64,000 bases of DNA from assembly GCA_030374765.1 (NCBI GenBank), contig JARGXX010000004.1:1550001-1614000 (forward strand), read 5' to 3'. Below, in pieces: positions 1-64,000 of this stretch. Each line of letters opens with the position of its first letter. Positions within the stretch are counted from its first letter, which is position 1. The notes under the pieces are model-generated. The model searched no databases. It was not told where the DNA came from and saw only the letters and a program-made list of their open reading frames with translations. A program made the translations under genes and the position numbers. The DNA is from Agarophyton chilense (lineage: Eukaryota; Rhodophyta; Florideophyceae; Gracilariales; Gracilariaceae).

Positions 1-136
1 CGCCCCGCCGTTTGCCCCTGCGGGTTTTCACGGTGCCCTGTTCCCATCGAGGTTTATTGCGTCTACCTTTTAAGGTTGAGCGGCACTATGCTCCCGAGAT
101 AAAACAATAGCATATCCCAGAGGTGACTGTACGACA
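1..136 (+). repeat. 5' LTR of copy A (3' part only)
   Basis: Matches the last part of the complete LTR at 7917-8531 and ends in CTGTACGACA, the inverted complement of the LTR start TGTCGTATAG. It has one copy of a short segment (around GGTTGAGCG) that is present twice in the 3' LTR. Confidence 0.9.
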
Positions 137-157
137 TTTTGGTCTCCCTCGACTTAG
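137..157 (+). promoter_or_regulatory. Candidate primer-binding site, copy A
   Basis: Directly after the LTR end comes TTTTGGTC...CGACTTAG. The TGG start fits pairing with a tRNA CCA end. The same block follows the LTR in copy B (19081-19099, minus) and, with small changes, in family D (52909-52927). Which tRNA is used was not determined. Confidence 0.6.
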
Positions 158-441
158 AAAGTATTTTTAGATTCTGTCGTACCTTCACGGTTCACACGAG
201 ATTCCAAGAAGGATTGGACGCTCGTACACCTATTTAGTTTTAGTAAATCCCGCAAAGCAATACAGGATACCACTATTGGTCCCAAATGAAACGACCTAAA
301 AGGAATACGCGTGGTGCGAGCGCCCTGCCAAGCCATAAAGGTCTTAAAGGAGCCTCATCGGCTAAACCGATTCTGAAAAACCCCTAGGAGCTGCTCCGGC
401 ACCCTCGGGACAAAATCGTAAAGGTACATGGTCCGCCGCCT

Positions 442-2496
442 ATGACAACAGAACTTCCAAGGGAATTACCAATTGAGGTTGCAGTAGAGGAGCTATGGCC
501 GCAGCTCTGAGAGCGAGCGAAAGCGCTCGTTCTCCTTGCGGTCGAGGATGCATTAACCATAAAAGAGAAGTCAGATACCCGGATGGTTCCGCCCTCAATG
601 GACGTCGATGCATTTAGCCGTATTTTGGTTGACCGAGCAGCTCAAGAGCTGTCGGAAAGGATAACTGAAATGGTGAAACAGTATCTCTTTACAGATGCTA
701 GGGAGAATGTTTACCGCGCTGTGCAGGACCTATGGGTTTCCGAAGGATTCGCAGAATCCCGACCTACACAGGTGAACATCGCAAAGCGCATACTACAAGG
801 GTTTCAAATGGGTCATTCCACCAATTCCAAGCACTTACCTACTGATATTGAGTACTTACAAGGTCCACGGCAGAGTCAAGAGGTCCCGGGGAAGGTAGAT
901 CCTCAAGACACTTACCTGCCACCAATTACAGGAGTCGTTCAAAAGGATACTCATGGAGGTGGTCCCAAGGACGATTCGTCTGACTCGTTGGATGAGCAAC
1001 GAAGAAACCGAAAAGGGAAGAAGTGGAGGACGAAGAGGGGAAAGAAACGAGATGATGATTCCGACCCTGACTCGTCAGACTCCAGTTTCGATAAGAGTTC
1101 ATCGTTGGATGATGACCGTAAAGGTAAGAAGAAGAAGAAACCGAACAGATCGACGAAGAAGTCGTCGAAAAAGACCCGAAAGGGTAAAAAGAGATACAAT
1201 GAGTCGCCCGACTCTGAGTCGGACCCCGAAATGGACCTGGAGGTGCACCAACCGTTGAACGATATGTTCACCAAAGCGGTTGATTACAGGACTTGTCGGT
1301 TGATCAACAAGTCTTCTGAATACACCCAAGAGGTTGCTCAGAAGAGTACTAAGCACCACAAGAAGCTCAGCTTCCAAATGGGTGACACAACCTTCACAGG
1401 TACGGATCCTATTGGGGTAATTGAGTTTCTACAGAAGTTCAAGCTTGCATGTGACCAAAATGGCTTTTCCGAGGGCGCTGCTATGTGGCTATTTCAGTTT
1501 TACCTGAAAGGACAAGCGTACTACTTTCTGCAGGGTAGGCTCCGCGGCAATACCTTAGCGATGGATGAGGATGGCACCGAGATGTTGGAGTCATACACGG
1601 AAGTGGTCAAACTTCTTTTGGAAACATACGCCACCGATGAGGTTATCCAAGAGGCATATGCGGAAGTCCTCGCCTAATATCAAAGGTCTGGGCAAACCGA
1701 ATCGGAGTTTTCGCTCGTGCTGGGGAATCTGGCAACTCGCTGTGGTAATGTGTTCACTAGCTCTGGGTTAAAGTCGTTATTTGCCGACAATGTCGACAAA
1801 GCGATCCGTTCCCAGGTCCGCAATTACCTGGCCACTAACCGAAAGGTAGACTACAATGGGCTGGCTCGATACTCTCAGGGCCTTGGAGATACCCTTTGGC
1901 TGGGAAAGAGACCAGCCGGGCCTCCAACCTCGAAGGATAAATCGAAAAGGTCATTCTTGGAAATTGAAGATACCACAACCTCAGAGGGTAGCTCGCACAT
2001 CGAAGTACCTACAGGGACCGCTATCCACTTGGTGGCAACCCAGGGGCGGTTCTCGAAACCTTCGACGGTAGGAAATTGGTCGTCAACGCGTACACCAAAC
2101 TCGGTACAATCGCCGCCAAGTTCGGTGAGCTCGCATAGGATGCCAGGAGGGAGCTCTCATAACTCGCCACCCACATCCTACGCCACTGCTTCTACCAACC
2201 AGATTTCGAAGCCCCCCTCAATGGTAACGCGAGACCCCCAAAATGGAGGCCTCGTTTGCTGGTTTTGTCGCGCGACAGACCATTTGGCAAACAATTGCGC
2301 TAACTTACCTCCAGGGATGAGAGTCCAGTTGAGTCAGGCTCGCATGCAGAATCACCAACGCCTCTATGGGTCTTCAACGCAAGCACCAAATAGGTTCCAA
2401 TCCCGTACACCGGTACCGTTCAATACCATCGAGGAAACACCAAACTCGGACTCAACCCCTCCCGTACAGGAGGAAAACACCGAACGGTTGCCTTAA
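442..2496 (+). pseudogene. gag: Gag of copy A (broken)
   Basis: Capsid/nucleocapsid polyprotein of the Ty3 element. The uninterrupted part begins at ATG 583, but the same frame extends back to ATG 442. The product shows a helical N-terminal part, a Lys/Arg/Ser/Asp-rich low-complexity stretch (about residues 125-215 from ATG 583), a capsid-like core, and a CCHC zinc knuckle with the exact CX2CX4HX4C spacing (CWFCRATDHLANNC, about 2257-2298). TGA at 508-510 and TAA at 1675-1677 break it; copy B has a Tyr codon at the second place. The gag stop overlaps the next ATG as TAATG (2494-2498). Family D gag (53034-55244) aligns over the N-terminal region and the capsid core. Confidence 0.88.
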
Positions 2497-3580
2497 TGGC
2501 CGAGCCCAACCTGTAATCGGAAGGCCAATCGATTCCCAGAACATGGAAGGTGGAAGAGAACACGTCATAACCAGGTCCGGTTTGTCTTAGGAAGTACAAC
2601 AACTATAAAGTACGTGCTTTAATGTGTTTCTCCGATCGCCTTGCGGTTCCAATCACCTGCGTGTTGGATACGGGGGCCCGCGCAAACGTCCTGAACTCCC
2701 GCTTCATACCTGAGGCGGTACTTCGGAACTTGAGCCGACCTCCCGACAACAACCCGCTGGTGGATGCAAATGAGCGCCCATTAAACCCTCGAGGTATGCT
2801 AACCACTGTGGTGCAGCTTGGACACCTCAAGGTAAGACTGCAATTCTTTGTTGTCGAACGTTTACCAACAGACTGCCTCCTAGGTATGAACTTCATCGAC
2901 AGACATGTCAAAGCAATCCTTCCTGGTTCCCACACCGTGGCCCTACGTCACGGGGGACGAATTGCCATTTTAGGTAATACGGAAACCAAACGGGGATGGT
3001 TCGTCAAACCGAAGAAAAATATATCCACCGAAACGGTCTCCAACAAAGTGCGCATTACCAAACAGGTTGTTATCCCGCCAATGCACCAAATATTGGTACC
3101 GGTGTTGTGTGCGACCCCCGGGCTGGTCATACTACAAAACATCCGAGGTTAGCACATCGACGCCTCACCTTGATGGCCAACGGGATTGTCGACAACATCC
3201 CAAATCAACCCTTTAGGCTGTGTCTCAGCAACTTCGGCAGTCACGACGTGAAGTTGCCGAAAAATACCAATGTTGGCATCGCAATACTGGCACCACAAGG
3301 GTTCTTCACCGTAGCTCACACTGATCTCGGCGAGGTCGCCTTCGATAAGGAAGGGGGGTGCGCAAATGCGTCCACAACCACAAAGGTATCGATAAACACC
3401 AACTTGGAATCAAATCTAACCGATAAGGTATCGGTAGACAAAGAAGAGGAACCTGGCCCTGAGAGACAATGGCAAGATACAGTCCAGATCGGTGAAGAAA
3501 ACGGCCAACTGCGGGGGCCGTATTATCGACGTTCTGGAGGAGTTCGAAACCTTGTGGTCAGGCCATCTGGGCCAAATTAA
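2496..3580 (+). pseudogene. pol: Retropepsin region of copy A pol (broken)
   Basis: Aspartic protease that would process the polyprotein. The DTGA catalytic motif is at 2667-2678, followed by a hydrophobic beta-rich domain and a linker. The ORF begins at the ATG overlapping the gag stop. It meets TAA at 2514-2516, where copy B reads Gln, then stays open to about 3141, where one C is missing relative to B and the frame shifts. The reading frame ends at 3580, overlapping the RT frame. A homopolymer of five G at 3513-3517 separates the two frames in both A and B. Confidence 0.85.
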
Positions 3581-5042
3581 GGCCACACAGCATCGCATCG
3601 AGCTTCTCTCTGACTCGAGGCCGATTTATCAGCAACCATACCGTGCAGGTCCGAAGGCGAGATAATTAGAACTCAAAGAAGTGCAGCGAATGCTCCAAGA
3701 AGGTGTAATTGAACCAGCCAACTCAGATTGGCTTAGTCCCGTGGTTCTGGTTCAGAAGAAAGGGGATAACCGTATGAGGTTTTGTGTGGAATACAAGAGG
3801 CTAAATAGAGTGACCATCAGGAATTTGTACCCGATACCTAGAATGGATGAGATCATCGACTCCTTGGGAGATGCGCAGATATTTACCACGTTGGATGCCA
3901 ATTGTGGTTATTGGCAGGTACCCGTAGGTGAGAAAGATCGAGACAAAACGACCTTCACGTGCTATGCAGTTTTATTTCGCTTCACGCGGATGCCATTCGG
4001 ACTACACAATGCTCCAGCCACCTTTCAAAGGGCGCTGGACATCATCCTTTCGAAGGTTAAATGGACAACCGCCTTGGTATACATCGATGATGTAATCCTC
4101 TATTCCAGATCGGTAGAAGAGCATTTTGCTCACTTACGCACCGTACTAACCCTCCTAGCTGAGGCGGGGGTGACGCTGAAGCTACGCAAATGCGTCTTCT
4201 TTACCAGAACGGTTGAATACCTGGGCCACATCATAGGCCCTGGTACCCTAGAGTTTGCGCCGAGCAATATTAGAGCCGTACAGGAGGTCCAGTTGCCACG
4301 ATTCCAGATAGACCTACTGTCCTTTATAGGTTTATGTGACGTCTATCGTCGCTTCGTGAAGGTATTCGCGAAAACAGCGGCTCCCCTCAACAAGAAACTC
4401 CAGAAAGGTGAACCTGAACGGTTTGAGAATCTATCGAACGACGAAATGGATACCTTTGAGGAATTGAAACAAGCGCTGTTGTCGCCGCCAATCTTAGCGT
4501 TACCGAAAACAGGTCTACTGTACACGCTAGATACAGATGCATTCCATGCCCAAATTGGTTGTTGTCTCATGCAGGAGCAGCAAAACGGAGACAAATTACC
4601 TATAGGGTACTGGAGCCACGCTATGAATGAGGCGGAGCAGAACTACACGGTAACCGAGAAGGAATGTCTAGCAGTAGTGTGGAGCATTTTGATGCTCCGT
4701 CCATACCTTTATGGTGAGCGCTTTACGTTGCGCACGGACTACGACGCCTTAAGGTGGATCTTCGGACTTGCAGATGCGTCTGTTAGACTTGCCCGTTGGA
4801 GGTTGAGACTGTCAGAGTTTGAATACGACGTACAGTACCGTCCAGGTATCAAGCACAACATAGCTGACGCCATGTCACGCTTAAACACCTCAGGGTTAGA
4901 GACAGAACCGGTGGACGATGATATCCCTTGCTTTTTGATGTCATCGAACCAAAATGGTACCAGCGAACACCTAGAAGGATGTTGGGACTTACCTGAAGAA
5001 GGTGTTTTGCGGAAAGCACCGACATGGCAACGCAGATACTGA
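3492..5042 (+). pseudogene. pol: Reverse transcriptase and RNase H of copy A (broken)
   Basis: Ty3-type RT with the fingers/palm motifs in order: LVQKKGDNRMRFCV..., TLDANCGYWQ, FTRMPFGLHNAPATFQ, and the catalytic YIDD at 4080-4091. RNase H follows with LDTDAFHAQIG (a Phe where Ser is common, shared with copy B) and RTDYDALRWIF. TAA at 3663-3665 interrupts the entry into RT. A 2-bp gain near 5020 relative to B shifts the frame and ends the ORF at 5042, just before integrase. The enzyme would copy element RNA into cDNA in the virus-like particle; this copy cannot make it intact. Confidence 0.93.
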
Positions 5043-5992
5043 CGCTAGAGGAAACAAACGTCATGCGCGTAACCCGAGAGGAGTTTCTACGAGAACAGGC
5101 CCAGTATGCTTACTACGGAACCCTGGCTGACCAAATTTGTTTCAAAGGATCACCATTCGATGTGGACCACAATGGATACATCGTGAGAAGGTCAACCTTG
5201 GATGGTATCCTTCAAAAGGTGGTTCCGAAGGCACTTCGCCCGAGAGTCTTGTATCTCGCGCACTACCCGCAACTATTGGGACACCCCGGTGCCACCAGGA
5301 TGTATTACACCTTGAGGCAACACTTCTATTGGCCTCATATGGCCCATGATATCTATACCTTTGAAGGTCAATGCGAATCTTGTGTTCGTACCCGCGGTGG
5401 TATTCGAAAGCATCGAAAGTACCTCAAGCTGTTTCCTGCAGCGGGTCCACTGGGGTTTGTTGTGATAGACCTTCTAGGACCACTTCCCAAAACCAAGAAT
5501 GGGCATCAGCACATTCTAGTGATCACCGACAGGTTCTCGAAGCTCACGAGAGAGATACCTTTAAAGGAGACGAAGAAGTCAACCACGCTGGCAATCGCGT
5601 TCTTCAACAATTGGGTCTACCCGTATGGTGCACCACTGTACCTACTTACCGATAATGGTTCAAACCTGGCATCGAAGTTCTTCGAAGCAGTCTGTAACCT
5701 CTTGGGTATCAAGAACTATTTCACTACTGCCTACCACCCGCAGACGAACGGACAGGTCGAGCGCTTTAACCACACATTGGTATCAAGGCTACGACACTAT
5801 ACGGAAGAGCACCAAACTGGGTGGGATGAGCTGGTGCAACCGCTCACCTACTCCTATAACCTTCAGATACACCGGTCAACGCAGACCCCTCCCTTTAATT
5901 TGGTTCTTTCGCGACACCCCCCAGGTATTGTATTGCAGGGAGATCATACCACCAGCACTGCAGCGGGTGCACTGACCGCTGACCAGGTCTAG
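5024..5992 (+). pseudogene. pol: Integrase core of copy A
   Basis: Ty3-type integrase. The N-terminal HHCC zinc-binding block is visible (H...H...QCESC, about 5262-5385). The DDE catalytic triad is present: Asp at 5468-5470, Asp at 5651-5653 in LLTDNGSN, Glu at 5759-5761 in NGQVERFN. It should be continuous with RNase H, but the 2-bp gain near 5020 has put it in another frame. TAG at 5990-5992 ends the stretch where copy B has Lys. The role is insertion of element cDNA into chromatin. Confidence 0.92.
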
Positions 5993-6792
5993 CGGAATAC
6001 CCTTGTGAGGTTGAGGAGGGCTCTCAAACATGCAGAGAGCCGCCTCACTGCAGCCCAGAAGCGGTACAAGGCCGACTACGACCGTATGGTAACCAAAGTG
6101 GTCTCCGTATCTTCGGGACAATATGTCTACATAGACAACCCACGTTCAGGTAAAAGACAACGATCGGGTGATGAAGCGGACGATAAAGCGATTGATAGAG
6201 ATATATCAATTCGAAGCTTCTACCCAAATCAGTGGGACCTTATAAGGTATTGAACGCATCAGACCACACCGTTACGGTTGAGCAAGATGGGATACCGAAT
6301 ACGATATCAATTGACCGTATCACAGTAGCACCTGAAACGGTTCAACATCCCATTGAGGCAGGCACCCCAGCCCGAGAGCCCAGAGATGTAACCCTGCGTA
6401 CTCGACCCTCGGAGGACCGCACCCCAATTGAGGTGAACGATGACCTACAACGGGATGATCCGGATTACAACCTTCTAACAGGGACGGAAATGAAACCTCA
6501 CACGGTAACAGCGGGAGCTCCCAACCCGGCTCCCACACAAGAAGCTCCCAACTCGGAGCATATGAACCCTCGAGGTGGCGTTCCCCCGTAAGATCAGGGC
6601 CAAACCTCAGAGGAATTTCCCGTTGACCGTCTTGTTGGCCCCACGCAAACCTACAATGGTCTGAAGTACACCATCAGGTGGTACGGCTGGGGCCCAGAAG
6701 GGGACGCCCTCGAACCCCCCGCGGCAATACCCCCACACTTCCGTATCATGTATTGGCGCCGTCGCAGGGAGCCCATGCCTGCAGACGGCTAA
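5993..6792 (+). pseudogene. pol: Integrase C-terminus of copy A: GPY/F module and chromodomain
   Basis: After the core comes a basic linker, then a GPYKVL...DHTVTV...TISIDRI block that matches the GPY/F module of Ty3 integrases (from about 6232). A low-complexity tail follows, then a chromodomain-like segment at about 6619-6770 with the signature KYTIRWYGWGPEGDALEP. Chromodomains usually have WEP where this has LEP, so aromatic-cage function is uncertain. A 2-bp gain near 6203 and TAA at 6589-6591 (AAA in copy B) break the frame; the stop after the chromodomain is 6790-6792. Such domains guide integration to marked chromatin in other chromoviruses. Confidence 0.8.
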
Positions 6793-7113
6793 CCTTAGAC
6801 CTTTGTCGTACTCAGGCCTACGGGAAGGGGAGAGAAGACGCCGGTTTTCGCAAAAAGTGGACGCATATGCGTGTCAGATTACCTACAAGGGAGGGCACGC
6901 AAGAACAACCGAATGTAACAGTAGAAGAGACAAGAAGAAACAACAATTTACTTGAAGAAGGAGACAATAATGAAGTCAAGTGGCAGGTGGCCGCCACAAG
7001 AACCTCAAAGGTATATGACGCTGCCGACTCTGGAAACATTCCACTCGACCCTGAAGAGGTTGAGACTCTTGGTCCCTTTTCTTCAAGGGCAATGGGACGG
7101 AGCGGAGGCACTC
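6793..7113. other. Remnant of the antisense-ORF 3' part, copy A
   Basis: Aligns in two pieces to copy B: 7010-7110 to about 10690-10800 and 6793-6960 to about 12280-12450. The roughly 1.5 kb between these in B is missing here. I see no independent gene. Confidence 0.6.
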
Positions 7114-7902
7114 TCAGTCCCAGCGGAACAAACCTAAGTAGGTATCCAATTGCGGTCTAGTGAGAGCTGCCGGGAATGGCGAATTCCCCACCGCCACAGG
7201 CCAATCGTGCTTCAACAGGTCACTGTGGTTCACCTCTTCGAAGATACCAAAGGGTCCATACTGATTCGTCGTCCGGTTCGCCGCACTAAAGGCGGGATTG
7301 TGAGCCCAATTGGTTTGTGTTTTCGGAGGAATCCCACCACTGTGTTCGTATGGGACAGCCGGAGTCCCAGGGGAGAACTGTGTCGCAGGGACAGGCACTC
7401 TGCGAAAACCAATGTTGGTGGGCGTTCGACAAGACGAGCGAGTCACCCTCTTGGTAATACCACCGCGTTCACGGCCACGCGATGGGCTGCTACCTGACAT
7501 GGTTGGGAAGGCCGTAGCTCGACCCGACGAACGAGGTGATGACTCGACCTCCACGGCCGCAGGGAACACCAGCGCGTATTTATCCTTCATAGGTGACGCT
7601 TCCTCGGTCTGTCCCGAGGAGACGGAAAACGTATCCAACCTTTCCGGTAGTACCGACATCGACCTTTCAGGTGCAACAGTTGCCATCGTACGGGCGTGAG
7701 CGGTTCCAGACCTGAATGGTTGTCGCTGAATTGGTGCGCCGCCGTCGTCGCTCGACCGACGCTGGCACCGAGTTCTGAACCACAAGGGATCGCGCGTCGC
7801 GCACCGTGAGCAACCGCCGGCGGACACCACTCCGATACCCGCGTTGCTGTCGCTCGCTATACCTTCATGGTTTGATGGAAGGAGACACGGGGCGTGTCTC
7901 AC
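7114..7902 (-). pseudogene. Antisense ORF of copy A (truncated)
   Basis: A 262-codon open frame on the strand opposite gag-pol, between the chromodomain and the 3' LTR. I recognise no domain. It is Ser/Thr/Pro- and Arg-rich at the N-terminus, then has the block WAH(N)xAFxAANRTTxQYGPF and LLKHDWPVAVGNS, both shared with the antisense ORF of copy B (10395 onward). It ends shortly before a loss of about 1.5 kb relative to B, so about two thirds of the protein is gone. The start is not an ATG, so the true N-terminus is unknown. Conservation of the same frame in A and B is the main sign that it was once coding. Confidence 0.6.
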
Positions 7903-7916
7903 GGGTAGGAAGGTTT

Positions 7917-8531
7917 GTCGTATAGTGGCAGAAGGTTTGACCTTTCAGGTTGCCGATATGCTACACTGACCTTGTAGGTGATGGATGCGAGGGACCATCG
8001 GCCACGCAGCTCCGGGGGAGCTACCATCTACGTGTTGTCAGCCACGTATAGTGTTGACATGTACCTTCTGGTTGAGTGACTGTTAGTAATTGTAATTGTA
8101 ATTATATTTATTTTAGTACAGTAGTTGTAGCCAGTGCTGGCCAGGTCTCTGACACTAGGTCAGAGACCGTGCCTTGCTTGCATCTCCCGGGTGATCTGGA
8201 GAGTGCAGTCCACTGCATATAGGGAACTGCACCTCCTCCACCCTAGTCTGATAAGGAAAGGCATCACTTGGGTCACGACTATTTCTTTTGGTTTATTGTT
8301 TCTCAACTGCAACACAGGCTTTCCCGCTCGTCGACGCCTACCATCGTTCACCTACACGGTAACGGCTAGTCGCCCCGCCGTTTGCCCCTGCGGGTTTTCA
8401 CGGTGCCCTGTTCCCATCGAGGTTTACTACGTCTACCTTCTAAGGTTGAGCGTCAACACACTCCCTACGGTTGAGCGTCACTACGCTCCTGAGACCAGAC
8501 AGTAGCATACCCAAGAGATGCCTGTACGACA
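7917..8531 (+). repeat. 3' LTR of copy A (complete, 615 bp)
   Basis: Bounded by TGTCGTATAG and CTGTACGACA, inverted ends of one another. It contains a perfect 10-bp hairpin GGTCTCTGAC/GTCAGAGACC (8144-8168), a dyad TGCAGT/ACTGCA beside a TATA-like GCATATAGGG (8203-8232), and a tandemly doubled short segment near 8441-8490. ACC-N5-GGT sites lie at about 7939, 7970 and 8352. Confidence 0.93.
8203..8232 (+). promoter_or_regulatory. Candidate LTR core promoter
   Basis: TATA-like GCATATAGGG sits next to a TGCAGT-CC-ACTGCA dyad, followed by a further ACTGCAC. The block is conserved in the LTRs at 8562-9137, 19100-19731 and 57944-58556. Position about 300 bp into the LTR fits a U3/R boundary. Confidence 0.45.
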
Positions 8532-8561
8532 GACGCCCACAACTCGTCCAAAATGTGGCCA
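8532..8561. other. Spacer between copies A and B
   Basis: Short non-LTR sequence between the intact right end of A and the truncated 3' LTR of B. Confidence 0.7.
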
Positions 8562-9137
8562 GGGAGCGCAGTGACGCTCAACCGTAGGGAGCGTGTTGAC
8601 GCTCAACCTTAGAAGGTAGACGTAGTAAAACTCGATGGTAATAGGGCATCGTGAAAACCCGCAGGGGCAAACGGCGGGGCGACTAGCCGTTACCGTGTAG
8701 GTGAACGATGGTAGGCGTCGACGAGCGGGAAAGCCTGTGTTGTAGTTGAGAAACAATAAACCAAAAGGTATAGTCGTGACCCAGGTGATGCCTGTCGTTA
8801 TCAGATTAGGATGGAGGAGGTGCAGTTCCCTATATGCAGTGGACTGCACTCTCCAGATCACCCGAGAGGTGCTAGCAAGGCACGGTCTCTGACCTAGTGT
8901 CAGAGACCTGGCTACCACTGGCTAGAGTGCCAGGTGGCCACTGAACTACTTTACTAAAATAAATATAATTACAATTACTATCACTAACCATTACTCAACC
9001 AGAAGGTATATGTCAACACTACATGAGGCTGACAACACGTAGATGGTAGCTCGCCCGGAGCTGCATGGCCGATGATTCCTCGCATCCATCACCTACAAGG
9101 TCATTGTAGTATATTGGCAACCTCCAGGGTCAAACCT
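8562..9137 (-). repeat. 3' LTR of copy B (clipped at both ends)
   Basis: Aligns to the LTR of copy A in inverted orientation. The start (TGTCGTATAGTGGCAGA) is missing by a deletion between two AGGT tetranucleotides, and about 45 bp are missing at the other end next to copy A. Confidence 0.9.
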
Positions 9138-9179
9138 ACTCCTTTTTACCCGTGAGGCACGCCCCGTGTCTCCTCCCAT

Positions 9180-9334
9180 CACACCATACAGTTGTAGCGA
9201 GCGACAGCGGCGCGGGCATCGGAGTGATGTCTGCGCGAGGCTCGCGATCCCTTGAGGTTCAGAACTCGGCGCCAGAATCGGTTGGGGAGAGCGCGCGGCG
9301 ACGTCGGCGCACGATTTGAGCGAGAACCATTCAG
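9180..9334 (+). other. Antisense-ORF upstream segment, copy B
   Basis: Aligns to the N-terminal end of the antisense ORF of copy A (7713-7890, minus). The open frame is broken here. It ends in CAG next to GTAGGG, where the 749-bp B-specific segment begins. Confidence 0.55.
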
Positions 9335-10083
9335 GTAGGGACTGTTATGAGGGAGTCGCAGGGTAGCTAACGCGCTCGCGGACACCTTGTCAGTAGTGGC
9401 CCTGCTTGCTTGCAATTCTGCTTCCGCATCGCCCACTGTCTAACCAAGTTGGTATCGCATCCTTTCCGGTTACTCCAACTTCATTCCCCTCCTAGGTCCC
9501 TGCGCAGCGCCGTCCCGCCTGGTCGTTCCAACGGCTCGACAATGCTCCAGGTAGTGCTGCCCTTAATTGGCGGCGTCGCGACCGTAACCGTACTGTCCGG
9601 CTTTTCCCTGAACGTTTCCTGGCTTCTCGACCTTTCAGGTTTCGTCTACCTTGTTAGGATTGACTCGTGGCGCCGGTGGGGTTTGAACCTGCGTCGATAC
9701 AACCATTGAGGTGTTGGCCTGGGTCCGTGGTGGAAGCTTCCGGTTGTGAGACCTTATTGGTGTTGAGCGGCCCCGTTGGTAATTACGCGACGTTTTTCTG
9801 GTTTTGCATTCCGGTTTACCCTCAAGGCAATGACAGGATCCCGCCGCCTCCGCGCACGCGTTCGAACCCATTCGGTACCACGTCTGTGCACCTCACGCCG
9901 CATCGTGGATTCATCACCGATACCTCGAAGGGGTGAGTCGTTCCCAGAAGCAGCACCAGCGCTCGAGAGACGTGAGATGCCGGTTACCATTGAGGTTGAA
10001 GAGGTCGGCGATTCAGAGGGGATTGATACAACTGCAATTATGCCTTTAAGGTCAGACTGGTGCCGTTCCACGATACCTCAAAG
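9335..10083 (+). other. 749-bp segment present in B, absent from A
   Basis: Begins GTAGGG and ends CAAAG in the orientation of the antisense ORF. Copy A joins the two sides cleanly (between 7712 and 7713). The segment is itself dense in ACC-N5-GGT sites and has no long open frame that I trust. It is either intron-like sequence lost from A, a deletion in A between AGGT repeats, or an insertion in B. Confidence 0.5.
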
Positions 10084-10086
10084 GTC

Positions 10087-12293
10087 TGGACCCGCTCACG
10101 ACCGCACGCCGGCCACTGTGGTACCCGAAAGTCAGTGTCGGTACTACGGGAAAGGTTGGATCCGTTGGCCGTCTTCTCAGAACAGACCGAGGAGGTTCTA
10201 CTTCAGAAGGATGAATACCCGCTGGTGTTCACCGCGGCGGTGGAGGTCCAGTCATCACCTAGTTCGTCGGGTCGAGCTACGGCCTTCCCAACCATGTCAG
10301 GTAGCGGCCCAACTCGTGGCCGTGGACGCGGTGGTATTACCAAGAGGGTGACTCGCTCGAATTCTCGAACGCCTACCAACATTGGTTTCGCAGCATGTCT
10401 CTCCCTGCGACTCAGTTCTCCCCTGGGACTCCGGCTGACCCGTCCCAACGCAGTGGTGGACTTCCTTCGACGACCCAAACCAATTGGGCTCACAATCTCG
10501 CGTTCGGTGCGGCGAACCGGACGACGAGTCAGTATGGACCTTTTAGTATTACCTTCGACCAGGTGACTAACAATGACCTGTTGAAGCACGATTGGCCTGT
10601 GGCGGTAGGGAATTCGTCGTTTCCGGCAGCTCTTACCAGACCACAATTGGATACATACTTGGGTTTGTCCCGTTGGGACTGCGAGCGCATTCCCTCCATT
10701 CCCTTGCTCTTGAAGAAACGGGACCAAGTGTCTCAACCTCGTCATGGTCGACTGGAATGTTTCCAGAGTCGGCAGCCTCATACACCTTTGAGGTATGTCA
10801 TCCCGCCGATATATCCGACCGACTTGCCGTATGTGCGCATCGAACCGGAGCTGGATTATTACCGTCGATTGGTGGTGCAAGTGTGCCATTACCCGTCTAT
10901 TCCGGAGACTTACCTTCCGGTTTCACCTGACTTGGTTTCCCTGAATCGGCCTTACACCACTATCAATTGGGCTGACCGTCGTAGGTGGGGCGAGGATGTA
11001 GCGACGGAGAGTCGCGTTCGCACTCGCAACTCTTACACTCGCGTTATGCATATGTTTCATAACGTCGAGTACTTCTCACAACCTACGAAGGACAGACGCG
11101 ATTGGTACGTGCTTCGACCAGAGTGGTGGGAGCCCTATGAGGTTCCATTATCGCTGAGCGTGCCCACTCCGTCGGTTCTGGCGTACTTAGGGAGTCAGAT
11201 TTCCCGGAACCTAGAGCGGTATTACCTCATTTGGTCGAATTCCCTCTCGGAGTGGACCGTGTTCGTTGCCATCCTGGCTCTGGAGGCCGCCCGTTACGGT
11301 ATCGATGGGGATTGTCGCAATTTCGACTCTGACATATACCAAGATGCTGTTCAACCTGTAGTTCGCATCTTCTTCATACCTCCGAGGGTTGCCCAGGATA
11401 TTTCCCGATTTGATTACGAGAACATCGTGGAGGGGACCGATTATACCGTGGAGGATTTGAACTTGTATCTCGAGCAGAGCAAGCATTACCATTGGGATTC
11501 CCATCAATGTTGGGAGGCTTTTGATCCCGCCACTTAAGAGATTGTACCTCGCCACGCCCATTATAATCCCGGGGAGCCTCCTGTTTATGGAGCTCCCGCG
11601 AGCCCCGAACCTTATCACGGTACTGTGGAGACACAAGTTGGTCGTTATGCTGATCCCTTCCCGTCCGAGCCGTTACCTCAAGGTCGTAAGTCGCCTATCC
11701 CTACGGGTGTGACTCCTACTCAACCGAGCTCCTCGCGGGTTGCTGGTCCGGTTGGACCTCTGTTGGCGGGTATTGCTTGTCCTCCGCCTCAACCTATGAT
11801 CGAATCTCCGGCCGTGGTCGGTTTGCTGGCTCGAATTCGCCAGTCTTGCGTCACCAACTTTCAGAGGGCTGGGCCTACCTCCGTGGTTTCTGCATTAACG
11901 CTCCTTGAAGTTTTGCTGCCGCGCCATGCGCAATACATGAAGGCGGTGAACCAACTTGGTGAGTTCCGGAACCAGTTCCAGTTGGACATGAACCAACTGG
12001 CCACCCGTCAGGTTGCCAATCTGGCAAGCGTCTCTGCTGCTGCGCCATCTGATCCTTTGACAGATCCCCTTCTAGGTGCGAACTTGAACCCTTCGGTTTA
12101 GCAAGCTGCTCCGGCGGTTCCTTTCGTTCATCCTCTTTTGGTTTCGACTCTTCTCCCCAGTCGCGGGGCCACCGCTCCTTCGCTACCTCTTAGGTCGATG
12201 GCTCCTAGCATTTCTGAAGGTTTTCCTGCATGGGTAGTCAATAACACGGGTTCTCCTGATTCCATTGTTGCTAAACCGACAGGTCCATCTTAA
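10087..12293 (+). pseudogene. Antisense ORF of copy B (long, unknown protein)
   Basis: The most complete copy of the antisense protein. An upstream part runs about 10060-10390 and is shifted by one missing T in a T-run near 10387. The main frame runs from ATG 10395 to 11537 (380 codons), then TAA at 11535-11537, then the same frame to TAG at 12099-12101 and on to TAA about 12293. Two nonsense codons and one frameshift thus separate it from a protein of roughly 700 residues. It is rich in Pro, Tyr, Trp and Arg in the middle, with a possible helical C-terminal part (LLEVLLPRHAQYMKAVNQL). I recognise no domain. Plant Tat-lineage Ty3 elements have extra sense or antisense ORFs in this same position, but I see no sequence link. 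Confidence 0.6.
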
Positions 12294-12392
12294 AGTAAAT
12301 TGTTTTCTCTTCTTGTCTCCTATACTGTTACATTTCGTTGTTATTTCGTGTCCTACCTTGTCGTTAATCTGACACGCATATGCGTCCACCTT

Positions 12393-13300
12393 CTACGGAA
12401 ACCAACGTCTTCTATCCCCCTTCCTTAGTCCTGAGTACCACAAAGGTCTAAGGTTAGCCGTCTGCAGGCATGGGCTCCTTGAGACGGCGCCAATACCTGA
12501 TACGGAAGTGTGGGGGTATTGCGGGTGGAGTTCGAGGGTGTCCCCTTCTGGGTCCCAGCCGTACCACCTGACATTGTACTTCAGACCATTGTAGGTTTTC
12601 GTGGGGCCCACAAGACTGTCAACGGGAAATTCCTCTGAGGATTGGCCCTGATCTTTCGGGGGAACGCCACGTCAAGGGTTCATATGCTCTGAGTTGGGAG
12701 CTTCGTGTGTGGAAGCCGGGTCGGGAGCTCCCGCTGTTACCGTGTGAGGTTGCATTTTCGCCCCTGTTAGAGGATTGTAATCCGGATCATCCCGTTGTAG
12801 GTCATCGTTCACCTCAATTGGGGTGGGGCCCTCCGAGGGTCGAGTTAGCAGGGCTACAGTCTGGGCTCTCGGGCTGGGGTGCCTGCCTCAATGCGATGTT
12901 GAACTGTTTCAGGTGCTCCCATAATACGGTCAATTGATATCGTATTCGGTTTTCCGTCTTGGTCAACCGTAACAGTGTGGTCTGATGCGTTCAATACCTT
13001 ATAAGGTCCCACTGATTTGGGTAGAAGCTTCGAATTGATATCTCCATCAATCGCTTTATCATCCTCTTCATAACCCGGTCGTGGTCTTTTACCTGAACGT
13101 GGGTTTTCTATGGGGACATATTGTCCCGAAGATACGGAGACCACTTTGGTTACCCTACGGTCGTAGTCGGCCTTGTACCGCTTCTGGGTTGCAATGAGGC
13201 GGCTCTCTGCATGTTTGAGAGCCCTCCTCAACCTCACAAGGGTATTTCGCTTGACCTGGGCAGGGGTCAGTGCACCCGCTGCAGTGCTGGTGGTATGATT
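12393..13300 (-). pseudogene. pol: Integrase C-terminus of copy B: GPY/F and chromodomain
   Basis: Counterpart of 5993-6792 in copy A. The ORF 13237-12854 carries GPYKVL...DHTVTVDQDGKPNTISIDRI (GPY/F module). The separate frame 12611-12393 carries the chromodomain core KYNVRWYGWDPEGDTLE, closer to a canonical chromodomain than A (DTLE against the usual DTWE). One-base losses near 12860 and within the chromodomain break the frame. Confidence 0.78.
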
Positions 13301-13303
13301 TCC

Positions 13304-13954
13304 CTACACTACAATACCTGGGGGGTGTCTCGAAAGAACCAAATCAAAGGGAGTGGTCTGCGTTGACCGGTGTACCTGAAGGTTATAGGAGTAGGTGAGC
13401 GGTTGCACCAGCTCATCCCACCCAGTTTGGTGCTCTTCCGTATAGTGTCGTAGCCTTGATACCAATGTGTGGTTAAAGCGCTCGACCTGTGCGTTCGTCT
13501 GCGAGTGGTAGGCAGTAGTGAAATAGTGCTTGATACCCAAGAGGTTACAGACTGCTTCGAAGAACTTCGATGCCAAGTTTGAACCATTATCGGTAAGTAG
13601 GTACAGTGGTGCACCATACGAGTAGACCCAATTGTTGAGGAACCCGATCGCCACCGTGGTTGACTTCGTCTCCATTAAAGGTATCACTCTCGTGAGCTTC
13701 AAGAACCTGTTGGTTATCACTAGAATGTGCTGATACCCATTCTTGGTTTTGGGAAGTGGTCCTAGAAGGACTATCGCAACAAACTCCAGTGGACCCGCTG
13801 CTGGAAACAGCTTGAAGTACTTTCGATGCTTTCGAATACCACCGCAGGTACGAACACAAGATTCGCATCGACCTACGAAGGTTTAGGCATCATGGGCCAT
13901 ATGAGACCAATAGAACTGTTGCCTCAAGGTGTAATACATCCTGGTGGCACCGGG
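13304..13954 (-). pseudogene. pol: Integrase core of copy B
   Basis: Contains LLTDNGSN and NAQVERFNHT (second Asp and the Glu of the DDE triad) and the conserved C-terminal part of the core. The region that should hold the first Asp is in another frame (13868-13587). TAG at 13957-13955 cuts it from the RT-RNase H frame exactly in the zinc-binding block, where copy A reads His. Confidence 0.85.
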
Positions 13955-15745
13955 CTATCCCGATAGTCGCAGGTAGTGCGCGAGATACAAGACTCTCGGG
14001 CGCAGTGCCTTCGGAACCACCTTTTGAAGGCTACCATCCAAGGTTGACCTTCTCACGATGTACCGATTGTGGTCTACATCGAATGGTGATCCTTTAAAAC
14101 AAATTTGGTCAGGAAGGGTTGTGCAGTACGCATACTGGGCCTGTTCTCGTAGAAACTCCTCTCGGGTTACGGGCATGACGTTCGTTTCCTCTAGGGTCAG
14201 TATCTGCGTTGCCATGTCGGTGTTTCGCAAAGCACCTTCTTCATGTAAGTCCCAACATCTTTCTAGGTGTTCGCTGGTACCATTTTGGTTTGATGACACC
14301 AAAAAGCAAGGGATATCATCTTCCACCGGTTCTGTCTCTAACCCTGAGGTTTTTAAGCGTGACATAGCGTCAGCTATGTTGTCCTTGATACCTGGACGGT
14401 ACTGTACGTCGTATTCAAACTCTGACAGTCTCAACCTCCAACGGGCAAGTCTACCAGACGCATCTGCGAGTCCGAAGATCCACCTTAAGGCGTCGTGGTC
14501 CGTGCGCAACGTAAAGCGCTCACCATAAAGGTATGGACGGAGCATCAAAATGCTCCACACTGCTGCTAGACATTCCTTCTCGGTTACCATGTAGTTCTGC
14601 TCCGCCTCATTCATAGCGTGGCTCCAGTACCCTATAGGTAATTTGTCTCCGTTTTGCTGCTCCTGCATGAGACAACAACCAATTTGGGCATGGAATGCAT
14701 CTGTATCTAGCGTGTACGGTAGACCTGTTTTCGGTAACGCTAAGATTGGCGGCGACAACAGCGCTTGTTTCAATTCTTCAAAGGTATCCATTTCGTCGTT
14801 CGATAGATTCTCAAACCGTTCAGGTTCACCTTTCTGGAGTTTCTTGTTGAGCGGAGCCGCTATTTTCGCGAATACCTTCACGAAGCGACGATAGACGTCA
14901 CATAAACCTATAAAGGACAGTAGGTCTGTCTGGGATCGTGGCAACTGGACCTCCTGTACGGCTCTAATGTTGCTCGGCGCAAACTCTAGGGTACCAGGGC
15001 CTATGATGTGGCCCAGGTATTCAACCGTTCTGGTAAAAAAGAAGCATTTGCGTAGCTTCAGCGTCACCCCCGTCTCAGCTAGGAGGGTTAGTACGGTGCG
15101 TAAGTGAGCAAAATGCTCTTCTACCGATCTGTAATAGAGGATTACATCATCGATGTATACCAAGGCGGTTGTCCATTTAACCTTCGAAAGGATGATGTCC
15201 AGCGCCCTTTGAAAGGTGGCTAGAGCATTGTGCAACCCGAATGGCATCCGAGTGAAGCGAAACAAACCTGCATGGCACGTGAAGGTCGTTTTGTCTGGAT
15301 CTTCCTCACCTACAGGTACCTGCCAAGAACCACAATTGGCATCCAACGTGGTAAATATCTGCGCATCTCCCAAGGAGTCGGTGCACTCATCCTTGCTAGG
15401 TATCAGGTACGAGTCCCTGACAGTCACGCTATTGAGCCTCGTACAGTCCACACAGAACCTCATACGGTTATCCCCTTTCTTCTGAACCAGAACCACGGGA
15501 CTAGGCCAATCTGAGTTGGTTGGTTCAATTACACCTTCTTGGAGCATTCGCTCCACTTCTTTGATTTCTATCTCTCTCGCCTTCGGACCTGCACGGTATG
15601 GTTGCTGATAAATCGGCTTCGAGTCAGGGAGGAGCTCGATGCGATGCTGTGTGGCCTTAATTTGGCCCAGATGGCCTGACCACATGGTTTCGAACTCCTC
15701 CAGAACGTCGATAATACGGCCCCCGCAGTTGGCCGTTTTCTTCAC
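13955..15745 (-). CDS. pol: RT-RNase H-integrase N-terminus, copy B
   Basis: A 596-codon open frame. It holds the linker with DVLEEFETMWSGHLGQ, RT with LDANCGSWQVPVG, MPFGLHN and YIDDVILY, RNase H with LDTDAFHAQIG and RTDHDALRWIF, and the start of integrase to VLYLAHY. It reads through where copy A has a stop (3663) and a frameshift (5020), so it is the better template for the family. The start is a GTG in an overlap with the PR frame and is not a real initiation site; entry probably needed the frame to be continuous across the G-run at 15720-15724. Ends at TAG 13955. Confidence 0.92.
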   Translation of the reverse strand: MKKTANCGGRIIDVLEEFETMWSGHLGQIKATQHRIELLPDSKPIYQQPYRAGPKAREIEIKEVERMLQEGVIEPTNSDWPSPVVLVQKKGDNRMRFCVDCTRLNSVTVRDSYLIPSKDECTDSLGDAQIFTTLDANCGSWQVPVGEEDPDKTTFTCHAGLFRFTRMPFGLHNALATFQRALDIILSKVKWTTALVYIDDVILYYRSVEEHFAHLRTVLTLLAETGVTLKLRKCFFFTRTVEYLGHIIGPGTLEFAPSNIRAVQEVQLPRSQTDLLSFIGLCDVYRRFVKVFAKIAAPLNKKLQKGEPERFENLSNDEMDTFEELKQALLSPPILALPKTGLPYTLDTDAFHAQIGCCLMQEQQNGDKLPIGYWSHAMNEAEQNYMVTEKECLAAVWSILMLRPYLYGERFTLRTDHDALRWIFGLADASGRLARWRLRLSEFEYDVQYRPGIKDNIADAMSRLKTSGLETEPVEDDIPCFLVSSNQNGTSEHLERCWDLHEEGALRNTDMATQILTLEETNVMPVTREEFLREQAQYAYCTTLPDQICFKGSPFDVDHNRYIVRRSTLDGSLQKVVPKALRPRVLYLAHYLRLSG

Positions 15746-16742
15746 CGATCTGGACTGTATCTTTCCATTGCCTCTCAGGGTCAGGTTCCTTTTCTTTGTC
15801 TACCGATGCGTTATCGGTTAGCTTCGCTTCCAAGTTGGTATTTATCGATACCTTTGTGGTTGTGGACGCATTTGCGCACCCCCCTTCCTTATCGAAGGCG
15901 ACCTCGCCGAGATCAGTGTGAGCTACGGTGAAGAACCCTTGTGGTGCCAGTATTGCGATGCCAACATTGGTATTTTTCGGCAACTTCACGTCGTGACTGC
16001 CGAATTTGCTGAGACACAGCCTAAAGGGTTGATTTGGGATGTTGTCGACAATCCCGTTGGCCATCAAGGTGAGGTGTCGATGTGCTAACCTCGGATGGTT
16101 TTGTAGTATGACCAGCCCGGGGGTCGCACACGACACCGGTACCAATATTTGGTGCATTGGCGGGATAACAACCTGTTTGGAAATGCGCACTTTGTTGGAG
16201 ACCGTTTCGGTGGATATATTTTTCTTCGGTTTGACGAACCATCCCCGTTTGGTTTCCGTATTACCTAAAATGGCAATTCGTCCCCCGTGACGTAGGGCCA
16301 CGGTGTGGGAACCAGGAAGGATTGCTTTGACATGTCCGTCGATGAAGTTCATACCTAGGAGGCAGTCTGTTGGTAAACGTTCGACAACAAAGAATTGCAG
16401 TCTTACCTTGAGGTGTCCAAGCTGCACCACAGTGGTGAACATACTTCGAAGGTTTAATGGGCGCTCATTTGCATCCACCAGCGGGTTGTTGTCGGGAGGT
16501 CGGCTCAAGTTCCGAAGTACCGCCTCAGGTATGAAGCGGGAGTTCAGGACGTTTTCGCGGGCCCCCGTATCCAACACGCAGGTGATTGGAACTGCAAGGC
16601 GATCGGAGAAACACGTTGAAGCACGTAATTTATAGTTGTTGTACTTCCTAAGACAAACCGGACCTGGTTGTGACGTGTTCTCTTCCACATTCCATGTTCT
16701 GGGAATCGATTGGCCTTCCGATTGAAGGTTGGGCTCGGCCAT
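15657..16742 (-). CDS. pol: Retropepsin region of copy B pol
   Basis: Open frame of 361 codons starting at ATG 16742-16740, whose A is the last base of the gag stop (TAATG). It carries DTGA in ITCVLDTGARENVL, then the beta-rich retropepsin domain and a linker with IPNQPFRLCLSKFGSHDVKLPKNT. The frame ends at 15657, overlapping the RT frame by about 90 bp because of one extra G at 15720-15724. Unlike copy A there is no nonsense codon after the start and no loss near 3141-equivalent. Confidence 0.9.
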   Translation of the reverse strand: MAEPNLQSEGQSIPRTWNVEENTSQPGPVCLRKYNNYKLRASTCFSDRLAVPITCVLDTGARENVLNSRFIPEAVLRNLSRPPDNNPLVDANERPLNLRSMFTTVVQLGHLKVRLQFFVVERLPTDCLLGMNFIDGHVKAILPGSHTVALRHGGRIAILGNTETKRGWFVKPKKNISTETVSNKVRISKQVVIPPMHQILVPVSCATPGLVILQNHPRLAHRHLTLMANGIVDNIPNQPFRLCLSKFGSHDVKLPKNTNVGIAILAPQGFFTVAHTDLGEVAFDKEGGCANASTTTKVSINTNLEAKLTDNASVDKEKEPDPERQWKDTVQIGEENGQLRGPYYRRSGGVRNHVVRPSGPN

Positions 16743-18795
16743 TACGCCAACCGTTCGGTGTTTTCCTCCTGTACGGGAGGGGTTGAGTCCGAGTTTGGTG
16801 TTTCCTCGATGGTATTGACCGGTACCGGTGTACGGGGTTGGAACCTATTTGGTGCTTGCGTTGAAGACCCATAGAGGCGTTGGTGATTCTGCATGCGAGC
16901 CTGAATCAACTGGTCTCTCATCCCTGGAGGTAAGTTAGCGCAATTGTTTGCCAAATGGTCTGTCGCGCGACAAAACCAGCAAACGAGGCCTTCATTTTGG
17001 TGGTCTCGCGTTACCATTGAGGGGGCTTCGAAACCTGGTTGGTAGAAGCAGTGGCGTAGGATGTGGGTGGCGAGTTATGAGAGCTCCCTTCTGGCATCCT
17101 ATGCGAGCTCACCGAACTTGGCGGCGATTGTACCGAGTTTGGTGTACGCGTTGACGACCAATTTCCTACCGTCGAAGGTTTCGAGAACCGCCCCTGGGTT
17201 GCTACCAAGTGGATAGCGGTCCCTGTAGGTACTTCGATGTGCGAGCTACCCTCTGAAGTTGTGGTATCTTCAATTTCCAAGAACGACCTTTTCGATTTAT
17301 CCTTCGAGGTTGGAGGCACGGCTGGTCTCTTTCCCAGCCAAAGGGTATCTCCAAGGCCCTGCGAGTATCGAGCCAGCCCATTGTAGTCTACCTTTCGGTT
17401 AGTGGCCAGGTAATTGCGGACCTGGGAACGGATCGCTTTGTCGACATTGTCGGCAAATAGCGACTTTAACCCAGAGCTAGTGAACACATTACCACAGCGA
17501 GTTGCCAGATTCCACAGCACGAGCGAAAACTCCGATTCGGTTTGCCCAGACCTTTGATAGTAGGCGAGGACTTCCGCATATGCCTCTTGGATAACCTCAT
17601 CGGTGGCGTATGTTTCCAAAAGAAGTTTGACCACTTCCGGGTATGACTCCAACATCTCGGTGCCATCCTCATCCATCGCTAAGGTATTGCCGCGGAGCCT
17701 ACCCTGCAGCAAGTAGTACGCTTGTCCTTTCAGGTAAAACTGAAATAGCCACATAGCAGCGCCCTCGGAAAAGCCATTTTGGTCACATGCAAGCTTGAAC
17801 TTCTGTAGAAACTCAATTACCCCAATAGGATCCGTACCTGTGAAGGTTGTGTCACCCATTTGGAAGCTGAGCTTCTTGTGGTGCTTAGTACTCTTCTGAG
17901 CAACCTCTTGGGTGTATTCAGAAGACTTGTTGATCAACCGATAAGTCCTGTAATCAACCGCTTTGGTGAACATATCGTTCAACGGTTGGTGCACCTCCAG
18001 GTCCATTTCGGGGTCCGACTCAGAGTCGGGCGACTCATTGTATCTCTTTTTACACTTTCGGGTCTTTTTAGACGACTTCTTCGTCGACCTGTTCGGTTTC
18101 TTCTTCTTCTTACCTTTACGGTCATCATCCGACGATGAACTCGTATCGGAACTGGAGTCTGACGAGTCAGGGTCGGAACCATCATCACGATTCTTTCCCC
18201 TCTTCTTCCCCCGCTTCTTCCTTTTTCGGTTTCTTCGTCGCTCATCCAACGAGTCAGACGAATCGTCCTTGGGACCACCTCCATGGGTATCCTTTTGAAC
18301 GACAGCTGTAATTGGTGGCAGGTAAATTTCTTGAGGATCTACCTTCCCCGGGACCTCTTGACTCTGCCTTGGACCTTGTAGGTACTCACTATCAGTAGGT
18401 AAGCGTTTGGAATCGGTGGAATGACCCATTTGGAACCCTTGTGGTATGCGATTTTCGATGTTCACCTGTGTAGGTCGGGATTCTGCGAGTCCCTCGGAAA
18501 CCCAAAGGTCTTGCACAGCGCGGTAAACATACTCCCTTGCATCTATAAAGATATACTGTTTCACCATTTCAGGTATCTTTTCCGACAGCTCTTGAGCTGC
18601 TCGGTCAACCACAATACGGGTAAATGCGTCGACGTCCATTGAGGGCGGAACCATCCGGGTATCCGACTTCTCCTTTATGGTTAATGCATCCTCGACCGCG
18701 AGGTTGACGAGCGCTTTCGTTCGCTCTTCGAGCTAAGGCCATAGCTCCTCTGCTGCAACCTCAATTGGTAATTCCATTTGAGGTTCCGTTGCCAT
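16742..18795 (-). pseudogene. gag: Gag of copy B (broken)
   Basis: Open for 547 codons from ATG 18654 to 17011, then shifted by one missing C in a C-run near 17025. The rest (17017-16742) holds the zinc knuckle CWFCRATDHLANNC and the gag stop. The same frame extends upstream to ATG 18795-18793, interrupted by TAG at 18735-18733. Domain layout matches copy A: acidic/basic Ser-rich stretch, capsid-like core with FTGTDPIGVIEFLQKFKLA, nucleocapsid knuckle. Copy B lacks the capsid-core stop seen in A. Confidence 0.9.
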
Positions 18796-19080
18796 AGGCG
18801 GCGGACCGTGTACCTTTACGGTTTTGTCCCGAGGGTGCCGGAGCAGCTCCTCGGGGTTTTCCAGAACCGGTTGAGCCGATGGGGCTCCTTTAAGATTTTA
18901 ATGGCTCGGCAGAGCGCTCGAACCACGCGTATTCCTTTTTAGGTCGTTCCATTTGTGACCAATAGTGGTATCCTGTATTGCTTTGCGGGATTTCCTGAAA
19001 CCAAATAGATGTACGAGCGTCCAATCCTTCTCGGAATCTCGTGTGAACCGTGAAGGTACGACAAAACCTAAAAATACTTT
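18796..19080 (-). other. 5' leader of copy B
   Basis: Untranslated leader between PBS and gag, matching 158-441 of copy A. It contains ACC-N5-GGT at about 18829-18839, mutated in A. No gene seen. Confidence 0.7.
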
Positions 19081-19099
19081 CTAAGTCGGGAGACCAAAA
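19081..19099 (-). promoter_or_regulatory. Candidate primer-binding site, copy B
   Basis: TTTTGGTCTCCCGACTTAG on the minus strand, directly next to the LTR end. Confidence 0.6.
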
Positions 19100-19731
19100 T
19101 GTCGTACAGTCACTTCTGCGGTATGCTACTGTCTGGTCTCGGGAGCGTAGTGACGCTCAACGGCAGGGAGCTTGTTGACGCTCAACCTTAGAACGTAGAC
19201 GTATTAAACCTCGATGGTAACAGGGCACCGTGAAAACCCGCAGGGGCAAACGGCGGGGCGACTAGCCTATACCGTGTAGGTGAACGATGGTAGGCGTCGA
19301 CGCGCGGGAAAGCCTGTGTGGTAGTTGAGAAACGATGAACGAAAAGGTATGGTCGTGACCCAAGTGATGCCTTTCTTTATCAGATAAGGATGGAGTAGGT
19401 GCAGTTCCCTATATGCAGTGGACTGCACTCTCCAGATCACCCGGGAGCTGCCAGCAAGGCACGGTCTCTGACCTAGTGTCAGAGACCTGGCCAACACTGG
19501 GTACAGTTCCAGGTGGCCACTCAACTACTCTACTAAAATAAATATAATTACAATTACTATCACTAACAATTACTCAACCAGAAGGTATATGTCAACACAA
19601 CACGAGGCTGACAACACCTAGATGGTAGCTCGCCCGGAGCTGCATGGCCGATGATTCCTCGCATCCATCACCTACAAGGTCAGTGTAGTATATAAAAAAC
19701 CTCAAGGGTCAAACTTTCTGCCACTATACAA
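19100..19731 (-). repeat. 5' LTR of copy B
   Basis: Complete LTR on the minus strand. The inner end is TGTCGTACAG (plus-strand reading), the outer end ACTATACA. It carries the GGTCTCTGAC hairpin, the TATA/dyad block and two copies of the short tandem segment. Confidence 0.92.
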
Positions 19732-19877
19732 AACTCTTTTCACCACTGATAGACGACAAATCCAAATGGATGGCCAGAATATGAAAAAGTTGAGAGTTTG
19801 ACGAAGCGATGTTTTCACGAGCGGGCGCGTCTTCGAAAGTTCTTGGTGTATTCGAAATGACCCACTCAAACTTGTAC

Positions 19878-20318
19878 TGCTATGGCTTGTAGTTCAGCGT
19901 ACTGGTCGCAATCTGAGGTAGCGTGGTAAAGCCGGTTTTAAGGTTTTTATCCTTGCCTTTGTCACTCCCAGAGTACTTTATGCAATGGGCTGGCGTTAAA
20001 TGCGTAGTCTAACAGGTCAAAGCTACGGAAACGATGGATTGAAGACCAATTGGTGGAACCAATGTACCAAAGAGGGTAATTTAGTATGCTAACGGTGCCT
20101 ACATTACTCTAAGGGAGAAGCGTCACTCAAGCCAAGTAAATAGCAATGGCGAGGCGCTGGGATCTCGCTGACACTGTAAGTCTATTCTATTACACTAATT
20201 AAACTAAAATAATTATCTAAATGAGTCCCGCTGAGATCTGCCAGTCCACGTGGCGTCTGTAAGGTATCTCAGGCTCTAGCGGCTTACAAAACTCGACAGT
20301 AATCGTTGCTCCTTCACA
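19878..20318 (-). repeat. Old solo LTR (or LTR relic) of family D
   Basis: Aligns over its length to the LTR at 52466-52903 in reverse orientation, including the start TGTGAAGGAGC...(here TTGCTCCTTCACA on +) and the GGGAGAAGCGTCACTCAAG block. It includes the degenerate form of the tRNA-like stretch. No PBS on its inner side and no duplication visible (TGTAC against CTGTT), so it is old or truncated. Confidence 0.75.
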
Positions 20319-20333
20319 CTGTTTTATGCATTC

Positions 20334-23116
20334 ATGAGAAAAACTCTCCCCTCTTCCGTTGTGTCTTACTTGTTTACTGAGAAGCCTGGAACGTGCGTCG
20401 TGAAGCTTCCAAGCCTTTCAAATGGGACTCGAAATGCCATTGATCATCAGAGGGGATGGACTTACGTGCACCTTGACGAAGCTTTAGAAATGCTCATAGT
20501 CCGACATCTGAAGAACCTCAGCCTAACTTTACGGAACCATTTGGAGAATTACGCATCATGGTTACTTCAGGTGTTACGTTTCTGTAACGAGGCTCGGTAC
20601 GTCACTGGGGCGACGCAAACGCACGGACGTTTCACAAATTCAGATGAAGTAGGAGAGGAAGACAGACTTGTGCATGTGTACCACCGCAACTCCGTGCAGA
20701 GAAGAAGTGTCCTCGCCAGGGTTGAACTAATGCGAGCATTACGATTTATGAGCCTGGAACAACGGGACTGCGCCTAGACATCCAACATGTTCTGCACCCC
20801 TCCTTTACGAATGAATATAAAGAAGGACCAAGACTCCCTTCTTAACGTACAAGAGCTCGGAAAGACAACAGTGGCCCTACACGCTTCGTTGCTGTTTCCG
20901 GATGTGTTTAGTCTTCTTTCTCAACAGGCCAGAAACGAATTCTTCGACGGAAAAAGGTTTAAAAAGTAGACAACCGAGGGGAGGGTTGTCACTGCGGCGC
21001 AATCGATGAGAAAGAAAGGGGGGTTTTAATCTTGGTCGCCAGAGACGGACGATACTGTCGCAATGCTGGCTTTAACGGCGATTAAGAGACCAACCTCGCT
21101 CCAATCGGCCTTAGAAGAGTTCTCGGAGAGACGTCGCGAAGTTGAGAGAGCAAAATACCTGTTACATATTGCCGAGAGAGAGACGCGCAGCAAAAGAGAC
21201 GAACTATCCAGAGAGAAAGCCTCGGCTCGTTGGGATCTTGTGCATGACTCTCGGCCCTTTATTTCGCCACGAGCGTACGCATACTTCAACAATGACGGCA
21301 CTTTAGTGCATGCCCACGAGTCAGGGTTTCTAAAATATGCTTCCTCGAGTGAAAGGCATGAAATCTACGCATTGAACGAGCTTTTGCCCTCCATCGATGA
21401 CGCACCAACCCGAAACCGCCCGGTATCGAAGAATGCCTTCTACGCCTCCATTGAAGGCGTCTTCTCCATTCAGTTGGATGTGATGAATGCCATACACTAC
21501 GGTGGATACAGGGCCGAGAGCGGAACCACTTTAAAAGATGTCATTACTGGAAAGATGAAGATTATACTGCGGCGGTGGCTTTCGCGAAGGCGGGGAGCCT
21601 CCCTACGACAACTACACCTCTATATTGACGACCCAAATCTTGTTCTTTAACTGAAGGGCGCTCGGAAAGAAAGGAGAGACGCAAATAGAATAGCGCGAGG
21701 AATAGGAGGCGGTTTAGGTGAATCGGAATGCATTCCAGTACTTAGCGCGCTTCCCCGCTTCGATGAAGACCTTGTAATCCCATGGACGCATCTGCCTTGG
21801 GATCGAAAATACAAAGACGAGATAGCTTCTCTCCATCTTATATGCGGTGCAGCCGCAGCTCAGGAGCTTTGATGTGAGGCTGGATTCGAGCTCACCATTT
21901 ACCTGCACGGTGGAGTGTTTTCATTCGGACCTGGTTCTATCTGCAAACGTTTATGAAGTTTGGAGGCGAGGCGATCTACGGAATCGGACAGTGGTGACAC
22001 AAGAGGCACCGTTGTCTTGGAAGAGAAGCGTCACGACGGGGAACACGAGTCTGAATCAAACGGGAAGTTCGAGACTGTTCCTCGCGGGTGCGTCGTGATC
22101 ATTTGTAGAAGCGGTTACCTTGAAATATTTCAAGTTCACTTGCGCCAAGAAGAGGCTGAAACGAGAGTTGTGTCGGCAGTTAAGGTCTTTCTCGAGGCTC
22201 CGTTTGTTTGAGTGGTCGAACAAAGACGCACGGAACGCCAGCGAGCACACGTTTCTCTGCAGCGCTCCTGTGAAGTGCTCTCCGATGGTACGGACGTGTT
22301 CATAATACTTCTTTTGTCAGGTTGTATGGCAGGGAAGTCAGTTCTGCACGTAGTACGTGACAGGGTGCACCATTTGGACTGCGCTCTTCATCGAATTGGG
22401 AAAGCCCACAGCACTCCCGCAGCCCTTTCCACGATATATGCGATGGAAGGGTGTGACTTTACTCCCGGGAAGAGAGGTATCGGTCATGAAACGTACACGG
22501 CGGTGTACATGGAATCTCCGTCAAATCTCGGATGCGTCGACATTTCTACTTCAGAGGAGTTATATGAGAATCGAGTCTGCCTAGCATTTTCGCCAAGTTC
22601 TGGAGGACATGTTTTTCGACGCTAATCGAGAAAGAAGAGAAACGATTGCTACTAGCTGAGGCTGTTAGGACGCACGCAAGGAGGCACAGGGAAATGCTGA
22701 GGGCACTCGACTCTACTTTCGCTTCTTCGCAAGAGTTCGGTTCCCCATCATGGCGTGTCGATGCTCGAAATTATATTGCCGACAAGGCGGAGTCTTTTAA
22801 TTCACTCATTCTTCCTGAGCTGCATATTTTGTTGCAGGCGGGCAGGTGTTGTTAAATCGTATTCAATTACTGGTAAAGTAGTAGCGAAACCGATCTATCG
22901 GGTCGGACACACAGCCTCTCTGACGGAAACGGGTATAGAAAAGATGGAAGCATCTTAACTGAGGGCGAGCAAGACGTACAATCACTACAAGCGCAGATGA
23001 AAGCAACTTTTGCGAACTGCGGGTGCAGAAAAAATTGTGAGACGTTGCGATGCTCTTGTCACAAGGCTTCAGGAAAATGCATTGGGTGCAGATTTATAGC
23101 TGGAATATGCCGAAAC
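20334..23116 (+). pseudogene. Decayed gene: QEEADTR/GCD nuclease-like region with C-terminal CXC cysteine cluster
   Basis: One reading frame runs from about 20334 to 22625, broken only by in-frame stops (20775, 20967, about 21027, 21648, about 21870, about 21954, 22209). A second frame covers 22646-23116. Visible landmarks in order are WTYVHLDEALEM; a basic coiled-coil-like region (21063 on); RQEEAETRVVSA (near 22145); VLSDGTDVFIILLL; STIYAMEGCDFTPG; and a cysteine cluster CGCRKNC...RCSC..(about 23025-23100), like tesmin/TSO1 CXC. This order (acidic QEEADTR, DTDV, GCD, CXC) matches a widespread family of long, poorly named eukaryotic proteins often found with transposons; I read the acidic residues as a PIN/FEN-like nuclease, which is inference. 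Probably a dead mobile-element gene. Confidence 0.5.
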
Positions 23117-24042
23117 AGGATTGGAGGAGAACGACAGATGCCGAACGGTGAAGAAGGTAACCTTCCCAGTACGCATGACGATGCGAAAGGAATGCCTGAA
23201 ATTTCGACTAATACAAATAACCAAGTACTTTTCTCAAGCGGATCTACAAACCAATTCGGACAAGGTTAGATTCAGGACAATTACGTCTCTCTTGTCTCGG
23301 ACAGCGACAATACATCTGACACAAGCTGCGCAGAAATATCCTATGAAAAGATGGTATTCCATGACGAGCTGGACGAGTTGAACGCTGGAGAAGAGCATTT
23401 ATGAACATCATGGCATTAACGGATTCAAGCAGCGACGCCCAAGTTCGGCTTTTTCGCAGACAGGCCTAGATGCTTCAGAATTTCAGTGTGACATTGTAGT
23501 CATCGTATCCTCCAAAGGTACTTCGAAAGCCTCTGAGATTCCATCCGAAGTCCGTAGTGTCTTTGGGAATGATTTCGAAAAGGCCTCGAGGTTTACAACC
23601 TTTTATGGATTTAATAATGCTCGGGACACCCATCTCAGGTAAACGCATTCCACATCTTTCGGTACAGAATGCTTTTCGGGGTACTCCCTGTTTCGCATAT
23701 GAAAAGCCCTAAGGCCTGATGCGGGTTAGGTTTAGGAGATTGCCTTTCAATAAAGAGGATTTGATTCTGATGCTTGAAGGGAAGACAGCCAGGAGGAATT
23801 GATAAGAGCATAATTGCTTCCGCACGCATCCCTTTGACATCTTAAAGCACACCATTGCGTTTTACCAGAGGCAGTAATGCACGTCTGCAGTACGGACGAC
23901 TCGAACGAACTCCTTGTTCAAAGAGCGAGATCAAATGTTAAATGATACCTACTTCGAACGGAGGATTGGCTCCTGCACCTTCAACGAGCAGCTCATTTGC
24001 CTCCGAACAACCGGACGATCCGAACAGTTTATCGACTGATGA
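23117..24042. other. No gene recognised
   Basis: Short open frames on both strands only. The 64-codon minus frame 23829-23635 has no match I know. Confidence 0.5.
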
Positions 24043-24756
24043 TTAAGTGCAGTAATTTTTGAGAACTCCGCTTTCGTTCACGCTGTCGGCGAATAGTTCC
24101 ATTAATATGAAATTGGTTGCTCTCCAAAAGGAGTAAAGGTCAGGTGAAACTGATAAAGAAGTATAGCAGGTGAGTTTAGTAATCTGTTTCTTCGCTAGCA
24201 TCACTAAAGCTCCCAAAAAGCCTCTGTCATTTTGTCCAGGAATCTGGCCGATAACTGCAATTGAACTAGTTAAAAATGATAAAGTCAGGCTCCGGCCAGA
24301 TGCACTGTAGCATGTTAGTGAAACTACGTCGAATTTGTAGTGACGTACCATATCCGAGTTTTCGACAGTTTCATCATCTCGCCTGCTTCTGTATCTCCAA
24401 AAAAGCTTGGCTGACAGATCATAACTAAACAACAGAACCCGCCGCTCACCGGTACCTTCACTTGTTATATGTACTTTGTAGAATGGTTTAGATACATCTG
24501 CAGTCTTCTGATTCGTTGTTATGGTTTTGACAGCATTGTGGCATGCTATAAGATCATTTTGATGAACATGGTTGCTAAATGGTGTCGTCAAATTGGGGTC
24601 TCTGCACTGTACCGCCTTGCGGCGCCCCCAACACGCCCACAACCCGTAAGTATATGTTTCAAGCATTCTGTTCTGTGCCGAACTATGCTCTTTTAATTGA
24701 TAATGGAACTTGCGGGGGCGTTGAAGCAACGTTGAGATGCTAGGAAGGAGTTGCAA
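24043..24756 (-). CDS. Hypothetical protein, 237 codons
   Basis: The only long frame in 23.1-27.8 kb. The product has a Lys/Arg-rich N-terminal half and a hydrophobic stretch near the C-terminus (LSFLTSSIAVIGQIPG...FLGALVMLA). No motif, signal peptide or family is recognised. It begins just downstream of fragments in other frames (24964-24740) and could be an exon or a chance frame. No transposon protein resemblance was found. Confidence 0.25.
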   Translation of the reverse strand: MQLLPSISTLLQRPRKFHYQLKEHSSAQNRMLETYTYGLWACWGRRKAVQCRDPNLTTPFSNHVHQNDLIACHNAVKTITTNQKTADVSKPFYKVHITSEGTGERRVLLFSYDLSAKLFWRYRSRRDDETVENSDMVRHYKFDVVSLTCYSASGRSLTLSFLTSSIAVIGQIPGQNDRGFLGALVMLAKKQITKLTCYTSLSVSPDLYSFWRATNFILMELFADSVNESGVLKNYCT

Positions 24757-27700
24757 GTGATGGTGTCGATGAGAATCCTACCGCCTCATTTAATACGTTC
24801 GAAATCACTCGGTCATGTTCGGAAGGGGCCCGCCTTAGCTTTGGGTGACATATGCCTGGGCTGGTCTGCCTGAATGCGGTTGGAGAATAGCAGCACTGAA
24901 TGGCATCATCGTTCTCTCGATGAAGAAGGACGGCGAGGGGGGAGCGAGGTTGGGACGGGCACATGCTTCTGCATTGCTGTAGTTCAATATCGCATATGTT
25001 TTGGCTTCTGTTTTGACCTCAAAATCGCACTTTGCATCATTTCTGGAGAAGTGTGTCTGCCGGTCACGGACAGTATTTGGGCCAAAATCGATGTTCATAG
25101 GGAGCGATTTCTGTTATAGTGACGTAACCATCGAGAAACGATGCAGTGCTATCCATGTAAACTACGAGACCATTTGGTACCATTTAAATCTGAGCGGGCC
25201 ATTTTGGTGAGAGAATCAGTCCGAAAACCACGTGAGACGGACCATCAGCTTCGCTTGTTCGATGCCTTTAATGCCCCTTCGCCCGGATGTCCCATTATTC
25301 TAACTCGCCTCCACAGCGATTGTAGAGGTCTAGTCGTGGCTTACCCTGGCGAAAGTACTGAACAATTGGCCATGGCGCCAGACGTGCAAGACCATGAGGA
25401 GTCGTGGCGTCGGGCGTTACTCTCCGGGAGACGAGGGAAATACATCATAGTCCTACACGCATGCTATATTTGTCTACAAATAGATACAAAATTCTGGTTA
25501 CACTTTTCTAAAGACCATATCATGCTACTACGGGTATTTAAAACTCGTTCAAAATAATCCATAGCTATTTCCTTGACCGATATGAAGATTTTACTTCAAA
25601 TAAACTTCACATGCTATGGAGAACAGTTAGGATACTGTAGAATTTTTGTTTTTTTCTCGCGTCTATGCAAGATGAAGCAGAGCTTGATTTTATCGTTTGG
25701 AAGCTTTACCAAGACAATGAAAGTTGAATCAAATTTGAGATAGCGAAAAAGCCAACAGAGTGCAAAAAAACGATATGTCGAAATCGGTGGCAGGTTACCA
25801 TAAACGGTTTGAGTGTTCAATTAATTCTGTCATGTTTTGCTCTTAACCAGGCATGAACCTTTTTCTCAGATTCTGATACATTTTTTTTCCTTACTCAATC
25901 CTCATTTTGTACCCGTCATATGTTAGGACTTTTCCTAGCTTCAATAGCTTAGCGCTCAGATTTTCCCCGAATATTTGCATATCTGGAAATTTTCCACATA
26001 GATATCCGCCATTCAACCAAAACATATCGCTTTATTCTATTCTAATTCAAATTTCAAAACGTAGACCCGCCCCATTAAATTCATGAGAGTACCAAATCTT
26101 TAAAAAAGGCGTTGGTTCGTGATTTGGACAATCCGTCACATCTATAGAAACAAAACCGTTGTAAAAAGACTATCCTAAGAGCCTAGAATTCATTTGATCC
26201 ATTATTGACAATTGCTGGTTTCAAAAAAGGATAAATTAGAATAAACAAACGTCTTTCATATATGATAGAAAATACATGAAGATCCAACACCATTTTCGAA
26301 ATGTGTTTTCGTCGACGCCTGTTAAAACACGATAGACAGTTTCCGTACTGTAGTGATGCAAAAACAATAAAGCCCAGAGTAAATGATTCGGACCGGTGCG
26401 CAGAAGAGTCTGTGGGTAAATGTTGTTCCAATTTGGCTACAAATCGAGCTGCTAATTCCAAATAATGAGGTGAACCGACGATTAAAGGAAGGCGGCGATT
26501 TATATTTTTACCGATAGATCATAGATCTTGCAGCTGTATTGAACGTAGTCGCACATGATCTTTCCATATTGTCGTGAAAAGAGGTGTCCAGCATTTCTGA
26601 AAGAGCTTTTGAAGAGCGAAGATCACGCCATATACAAGAATTGATAGCGAACGAAACAGATGGATGCATGGAAAGGTGTTGCTGACATTTGAAGTATACT
26701 GCGGTTATTAAATTTACCAAAATCTAGTGGAAAAATTCGTCCTGTATGAGACCTAGGTCTTTATTCCTTGTATAGTTCATTTACATAAATGAACACTCAA
26801 CAACAATTGTTTTTACATGTCTAAGAAATTGTGACAATGAACGTAGGGTGCATTAACGTGCTTTATGTAGTAAGCTTACAATCGTTGGTTTCTTCTCCAA
26901 GAGAAGAATCTGCAGCTTATAACTTCGTCTATTGCTAGCTTCTGATCTACAAGCTTTGTTTATTTGAGCTTGTATGTAATGAGACCTTTTATTATTTTTG
27001 TTTATCAACAGTTAGGCACTCCTACACGATATATAGTTCTTCTCAATTTTTTGTATTTAGAAAAGCTCAATGATGTAAAGAAGCATAAGTTTAGCATTTT
27101 GCGATGGAAATCACACAGTGAGAGTTCTAAAAACTATAAATATCAGCGCTCACAATGAAAAACGCTTCACAATCACTCAACTCAGAACCGAGGCAAGGAG
27201 TGCTAGGTAGAAAACAGGGAAACTTCTTCCCGTTAGAGAAGACTCAAGGACTTCAAGTACGCTACGTAAGAAGTTTACGGGAAAATGTTAAAGTTCAATG
27301 AGTTATGTAGGGACTGTGAACATTATCCTTCTTGTAGTAAGTAGATATTAAAACTTTGTAAGCGTGCAAAGTGCTTTAATGTTTTAATTGTACACCTACC
27401 TTTCAGTTGTAACGAAAGACAAAAACAGTTGTCAATCCGAATCAGGGAAAACCCACCGTAAATTTTGATTCTACCCAAAACGTTTTGCTATTGGCTGTAT
27501 TGATAAACCAAAACCATGGCACAATTTAATGGGTGCTCTATTCCTTTCATATGACAAAACAATAGCAATCAATACAAGCGTGTACAGTTTACCTTTGAGC
27601 TCGTAGTATAAAGCCTTTCAAATTTATAGCGGACCGGTAGATCTTGCAGCGCTTCGAAGCTACAGGCGATACCTCGGGGAAAATCGAGCTTTTCTTTTCG

Positions 27701-27873
27701 TTGTATGATGACAACGAAACGTAAGCAACTACGATCAACGGAAAGTTGGGCAGCAGTCAAAAGATTACGTCAGATGTTTGAAAGTGGAAAAGGTACTGGA
27801 GATGAAGCCCCGCCTGATGTTTATAGAATGGACTATTTGTTCAGCCCTTTTAAACTTTCTACATTTCGAATCA
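24757..27873. other. AT-rich region without recognised genes
   Basis: Only short frames; the longest is 25141-25557 (+, 138 codons) with no recognisable domain. AT content rises after about 25.5 kb. A 20-bp perfect inverted repeat lies at 26775-26794. Confidence 0.5.
26775..26794. repeat. Perfect 9-bp inverted repeat with 2-bp centre
   Basis: GTTCATTTA, then CA, then TAAATGAAC. In AT-rich non-coding DNA; function unknown. Confidence 0.8.
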
Positions 27874-27878
27874 GATAT

Positions 27879-28090
27879 TGTAATATAGTACTACGTGGCA
27901 CCCGCTCACCTTGATTCATAGCACCCGTTGTTACAAATGCATATGTTTGAATTCGAAGCCATTCAAACATGGAGGTAACAAACCTTGTTATATAAGCTAC
28001 GATAGAGTTAGCGTAACCGAAGAAGGACAGCGTCACGGCAACACGAACGTAAACGAAAACAAAAGCATTGATTGTGTTCCCACTCTTACA
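27879..28090 (+). repeat. 5' LTR of element C
   Basis: TGTAATATAG...CTCTTACA. Contains TATATAAG at 27989-27996 (likely core promoter) and an inverted repeat ATGTTTGAAT / ATTCAAACAT with 8-bp spacer at 27943-27970. Confidence 0.97.
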
Positions 28091-28110
28091 TTTGGTAGCA
28101 TCGCACGATT
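28091..28110 (+). promoter_or_regulatory. Candidate primer-binding site, element C
   Basis: TTTGGTAGCATCGCACGATT follows the LTR; TGG is two bases in, as in many Ty3 elements. Donor tRNA not identified. Confidence 0.55.
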
Positions 28111-28130
28111 TCAGGGACGCATTGGAAAGA

Positions 28131-29120
28131 ATGAGTTCCGGTACACGCAGCCGCAAATGCGCCGACGATGGCAACGAAGTTGAAACGGTAAACGCTTCTG
28201 ATTTTACGCAACAGTTTGCCTTATTGCAAACGACGGTACAGCAGCAAGCTAACTTGATTCAAGCACTACCAGCAAGCCTTAACGAGAGCCAAAGTAGTGC
28301 TGGGAGTCAAGTGAACGTTGGGGCAAACGCTTTTAAAGCTCCTCCAGTCCCAATATTCAAAGGATCTGTCGCAGATAGAAACTGGGAGCGCGTGAGAAGC
28401 TTTTTCTACTCAATAGAAAAGTATGGAACATTGTGCAATTATTCAGAGGCAAAGATGGTTGCCTTAGCTGAATGTCATTTGCAGGACCGTGCAGCATCCT
28501 GGATGCTCCAGTTGCAACGTGATAATAATAAGCCTGGCACCCTTGAAGAACTTAAACGTGAAATGATTCGCGAATTTGTTCCGACTAATGAAAAAGCCGC
28601 CGCAAGAGTTCAGTTGATGAAGATAAAGATGTAGGACTCGAATGATTTGAATGAGCACGTAGCCGCTTTTGAAGACCTTGTGACGCTATGTGGTACGCCA
28701 ACGAACGAAGCATATATTTATTTCTTCAACAGTTTACCCAAGGTTTACAAAGGAAAGTTTGCCGAGAGCTTTCCAGACTCGCAATCTCTTGACCACACAG
28801 GTCAGCAGAGATTCCACGTTGCCTACGACTACGCTCGAACGCTAGAGCTCTCCATGAAATTGAGTGGGGAGTTTCAAAAGCAGCCCTACGTAGAAAAGAA
28901 AGGGTATGACAAGAAAAAGAACAAGAGAGGAAACACAATCTCTGAATCCAAGGATACGAAGCACAACCAAAAGGATGATGACAACGTTAGCTGGGATCCA
29001 GCTGAAAAAAGGGAAAACAACCTTTATAGAAAACACGATCGATGTTTTAAATGTGGACGCAATGGTTTGAGCGACCCTAATCATCCTTGTCGTGAAAACG
29101 GAAAAACCCAACAATTCTAA
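28131..29120 (+). pseudogene. gag: Gag of element C
   Basis: Starts at ATG 28131, 40 bp after the LTR. It has a Gln-rich N-terminal helix (LLQTTVQQQANLIQ), a capsid core with WERVRSFFYSIEKY and AASWMLQLQR, a second capsid part with FFNSLPKVYKGKF, a Lys-rich linker, and an atypical zinc knuckle CFKCGRNGLSDPNHPC. TAG at 28632-28634 sits in the same frame between the two capsid parts; everything else is open. The gag frame ends at 29120 and overlaps the pol frame, which lies one base back. Confidence 0.92.
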
Positions 29121-32100
29121 AGGTCAAAAAACGAGTAACGCCGCATGGAAGTGCGGCACAAGAAGGCAAAGCCGAAAGGCATCGCCTATCTGCCATGAAG
29201 ATGGCAGAGGAAGAGAACTGGATGTACGACGCAACTATGAATGGACATCCTGCTCGAGTAGTGGTTGATTCTTTCGCCTCTCACAATTTTATGGCGTTGA
29301 GAGCCGCGGAAACGTTTGGCCTTGTGGTCTCCGAGACTCATGGCATCGACGTTGAACTTGGAGACAAGTCGATTAAACCCGTCGTGGGTAAATCTACTGT
29401 TGTATTAAACCTAAACGGATATTTGGCTACTGAAGACGTCTTTCTCATCCACATGGACAGAGACGAAGGTCTACCTGTTATCATATTAGGACGATCGTGG
29501 CTAAAGAGTAAGAATCCACATATCAATTGGGATAAAAACGTATTGATGTTGACAAGACCAGACGGATCGACGGTGAATGTCTCACCAAGAACTAATGTCA
29601 ACTATGACAGCACGAACACCTTAAAACGAATGTCTTTCAAGAAAATGGCTCGGGTTTTGAAGAAAGGGAACTGTGAGCCATATATGGCACGAATGACGCA
29701 GCATATTCCAGGCCACTTAGAAAACGTGGAACCCCCCAAAGACTTCAAACACCTACTTGCTGAATACGAAGATATTTTTCGAGAAGACTTACCAGAAGAA
29801 CTGCCACCAACACGAGGCATGGATTTCGAGATCAACCTGAAACCTGGAGAACCTCCACCTGTCAGACCCGTCATCCGCTTATCGCCGAAAGAACTGAAAG
29901 AACTGAAGCAACAACTACAAAAGTACCTCGAAAAAGGGTTGTTGCGCCCCTCTTCCTTGCCATTTGGTGCCCCAGTTTTCTTTGTTAAGAAAAAGAACGG
30001 CGATTTACGTATGGTATGCGACTACAGGGCCTTAAACAAGATCACGATTCCTGATTCTAGCCCGATACCATTAATCGATGAGACGATTGACCAAGTAGAT
30101 GGTGCAAAAATCTTCTCACAACTTGACCTCATATGGGGTTACCACCAGATGAGGTTAAAAGAAGAGGATTGCCACAAAACGGCAATACGCACACGATTTG
30201 GTTCTTTTGAGTGGCGAGTGTTATGTTTTGGACTGACGAACGCTCCAGCGGCGTTTTCCCGCCTTCTCTCCAACTTGTTTGACGACTTTTTGGGCGAATG
30301 TATGGTGCTGTATCTGGACGACATACTTATATACAGCAAGTCAGTCCAAGAGCACGAACAGCATCTGCTACAAGTGTTCAGTATATTGCGAAAGCACAAG
30401 TTGTATCTACGACCCAGCAAGTGCACGTTTGGACTTGAAGAAGTAGACTACTTCGGTTACAAAGTCAACTCGCAAGGAATCCGAACACAGAAAGGATTGG
30501 TGAAGGCAGTCGAGGATTGGCCTACACCTCAGAACGTTAAGGAAGGGCAAAGATTCTTAGGACTTGCCAACTTCTACCGACGCTTTATGAAGAACTATGC
30601 AAGAGTTGTATCGCCACTTACTGATATAGTTCGAAAGAAAGTGTTCACGTGGACTGAAAGAGAAGAAGATGCGTTCGACGAAGTGAAACAGAAGCTTACG
30701 AATGCACCGCTTCTAAAACACCCGTCTTCGGCAGAAGCCTTCATCCTAACGACAGACGCGTCAAAGTTTGCCGTAGGAGCAACGCTTGAACAGAACGGGC
30801 ACCCAGTCGCTTACCTATCTCACCGACTGACCGAGGTGGAAACGAGATGGGATACGGGGGACCAAGAACTGCTGGCGGTGATGATTGAATTGAGGACATG
30901 GGCTGTTTATCTACGGTACAGACCGTTCATTCTGAGAACAGACCACGAACCAATCAGATATCTGCAGTCAAAGACGAAGCTAAGCGGAAGGCAGATGCGA
31001 GGGTTAGACGAGCTGCAAAGCTATAGTTTTACGGTGTAACATCTACCGGGCACGCAGAACGGCGCCGCAGATGCTTTAAGTAGGAACATCAATCACTCAA
31101 TAATTCTCAACTCATTACGGCTGAAGAACCACACTCTTCTGCATAGAATCCAAGAAGCCTACGCTAAGGAACAATGGTCAAGAGATCTATTCGCATGGTT
31201 CGCAAACAAGGACGGTGATCATTCAAAAAAGGTTCGTATGTATTCAAGTAACTACGAAATCGAGAACAAGAATCTTTACTGGACGGGAGCCGGAACAAAA
31301 AGGCTTTACGTTCCACGAGTACAGGATCTAAGAAACGATGTTCTCACGGAAGTTCAGGATAGCTCCCACTTTGGGGTGGAGAAAACTTTCTATCAGTGTG
31401 CCAAGTCATTCTATTGGAAAGGAATGTACAACGATGTTACCAAATATGTAGCATCATGCCTTAACTGCCAACAAAACAAGGAGGAACGAAAGAACAACAA
31501 GGGCCTGCTGCAGCCGCACAGCATTCCAATGAATTGCTGGGAGGTTTTAACAATGGATTTTCTTACAGAATTTCCGACGAAAAATAACGGAAATGACTCA
31601 GTGTTTGTCATTGTTGAGAAATTATCGAAACGCCCCATGTTCATCCCTACGAACAAACAAATTACAGCCAGTGATGTTGTGCAGTTACTGTTTGATCATG
31701 TCTTCTCAAAACACGGAATTCCAGAACGTATCATACTGGATAGAGACCCGTTGTTCACTTCAAAGTATTTTGAAGGTATTACCCAAACGCTTAATATCAA
31801 AAAGAACATGGCAAGAAAAGGACACCCCCAGACCGACGGACAAAGCGAAAACACTATACGAACGCTTAGCCAGATGCTTCGAAACATCATTCAGAGAAAG
31901 CCTGAGGATTGGGATTTATTTATCAGCGAACTCGAGTTTGAATACAATTTAACCAAACATAAGAGCACAAAACTGGCTCCGTTTGAAATCGATTTGGGAT
32001 ACGTTCCATTTTCGCAATTGGAACGACAAATTTCTTCATCTTCAAAATGTCAAGCAGCAGTGGAAACTTTACAGTCTAGGGAAATGTTTAGGCTAATGGC

Positions 32101-32632
32101 ACAAGACAATCTCGCCATTGCACAAGCACAGCAAATATTCTATGCTAATCAGAAGAGAAGACACGAAACTTTTGAAGTCGGAGACCTCGTTATGTTAAAT
32201 CTCGAAGGCACCGGACTATCATCTAGGACGGATCTTCCCAAGAAGTGGAGACCGAAGTTCATCGGTCCCCTATCAGTCAAACAAATTATGGGACCAGTTA
32301 CCTACGAAGTTGAACTCCCCCCAACAATGAAGCGTGCTCATAACGTTTTCCATGTTTCCAAGTTGAAAAAGTATTTCAGGCCAGAAAACGACACAGCCAC
32401 ACTCTCTGTAGTGATTGACGCTCAAGGTAATGTAGAACAGGAAGTGAAGAAGACTCTTGGCAAGAAGAAATCAAGACGCAAGGTTTACTACCTGGTCCAA
32501 TTTGAGAACGATACGCCACAAGACGCAATTTGGATGCCGAAAAGCGAGTTACGGAACTGCAAGGACAGTATTCGGAAGTATGAAGAAGCAACGAGGACGC
32601 TTGATTCTAAAAAGGGGGTGAATGTAATATAG
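29096..32632 (+). pseudogene. pol: Pol of element C: PR, RT, RNase H, integrase, chromodomain
   Basis: Opens at 29096 in the -1 frame relative to gag; first ATG 29195. The protease motif reads DSFA at 29267-29278 (residues 25-28 from that ATG) where DSGA/DTGA is expected. RT has FFVKKKNGDLRMVCDYRALN, SQLDLIWGYHQ, FGLTNAPAAF and YLDD at 30311-30322; RNase H has TTDASKFAVGATLEQ. TAA at 31037-31039 falls in the RNase H tail. Integrase follows in the same frame: zinc block HFG...CLNC with the first His apparently lost, DDE residues in LTMDFLTEFP, LDRDPLF and GQSENTIRTL. A C-terminal chromodomain has KVYYLVQFENDTPQDAIWMP. The stop (32630-32632) lies 10 bp inside the 3' LTR. Confidence 0.95.
32608..32622 (+). 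promoter_or_regulatory. Polypurine tract, element C
   Basis: Purine-rich AAAAAGGGGGTGAA stretch immediately before the 3' LTR; plus-strand primer site. It is inside the pol frame. Confidence 0.8.
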
Positions 32633-32834
32633 TATTATGTGGCACCCGCTCGCCTTGATTCATAGCACCCGTTGTTACAAATGCATATGTTTGAATTCGA
32701 AGCCATTCAAACATGGAGGTAACAAACCTTGTTATATAAGCTACGATAGAGTTAGCGTAACCGAAGAAAAACAGCGTCACGGCAACACGAACGTAAACGA
32801 AAACAAAAGCATTGATTGTGTTCCCACTCTTACA
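32623..32834 (+). repeat. 3' LTR of element C
   Basis: Same length as the 5' LTR, five transitions apart by eye; followed by GATAT. Confidence 0.97.
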
Positions 32835-32839
32835 GATAT

Positions 32840-33228
32840 GGTAAGATTAGGTATGAAAGGCGAGGAAATTTAGGTTCGTTTCTTTTTTTTCGACGATAAG
32901 TGTTTATAAGATACTAAACAAACGACAGAAAAAAAGGGTTTGTCCTTCAGCTAATAAATACAGAAGAAGATCACGACAAAAAAAGTGCTCAAGCCGGCTA
33001 TCATGAGCTTGATCTGGAGAACGAAGAATCTCGAAATAATGAAATCCAAGACATATGTAGTCCTGCACAAACATTGTTTTGATCGATTGTTTTGGACTCA
33101 GTTTGGGAAGATGTTAAGATTAATTTTCAGTTTCTCAGCCTAGCATTTTTTTGCCGTCTGAGATATAGGTGGAGAATATTACGAGCCCGGTCACTAACAA
33201 AGGGGTTTACTTGGGCCCGAGAGAAGAT
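32840..33228. other. No gene recognised
   Basis: AT-rich stretch between element C and the Tc remnants. Confidence 0.5.
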
Positions 33229-33434
33229 GAATTTTCAATGACAAAATGTAAGGAACCAATGTTTTCCGATGAAAAGAAATTTAACCTAGATGGAGCAGAT
33301 GGATTTGCTCATTACTGGCATGATACAAGAAAGAAAAAGATTAGTGTTTTTAAAGGACATAATGAAAAAGATTCTGTGAAAATGTGGGGTGCCTGTTCTT
33401 ACTATGGTTTACGTAATCTGGTCCATTTCCTATG
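33229..33434 (+). pseudogene. Older Tc1/mariner transposase remnant, left part
   Basis: Encodes MFSDEKKFNLDGADGFAHYWHD and the following ~35 residues, parallel to IFSDEKKFNLDG... of the intact transposase beside it. The N-terminal DNA-binding part is missing. It is interrupted at TA 33435-33436 by the intact element and resumes at 34739 in frame. Confidence 0.8.
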
Positions 33435-33436
33435 TA

Positions 33437-33564
33437 CAGTGCGTTTCAAAAACATATCCCTTTACAAAAACTGCGCCAAAAAGGCATTTCACGTACTGTA
33501 GAGCACATTTCACAACAAATAAAAACCACTAAGTCAATAACACTGTTTCAAAAGTATATCCTTT
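33437..33564. repeat. Left terminal inverted repeat (outer and inner sites)
   Basis: Outer site starts CAGTGCGTTTCAAAAACAT, inner site TGTTTCAAAAGTATATCC. The 25-bp outer site is the exact reverse complement of 45427-45451 in the second Tc-like element. Confidence 0.85.
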
Positions 33565-33584
33565 ATACAATCATTCGCTCAATT

Positions 33585-34580
33585 ATGGCTCGTGGCGCAC
33601 CTCTGACACGCTCTGAACAGCTCGAAATCATGGAATTAGTAGGTCAGGGTATGATTCCAGCAGATATAGCCCGAAAACTCAAGCGCAGCCCAAAAACAAT
33701 CAGCAACTTCATCAAAAACCCCGCTACATACGGAACAAAGCGTTCAACCGGCCGTCCTACGGCACTATCCCCGGCCGATAAGCGCGGAATTAAGCGAGAA
33801 CTATGTCGCAACACTTCATCTTGCGGGAAAATTGTCAAAAACCTAAATTTGCCTCTATCAAGATCTACAATATGGCGTGAAGTCAACCGTCAAAATTTGT
33901 TCAAGTACACAAAAATGAGGAAAACTTTTTTTTTAAAAGATAATCACAAGAAAAGTCGAGTTGAATGGTGTGCTCAAAAGGCTTATTGGAAAACTGAATG
34001 GAATAATGTTATCTTTTCCGACGAAAAAAAGTTTAACCTTGATGGTCCAGATTGCTATAAATTTTATTGGCATGATCTACGAAAAGAAAAGAAGGAATTT
34101 GTGACTAGGCATTCAGGAGGCGCATCAGTAATGGTTTGGGCTGGAATCTCCACTAAAGGAGCAACTGATATGGCTTTTGTTGAAACTACAATGAACTCTG
34201 AGAAGTATGCTGAGGTTCTAGAAAACTATCTTTTACCTTTTTCATACTGTATGCATGGAGAAGAATTCATTTTTCAGCAAGATAATGCACCTGTGCATAA
34301 GTCTAATTTTATGAAACAGTGGTTCAATAGTCTAAATATGTCGGTTATGGAATGGCCTGCGCGCTCTCCTGACCTCAACCCTATCGAAAACATTTGGGGA
34401 ATGTTGGCCCGAATGGTTTATGGGCAAGGAAGGCAATTTGATACAGTTTTTGATCTGAAAAATTGTATCAAAGATTGTTGGGAAAAGATTGACTGTAATG
34501 CCATCAATCCTTTTATAGAATCAATGCCAAAGCGTTGTATAAGTGTTATACAGGCTAAAGGAGCAAAAATAAACTACTGA
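33585..34580 (+). CDS. Tc3-like DD34E transposase
   Basis: Protein of 331 residues, the normal size for Tc1/mariner. The start is ATG 33585 (MARGAPLTRSEQ), because upstream codons in the frame fall in the inverted repeat. The N-terminus has two helix-turn-helix regions: EIMELVGQGMIPADIARKLKRSP..I and LPLSRSTIWREV. The catalytic triad is Asp in VIFSDEKKFNLDG, Asp in FQQDNAPVHKS and Glu in SPDLNPIENIWG, with 34 residues between the last two (DD34E). No stop or frameshift is seen, so it may be active. It cuts and pastes the element at TA. Confidence 0.96.
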   Translation: MARGAPLTRSEQLEIMELVGQGMIPADIARKLKRSPKTISNFIKNPATYGTKRSTGRPTALSPADKRGIKRELCRNTSSCGKIVKNLNLPLSRSTIWREVNRQNLFKYTKMRKTFFLKDNHKKSRVEWCAQKAYWKTEWNNVIFSDEKKFNLDGPDCYKFYWHDLRKEKKEFVTRHSGGASVMVWAGISTKGATDMAFVETTMNSEKYAEVLENYLLPFSYCMHGEEFIFQQDNAPVHKSNFMKQWFNSLNMSVMEWPARSPDLNPIENIWGMLARMVYGQGRQFDTVFDLKNCIKDCWEKIDCNAINPFIESMPKRCISVIQAKGAKINY

Positions 34581-34609
34581 ACTCGCGTTAGAATAAAAAG
34601 GATGCAATA

Positions 34610-34736
34610 AAGGTTATGATTTTGAAACAGTTTTTTTACTTGAAAATTTTTTCACACTGATTTTGTTAGTTTTACTGTAGCCAAAACGTCGATTTTTGGA
34701 AAATTTGCGCGAGGGATATGATTTTGAAACAGACTT
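34610..34736. repeat. Right terminal inverted repeat (inner and outer sites)
   Basis: Inner AAGGTTATGATTTTGAAACAG, outer AGGGATATGATTTTGAAAC, mirrored to the left end. Confidence 0.85.
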
Positions 34737-34738
34737 TA

Positions 34739-35113
34739 TAATGGATTCTACGAAGTACTGCAAGGTGTTGCAGAAAAAAATTATTACGATTTGCGGCCGA
34801 AACAATTTGAGAAAGTTTTATTTTCAGCAAGAAGCAGCTCTTTACGTCGTTCAGTTAATACTACACAAAGTGATTGGCTAAGTATAATGTTAATGTTTTA
34901 CAGTAGCCGGCCAAGTCATCTGAGTTGAACATTATGGGAAACATTTTAGGGTTTTTAGGACGGCGCTTTCACGCCAATCAAGGCCAATTCCAAGATTTTC
35001 AAACGCTTTTAAAATGTGTGATTGAATGTTGGAATAATTTGAGCAAAGAGTTTATTAATTCACTTTACAGCTCTGTACGAGCTTTGTATGCATGTGGTAG
35101 AGAAAAAGGGTGA
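34739..35113 (+). pseudogene. Older Tc1/mariner transposase remnant, right part
   Basis: Continues the remnant from 33434 with IMDSTKYCKVLQ, then FYFQQEAALYVV (catalytic Asp of QQDNA changed to Glu) and, after a stop at about 34880, ELNIMGNILGFLGRR in place of DLNPIEN.WG. The catalytic residues are lost. Confidence 0.82.
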
Positions 35114-36093
35114 AATGACTAAGTATTGAATTAAGTAAATATGTTTCTTTGTTTTGGCCTTTATTTAGATTTTTTTTTTTGTTCAGGATTTTTTAAAGTT
35201 TAGAAAACTTTGGGCTAGATCTGGTTCTGCAAAGCTCTGAAACTAGTTTTTTAATGGTTTTCTAAGTACCGACTTCGACAAAAGGCCCATTTGCCGACTG
35301 TGGTTCGCAGTAAGGAGGAATAGATTGGTGGCTTTATCCAGATTTTGCGCACTGTAGTGAACCTACTGGAAAATGCGCCTCCCGTACCACAGGCTGGACT
35401 CCCCCCCTGGGCAAGGTTTGGGGCCCAATGCATCCCGAGGCTGTTCTACCACTTGGTGAATAATTGGCGGAGGAGGCATTTATACCAGACCTCTGCCACG
35501 CACCGGCGGCGACTGCAGCGTGCGAGGACGCGCCTTTGATTGGTTGAGCCGGATGTCACGCGTGGCCACGTGGGCCAGCGTCTAGGATTTGCCCGGCGTT
35601 GACCACGGCGCCCAGGTTCGTCTCTTGGTGGGGCGGGTCTTTCACACGGGTGTTTATGTGGCCCTCGGGTCGGAATGCAGAGTAAAAGAGGGCAACACCA
35701 TTCTGCCGGACATTTTGGTCACTGCAAGTTCTACTTTTTATATCAGTGTAGAGTTGAGGATCGGGGTTTATTGTAATTTTTTCGTTGCCCAGCTTTCAGG
35801 AGGCGTTACAAAGCTACATCAAAGCAAAAGGTGACGTCCAAAACATCACAGAAACTGTGCAGAAATCTTTAGAACAAATGTTTGCGGTCGAGAGTTACCA
35901 AAGAGATAGACATGAACCCGAGGAACTGGGAATAAAAAAGTCTGCGTTTATTCAAGTCAAACCTAAGCGGCGCACAGCGCACTTTACAACGTTCACGGAG
36001 CAAGTACGTTTGAGCAGCAGAATCGCTCTGTTCTATTTCAGAGCATACGTCTGTTTGTGAGAAATTTGCAGCCCTCTAAATTGTCACACGGTT
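35114..36093. other. No gene recognised
   Basis: An AT-rich start, then a distinctly GC-rich patch at about 35370-35720, then short frames (35785-36060, 91 codons, charged, no match). The GC patch may be an old insertion. Confidence 0.45.
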
Positions 36094-37032
36094 TTATTTC
36101 ATTTCAATCGGTTTACTGAAAGGGTTTTGTGGAGGAATCAGCAGCTCACCGTTCAAGAAGATTTGGATTTGGTTTGCAGCAGCATGCCCAACAGCCTGTC
36201 CAGCGAAGTCCAAAACCGGCGAGCCTCCGTAAACCATGTGATCGAAATGGTAGAAAAGGCTCACGTACAGCGTACATCGCTTCGACCCTCGACATTTGTC
36301 GAAAGGGCAATAGTTCAGGCGGCGGGCAATAGATCCGTATCCGCGTCTGTTAGTGACGATGACATTTGGCAAACCCCCGAAAGGACCTGCTGAAAGGGCT
36401 TCGTCATCTGTGAGAGCATCTATCACACCGACATCCCATAGCGTATACAGTCCATTCGGCAAGGCGTTTTTCAGAATAATACTAACAGACGCACTGTTGT
36501 TGAAACATCGCCCCACAATGCGAGTAGACATCTTATTCCAATCAGCCAGGGTAATTCGATCATCACTCTCCTGAGAAAGATAGGGCAAGCCAATCACAGA
36601 GGGATTCGATGAGTCGAAGAAAGAACGGGGAGCGGTGCGATCATTGAGCTCTTGAGATATAATGGTAAGGGTAGGGGTGTCGGCGATCGGAATGTTAAAC
36701 GGTCCCACCCCAGCAGGAAAACCCAACGAGGTTTGATAATCGAAAGCATCAATGGTGGCCATGAGTGAATCCAGCGGTGTGCGGTCTGTGATCACTGACG
36801 CGTTATCTCCTCGTTCATTCAAGACTCCGATTTCGTAGATACTACCGAAGGAAGAAAAAATATTTGACGATGCGCTGAGGTCTACAATACGCTTGTCATT
36901 GAACGTGTTGATACCATGAGATACGTGTCCGTCGATAGAATGAAAGGACCCGCTCCAGGCAAGCTTGATATGCAAAATGGCGCAAAGCAGGCATAGGTAA
37001 TTGCTTAGAGTCATTGCGTATTTTCGGTCCAA
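36094..37032 (-). CDS. Predicted secreted protein, 312 residues (likely host gene)
   Basis: Complete frame from ATG 37032 to TAA 36094. A signal peptide is plausible from either Met1 or Met7 (hydrophobic YLCLLCAILHIKLAW, small residues after). The mature part has repeated Asp/Ser/Asn-rich segments, a Cys cluster CPFDKCRGSKRC, several N-glycosylation sequons, and the block GLYTLWDVGVID...GPFGGLPN. A GLYTLW core with a GG-PN segment and a late DHMVYG is reminiscent of uncharacterised secreted proteins in bacteria and algae; no activity can be given. It is intact, unlike nearly everything around it, and nothing links it to a transposon. Confidence 0.75.
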   Translation of the reverse strand: MDRKYAMTLSNYLCLLCAILHIKLAWSGSFHSIDGHVSHGINTFNDKRIVDLSASSNIFSSFGSIYEIGVLNERGDNASVITDRTPLDSLMATIDAFDYQTSLGFPAGVGPFNIPIADTPTLTIISQELNDRTAPRSFFDSSNPSVIGLPYLSQESDDRITLADWNKMSTRIVGRCFNNSASVSIILKNALPNGLYTLWDVGVIDALTDDEALSAGPFGGLPNVIVTNRRGYGSIARRLNYCPFDKCRGSKRCTLYVSLFYHFDHMVYGGSPVLDFAGQAVGHAAANQIQIFLNGELLIPPQNPFSKPIEMK

Positions 37033-40000
37033 TACTGCAACTTGAGGCCGTGAAATTGCGACGATGCAGGAGACCTGGAGAGTTCGGTGAGGTGCTATGA
37101 ACTGTGCAATGTTTCGTATTTAACAGTTCAGGAAATGCCGTGGTATGTTATGATAACAAGGACAATGTAAGTATCTGAAATCCAGAAAATCTGGGGTCGG
37201 AGATAGCTTCTGTTGCAACAAGGTTTCTGACACCTGAGCTGTGGGTCGACATTCGCTCTCCTGAAAGACGACGAAAAGAACTACCGAAGGATACCTTCGT
37301 ATTAGGCATGGAACTTCGCGCATTCCTCTAGGCTTCTATCAACTGTTAGAATGGAGCTTTGTGAAGCCAATCATATTGCCAGATTTGGCGAAAATATATG
37401 ATTTTTCTAGGCCAGATGTACGAAGGGTACCTTTGTACCTTGACCCAAACCACTGCCGCATGGAGAAAAGGTGATTTCGAAGCCACAAAACTCTACTATT
37501 CACCATCTGCTTGGCTGCGCTCATTGCAAAATGTAACACATTCGTATCATCGGCGAGTGAGTGTCAGGATATTCTCTCTCTTCAGAACTTCTATCTTAAG
37601 GCTGAGACCATAAACGGCCTGATCAAAAATCGAAGTCTGGACCAGACGTCTCACCATTTCGATACGTTCCAGCAGATTATCAGCCCACCTGTTGAAGGAT
37701 GAATGGAGGTTGGTTCTCTATCCTCAATAAGTCCTTCAGTAAGAAGGAATTCGGAAAGAAATCTTCCCCGCCAAGTATTACGAAGGGTAAACGTTCTTTC
37801 TTTTGTCTTTGATTTACCCCTTGTATTTCTTAACACAACAGAGCTCTACCCTACAGGTGTTCTTCTTTTTCAGATGAATTCTCATCCCCATCCACCGCCA
37901 CACTTCCTGAAACCACATGATTCGTGATTCGGAAACGAATGGAATGCTGTACCCTCCTCCTATCGAAGCCGGTCATGATGAAATCTTTGGTTTGTTATTA
38001 ACAAGCCACGTCTCTGTTCTCCACATCAAATGGCTGAAACTGGATGTTCTCGCGTCATGGAAATCTGCCACAGAATCCTCGTCTCTATTCATTGCTGTGC
38101 AAAAATTATTGTTACCTTTTGCGAAGGGGATCGTGTGTGTCACGGGCGACTTCCTCGCTATACCCTAAGGATACTTCCCTCTCAAATTCGAACTACTTAT
38201 TTCCCTTACACGATGTATTTAGTGCTGCTCTCTGGCCTATCAAGCAGTAGAATTCTAGCCCACAAGCTCACTGACGACGAGATCCATGTGTTCATCATTC
38301 ACCATTCACCATTCACCGACCGCCTCTCATGCTACCCTTGTATGAAATCCCGTAGAAACCAGGACCTTCTAAAACCGTCACCATTGCTCAGCCTCATCGC
38401 TTTCGTCTGTAGTGTCGAAGTGACCCTAGCGAGTTGTTAACCTGGTGCCGCGAGGATTGAATTGTTGTAGTGCAGCTTCGATCTTTCTTCTCTTGTATCG
38501 AAGTGCAGTTTTTTGCGAAATCTGTCCCGAAATACACAAACTATTCTTTGCATTTCATTATGAAAGGTTTCGAGAAGTTCTGCTCAGGTTTGTTGACTTC
38601 ATCGTGTGACAGGATTGATGCTATGCAGTTGAGACTGCAGCTATGTCAGATCACAGCATGCATATATCGAAGAAATGCACCGACCAGGATTCAGATAGAA
38701 TCTAGAATTCAGGCGGAGGTCCGCTTTGGGGAGCATATATAGACACATGGCGCACGGTACATATCCCCCGGTTTCTGGTCATGCTGCCTCCCTGTCTGCA
38801 AAAGCGAAACGACACAATATATGGTGTGCTCTTCGAGCCCTTTACAGTTGACAAGTGTAGCGCTTCTCGGCTTTTCATGAACCCCTTCGACAACCAATTT
38901 CTGTAGAGAAACAGCGAGTGGATGAATGCAGATGACAAGAGTTAGATTGCTAGCAATTAGCGATCCCTAACCCTGGAGGACCAGGTAAAAAAGTGCTAAC
39001 CCAGAAAACTGTCTTTTTCGATCGTTCCCAAATTCTCTGTTATCTCCAATAAATCAATTACAAAAGACTCACGGTTACGCTCTTCGAGCTGCCTAGCAAA
39101 CATGGAATGCACTCGCAAGATTCTGTTTCAGTCTTTTTTTTCTTCAATGTTTTGGCGCAAGAGCTATTCTAACTGGAATACACCGTTTCCCCATTTAGAA
39201 CAGCCCCTGTTTCATTCGGAATAGCTTTTAAGTGCTCAACAAAATCATCACAGCATCGTTTTTATATTGTGTTTCTTGTACTATGAAGTGCCGCAATGTA
39301 ACCAGAACCACGACTCAGTTTGTTCGCTCAGTGCAAATAAATGAAATCTAGTTCTTCTTTGAAACCTTGATTGATCTCAAGTGAATATGGTTGATGATTC
39401 TCTTCATATTTCCCCTTCTTATATGACGTATTAAAAATTTCGACTTTCTTTTAGGAGTCGCTAAAAGTTACAGAATAAAGCTCGTTTTGATTTGAATTAA
39501 TAACAATTCTCTAAGCCTCATTATTATTAAACCAATCTCCTTGCCTTTGTTTTTATTGTCGTAAAAGGAAATACTAATGTTGCTTCTCAAGTCTCCTTGT
39601 AGAATGAATATATTTGATACAAGTTTTTGCGGCCTGACGTACTTAGCCAATTTGCTTCTTTATGTAAATTTTTGTTGTAAAGCGATACGCTCTGTAGCAG
39701 GGTATATAAAATTGTTTATGTCCGTCTTCTGGGTTTAGCTGACGAAACTAGTTGTTCCGGACTTGTAGTTGGAACAACAATCCAGCAAGAATTTCTATTT
39801 TTGCCCAGTCCTTCCTTAGATGCGTACACGACAGGACGGTGTTCTTCGGAAAGCTGTACATTCAAGCCTTTCTGTTGTTAAAAACTGAAATCGCGCTGCA
39901 TTGGGTTAGACTCATTTCCAAAATAGGGAGCTGACTACATAGACCAAAACGAATATTGTTTGTTACACTGAAGCTTTTTGTTACAGGCATCCCTAAATCA

Positions 40001-40983
40001 TTTGTGCAATCTGCAGCTTTTTGGAAGCCCGCAGTCGACCAGAACATTATGAACAAATGAACACATACTTGTAGACGAGACACTTGGAGTCTGATTTGAA
40101 AAACCCTGCTGTGCGGAGAGAAAGAGCGGTAGAGATGGTGGATTATTTCCACACAAATTAAACAGAGTACTTAAAAGACGTTTTCAATACAAAGAATTCA
40201 CCATGAGAACTGCGTATTGTAGATGTACGGCCTTCGAAATTTCTTCTAAAGTCCTTTCTCTGAACGGAAATATTTGTCAGAAACTGTAGCAGTGGCAGTT
40301 TTCCCAAGTTCATTCCAAGATCGGACTACGATCACTCGATAACATTAATCTTTCTGTAGAGGTTGGAAAGTCTATTGCTCTAAGACCAACGTATAGTGTG
40401 CCAGGGTCGTATGCAGTTTGCTACTTTGACTGTACTTTGACTGAAAAGACGGTTCCTCTTCAACTTTTTTTTGGGGAGCTTTGTATTTGGATCGAATATG
40501 TGTTTTCCACCCGCTTCTAGTATAAATAAGATGACAGAGTGTAGCATAGTCTTCATCCGAAAACTCACTTTGAAGCATAGATCAACGACAGAGAGCACAT
40601 TTAGTGGCCCTAAAACCGCGAAAATCACTCTTTGTCAGCTATAGATAGTAATTTGGAGCAGTATCTGTGGTCTGTGCTTCAGAGATGATATGTACTTGAT
40701 GAACTTTTCCAAGGCAAAAGGTCTTGCGAAATACTTCTGAAGATCAGATTGTTCAGATACTCGTCGGCTTGGCGAAGTGGAAACACTCGAAAGTCAATTC
40801 TCCGTACGAGCTGCGGCAGCAAAACCAAAATATGAAATGTGCGACAAAGAAGACCATACAACCAATTGCTGTTATTTAAGTACTTAAAACCAAAGAAAAA
40901 GCCGAAGCTTCTACTGAATTGACCACAGTGCTATCTGGGCAAAAGTCTACAGAAATATGTGAGAGCTTGACAGACGTACTGAA
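37033..40983. other. Region without recognised genes
   Basis: Many short frames on both strands; the longest (38030-38440, +, 136 codons) has no recognisable feature. A three-copy TTCACCA-type microrepeat lies near 38292-38318. Parts could be untranslated or intronic sequence of the neighbouring gene or very old transposon DNA. Confidence 0.45.
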
Positions 40984-43900
40984 ATGGGTTTCAGTTCTAA
41001 GAAACCAACCAACCGCGTAACGGTTACACGTCTCCGATCCATGACAGTACGCACTGTAGAAGACAACTATTTAATGTTTCATTCTGGTTCTACTACACAT
41101 CTTACATCATCTGCAAAGCATTTATCGCAGATCAATCGGTGCAGTATTCCAATTGCCTTGGGAGACGACTCCAAAACTATATCCACTGAAAGAGGGGTAA
41201 GACCAGATATCTGGTTTCATGGATGAACTAATACAACATTCTCGCTGATCAAGACACTGGTTTCTAGCAATATTGTTACGGATCTGCTCTCAATCACAAC
41301 TCTTATTGCGAAAACTCTCCCCGTAGTCTTTCTTCCCGCAGTGGCACATATCATTGATTTAGATGATCACCTACGAATCAATGCCAGCTCTTCAAAAAAT
41401 CTGATGGAACTTACCATATCTCTGGAAACTGCTCCCCCCCACCTGATCCAGTCAATGCTATCTCGAATCCGCAGACTGTGGTTGTGATGGCTCTTGTTTC
41501 AAGTGTGATCAACATCGATGATGCAACGACGGCGTCTGTAGAAGCTATAGAAGAAATTGATTTAACATCAATTAACATTTCATTGTGGTGCAACCGTCTC
41601 GGTCATACTGCAACAATGAGAGAGGTCAATACTCTACTTCAACGACATTTGCTGTAGAAATCTGGCAAATCAACAATATATTGCATTCCGTGCGTTCGTG
41701 ATAATTTTGGCGCAGCTTTCGAGGCTCCCTAACATCCACCGGTTAACCTCGTCACTTGGACAATGACATTATTTTCGTCGGTACAGTATCAGAAATTGGT
41801 CAGGGTTACGATACAATCACTGTCGATGAATACAATCGGTATCTGTTCGCAGGCTCACTCCTCCGCAACTCCGAAGCCTCTAAGCCTCCGATATACTCTT
41901 GGGATTTGTAAATTGGTTTGAATGCAAATCTAACCAACATTTCCTTTAGTTTGACTCAGACGGTGGTTCAGAGTTATTTAAGGCGCAGAATTCCTTGAAG
42001 TGCTGTGAAGTCATCATTACTATAACGTCTGCCCACACAACATCATCGAATGGTTTTGCTGAACCTAACATTGTTGTCTCTATGAGATCCATACGCGGAT
42101 TTCTGCAGGAGGCTTATCTGCCCCTTTCTCTTGAAAGAGATGCTCTTCATCATTTATTTTTCGGAACGAATATCATCATTCACACCAGTACAGATCGCGT
42201 ACTCTTTGTCGACTTTCTTCAGAAACCTCTCCACTATATGAAACATCTTCGCAATTTTGGGTACCGTACTCATGGGGAAGAGAATCCTAAAGATTATAGG
42301 AAGATGGAGCTCAACTTGTGGAGGTTCTCCATCTTGGACACATCTGTGGCGACATGTACAAAATATTAACCAGCATCAGTGTCATCAGTGTCACCACAAC
42401 CAAGCATATCATATTTCTGGAAGATGAGGTTCCTGATCTTTTCTCTCATTAATGGGTCTGTCTTACCTATGTTTCTTTCTATACAACGCCGTCGTGCCTA
42501 ATGCTCTTCGGATGGCTGCGCCTTCAGCGTTGATGACGATAACAATTCACCCAATTCAAATCGTATATCTCCCTTACTCTCGTCTGAAGCAGGCGAAGAT
42601 GAATAAAACAGTCTCTTTAACAGTGACAGTAGCACTGGACTCGCTCATTATCCAAAGAAACTGTCACGCTACGATCCAGATTTGGGAAAGTATGCATATG
42701 ACTACGAGTCAGAGGTGGCAAATGCAATACTCTCACTTCCTGAAGAAAGCAGTACATCTGACGAAACTTTACTACGTCACGCTCCCTCATCCCCAGAAGC
42801 TAGCCACTGAATGGATACAATTCGTACTGAATTTGGCAGTATTTTCAATCTCGGCACTTACCAGGATTCCAACTCCCACCATGGTCAGACAATTGCTTCC
42901 TGATTTATTTTTCGTCTCAAACTCGATCACAACCGCAAGCCATTATGTTTTAAAGCTCGGTTTTTTGCACAAGGAAATTTCCGGACCGTGTCTGGTATAG
43001 ACTGTTTTTAGGCTCCGGTACTCAACTTTAAAGTCTTTCGTGTCATGATGGTTCCTTCCTCTACTAAGAATTGTGGTCGTCAATGCATTTATTTAAAAGG
43101 AGCTTTTTAAATGCAAGTAGGCCTTCGGAAAATCCAATTTTAATAAAGCTACTGACAATAAAAGGCGTATAGGGAGCCGACGGTCGTGTTGTGAAGCTCT
43201 TAAAGTCACTGTACAGCTCTCACGAAGCACCGAGACTCTGGTCAGAAGATATTTCTTCTTTTCTCTCCTCCATTTGTTTTAATCGACTTCAATCTGCCCC
43301 TTGAGTTTTCCACAAACTGGAGCGAATAAGGTTATCTTTTTGGTCTATGTGGATGGTCCCAGATATTTTTGGTCCGGGTCAGATGACAACTTTGGTAAAA
43401 GAGAAACCCTGCACTAAGTACGCTATTTCCGATTTTGGAGGCCCTGATTTATATATTGGTTTCTATCAATGAGACCCATAGTTGAAGAATGCTTCGCCAA
43501 CGGCCTCTGCTTGAAAAGATTACCCTACTCTCTCATATGGATAGGACAACACCCGTTGCTTTTTCTCTTCTTCAAACACATTGGCAGTATGATGAATTGG
43601 CAGCTCCTGATAACTCTGAATTTATTCTTCAATAATGAATTTATCATACAAGGAGGTACTCCGACTGTTATTTCGATTAAGTACCCACAACCAACCCAAT
43701 CTGGCAGCAGCTGTTCTCGTGCTAGAAAGGTTTGCCTCTAATCCTTTACCTGAACATTGTCAATATATGGAAAAGGTTGTACGAAATTGGGGACCACGAA
43801 GCATTATGGCTTGGATAATCTATTCAACGACACCATGTCGGTTTCCTCTTGGTCCGATACCGATTGGGGCCGTGATTTTAGCAAACGTCGACCTAGGAGG

Positions 43901-45608
43901 GGTCATTTGATCACCATTCGTGACGTTTCTGTGATTTAGAGTTCGAAGCTTCAGAAATCGATGGCTCTCTTGATAGCAGAAGCAGAGTTCTATGCTATCT
44001 CTCTATGCATTAATCAACTCATTTGGATCGTGAACGTCCACAAGAAACTGTAATTTGTATTGGACTACTGGAATTATTTGTTCCAGGACAATCTCGGTGC
44101 AATTATTTGACCAAAGACTGATTTTGGTCTAATAGCAGGTAACACATTTATGTAAAACACCATCACGTAAAGGTTTCAAAAACATATCCATTGAACAAAA
44201 ATTTCGTAAAAAGCCTTTTCGACTACAGTACACTCAATAAAAACAACACATGAAAAATATAGTCAAAATATTGTTTCAAAAACATATCCTTTCGTCAGTC
44301 ATATTCTCTATACCGCGCTTTCAGTAGTTTGTTTTCGCTTCTTTAACCCTAATGACACTTTAAAAGTCTTATCACTTATTCTATAAAACAATGAATTAAA
44401 TTAGAGAAAATTTGGTCACAGTAATTTGTGATACAAAATTCCGTATAAAAAACTGTACTGAACTGTCCAATTTGCCCATAAATCATCTAATCTAGCACTC
44501 CATACGTGTTTTCAATAAGAGTACATCGGAAATTCGTCATGAGAGATTCGTATCAGTCATATTTAAACCATTCATGTACTGTTTCTAAACATTTGACTTT
44601 TTTACAAGCGCATTATCTTTCTAAGAACCATAATTTAATCCATGCTTAAAGTATAAAAAAAGTAGCACATAACTTTTTGACACTTTATCATAACGTTTCG
44701 AAGTCACTAGAGCTTTAAAAAACGTTATTTTAGTTGGTGTTTCTCTAGGTACGCCATCTAAAACCATCAAAGATGTTTAACTAAAGAAAATTCTTACAAA
44801 ATTCAATTATTTACAATTATCGTGCTTATAAATGTTGTTGAATTTTGGTGCGTCCATATCCACATTTTTTGTCCAAAACATTATCTTTTTTCCATACTCT
44901 TTTTCAATGAGCCTTTTTTGAAGAACACAACGCAAGTTTTCAATTAAGGTGCGTTTCCAAAAGAAAATTATTTTTTTATTGTACAGTTTAACCGATTTTG
45001 GATTTTTCATTTCCGTCATATTTTTGATCATTTTACATTCAAATACAGTTTTGTTGCAATTATTCTTGCTCGATGACGTATCAAAGAACAGATAACGCTT
45101 ACTTCCGCTCGTTTTTTGTTAGAAAAGAATGCGGTATGGCTCAAACATTGCTTGAATTCATATCAAACAGATTTTTTATTATTAATTGTTTGTTTTTGGG
45201 CTTGTTATTTGTTGTTACGCTATAAAAATTGGAATCATGCTTTTGTGATAAAATCTAAAATTTTTTATATGTTTTTGGCGCGATTAAGTTTTTACAAAAG
45301 TCATAATGGAGCTCTATATTGTATAAAATATATGTTTAAGAATCAAGGTTTCTGATTTGAAAAGGTTTTATTGGGTGAGAAATTGGCTCTACAGTACAGA
45401 AAACGCCTTTTGGCCCGGTTTTAGGGAGGGATATGTTTTTGAAACGCACTGTATTAGATGCTGTCAATCATAGATCTAACGCTATTTATCACGTTCCGTC
45501 TCAGAAGAACAGAGCCGATACATTTACCAAGTCACTGACTGGACAAATGTTTCTACTGCATGAAAAAGCTCTCTTTGTTTCACCTGTCTTGGTAGAAAAG
45601 GGCTCTTA
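40984..45608 (+). mobile_element. Degenerate Ty1/copia element E (interrupted)
   Basis: Pieces in copia order on the + strand. A protease relic YLMFHSGSTTHLTSSAKHL (DSGAT-H decayed to HSGST-H) lies at about 41065-41130. A pre-integrase block LWCNRLGHTATM follows (about 41590). Integrase with SSNGFAEPN (NG.AER decayed) is at 41995-42369. The RT start is FAQGNFRTVSGIDC.APV (about 42960-43030). RNase H has SDTDWGRDFSKRRPRRGHL and SSKLQKSMALLIAEAEFYAISLC (43850-44030), then HIYVKHHHV. It stops at TA 44168 and resumes at 45454 with SQKNRADTFTKSL. Stops and frameshifts throughout. Confidence 0.85.
44170..45451. mobile_element. Second Tc-like element (degenerate), 1282 bp
   Basis: Flanked by TA (44168-44169, 45452-45453) inside the RNase H of copia E. 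The right end 45427-45451 is the exact reverse complement of the left end of the element at 33437; the left end has lost a few bases (AAGGTTTCAAAAACATATCC). An inner site TGTTTCAAAAACATATCC is at about 44275. The interior is AT-rich and has only a doubtful transposase trace on the minus strand (44807-45031). Same size as the intact element. Confidence 0.82.
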
Positions 45609-45810
45609 GTGACTTTGAATATACTTTAAAGGGTTTTTTATGTTCAATCTCATTTTTCCAATGCTTACGTGACCCCTGTTAATTTGGTCATGGTATTGAT
45701 TGACAAAAGTACATACTTCATAGTTTAATGCTCTCCTGTGCGCCTGTTTAATTTAAATAAAGGATTGCTGATCTGACTGTTCGTATCGGCAGTCATCAAC
45801 TCTGATTCTC
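45609..45810. other. Possible 3' end of copia E
   Basis: AT-rich sequence with AATAAAGG near 45755; could be LTR of E but no partner LTR was found. Confidence 0.3.
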
Positions 45811-45939
45811 TTGTTTTTACAAAACCAGTCTCTCCTACGCTCAGTTGCACTCAATCTGAAACTGGTTATCGCTTTATTCAAGCCTCGTAATTTTGATGCT
45901 AATCACAAAATATCAGTGACGAAAACCATAAAACAGAAG

Positions 45940-46180
45940 GCGTTTGTGCGGCTCAATCGTCTTAGGCATACATGTGCAGACCATATTCATAAATCTGTGC
46001 CGCTTTTAGATGGCGTGTATTTTCAAAGAGTTGGGATTTTGAGTTCTTGTGAAACAAGAAAGGTACCGAATTCTGCGCGATATATTATGTCTAAAATCCA
46101 TAGCAGTTTCGACATTCAAAAGCCTCTAGACTTAGTTCACACGGATGTTGTGAAACCCGTACGTATTGGTGTTTCAATGT
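45940..46180 (+). pseudogene. Copia pre-integrase/integrase fragment
   Basis: Reads RLNRLRHTCADHI...CETRKVPNSARYIMSK...KPLDLVHTDVVKP, matching the GAG_pre-integrase zinc block and the first Asp (HTD) of copia integrases. It lies downstream of the RNase H end of E, so it is a separate fragment. Confidence 0.7.
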
Positions 46181-46443
46181 ATGAAGAAGTGCGTTTCTCT
46201 GAGCTACGTGTGTGGTGAAGTACCTGGTTGATGACGGAGAACAAATGGCGAACTGGAAATGTAATTGTGATATCCCATCTATTCTCTGTAGAGATACCTG
46301 TCCTGCCTTTGACATGAGAACTATCTCTACAGAGAGATTAAAGTATTGCTCGCGGATGAGTTGTGTCAGCTCTTTGGTGCTTTCGACACGTTCGGGATAC
46401 ATGATGTAGAGAGTACACTTAGAAGGCGGATAACTTAGTGAAT

Positions 46444-46667
46444 TGTAGGCTTGAGTTCGTTTTGCGAGACTCAGTCTTTATTGTCCTATTCTTTTATAGT
46501 GCTCTAAAGCACTTCCACTTTGTTTCAAAAGCACAGCATTTCTTCTAAGATAGTTCCTAGAGTTTCTACAATAAATGTTTTATGGAAGCTTCGAGATGCT
46601 TCTACACAGTTCTGATTCATAGAAGAGTTGCTAGTTGTTTCCTTAAGACCTTCTAGATGTTTCTACA
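46444..46667 (-). repeat. 3' LTR of copia F
   Basis: On the minus strand TGTAGAAACATC...CCTACA, inverted ends TGTAG/CTACA. It contains TATAAAAG (plus 46491-46499) and an AATAAAG poly(A)-type signal. Preceded by the purine-rich GACGGAGGG. Boundaries inferred from one copy. Confidence 0.6.
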
Positions 46668-46677
46668 ACGCCCTCCG

Positions 46678-48182
46678 TCAGCTTGATAACTGCCTTGACC
46701 CAAGCATATTCATGACATTCCAGTGCTTGATTTTGTTCAGTGACGTCGTGAAAATATCAGCTGCCATATCTTCTGTTCGACAGTACTCAAGAACCAGCTT
46801 TCTATTCTTCAAGCATTCTTGAACACAAAAATGTCTTATAGATATATGTTTGCTCTTTCCGTGACTGCCTTTGTTTCTAGATATGGCAATCGTAGACTGA
46901 TTGTCCACAAAGATTTTGAAAGGGGTGATAATTTCATATGTCAAGTCATACAATACTTTTGAAATCCATTGTCCTTCTTTCACAGTCTCAGATAGAGCTA
47001 TTTTTCCTGCTTCAGTGGATGACAGAGCAACAGTATTCTGCTTTTTGCTGCTCCATGATAGAAGGCATTTTCCGTAGTAAGTCCCGCATCCAGAGATAGA
47101 TTTTCGTTCTTCTGTATTTCCCTAACTTGCGTCACTGTGTAGTGTTACTTTGGGTGTTTCATGTCTTTTGTAGAGCAAGAAGGAATCTTTGGTCTTCTGG
47201 ACATACCTCAACATTCGCTTTTAGGCTTTTCACTGCTCTATCGAATGATTTTCAGAAAACTAGCTGAGTACCTAAATAGCAGAAGCCAAGTCTGGTATTG
47301 GCCCTAGCATCAAGTACATCAAGGAGCGATAAGTTCTCTGTACGGGGTGTTTTCAATATTCATTTCCTTATTATCTTTCTTTCGAAGAATTATATTTACT
47401 CCCATGGGCGTATTAAATTCTTTGCACTACTCCATATTGAATCGATTTAAAATCGTTCTAGCATAATTTGACTGTGCAAGTTTCATATGTTCTTCCTCTC
47501 GGCGGTTCTCAATTTCAATTCCCAAAACATGACGAATTTTTCCTAGGTCTTTCATTTTGAATGTTGAGCTAAGTTGATTTTTACCGATATCTAGAATACC
47601 CTTATCAAAGCATACCATCACCGAATCATCTACATATAGTGCAGTATAGAAAATTGTGCTATGAATATTTTCAATAAAGATTTCCCTGTCGGCATTGAAT
47701 CTTTCAGTTCATATTGTCCAACACTTAATTAATTACCTTGTACCATGCTCTTGGTGCCTGGTGCAGTCCATAAATTGATTTTTCAAGTTTGTATACATGA
47801 GTTGGATTTTCTGTATCAAAATATATAACCTTCAGCTTCGTACATAAAAAGTTCTTTCTCAACTATTCCATTTAAGAAACCGGTCTTTACATCCATTTGG
47901 CATATATGCATTTTGGTTTGTAATGCAACTGCCAGCACGGTCCGAAGAGATGCCATTCTCACAACAGGTGCACATATCTCGAATTAGTAAAGCCCATATT
48001 TTTGTTGATACCTTCTGCATATTAGCCGAGCTTTGAATAATCTGTCTTGATTTCCAGTCTTCGCCTTGACGTTTTTTACCCATCTTGGAGAAAGTATTCT
48101 CATTTCCGGTGAGACTTGAACCAGTTTCCGTATTTGGTTTTCCTGTAAAGAAGTCATTTCTTTTTCCATTGCACTCTTTCAA
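46678..48182 (-). pseudogene. RT and RNase H of copia F
   Basis: From 48169: EMTSLQENQIRKLV...RWVKNVKAK...KARLICRRYQQKYG (RT start). 47621-47427 holds FKMKDLGKIRHVLGIEIE...QSNYARTIL (RT thumb). 46983-46678 holds PFKIFVDNQSTIAISRN...SKHISIRHF...EDMAADIFT (RNase H end). Stops and frame changes lie between. Confidence 0.88.
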
Positions 48183-48354
48183 TTGTTTTTATCCGGTCCT
48201 ATGATTGCATCATTGTAAGTTTTTGGTTCTGTCTCATTAGCCAGCATCATTGCTGCTCCTTGTGAAGATTCCTCATTTTCATCAGCATGTTCGTAAGTTA
48301 GCCATGTAGGCTGTTTTCTGATTCTTTCTGAACGTCTGGCAACCGCGTCAATTT

Positions 48355-49565
48355 TTATTCATTGTCTTCGTGAACGTCATGCTGTTGTTGAATATTTTCT
48401 GATAATATTGGATGCGTTTCTTCCTGATTCTGAATATTGTTTTCCGTTATTACTTTAATCTCAAAATTCCTTGTATCTGGTATTTCTTGAAATATAGCGC
48501 TCGCACTCACGACGAATGTCTTTCTCTTATCATCCATGAATCGGTAATTCTTCCCTTTATATCCAAGAAAAGTATATAATTTGCCTTTTGGATCCTTTCT
48601 CCTTCTATTATCTTTTGGAATAAAATAAACGCTTTGCATCCAAAAACGCGAAGATGAAAATTTTTGGTTTGCTTCCAGCCCTTTTTTTAAAAGGACTCAT
48701 GTCTCCCAGAATTTTCGCTGGCATAAAGCTTCTTAACGCATATGCAGTTTGAACTGCATCTGCCCGAAACACTTTAGGTAAACCTTGATAGTATAGCATA
48801 CATCGAGCTTTTTCACATAGTTTTCGATTAATCCTCCGGGCAATTCGATTTTGTTGTGGCTGATGAGCTGCTGTTAACTCTGGAATAATTCCTTTATTCT
48901 TTAAAAATGTCTGTAGTTTTTCAAAAATATACTAACCACCTCTGTCGCTCCGAATCCGTTTCACAGACAGCTCTGTTTTGTTTCTCGATCATCGTCCCGA
49001 AATCCGTAATTTTGCCATGGCTTCATCTTTGTTTCTCATAAAATAGACAAATCATTTTTCTGGTGTAGTCATCTGTGAATGTTATAAAATAAAATTTTCC
49101 TGCTTTCGATTTCGTGCTCATTGGTTCACAGAGATCCGTGTGGATCAGCTTAAGCTTGTCTTTGGAGTGATATTTTTCAAGTGTTTTGAACGATTTTGAA
49201 ACCATTCTTCCAAGAACGCAACCTTTACATGTGTCAATAACTTTTTCCTGTAGAGCTTCAGGGATTCCGTTTGCTGTTTTCTTTGAAACAATTTGTTTCA
49301 AAACTGTTTCCCCAGCGTGTCCCAACCTGGCGCGCCACAGTTCATAGTCATTTAATATTGCGGCATATGCATAATGCTTTTCTCTGTCTTTCCTCATGCT
49401 TTTGAAACTGTATGTTGAATTTTTTTTCCTTACTTGAAGCAGTGTTTCAGTTGTTTCTTTTAAAGATATCTGGCACCATCCATTTTTGAATTCAACTGAG
49501 TGACCACGTTCGTCAATATGTCCAATAGAAATAGTATTAATTGCGTTTTCAGGAACATAAAGCAC
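48355..49565 (-). pseudogene. Integrase region of copia F
   Basis: 49565-49023 has the pre-integrase block LWRARLGHAG...CKGCVLGRM and the first Asp (IHTDLCEPM) with FTDDYTRK. 49022-48608 has IRSDRGG (second Asp) and PQQNRIARRINRKL, where copia integrases read NG.AER: the catalytic Glu is replaced by Arg. 48639-48355 is the C-terminal part (FLGYKGKNYRFMDDKRK). Inactive. Confidence 0.88.
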
Positions 49566-49591
49566 ATAATGAACTGAAATAGTGCTTTATT

Positions 49592-49981
49592 TCAATGAAT
49601 AAAAATTTTCATCGATATATCCCCTTCTTTGTTGGAGAATACGCTTGATCTATCTCCAAGTCGTATACTTACAGAGTTGATAATCTTGACTGTTCCTTCC
49701 ATAAACCATTTTTCGTCGTTCTTCATGTGAAATGATGCCCCAAAGTCTATATACCAAGTTCCAGATAAATTTTCTAAGTCCTGTTCGGTCATTAGAGAAT
49801 GTGATGAATTTCTGTTCGAATTATCCATCCTTTCATTTCTCTGATTTCTCGATGCATAATTATTTTCTGAACTATGATTGTTCCTTTTTCGAAGTCTGCA
49901 CTCTGCTATTTTATGTCCTTTCTTCTGACAATAATGGAATTTAAACGGAAAAGCTGTTTTCCGATTGTTCGGTTTTCCCAC
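49592..49981 (-). pseudogene. Nucleocapsid and protease of copia F
   Basis: The zinc-knuckle remnant FHYCQKKGHKIAEC has Phe at the place of the first Cys. The protease site WYIDFGASFHM has DFGA for DSGA. Continues from gag in a separate frame. Confidence 0.82.
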
Positions 49982-49999
49982 TAACAGGTTTCCTGATTT

Positions 50000-50560
50000 T
50001 TAATTCTCTGAAGAAGAATTTTTTCTGGACTTCTCTGATAGAATTCTGGCGTGTACTTTTTCGATACTAAATTTTTCTGCCATGTTTTCTAATGCTACCG
50101 CCAAACTTTCATACGATTTTGGCAAACTTCGTAGTAGACACATAACATACTCTGCTTTCGATTTTTGAACTCTAGAATGGTGCGTTCTGGTTTTTAAACG
50201 CTTCAAATCTTCAATGTGGTGTTTTGCTGAATCTCCTTCATTTAGTTTCTTTGAAATAAATTTTTGATCTATGTCCATTTTGTTTGCCATTCCTTTGTTT
50301 TCATAAACTTCTGACAAAGCATTCCAAGCTTCTGTTCCATTAGTGTTAGATTCAACATAAACACTTTGATTATCATCGAGGGAAAGGCTGATACCTATTG
50401 AAGCTTTTTCGTTTGCTGTCGAGTCTTCTTCGCTTCCAATCACAACGTTCCAGTAGTTTTACTTTTTGAGATAGTTTATCATTCTAAAATTCTAGGAGTA
50501 TAAATTATCTCCATTGAGTTTTTCAATTTTAAATGTGTTTTTCTCTTCCTATCCGTGTAG
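50000..50560 (-). pseudogene. gag: Gag of copia F
   Basis: The UBN2-type copia gag: KLNGDN (near 50530), then two in-frame stops, then NYWNVVIGSEEDS, AWNALSEVYENKG, FISKKLNEGDSAKHHIEDL and LLRSLPKSYESLA. The N-terminal W of the first block is a stop. Confidence 0.85.
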
Positions 50561-50866
50561 TTTTAGTTGTTTGATTCTTCAGTAAGTTTTCGTAAATGTG
50601 ATATTGCATTTTTTTTAGTTTTCGCTCGAATAGTGGTATTTGTAAAAGAAAAGACTGTTGTGAACAGTACTAAACAATCCTCGACCACTGTACCCAAGTT
50701 TTCCTGTTTATCTAAAGAGCGGTTGTTGATTTCGATATACACCACAAACTTCTGATTTGAGAGGATTCTGAAAAAATCTGAACTGTTCCCGAACGATTTG
50801 ACCCAATTCTGTATTGATATCGGACGACTGGAAATGTCCATGAAAATTTGGGGGGCCGTAGTAAAA
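50561..50866. other. Unassigned stretch between copia F and G
   Basis: Contains a 110-codon minus frame (50895-50563) without match; possibly remains of the F 5' end. Confidence 0.4.
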
Positions 50867-51110
50867 TGGCTACAGTAACGGAAACGGCAAAACAAGAATC
50901 AGAATCAACCGTCACTGGGGCTGAGGATCTTTTCTCGCCTTTTCCCCTCTGTATTTCTTTATTGCTCTCGGCTTCGTTGCGTGCCGTCTATTCGTTTCTT
51001 TCCGTTCTTTCGCTTCTGCTCGCCAGGAACGTCGTTTTCATTCCATTGACTTCTTTCGCCCTTTCAGGGGTTGCGTTGCTGACACATTGCATTGTGTCTA
51101 CAATCTCACA
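50867..51110 (-). repeat. Candidate 3' LTR of copia G
   Basis: On the minus strand begins TGTGAGATTG right after the purine tract CTGGGGGGTA (plus 51111-51120), contains AATAAAG, and may end at TAGCCA near 50867. Only one copy, so the inner boundary is uncertain. Confidence 0.45.
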
Positions 51111-51143
51111 TACCCCCCAGTTGCATGACGTAGTTCATACAAC

Positions 51144-52465
51144 TTACGTCCAAGTTTCGCTGTTCAAAGCAAATGTCCGGTGAGGAGGAAGGTTTAATAC
51201 TCCTTTTGCAGCAATGCAATTCAGTAACTTGTGTGATACGGGGTTGTATTTTTTCAGCGCGTCGGCAATGTTGGCTCTGCCTTGAATCCATTGTAATACA
51301 TCAAGTTCTCTTGCCTCAAACGAACATCGTATTCTTTGCACTGTTTGTCGCAATCTGTATTCTTTCCCTTCATGTAGAGTGGTAATTGTATCAAACAGAC
51401 TCTTTGAGTCGACATTAAGTACATGTTTGAAATTACCCGCAGGTAATACCAATTTCATTGCTCATTTGATATGGTTGCCACGGTCGTCAGCGTCTGTATA
51501 AGCCAGGATCTCTGCACTGTAAAAACAGTACGACACTCTGCGTTGCTTCGAACTTGCCCAGTCAACAAGATGATATGTTGTAGCATCTCCTTCAAGTGTG
51601 CGATATCGTATGCCAGTTAGCAGGACCTGTTTGACCGTACTGCTGCGAATGACTTGCGTTAAAAGATGCATCAGAAAACGAAACCACTTCTGCTTCGTTA
51701 ATAGTACTCTGCGGTCGCGGAAACATTATGGATGGGTCTAATCGTTTCAGATCTATCAAGATCTTATTTGAATTAACTAATTCTTTCACTGTCAGTCTTG
51801 GTAGCCGCGGTTGCATGAATTATCCAATATATGCTGCCTGTGGGAGCGCACCGCCGCCCAGCCATATCAGTTCACCAGCTAATCTTCGATACGCTTTCCT
51901 TTCACATTCTGTGGCAAACTCTTGCGGCATAGATCTTAGAACCTTGCTAATGTTCATTAAATTGATGGAATCAAGGTATTCATTCATTGATATTTTGATA
52001 TAGAAATCAGGAGACTGTAGAATTCTATATCAATTGAACTTAACTTCATCATCGATTATAGCTTTTCTGAATTGAAATCGTTTTCCAAGGTCGTCAGAAA
52101 CGCTCTGCTTTGTCTCCATGGATCCCTCCATGAGTAGATCGTCTGTCAGTTTTGCAACAATTGGCTTGATCTGACTGTTCGGCTCCTTAAGAAGGAATAA
52201 CTGACCCACGCCGTATACTCCCTCAAATCGGGCGTCTGCTAGTATCCAACTTTCGATAACTTGTGCCCATTGTCTTCCAGCTTCGCCAATACCGTAGGGT
52301 AGCTTCTTGAGTTTCCATAATACTTCACAATTCTTTTTCCATTCACGTGGTGGACGAACATAAAGGTCTCTCGTAACTGGACCGCTCTGTCAGTAAGCTC
52401 CTTATACGTCAATGCAACCAATTATTAACTTCATCAACGTAGCCAGAGACAACAACAAGCGTATA
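51144..52465 (-). pseudogene. RT-RNase H remnant of Ty1/copia element G
   Basis: From 52421 down: ELTDRAVQLRETFMFVHHVNGK (RT), a broken RT middle with IVAKLTDDLLMEGS and MPQEFATECERKAYRRLAGELIWLG, then RNase H: VVSFSDASFN, YGQTG, GIRYRTLEGDATTYHLVDWASSKQRRV, VDSKSLFDTITTLHEGKEYRLR and WIQGRANIADALKKYN. This is the same clade as element H and distinct from E, F and I. Cut on its 5' side by the LTR of family D at 52466. Confidence 0.85.
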
Positions 52466-52903
52466 TGTGAAGGAGCGATAAGAGCGGTTGAGCCCGGTAA
52501 GCCGCTGGGCCCCGAAGGACTTGCAGGTGACACGTGTACGGCTTGCCCTCAGGTGGACTCATGTAGATTATTAATTTAATTTAATTAGAGTACTAGATTA
52601 ACACTACAGTGCCAGGAAGATCTCAGCCCCTCGCCAGTACTATTTAATTAGCTTGAGTGACGCTTCTCCCTTAGAGTAGGGTAGGCACCATTAGAAAACA
52701 AAATAACCTTTGGTGTATTAGTTCCACCCTTTGGCCTTCAAGCCATCATTTCCTTAGCTCCAACCTGTAGGACTACGCAGTAAACGCCAGCCCATTTCAC
52801 CAAGTACTCTGGGAGTGCCGCCGTCAAGGATTCGAACCTTAGAACCCGCTCTACCACGCTACCACCGGTCGAGAACCGTGCGCTGACTTAACCAGTCATT
52901 GCA
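52466..52903 (+). repeat. 5' LTR of element D
   Basis: Starts TGTGAAGGAGCG, ends about GTCATTGCA, six bases before TTTTGG. Limits come from alignment with the relic at 19878-20318. It contains a tRNA-like stretch on the minus strand. Confidence 0.7.
52805..52868 (-). other. tRNA-like stretch inside the D LTR (pol III A/B boxes)
   Basis: Minus strand: TAGCGTGGTAGAG (A-box-like, 52861-52849), then GGTTCGAATCC (52838-52828), a perfect B-box, flanked by complementary bases that would pair as a T-stem. Only about ten bases separate the two boxes, so there is no anticodon arm and this is not a working tRNA. Confidence 0.55.
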
Positions 52904-52908
52904 TTAAA

Positions 52909-52927
52909 TTTTGGTCCCCCGACTTAG
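52909..52927 (+). promoter_or_regulatory. Candidate primer-binding site, element D
   Basis: TTTTGGTCCCCCGACTTAG, nearly the same as in family A/B. Confidence 0.6.
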
Positions 52928-53033
52928 AAACCTCAATGAATAATTGAACGGACCACTGGAACGAAGAATTATCCGGATTCTAACCTTTGGTGTAATTCCC
53001 CAACGGATCAAAAGTACAGAAGCAACCGCCATT

Positions 53034-55244
53034 ATGAATGCACGAAACAGACCCAACCGACTCAACCATAGGACTCCTACGCCAGGACGAAGTGCGACTA
53101 CAACGCTGGCAATGTCGCCTGACCCTCAGGTTGATACCGCTAGCGACCGCAGAAGCACGAGGAGCCAGCCGCAAGAAGTACTGACCCCACTGGATAACCC
53201 TGAAAGGATTCGCCGAGAACCCACGGGGGCAGCGCGTTTACGAGACCGCCTCACCAGGGCCACCTTTAGGCCAGAGAGACCTCAAGGAGAAACCCCCCAG
53301 ACCGAAGGAATTCGAGAAAACCTGCCCGCAGGTCTTGGCGACCTTCTCTGGCCCCGTCTCCGTGAGCTCTGCTCAACCCACGTGGATTCCATCATTGACG
53401 TGCGACTCGCTACGGCGATCGTTGACCATACGGATTACCTCATCGCGCGAATCGTCCCTAAGGTATTGGAGTCTGACTTATTCATATACTACCTCCTACA
53501 GGCCGTTCAAGCAGCCGTCACCCGCCAGGCAGGCAATTTGGTCCCTAGGACCACCGCACCACAAATTGACCATCCGATCTCTATATGGAAACCCCCTACC
53601 AAACCCCGAGGAGCGGCGGAATTATCCGCCCCTCGCCCGGAATACCATCATGAAAACCCCATGGTGGTCCAGTCTAGGAGCAGAAGAGAAGCTCCGCGTC
53701 TAGATGAGAGACAGGTTGCCCATCAGGAGGATCCGAGGGTGGGACAAGCGAGGAGAAGAGAAGCTCCGCGTCTAGAAGAGAGACCGCTTGCCCCACCCGA
53801 GGGATTATACGAGGTACAGCGACCTCAGGGCTCCATCGGATCTGATAGAGAGATCGATCCTTTAGGTCCCTACTCCGCTGGAAAGAAAAGAAGCAACCGT
53901 AGGAGAAGAAAGCACAGAAAGAGTAAGAGAAGAGACCATTCGGACACGAGCGATTCCGAATCGGCCTCAACCGAAACGACCGACTCAGAAGTGGGTTAGG
54001 CTGCCGTTCGAGGCCTCAGACCACTGACAACCACAAACGAACTTTTGCTTAAGGTTCTAGACTACCAGAATTACGGGCTGGCCGACAGGTCTGCGAAATA
54101 TTCTGGTTCGGTGGCTCGCAGAGTCGCCAAATGGGCAAAACGGATGGAACTAACCATTACAGACAAGGTCTCGGGTTCCGATCCCATTGCTGTCCTTAGG
54201 TTTCTCAGTTTGTACCGTATGGCCTGCGATCAGAACGGGGTCCACGAGGGCGCCGATCTGTACCTTTTCCAATTCTTCCTTACAGGACAGGCTCGTGACC
54301 GAGTGGTATCGAAGATATCTGGCACAACTGACCTCGGGGATGCTCAAGACCGTGAACTCCTCAGTTCATACCCTCAGATTGTTCATTACCTTTTGGAAGC
54401 TTACGACACGGATGACGTTATAATGGATGCCCACCTGGAAGTTATATCCTTTTGGCAGAACTCCAACATGACCGAATCGGCTTTCGCAGACGACCTATGG
54501 AAGAGGGCTTACCGATATGGAAACTTGTTCTCCGAAGGACGACTTAAACGTCACTTCATCACGAAATTGTTCCCTGCCATTCGGACACATGTGCGCAATT
54601 ACTACACGGAAAACCTGCAATACTCCTTCCGAAGGCTCGTTACCTACGCCAAGGGTTATGGAAAAACCTACAAGACCTCCAGGCGCAATGCTGATATAAT
54701 CAGAGGACACGCAACTCCATTGCCTAAACCCAACCGAGCCAATTTGGTTAGCTCCACGGAGTCGGACATGGATGCTCCACTCCATTACGCCGATTCGGGA
54801 AACGTCCTCGCGCTCAATTTCAGTGCTCCTCCATCCGGGCCCCCATCATACACCTCCCAGGGAACTACAGCGACCACTGGACCACCCACACCTAAGTATT
54901 CTCCCTTTCCGCCCCGCAAGGATGTTTTTTTTCGCTCCCCAAGGGCCTGCTTCCTCTGCTTTTCATTAGCCAAAACTTGTGACTGTACGATGTATCTGCC
55001 TGAGGACGCACTTCAAAACCTCCTAGACCTAAGGGATGAGAATTACCGGGTGCGGAGATTCAAAGGTATGTATAACAGGGCACAGCAACGAACCACAGGG
55101 ACCCCTGGAAGCTCACGCTATGACACCCCTCCGGATACTCCAATGAAAGCCCCACAGGTCCACGCCATTGTAGATCCTACGGAGGACCCCGTGGAAGAAT
55201 CCTACCCTCAGGAAGAAACGGAAACCCCATCGGAAAACTCCTAG
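53034..55244 (+). pseudogene. gag: Gag of element D
   Basis: Same frame from ATG 53034 to TAG 55242-55244, with one in-frame TAG at 53997-53999. The N-terminal part has LWPRLRELCSTHVDSIIDVRLA (parallel to the upstream gag extension in A/B) and two near-copies of RRREAPRLEERP. A very basic patch KKRSNRRRRKHRKSKRR is followed by Ser/Asp/Glu/Thr. The capsid core has SGSDPIAVLRFLSLYRMACDQNG, aligning to FTGTDPIGVIEFLQKFKLACDQNG in A. The zinc knuckle is degenerate (ACFLCFSLAKTCDC). Confidence 0.85.
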
Positions 55245-55462
55245 AGGGACGACTCGAGGCAATTCCTCCCTCCTGAAACCCCTGCCTCAACCAATTGGAC
55301 GGTCATGACCCAAAGAGCTCCTCACCTCCCAATACGAACCACTTACAATGGACTACTCAGGGTGAACCAAAATTGGAACATAGTGACGACCCCGTTTGTA
55401 TCCTCAGGAAAGAGCGCTTTAAAGTTTGAGTAACCGTAGGTCTTCGTTCCAACAACTCTCGA
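55245..55462 (+). other. Gag-protease junction of element D
   Basis: About 220 bp without an agreed frame; protease frame may open within it. No TAATG overlap is seen here, unlike A/B. Confidence 0.4.
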
Positions 55463-56259
55463 GTGACCACAGCTGTATTGGACACAGGCGCTGGTCCCAA
55501 CTTGGTCCATCCTAAGCTTCACTCACTGGGTTGGAAAGATTTTGTTCAGGCAAGCAAGACCCCAATGATTACCGATGCGTCTCATAGACCAATGGAAATT
55601 GAAGGGATAGTACCACTTTACCTCCAGGCAGGACAATTCAAATTCCGGACGTGGTTTCTTGTATGTTCTAACTTGGGCGCCGAGGCAATCCTAAGGACCT
55701 CCTTTATCGACCGATATATCAAGGCCATTTATCCAGGCCTTAAGAAAGTCGCGTTTTTCCGCGCACCTTCCATCTCCATAACTGGTTCAACCCCAGGGCC
55801 GGAAGCTTACCGCAAACGAGCGGTTGTCTCCGAAAACACGAAGTCCAATAAGGTTCGCCTCTCAAAGGCCATAACGATACTGCCGATGACCCAAATCACT
55901 GTATTGGTCCATTCCCAGTCCTCAGGTCTCGTAACGATTCAGAACCACGCGAAAACGGTTCTGAAGCACCTTATCTTGATGGCCAATGCAGTAATGGACA
56001 TCCACCCCAACAAGTCCTTTTTGGTCACAATCAGCCACTTCCGAGATAAACCCGTGCGGTTATCTAAAGGTACAGTGATTGGTATCACTTTACCCGCGCC
56101 CGTGGCCATTATGAAGGCCCAAATGGATGATATTGCGACGCCAAATCTAAAGGAGGACGTCGACTTTTGGAAGGAGACGGTCGCCATTGGCGAATTATTT
56201 GAATCCTTTAGGCCCCAGGTACTTGATCTCCTCAGTGAATACCAGGCCATGTGGTCAGG
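55463..56259 (+). pseudogene. pol: Retropepsin region of element D (truncated)
   Basis: DTGA catalytic motif in AVLDTGAGPNLVHP, then LGAEAILRTSFIDRYIKAIYPG, parallel to LPTDCLLGMNFID in A/B. The linker reads in one frame through WKETVAIGELFESF...DLLSEYQAMWSG, showing that the protease and RT frames were continuous in this family. After 56259 the sequence is copia H. Confidence 0.85.
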
Positions 56260-57943
56260 ATTGGCAATGACATCATGTCAGCATTCGAGATGGCAAAAGG
56301 CATCACCAAACCCATCAATGGCAAGCCACAGGACAATGTGCTCCCAGCAGACGAAACAGAATCCCACGAACTGTTTTCCGCTCGTCGCAAACTACAGCGC
56401 ATCCTTCAGTCCAAAGCTGTCAATCACATACCATTCACCGCCGGTGACCTCGTCGAAGTGTATGTCAGACAGGAAGTTGAGAAGCGCGGACGATGGTCGC
56501 TCCCCAAGACTGTGACATCAGTCAACGCCGACAGCCGCATTGACACTGTGTCTGGCAAAGTTGGCAAGGAATTGACAGCCGTGATTGGGGATACGCGCAT
56601 GGCAATCCCTGACACGAGCTTCGCAAAGCTTGTGCAAGACGGAATTGATGCCCTGGATGATATGAAAGACATCTAAATGTCACAAGAGTTCAATTCCAAC
56701 TCCTAATCACCTCCTGACACTGCGGCTGCCAACACTGATCTTGGCACACATGCAGTAGAAGACGATGTCACTGCCAGCATTGGTGACAGAGTGGAAATGT
56801 TCTGGCCGTCAGAGGACCAGTATTGTCCGGGCACTGTGCATTCTGCCGCGGACGATGGGCTCGTCAATTTGCACTATGATGAGGGCAGCAAGAAAGTGCT
56901 GGACATGTCCAAGGAGGTTTGGAATTTTTCCAGTGCCATTCCCGCCACCTTATTGAAAACTACAGGGCCACTCCCTATTGTAACTCAAGAAGCTTCCTTG
57001 CTCAAGCAAATGCTTAATTTTTTTGGCAAGAAGCCATTCCTCCAGCATCAGGCTCAGGGCTTTGAGCAGTATCCGGTATACAAGACATATGCCAAGGAGG
57101 AAGATAGGATCCTCAAAACTGCCTAGTCTATGATTCGTCTCCATGTCCCACCTAACTCCAACATTATCTTCAGCCATACCCTGTATAAGGTGAAGCATAA
57201 TGACGACGGTTCTTTGAAGCTGAAGGCCAGGATCGCCCTCTATGGGAATGAGGACGACCTGAAAGACATGCAGAGATATGACTGTGAAACCTTCCCGCCC
57301 ACAGGTTCGTGTATCTCAGGGAGTATCGCCTCCCTGCAAGTCTTGAAGCTCTACAAGGCCGAAGTCACCGCAGCCTTCCTCCAAACTGGCAAAGCGCAGC
57401 GCGATATTTATGTTCACCGGCGAAAAGAGAGTTAGATGAAGTCAACGCACGTCTGGCTCCTTCTTGCGGCTGCCTACGGTCTGGTGAACGCCAACGCGAA
57501 GTGGCAGCACGCATCGGACGAAGTAATGAAGAAAATAGGTCTGATACAGTGCACTCATATCCCACAACTTTTTTATCAGATGGCCGACGGCAAACTTGTG
57601 CTAGTTATAGCTAAGATTGTGGAAGACTTCAAAGTAGCCGGCGCCGATGATCTCGTGCAACGCTTTCTAACTGCGTTCAACGATCGCTTCAAGTTCGGTG
57701 TGGTCTATAATGGTCCGGGGAAGCTGAGAGTTTTCGGTATAAACACCATTCAGCATGAAGACTTATCCATTGAAACCAAAGCTGAAGATATGAAGAACAG
57801 TATCATGGAATACCCAATCACCCGCATGCGCCGCAAAGAGTCCAATCAGTACATGAACAAGATCAAGAAAGCTGCGTTTTCATTCATCAACAGCTCGATG
57901 AGCAGGATTTGAACAGCTGCATCCCCATTGCGTTCCTTCTACA
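56260..57943 (+). pseudogene. pol: Copia H integrase C-terminus and RT
   Basis: Begins IGNDIMSAFEMAKGITKP, with FSARRKLQRILQSKA and FTAGDLVEVYVRQEVEKRGRW (C-terminal integrase). A module follows with VEMFWPSEDQYCPGTV...NLHYDEGSKKVLDM, resembling a Tudor/chromo-type tail. RT has VPPNSNIIFSHTLYKVKHNDDGSLKLKARIA, EVTAAFLQTGKAQRDIYV, WLLLAAAYGLVNANAKWQ and FKFGVVYNGPGKLRVFGINTIQ. Four or more stops, no frameshift seen. Confidence 0.87.
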
Positions 57944-58556
57944 TGTCGTACAATCACCTCTGGGGTCTCTTACTTTCGTGTCTCGGGAGCGTGGTGACCC
58001 TCAACCTTAGAAGCTGGACGTGATAAACCTCGATGGTAACAGGGCATCGCGAAAACCCGCAGGGGCAAACAGCGGGGCAACTAGCCTATACCGTGTAGGT
58101 GAACCATGGTAGGCGTTGATCAACACGCGGTAAAACCTATGTGGTAGTTGAGAACCAATGAACCAAAAGGTATAGTTGTGACCCAAGTGGTGCCTGTCTT
58201 TATCAGACTAGGGTGGAGGAGGTGCAGTTCCCTATATGCAGTGGACTGCACTCTCCAGATCACCTGGGAGGTGCCACCAAGGCATGGTCTCTGACCTAGT
58301 GTCAGAGACCTGGCCAGCACTGGCTACACTGCCAGGTGGCCACTCCACCACTGTACTAAAAAACATATAATTACAATTACAACTACTAACAATCACTCAA
58401 CCAGAAGGTACATGTCAACACTACACGTGGCTGACACCACCTTGATGGTAGCTCGCCCGGAGCTGCGTGGCCGATGATCCCTCGCATCCATCACCTACAA
58501 GGTCAGTGTAGTATACTGATAACCTCAAAGGTCAAACCTTCTGCCACTATACGACA
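57944..58556 (-). repeat. Solo LTR of the A/B family (613 bp)
   Basis: Ends TGTCGTACA... and ...TATACGACA, flanked by CTACA at 57939-57943 and CTACA at 58557-58561. A perfect 5-bp duplication with no internal sequence shows LTR-LTR recombination after insertion. It contains the GGTCTCTGAC hairpin, the TATA/dyad block, and six ACC-N5-GGT sites by eye. Confidence 0.97.
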
Positions 58557-58561
58557 CTACA

Positions 58562-59232
58562 GTAGTCACGTACTTCAGAAAGACCCCGATCTCCGAGTCT
58601 TGTACATCCTGGAACAGTTGACTACTGTTCGCAGGCTGAAAAAGATGGGTACTGTGATGGAATACCCTCGCCCTGCTGACAAGTGCGACTACGAGCTGAG
58701 CGTTCTAGTAATATCTGATGCTTGGCACATTGACGACGTCGGTCAACTATGCGTTTTAACTGGTTTCTTTGTTGGTCCCATGAAGAAGGATGCTATCTAC
58801 CACGTTACGTCCTGAATCTCTCACGAGACCAAGTGACCTGTGACGAGCGTACCTGTGGCTGAAATATTCTCCGCAAGGGAAGAGATTAGGGAGGGTAAGA
58901 ACGTGCGCAGCGCCTACACTAAGCTGCTGAACGTCTAGGTCAACCTCCGCGTTCTGGTGGACTCTAAAGACTTGTTTACGTCTTTGTCGACACAGAGAAA
59001 TTCTGTGAAGAAGTCGATAAGGGGTGATGTAAGCAGAATGCGGATTGAATTCGAGACTTGAAGCGTTGAGTCCATCTCGTGAATCCTAAGTTCGGTAAAC
59101 CTCGCTGACCCTCTGACCAAGAAGAATAGCTGCCTAACCGAAGCGCTGCTGCTCACTCTCTATTCTGGTAGGCTAGGTATTGACTTCGAGGCTGCAGCTG
59201 AGATGAAGAGCTTTGAGAAGCGCTTCGGCTAG
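58562..59232 (+). pseudogene. pol: Copia H RNase H (right part)
   Basis: Continues the H frame with SSHVLQKDPDLRVLYIL, then RNase H landmarks NLRVLVDSKDLFTSLSTQRNSV...SIRGDVSRMRIEFET, VNLADPLTKKNSCLTEALLLTLYSGRLGIDF. Several stops. Confidence 0.85.
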
Positions 59233-59519
59233 CAAGAAAGGAGATTGATATGAAAGTCGAAAGCTAGTGACAGGGTGCCATGTAATGCGCACGCAAGCAC
59301 TCACGTTCCCTGACGCCCGTTCCGACTCTCACTCGTAGTTAGTGAATTTACATGAGCGACTTTCTACTGGCGCCCTCTCGCCCCTGTCGCGCTTCTACGG
59401 CCTCGGACCGCATGACAGCCCGAAATCGATTGTCAAGGCTATTTCAGCGGCTGAGGTTGAAACTACAGCCCACGAAGTGGTGCTAGGAAGGCTTAGAGAC
59501 GCTGGAACATCTAGCTAGG
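59233..59519. other. Unassigned stretch
   Basis: Between copia H and the DIRS-like region; no frame recognised. Confidence 0.4.
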
Positions 59520-59883
59520 AGTGCACTTGGAGATACTGCGTATGCGCGTGTATGAATCGGACGAAAGGGGGACTCGCGTTTCCCGGCTTGCACACAGCAC
59601 CGCATCGTTGGTCAAGAAAAATGCTCGGCTGGCGCTGCTCCATTTTCTCTTCCATTTCTGTTGCATGTGTGTTTCGCTTATCCTGGCCGTCCCGCTGGCC
59701 CTCTTTTACATCAGGTTGGTGCAGTACGAAATGGCTGCTGCGGGACGGGACAACAGAGAAGCAAAAGTGTAGCACCCACTGAAAGTACAGACTCCACACT
59801 GGCGAACATTTTTGGCATTTTTCTAATCCAGTCGCCACTCCGCCGCTGGTGGCGCTCCTGCGCCGAAAAGGCGCACGCTTCGA

Positions 59884-60510
59884 GTGCGGCTATGTCGTCA
59901 GTCACTACGAGACCTCCACATTTGGGCGGTGATCACCTGTGGGGAGGGACGAGAGCTCCACCTAATCCCGCCCGATCACACCATGCACAGTGAAAACGCA
60001 GATTTGGGGCTCGGTGGGACCATGGGCTACGACACGGTCGCTGGTCAGAAGGGTATGTGGGTCAGTCAGGGCTTCCAGACGGCAACTTACCGTCGGGCGT
60101 GCATTGCACTACAAGAGATGCGGGCGGTGCGACTCCTCTTAGCACGCTGGTTCGCGGACCATGTCGCACAGCTGTCAGTTCGCCGCGTGCTCCTGCGCGA
60201 GGATAACGCCGCCGTGGTCTTCATCCTGAACAAAACGGTGTCAGCGTCACAAGCTATGATAGTGGAGTTGCGGGGCCTCCAAAGCTCCTTACTGTCCTCG
60301 GAATATCATTGGAGGCCCGTTGGATCCCATCCGCTGTGAACCGCTACGCGAACGAGGTCCCCAGGATTTGGGACCCCGGAGATGTGAGAGCGTCACGCCG
60401 AATCGTTAAGTACATCAAGGAGAAACATGGGCTGGATCGTGCAACGTTTTTGCGTCACCCGAAGGGCGAGACGTACCCGGCGCGTCTGAGGTTCTTTTCA
60501 TCCTAGATGC
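59884..60510 (+). pseudogene. DIRS-like RNase H domain
   Basis: Reads MRLCRQSLRDLHIWAVIT, MHSENADLGLGGTMGYD (first acidic cluster), ITLRE-like ALQEMRAVRLLLARWF, LREDNAAVVFILNK (DN catalytic block) and, in a second frame from 60309, EARWIPSAVNRYANEVPR (R-W-PS--N--AD-(L)SR). Upstream LAVPLALFYIRLVQYEMAA (59670-59730) fits the segment preceding RNase H in such elements. Confidence 0.8.
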
Positions 60511-60803
60511 AGGCGGATTGGGGCCATGAGCGCGCCAGACTCTGGAACCCTCCGTTCGACTTCCTTCCCCTCGTAGTCAGGAAGATCGAGGTGGGGCTTG
60601 GACAGAGAGTCTTGCTCGCCCCTTACTGGCCCGCACAAGCGTGGTTCGCGCGCCTGCGGACCATCTCTTCGACTCTACATCCTCCCCACGGCTTCACTCC
60701 TTTTCGGCCAATTTGTGTCAACGCACCCGGTTAATGACGCCTGGGCTCTCGTCGTCGCCACAATCGGACCAGAGATGCCTGGGCCGACGGGATTTGGCTC
60801 ACC

Positions 60804-61778
60804 GTGCTATACTGCACCGGGATGGACACACCAACTGATGGCGCCGCAGAAGCTGCTCGGCTAGTAGCAGGGTACGGGTGCTCGAACTCCACTTGGCGGA
60901 ACCGTGTCAGGCAGTTACGTCATTTGTTATTTTTCTGTGATGAGGACGATCGATGCTCACTGCCCGCGCAGGAAGGAGACGTACTGGCCGTAATCGGCTA
61001 TCTTTCTCTTGAAAATCGCATTTCTGCCGCCTCACTGCCCCATCACCTCATTTCTGTTTCACGCTATCATGAACTTCATCATTTGCCCGCACCAACTGAG
61101 ACGCCCATGGTGTGTGAAATTGTGGTGGTCTACGGGCGTTTTCATAACACGCATCGACTACCAGCCGCCACACGTATGGGCTGTAATGCTTCGTTTATGG
61201 GTCGCGTTGTAAAAATTGGCATCGGATGCGTGTCGGTGGCGGATATTGGATGTTGTGCTGTTTTGGTATTCCCCTTCGTTTTTCAGGGTCGTTCTACGTC
61301 ACTGAGGTTTTTTGAACCCAGTGATACCTCCGTGGATTCCACAGGTGTCTCCGTGTCGTTCAAAAAGCGGAAGGGCAAGGCTCTACACTATCCTTTTATT
61401 CTACAATATCCAGTCTCTACCGCTTGAGGAGAGTGTAACCCGCTGGTTCTCTTTTAAAAGTGGTGCACCTTCAGACCGAACAGTATGGGTTTCTTTCACT
61501 TAGCTGCTTTTGCGACGCTGGGGACGGCCAATCTGGCTAATGCTAAGCGCCATGTTCAAGTTTTGGCTGGCCAGGTGGCGCCGCAGGGTTGCTGCTGTGG
61601 CTTGCACAGTCCTCGAATTGGAGGTTTTAATGAGCTCTTCGTTTTGTCGTTTTCTCATGAGTGGATCTTTAAACGTCTCGACTGATCTTTGGACCTTATG
61701 TTTCGCGTTTATGTCGACACTTGTATCGTTTTCACCGACCACTCGGCATGGTTTTTTGCACACCTACGCTCAACCGCG
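60804..61778 (+). pseudogene. DIRS-like tyrosine recombinase
   Basis: The N-terminal SAM-like core-binding domain is GYGCSNSTWRNRVRQLRHLLFFC and LAVIGYLSLENRISAASL. The catalytic domain has Arg in VFQGRSTSLRF...KKRKGKALHYP, the H-x-x-R box in GLHSPRIGGFNELFVLSF (about 61604-61655), and the nucleophilic Tyr in LMFRVYVDTCIVF (about 61710). In-frame TGA at 61425 and 61683 (the latter where Trp is usual) and a local frame change break it. Confidence 0.82.
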
Positions 61779-61780
61779 TA

Positions 61781-62184
61781 AGCGCGCATCTCCATTTTCG
61801 TTTGGTGTTCGTTGTTTGTACACTAGTGTATAATTGTGGAGACAGCCCGGTAAGTAGCGCACGGCTGTACTGCACTGTCAGCCTGCCGCGCGTGCGGCGT
61901 CGCGGCGTCGTTGCCCTGCATATGAGTCCTATATGATGAGGCAGCGGCCGCTTTTTCGCCAGTTTCGGTTCTTCCTATGTCTGTTTCTCTTCTCTCCCTA
62001 CCCGCTTCGCACCCTTACACTTGTGTTTTTGTCATCAGGTCTGTTCTCATGTTTTGAAAATCTGCGCTTCTTCTTTCGCTGTAGTGTATCTTGCCTTTTT
62101 CGATATCCTACGATTGCTTCAGTAAAACCTGAGTTATGAGTCTTCAATCTGCAAACTAAAAAAAACACTAACAGAAGGAGGATC
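61781..62184. other. No gene recognised
   Basis: Pyrimidine-rich on the + strand; may include the 3' end of the DIRS-like element. Confidence 0.4.
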
Positions 62185-62185
62185 A

Positions 62186-63130
62186 TAGTTGTTGTGTACT
62201 TTGATGATGTTTTAATTGCTAGCCAAACTCACGATCCTTTGAAGAAGAATTTCGCGCATCTGCCCAGTCAGCATGTATGACTCTGCATCAGAAAGGGCGA
62301 AAGAAAGTGTTTGGTACTGACGATTGAAAATAGAACATTTGAAACTCTTCATACGGTTCTAAATGCATCCTTGATTGACGATGCTCTGATATTTTTCCGG
62401 CATGGGGCAATATGAACTTTTCGCAACGCTCATGGTTTCTAACAAACATATGTAGCCAAAAGTGAATGGCGGTGACCTGTTAAACGGTCTCTACCCTGAA
62501 ATAGATGAACTTTGGCCTAATCTGACAAAAACGTACCATCCAGACATTTCATTTGCTGTTGGATACCTACCCGCTTTCTCGATTAGTACAGTATACCGCA
62601 CTAAAACGCTGGCTGGTAAACGTGCATTTCGATACAGGAAGGGAACAGAGGTCATGGGGATAGTATTTCGCAAAAGTATTGCTATCTTTGTGGGCTACAC
62701 CGATGGTGACTTTGCCTCTCATACTGATGATGGTATGTCTACAAGAGGCTTTATATTGGTGTCGTCTGGGGCTACTGTCGCTTGGTGTTCTAGAAGTCAA
62801 TCTGTTGTTGCTCGGTCTATAGTGTAATCTGAATACGATGCAATGTCTTACACCGTCCTTGATTCTTTTTGGTTACGTGATGTGATAACTTGACTTTATG
62901 TGAATATCAAGACAGTTGTGCTCATCTACAGAGACGATCAAGGAGTACTAATCCTCTCTCGCAATCAGATTCTTAGAGAAATTTCGAAACACCTTGACGT
63001 TCGCTATCATCTTTACACGCCCATGTGAAGAAGAGGAATGTTATGTTGAAGAAACTGCCAAGTTATTTGATGATTGCTGATACTACGGCTAAAAGCATGC
63101 CTACTTCCGCTTACCTTCATCATTGCAAGG
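62186..63130 (+). pseudogene. Ty1/copia element I, RT-RNase H fragment
   Basis: IVVVYFDDVLIASQTHDP (RT YxDD box) is near 62187-62245. Then comes HPDISFAVGYLPAFS, RAFRYRKGTEVMGIVF, FVGYTDGDFASHTDDGMSTRGFI and VAWCSRSQSVVARSIV at 62462-62827. The RNase H end SEYDAM, RDDQGVLILSRNQILREISKHLDVRYHLY follows a stop. Classic copia clade, different from G/H. Confidence 0.85.
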
Positions 63131-63767
63131 GCATGAGATTCAGAAAGGATTAAACACTTTATAACGACAGGATGCGTTGACATATGACGTTTGTACTTTA
63201 TAAGTACTGATTGAACATTACGGGCGTTCTATCTCTTAACGAGAGTATCATGGTTTACAATAGATTTTTTGTGATAACTGAATTGTAATTACAGAGAGCC
63301 TTTGGCAACATGAAATTAGAATATCCTACATAAGCCGAATTCTAGGATCCATGTCAAAGTAAAGTAGGTATCCAAATTGTGATTGACCAAGAAGAAATGG
63401 TGGTTAAAGGAAAGCATCACAAAGCTACAAGAATCTTCTATAGGCTTTCCGACAGATGATGCAAAATTTATGCCTGCTGAAACCCGATCAAACGGATTTG
63501 TCACTGAGATCGGGATAGTTTTAGTGCTAAACCCAGCTTCGGAAGAATTGTATTTAGCGATAAACAATTTCGAAAAGACTCGCCCCGGCACTCTTCTCTC
63601 ATACCCCCAATTCGTTAGAAAGACATAGGACAACATACCCCGCCCTGTCCTCACATATTAGTTTTCACCTTGATAACGAAATTTCTACGCTTAAGTCAAA
63701 CATTTGAGGGATACATCGATAAACTCAACGTGTGGAAGAGACAAAAAATCTCTGCAAAGAGAGCGAG
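63131..63767. other. No gene recognised
   Basis: Short frames only (63383-63628, 81 codons, no match). Confidence 0.4.
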
Positions 63768-64000
63768 TGTCGTACAATCACCTCTGGGGTATGCTACTGT
63801 CTTCTCTCGGGAGCGTAGTGACGCTCAACCGTAGGGAGCGTGTTGACGCTCAATCTGAGAGGGTAGACGTAGTAATCCTCGATGGTAACAGGGCACCGTG
63901 AAAACCCGCAGGGGCAAACGGCGGGGCAACTAGCCTATACCGTGTAGGTGAACCAAGGTAGGCGTCGACGTGCGGGAAAGCCTGTGTGGTAGTGGAGAAA
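63768..64000 (-). repeat. A/B-family LTR, runs off the window
   Basis: Starts TGTCGTACAATCACC as the solo LTR does, minus orientation, with two copies of the short tandem segment. The left flank is GCGAG, not a PBS, so this is a solo or a 3' LTR. Confidence 0.9.

Follow-up and report, generated by a model that had tools for sequence, protein, structure and literature searches.

A 64,000-nucleotide stretch of the red alga Agarophyton chilense (GenBank assembly GCA_030374765.1, contig JARGXX010000004.1, positions 1,550,001 to 1,614,000; hereafter, the window) opens with two LTR retrotransposons in which a split palindrome, ACC-N5-GGT, recurs at short intervals, and it raises the question of what accounts for the density of this motif. 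Element A (1..8531, forward strand; its 5' LTR starts upstream of the window) and element B (8546..19731, reverse strand; 5' LTR at about 19100-19729) lie tail to tail. Based on its LTRs and its Pfam domain order (protease, reverse transcriptase, RNase H, integrase), A was classed as a Ty3/gypsy element; B was assigned to the same group by its 94% identity to A.

Motif counts and placement in the window

An initial annotation of the window, made by eye, had reported about 35 ACC-N5-GGT sites in 8 kb of A, with about two expected by chance. We counted 36 in positions 1-8000 (91 in 1-19731), all nine sites that it cited lie exactly where it placed them, and its chance estimate is near the mean of dinucleotide shuffles (2.6-2.9 per gap length k in 1-8540; maximum of 9 at any k in 200 shuffles). 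Gap counts against such shuffles, the check that it had proposed, uphold both the excess and its peak at k=5: ACC-Nk-GGT occurs 14, 37, 25 and 8 times in A at k=4, 5, 6 and 7, for 84 sites in total, whereas the shuffle mean is 11 and 0 of 200 shuffles were as high. Spacings of 4, 6 and 7 are thus common but less so than 5, as had been claimed, with k=4 and k=6 clearly over background and k=7 slightly so (its 8 sites equal the highest shuffle). The other gaps counted in 1-8540 are at background (4, 2, 1 and 1 sites at k=0-3; 0-4 sites each at k=8-15). B carries 118 sites at k=4-7 (21, 54, 30 and 13), again with 0 of 200 dinucleotide shuffles as high. The one-base variant ACC-N5-GGA, also described as common, occurs 35 times in A and B together (near copies of each other), compared with 11.4 at control gaps. 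The reversed half-site order, GGT..ACC, is not enriched in A and B (10, 9, 14 and 7 at k=4-7 vs 12.9 expected); based on this result and on the far lower counts in dinucleotide shuffles, base composition was rejected as the cause.

Whereas the 8.5 kb of A contain 84 sites, the 43 kb of remaining window contain 28, which is background (shuffle mean 23.5; 49 of 200 shuffles as high). This agrees with the earlier remark that host-like regions and the element it named chromovirus C are poor in the motif. Chromovirus C (27900..33000, forward strand; 3 sites, shuffle mean 2.7) and D, a distant gypsy cousin whose gag, judged by eye, is similar to A's (51900..57940, forward strand; 6 sites, shuffle mean 5.2), served as controls without the motif. 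Beyond 1-19731, there is an A-family LTR on the reverse strand (57944..58556) with 12 sites, 9 of them at k=5, and a partial A-family LTR, also on the reverse strand, that is cut by the window end (63768..64000). Across the whole genome to which the window belongs, the one eukaryote genome covered by the search, the motif occurs 36542 times at k=5 vs 17547 times at k=12; the corresponding backwards-read patterns occur 21482 and 22127 times.

Within A, density is 7-11 sites per kb in the LTR, leader, gag, pol and antisense-ORF regions alike, and sites occupy all three reading frames, in line with the annotated spread over LTRs, several frames and the antisense region. The gag region (583..2496, forward strand), which has two open frames, contains 16 sites at k=4-7; the frame at 583-1677 has no Pfam match. 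The stretch 2497-6600, which includes the protease, reverse transcriptase/RNase H and integrase frames (2622..5992, forward strand; Pfam gag-asp_proteas, RVT_1, RT_RNaseH, Integrase_H2C2 and rve), contains 44. Another 14 sites lie over 6601-7915, around an antisense open frame (7114..7902, reverse strand), and the 3' LTR (7916..8531, forward strand; TGTCGTA...TACGACA) has 1, 3, 1 and 0 sites at k=4-7. An adjacent pair of sites, ACCCTCGAGGT and ACCACTGTGGT (2785..2812, no strand assigned), has near variants that recur among the genome-wide cluster matches listed.

Sharing of the motif by gypsy and copia families

The motif is also present, at the same gaps, in two other families of this genome, gypsy2 and copia1, and this is new here. 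The gypsy2 family is 68% identical to A and carries 117 sites in 8.1 kb; it was classed as Ty3/gypsy by its similarity to A and an rve match, and its LTRs were inferred from a 474-bp repeat. A further locus, L064, which we took as the 3' part of gypsy2, has 40 sites in 3.5 kb; in blastn and tblastx comparisons it resembled neither A nor B. The Ty1/copia element copia1 carries 41 sites, and a search for similarity between copia1 and A detected none. For gypsy2, L064 and copia1 alike, 0 of 200 dinucleotide shuffles were as high. The LTRs of copia1 are 98% identical, and its Pfam matches comprise RVT_2 above the cut-off, a sub-threshold rve upstream of RVT_2 (24.5 vs 32.6 bits) and a weak zinc knuckle. 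L042, a gypsy cousin, is mildly enriched, and host stretches as well as the stretches sampled from other gypsy, copia and chromovirus elements are mostly near background. Because gypsy2, copia1, L042 and L064 were found via a motif search, their number is uninformative on how frequent such families are.

At k=5, the motif ranks first in A, gypsy2 and copia1, and in four LTR stretches (two A-family, one gypsy2, one copia1) 22 of 27 sites have this gap. When every trimer pair was scanned at gaps of 2-24, ACC-N5-GGT ranked first in all three families, with z of 13.7 in A, 15.6 in gypsy2 and 13.7 in copia1, whereas the top z in their shuffles (15 each) was at most 6.6-7.3. The same scan, applied to nine other stretches for motifs of their own, gave top z values of 6.2-8.6, which is shuffle level; chromovirus C reached 7.5 vs a shuffle maximum of 7.4, and the other eight fell below their own shuffle maxima.

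Codon use was rejected as the cause, as the initial annotation had argued, because sites fall in all three frames and synonymous shuffles are lower in A, gypsy2 and copia1. For A at k=5, this test gave 19 sites vs a mean of 6.6 and a maximum of 14 in 500 synonymous shuffles. With 300 shuffles each, the values are 38 vs 10.8 (maximum 19) for gypsy2 pol, 42 vs 11.7 (maximum 20) for gypsy2 gag, 23 vs 7.3 (maximum 13) for copia1 pol and 12 vs 4.1 (maximum 11) for copia1 gag. The synonymous-shuffle means at k=5 exceed those at other gaps, which indicates that the protein sequence has been shifted as well. If a gypsy clade and a copia family have both adapted to one motif beyond codon choice, coding DNA would prove able to take on a binding code.

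Comparing A with gypsy2 in place, 13 of the 30 A sites that fall within aligned stretches are matched in gypsy2 vs 10 of 53 control pairs with other gaps; from the gypsy2 side, the figures are 13 of 40 sites vs 10 of 54 control pairs. Sites unshared in place thus stand alongside shared ones. The initial annotation had asked whether sites are conserved more than their surroundings; in 29 A-family copies, site bases are conserved at 0.951 vs 0.939 for isolated ACC/GGT, a difference that is not significant (CI -0.004 to 0.028). Sites are evenly spaced in both A and copia1 (p 0.0005 and 0.0015, respectively), even spacing was not found in gypsy2 (p 0.41), and spacing between neighbouring sites has no clear 10-11 bp period that would indicate helical phasing.

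The preferred gap of 5 matches the target duplications of A, copia1 and L038, which are 5 bp long, so the sites might be integration landing points, with N5 as the duplicated target in elements that insert into each other. Read by eye, however, none of these three targets has ACC/GGT around its duplication (GACGC in A, GAGGG in copia1, and GCAAT), and gaps 4 and 6 are used as well; we regard this explanation as extremely improbable. The earlier suggestion that the sites are relics of repeated insertion and excision gains no support from the same targets or from tandem repeats, as the sole one found in 1-19731 at the default threshold (score 50) is one 25-bp doublet.

Letters, spacer and flanks of the sites

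The enrichment is specific to the letters of the motif. ACC..GGT occurs at 4.6 times control, whereas nine pair-for-pair replacements range from 0.6 to 1.7. Three of these are weakly enriched at 1.4-1.7 (GCC..GGC, 29/16.8; ACA..TGT, 24/16.2; ACT..AGT, 20/14.2), the others are at 0.6-1.3 (e.g., CCC..GGG, 22/21.9; ATC..GAT, 13/22.0), and G-U variants are at 0.8-1.2. Of the 64 stems, 20 were listed for positions 1-8000 at k=3-9; ACC..GGT stands out among them (86 vs 35.9), followed by CCT..AGG (43 vs 22.4), which overlaps it in ACCT..AGGT. A general excess of inverted repeats was rejected on this basis, though some other stems are moderately up, including GAG..CTC (29/16.1).

The N5 bases had been described as lacking a consensus. 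No spacer letter is fixed, but the spacer is AT-rich, with 38% GC vs 52% overall (256 sites, three families). Spacer strands are nearly symmetric in A, and the skews in A and gypsy2 are near element values. The copia1 spacer is strand-asymmetric, with a GC skew of -0.32 vs -0.06 for the element and few G on the sense strand, a hint that the copia1 family may be constrained at the level of RNA.

Bases just outside the sites avoid complementarity (36 of 288 vs 74 expected), a rule that was found by scanning tables rather than predicted and that ranks as the most extreme result among 800 flank-position tests. The 288-site set keeps the 13 sites that coincide between A and gypsy2 and includes B only by its unique stretch. 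Avoidance is strongest for G-C (0 vs about 10) and C-G (8 vs 21; 256 sites for both), each of the four complementary flank pairs falls short of expectation, and by eye no two-letter-class rule fits. It is absent from the control sites tested. Whereas the outer core letters act roughly independently between half-sites, the outer flank pair does not. The inner pair, N1:Nk, is mildly in excess for complementarity (104 of 288 vs 83). An asymmetric, orientation-specific site was tried by a two-orientation alignment and a flank table, and no rule fitted. Avoidance of a fourth pair is a clean fact that should interest biophysicists.

These features bear on three alternatives. Short RNA hairpins were among the readings first proposed, and in a broader form a protein would bind the 3-bp ACC/GGU stem and its 4-7 nt loop in RNA or single-stranded DNA, for packaging, export or protection. 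Excess inner pairs, the weakly enriched replacements and the G-poor copia1 sense-strand spacers are consistent with this. Most replacements and the G-U variants nevertheless stay near or below control, a fourth pair is avoided, and the spacer skews of A and gypsy2 are those of the elements. Native flanks also lower stem probability rather than raise it (0.295 vs 0.329 with shuffled flanks on the sense strand, 0.278 vs 0.322 on the antisense strand; 288 sites), a difference that is not significant once the letters at +-1 are kept; on neither strand do native flanks exceed flank shuffles. Hairpins as first proposed are not supported by these results, and the broader form is improbable.

Avoided complementary flanks would be expected if a two-module protein read ACC and GGU as a linear motif in single-stranded RNA or cDNA, with hairpins as competitors and longer stems avoided for that reason; flanks not selected for folding and a variable gap also agree. 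This remains rather unlikely, as complementary inner pairs are in excess instead of avoided, exact reverse-complement half-sites would be a coincidence, and A and gypsy2 spacers show little sense-strand preference. A pattern written without function by mutation or copying (through hairpin-templated change, gene conversion or reverse-transcriptase bias) would agree with its presence in three families of one nucleus and with the mild excess of inner pairs. Such a process, however, leaves unexplained why ACC..GGT stands out among stems and why other sampled gypsy and copia families of the same genome are near background; a palindrome-maker would favour the fourth pair, and reading frames remain open (776 aa in copia1 pol). 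We consider it very unlikely.

Candidate factors and known parallels

Of the readings proposed in the initial annotation, dispersed sites for a dimeric DNA-binding factor fit best, based on the specific letters, the near-symmetry of the A spacer, the gap of 5, the coexistence of shared and unshared sites and the presence of the motif in an unrelated element. We infer that the sites are densely packed under selection so that a trans-acting factor can recognise them, one that is probably made by the host and binds DNA with two-fold symmetry, and judge this about equally likely to be right or wrong. The factor would recognise an ACC and a GGT half-site with some 5 bp between them, tolerating gaps of 4, 6 and 7, and selection would both keep existing sites and add new ones. 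Inverted half-sites with a preferred gap (k=5) are what a symmetric dimer predicts, and the strand near-symmetry in A together with the flexible gap suggests that such a dimer would sit on double-stranded DNA. Counting against this reading are the lack of a significant conservation excess in the 29 copies and the failure of even spacing in gypsy2, and a dimer bound to duplex DNA would not account for the avoidance of complementary flanks or for the excess inner pairs.

A host origin is most likely, as the motif is common to unrelated gypsy and copia elements, whereas no shared protein was found in the two pairs compared, copia1 gag with gypsy2 gag (E 1.6) and copia1 gag with the antisense ORF (E 0.28). 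The factor could instead be element-encoded and VANC-like, for example the product of the A-family antisense ORF, with copia1 exploiting it. In B, this ORF (10395..11537, forward strand; 380 aa) is related to Agarophyton chilense proteins, two of which match roughly half of the ORF with 69 and 85% identity, and the A-family ORF has relatives in Agarophyton and one transcript record (58% identical). VANC6 is reported to act also on an unrelated element that bears its motif (PMC5735166). The ORF has no Pfam match, however, L064 lacks similarity to A and B, and copia1 frames of at least 150 aa are limited to gag, pol and one antisense frame of 164 aa; an element-encoded factor is unlikely. The VANC domains DUF1985 and DUF287 had no Pfam match in the 14 frames scanned, the B antisense ORF included.

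VANDAL transposons of Arabidopsis had been offered as a precedent. VANDALs are DNA transposons (PMC5735166, PMC10398659) in which a short motif (YAGTATTAY or AGTTGTCC/AC) is dense in the mobile element and rare elsewhere, lies mainly in non-coding tandem repeats, in one orientation for VANC21, and is bound by an element-encoded protein. The precedent holds in spirit: a dense motif that is scarce elsewhere, its presence in an unrelated element, and fast gain and loss between relatives. It differs in that the motif studied here belongs to LTR retrotransposons of unrelated superfamilies, is a split palindrome with a variable gap, and occupies coding as well as non-coding DNA without tandem arrays or other notable tandem repeats. 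Because the motif is palindromic, orientation as used for VANDALs cannot be applied. By analogy with VANDAL/VANC, the likeliest gain would be element chromatin that is held open or active, and the elements would profit from coverage along their entire length, coding parts included. If the sites are bound, they give retrotransposons a way to draw on one host protein along their entire length.

The literature search, which left most subscription journals outside its scope, found no description of an ACC-N5-GGT motif in a transposon among the titles and abstract openings listed, and little on transposon control in red algae. It found the string ACCNNNNNGGT in one paper only, on bacterial methyltransferases, where it is methylated by an engineered half-specificity Type I restriction-modification enzyme (PMC6158711). 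That target has the letters ACC-N5-GGT, but it is bacterial, engineered and fixed in gap, and no link to this organism was seen.

More tentatively, and with considerable doubt, we suggest that a host DNA-binding protein of red algae may be a common good for unrelated LTR families, each of which would have separately turned its entire sequence, coding parts included, into a lattice of sites with a ban on the fourth pair, and that the protein may coat the element from one end to the other as a self mark or silencing shield. If so, the motif would be a length-wide cis code inside coding DNA, common to superfamilies, to which we know of no counterpart. The Su(Hw) cluster of Drosophila gypsy is a case in which an LTR element exploits a host DNA-binding protein via many sites, but those sites form one compact non-coding cluster, whereas here they are scattered along the full length of the element. 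DNA uptake sequences of Neisseria and Pasteurellaceae are likewise a dense short motif running through coding DNA in several frames and read by a protein as a self mark; they are fixed short words of bacterial genomes with no variable gap, whereas the sites described here belong to transposons.

Abundance and letter specificity of ACC-N5-GGT in copies A and B

Copy A (1-8531, plus strand) and copy B (8546-19731, minus strand) are Ty3/gypsy elements of one family that lie tail-to-tail; they share 94% identity across 7 kb, and their LTRs are ~616-630 bp long with termini TGTCGTA...TACGACA. The initial annotation had reported about 35 ACC-N5-GGT sites in the first 8 kb; we counted 36 in positions 1-8000, and the nine positions it named were all exact. 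Its finding is correct, and it is larger than stated. In positions 1-8540, counts by gap length (k) were 4/2/1/1 for k=0-3, 14/37/25/8 for k=4-7 and 0-4 each for k=8-15, against 2.6-2.9 per gap (maximum 9) in 200 dinucleotide shuffles; the peak at k=5 is accompanied by lower counts at k=4, 6 and 7. Totals for k=4-7 were 84 in A and 118 in B, and 0/200 shuffles were as high for either. The sites of A are distributed across the LTR, leader, gag, pol and antisense region, and within four LTR stretches 22/27 sites have k=5. The whole genome holds 36542 sites with k=5 vs 17547 with k=12.

Among all trimer pairs at gaps 0-30 occurring at least 8 times in 1-8000, ACC-N5-GGT ranked first (36 vs 5.1). 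Enrichment of the core was 4.6 times control, and single-letter changes reduced it: requirements are strict at the innermost C and G, and the outer A/T is more permissive (ACC..GGA 1.7, CCC..GGT 1.8 and TCC..GGT 1.9 times control). Middle-letter variants reached 2.5 (AAC..GGT) and 2.3 (ACC..GTT), values that include shadows of sites flanked by A or T. Because pair-for-pair replacements were weak (0.6-1.7, the highest being GCC..GGC with 29 vs 16.8), the enriched property is the specific letters rather more than complementarity as such.

Several further features of the two copies were observed. About 1.5 kb of B (10795-12284) is absent from A and is site-rich (4/5/5/2 for k=4-7). The antisense ORF of B (10395-11537, plus strand) has no Pfam family match; it matched three proteins at 58-85% identity, two of them Agarophyton chilense proteins and one from a transcript collection, and it could be an accessory protein of the A family. 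Agarophyton belongs to the Gracilariaceae. The 5-bp duplication of copy A, GACGC, is clean despite the difference between its LTRs: the upstream part of the 5' LTR (1-136 plus upstream L031 9540-9999) is 87.4% identical to the 3' LTR (7928-8369). This part is nearer to the LTR of B (92.8%), and its first ~14 letters are missing; a conversion event or a chimeric origin is suggested.

Element families with and without the motif

Across the genome, 386 matches were obtained for pairs of k=5 sites separated by no more than 13 bp, compared with 61 for the reversed pattern, and eight loci were fetched from the matches listed (contigs C1-C4). L041 belongs to a gypsy family with 68% identity to A (gypsy2), and L045 to a Ty1/copia family (copia1) that matched neither A nor B by blastn or tblastx; L043 is an A-family copy, as is L062, one of two further places examined, and L042 and L046 are gypsy-like. 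The remaining three (L044, L047 and L048) belong to the host; peptide repeats are present in two of them, and the third is near background. Families found by this search were picked by motif and are evidence of sharing, not of frequency. Gypsy2 carries 117 sites in 8.1 kb, with 40 more in the 3.5-kb L064, and copia1 carries 41 in 6.1 kb; 0/200 shuffles were as high for any of the three. Densities per kb are 9.8 in A, 14.4 in gypsy2 and 6.7 in copia1. The most frequent gap is k=5 in all three, with k=4 also heavily used in gypsy2 (39 vs 46 at k=5). Compared with random placement, the sites of A (p 0.0005) and of copia1 (p 0.0015) are more evenly spaced, and those of gypsy2 are not (p 0.41). Four close copies of gypsy2 were found among 40 scored of 305 candidates, and copia1 had twelve near-complete matches at 92-100%.

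Eight loci picked irrespective of motif (L053-L060, with L053/L060, L054/L056 and L057-L059 near copies of one another) had sites at 0-2.1 times control. Chromovirus C (27900..33000), rightly described as poor in the motif by the initial annotation, was at background vs shuffles, as were the distant gypsy cousin D (51900..57940), L053, L054, L055 and L063, a copia1 relative with ~47% protein identity across the longest match. L057 was borderline, with 15/200 shuffles reaching the observed count. The second of the two further places, L061, is a D-like piece with a raw count of 10 sites in 2.5 kb. The gypsy cousin L042 (C1:667000-669999), picked by motif, showed a mild excess (8 vs 2.2, 0/200 shuffles) and is perhaps an intermediate stage.

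L064 starts with a repeat of the 474-bp terminal sequence of gypsy2. This direct repeat (C1:118420-118894 and C1:137407-137880, 97% identity, eight k=5 sites in the L064 copy) probably represents the gypsy2 LTRs. Several kb separate the gypsy2 parts; this stretch, poor in the motif in the portion retrieved (C1:125000-130400), could be a nested insertion.

Patterns in flanks, codons and site positions

The letters at -1 and +1 were complementary in 36/288 sites, vs 74.4 +- 7.2 expected, and none of 20000 permutations within family and gap was as low. By family, complementary flanks numbered 11/99 vs 27 in A, 16/117 vs 30 in gypsy2 and 4/40 vs 9.6 in copia1; the 32 L064 sites included in the 288 ran in the same direction without significance (5 vs 8.6, p 0.17). 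Depletion was strongest for G-C (0 vs ~10) and C-G (8 vs 21) among 256 sites. No such avoidance was found at ACC..GGT gaps 9-40 in the same elements (111/428 vs 108), in 63 other stems (453/1631 vs 408) or at k=4-7 in motif-poor sequence (24/60 vs 15.5). The first and last spacer letters were complementary slightly above expectation (104 vs 83, p 0.0016). In RNA folding at 15 C, the stem was not favoured by the flanks (0.295 vs 0.329 sense, 0.278 vs 0.322 antisense), and the difference in stem probability was not significant when the +-1 letters were retained. The flank rule indicates no more than that a longer stem is disfavoured.

Synonymous-codon permutation, which leaves both protein and codon use unchanged, bore out the earlier statement that codon use cannot explain the sites, with an excess in the frames of A, gypsy2 and copia1. 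Open frames of A held 9/19/13/5 sites for k=4-7, against means of 2.4/6.6/4.3/2.1 and maxima of 8/14/10/7 in 500 shuffles; k=4, 5 and 6 exceeded every shuffle, and k=7 did not exceed the maximum. Observed sums exceeded all 300-shuffle maxima in gypsy2 pol (38 vs 19), gypsy2 gag (42 vs 20), copia1 pol (23 vs 13) and copia1 gag (12 vs 11), while the sum of 7 in the motif-poor gypsy L057 lay within its shuffles (mean 4.5, maximum 10). Shuffle means were higher at k=5 than at other gaps in all motif-rich frames, and not always so at k=4, 6 and 7, which suggests that the protein sequence was also shifted.

Where A and gypsy2 could be aligned (3 kb), 13/30 A sites were matched in place by a gypsy2 site, vs 10/53 for control pairs (ACC..GGT with other gaps), and 13/40 gypsy2 sites by an A site, vs 10/54; by this alignment, some sites have been kept, and more than half occur at their place in one line only. 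Conservation among 29 copies of the A family showed no significant excess at sites (identity to A of 95.1% at site bases vs 93.9% at isolated ACC/GGT), a result to be expected if the copies diverged mostly after they had inserted. Across the reverse-transcriptase region, codon likeness between A and gypsy2 was 0.55 under half-sites (38 and 29 codons) vs 0.70-0.71 elsewhere, which could reflect a protein cost or placement of sites at free positions.

A trans-acting factor as the proposed reading

We consider it quite probable that the sites have been selected as targets of some kind of trans-acting factor; that the factor is a host-made DNA-binding dimer we regard as an evenly balanced proposition. 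The motif is common to unrelated elements, two protein pairs compared between copia1 and the gypsy families gave no match, most other families sampled in this genome are without the motif, and codon freedom does not account for the full excess. The simplest account would be one factor, usable by gypsy and copia elements alike and probably host-made. A dimer on duplex DNA would fit the inverted half-sites and symmetric spacers of A. Unlike those of A and gypsy2, copia1 spacers (L045 and L050, C4:1074234-1080308) are strongly depleted of G in the sense orientation (skew -0.32), which would favour recognition at the RNA level in copia1.

For the function of such a factor, the nearest model is the VANDAL/VANC system, in which, as described in PMC5735166, VANC proteins of Arabidopsis relieve the silencing of VANDAL elements and bind a motif densely packed in them; we infer a benefit to the elements here by analogy with VANC. 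The A/gypsy2/copia1 system is not a member of that family. VANC motifs lie mainly in non-coding tandem repeats, whereas a single 25-bp doublet was the only tandem repeat found in A and B at the default threshold.

Two other elements were observed. One copia family, whose frame is 1394 aa long, has many copies of equal or similar scores on contigs C26, C108, C6, C91, C92, C94 and C2, often clustered and at small contig coordinates. At 33432-34580 in the window, a 382-aa frame resembles, by eye, a mariner/Tc1-type transposase.
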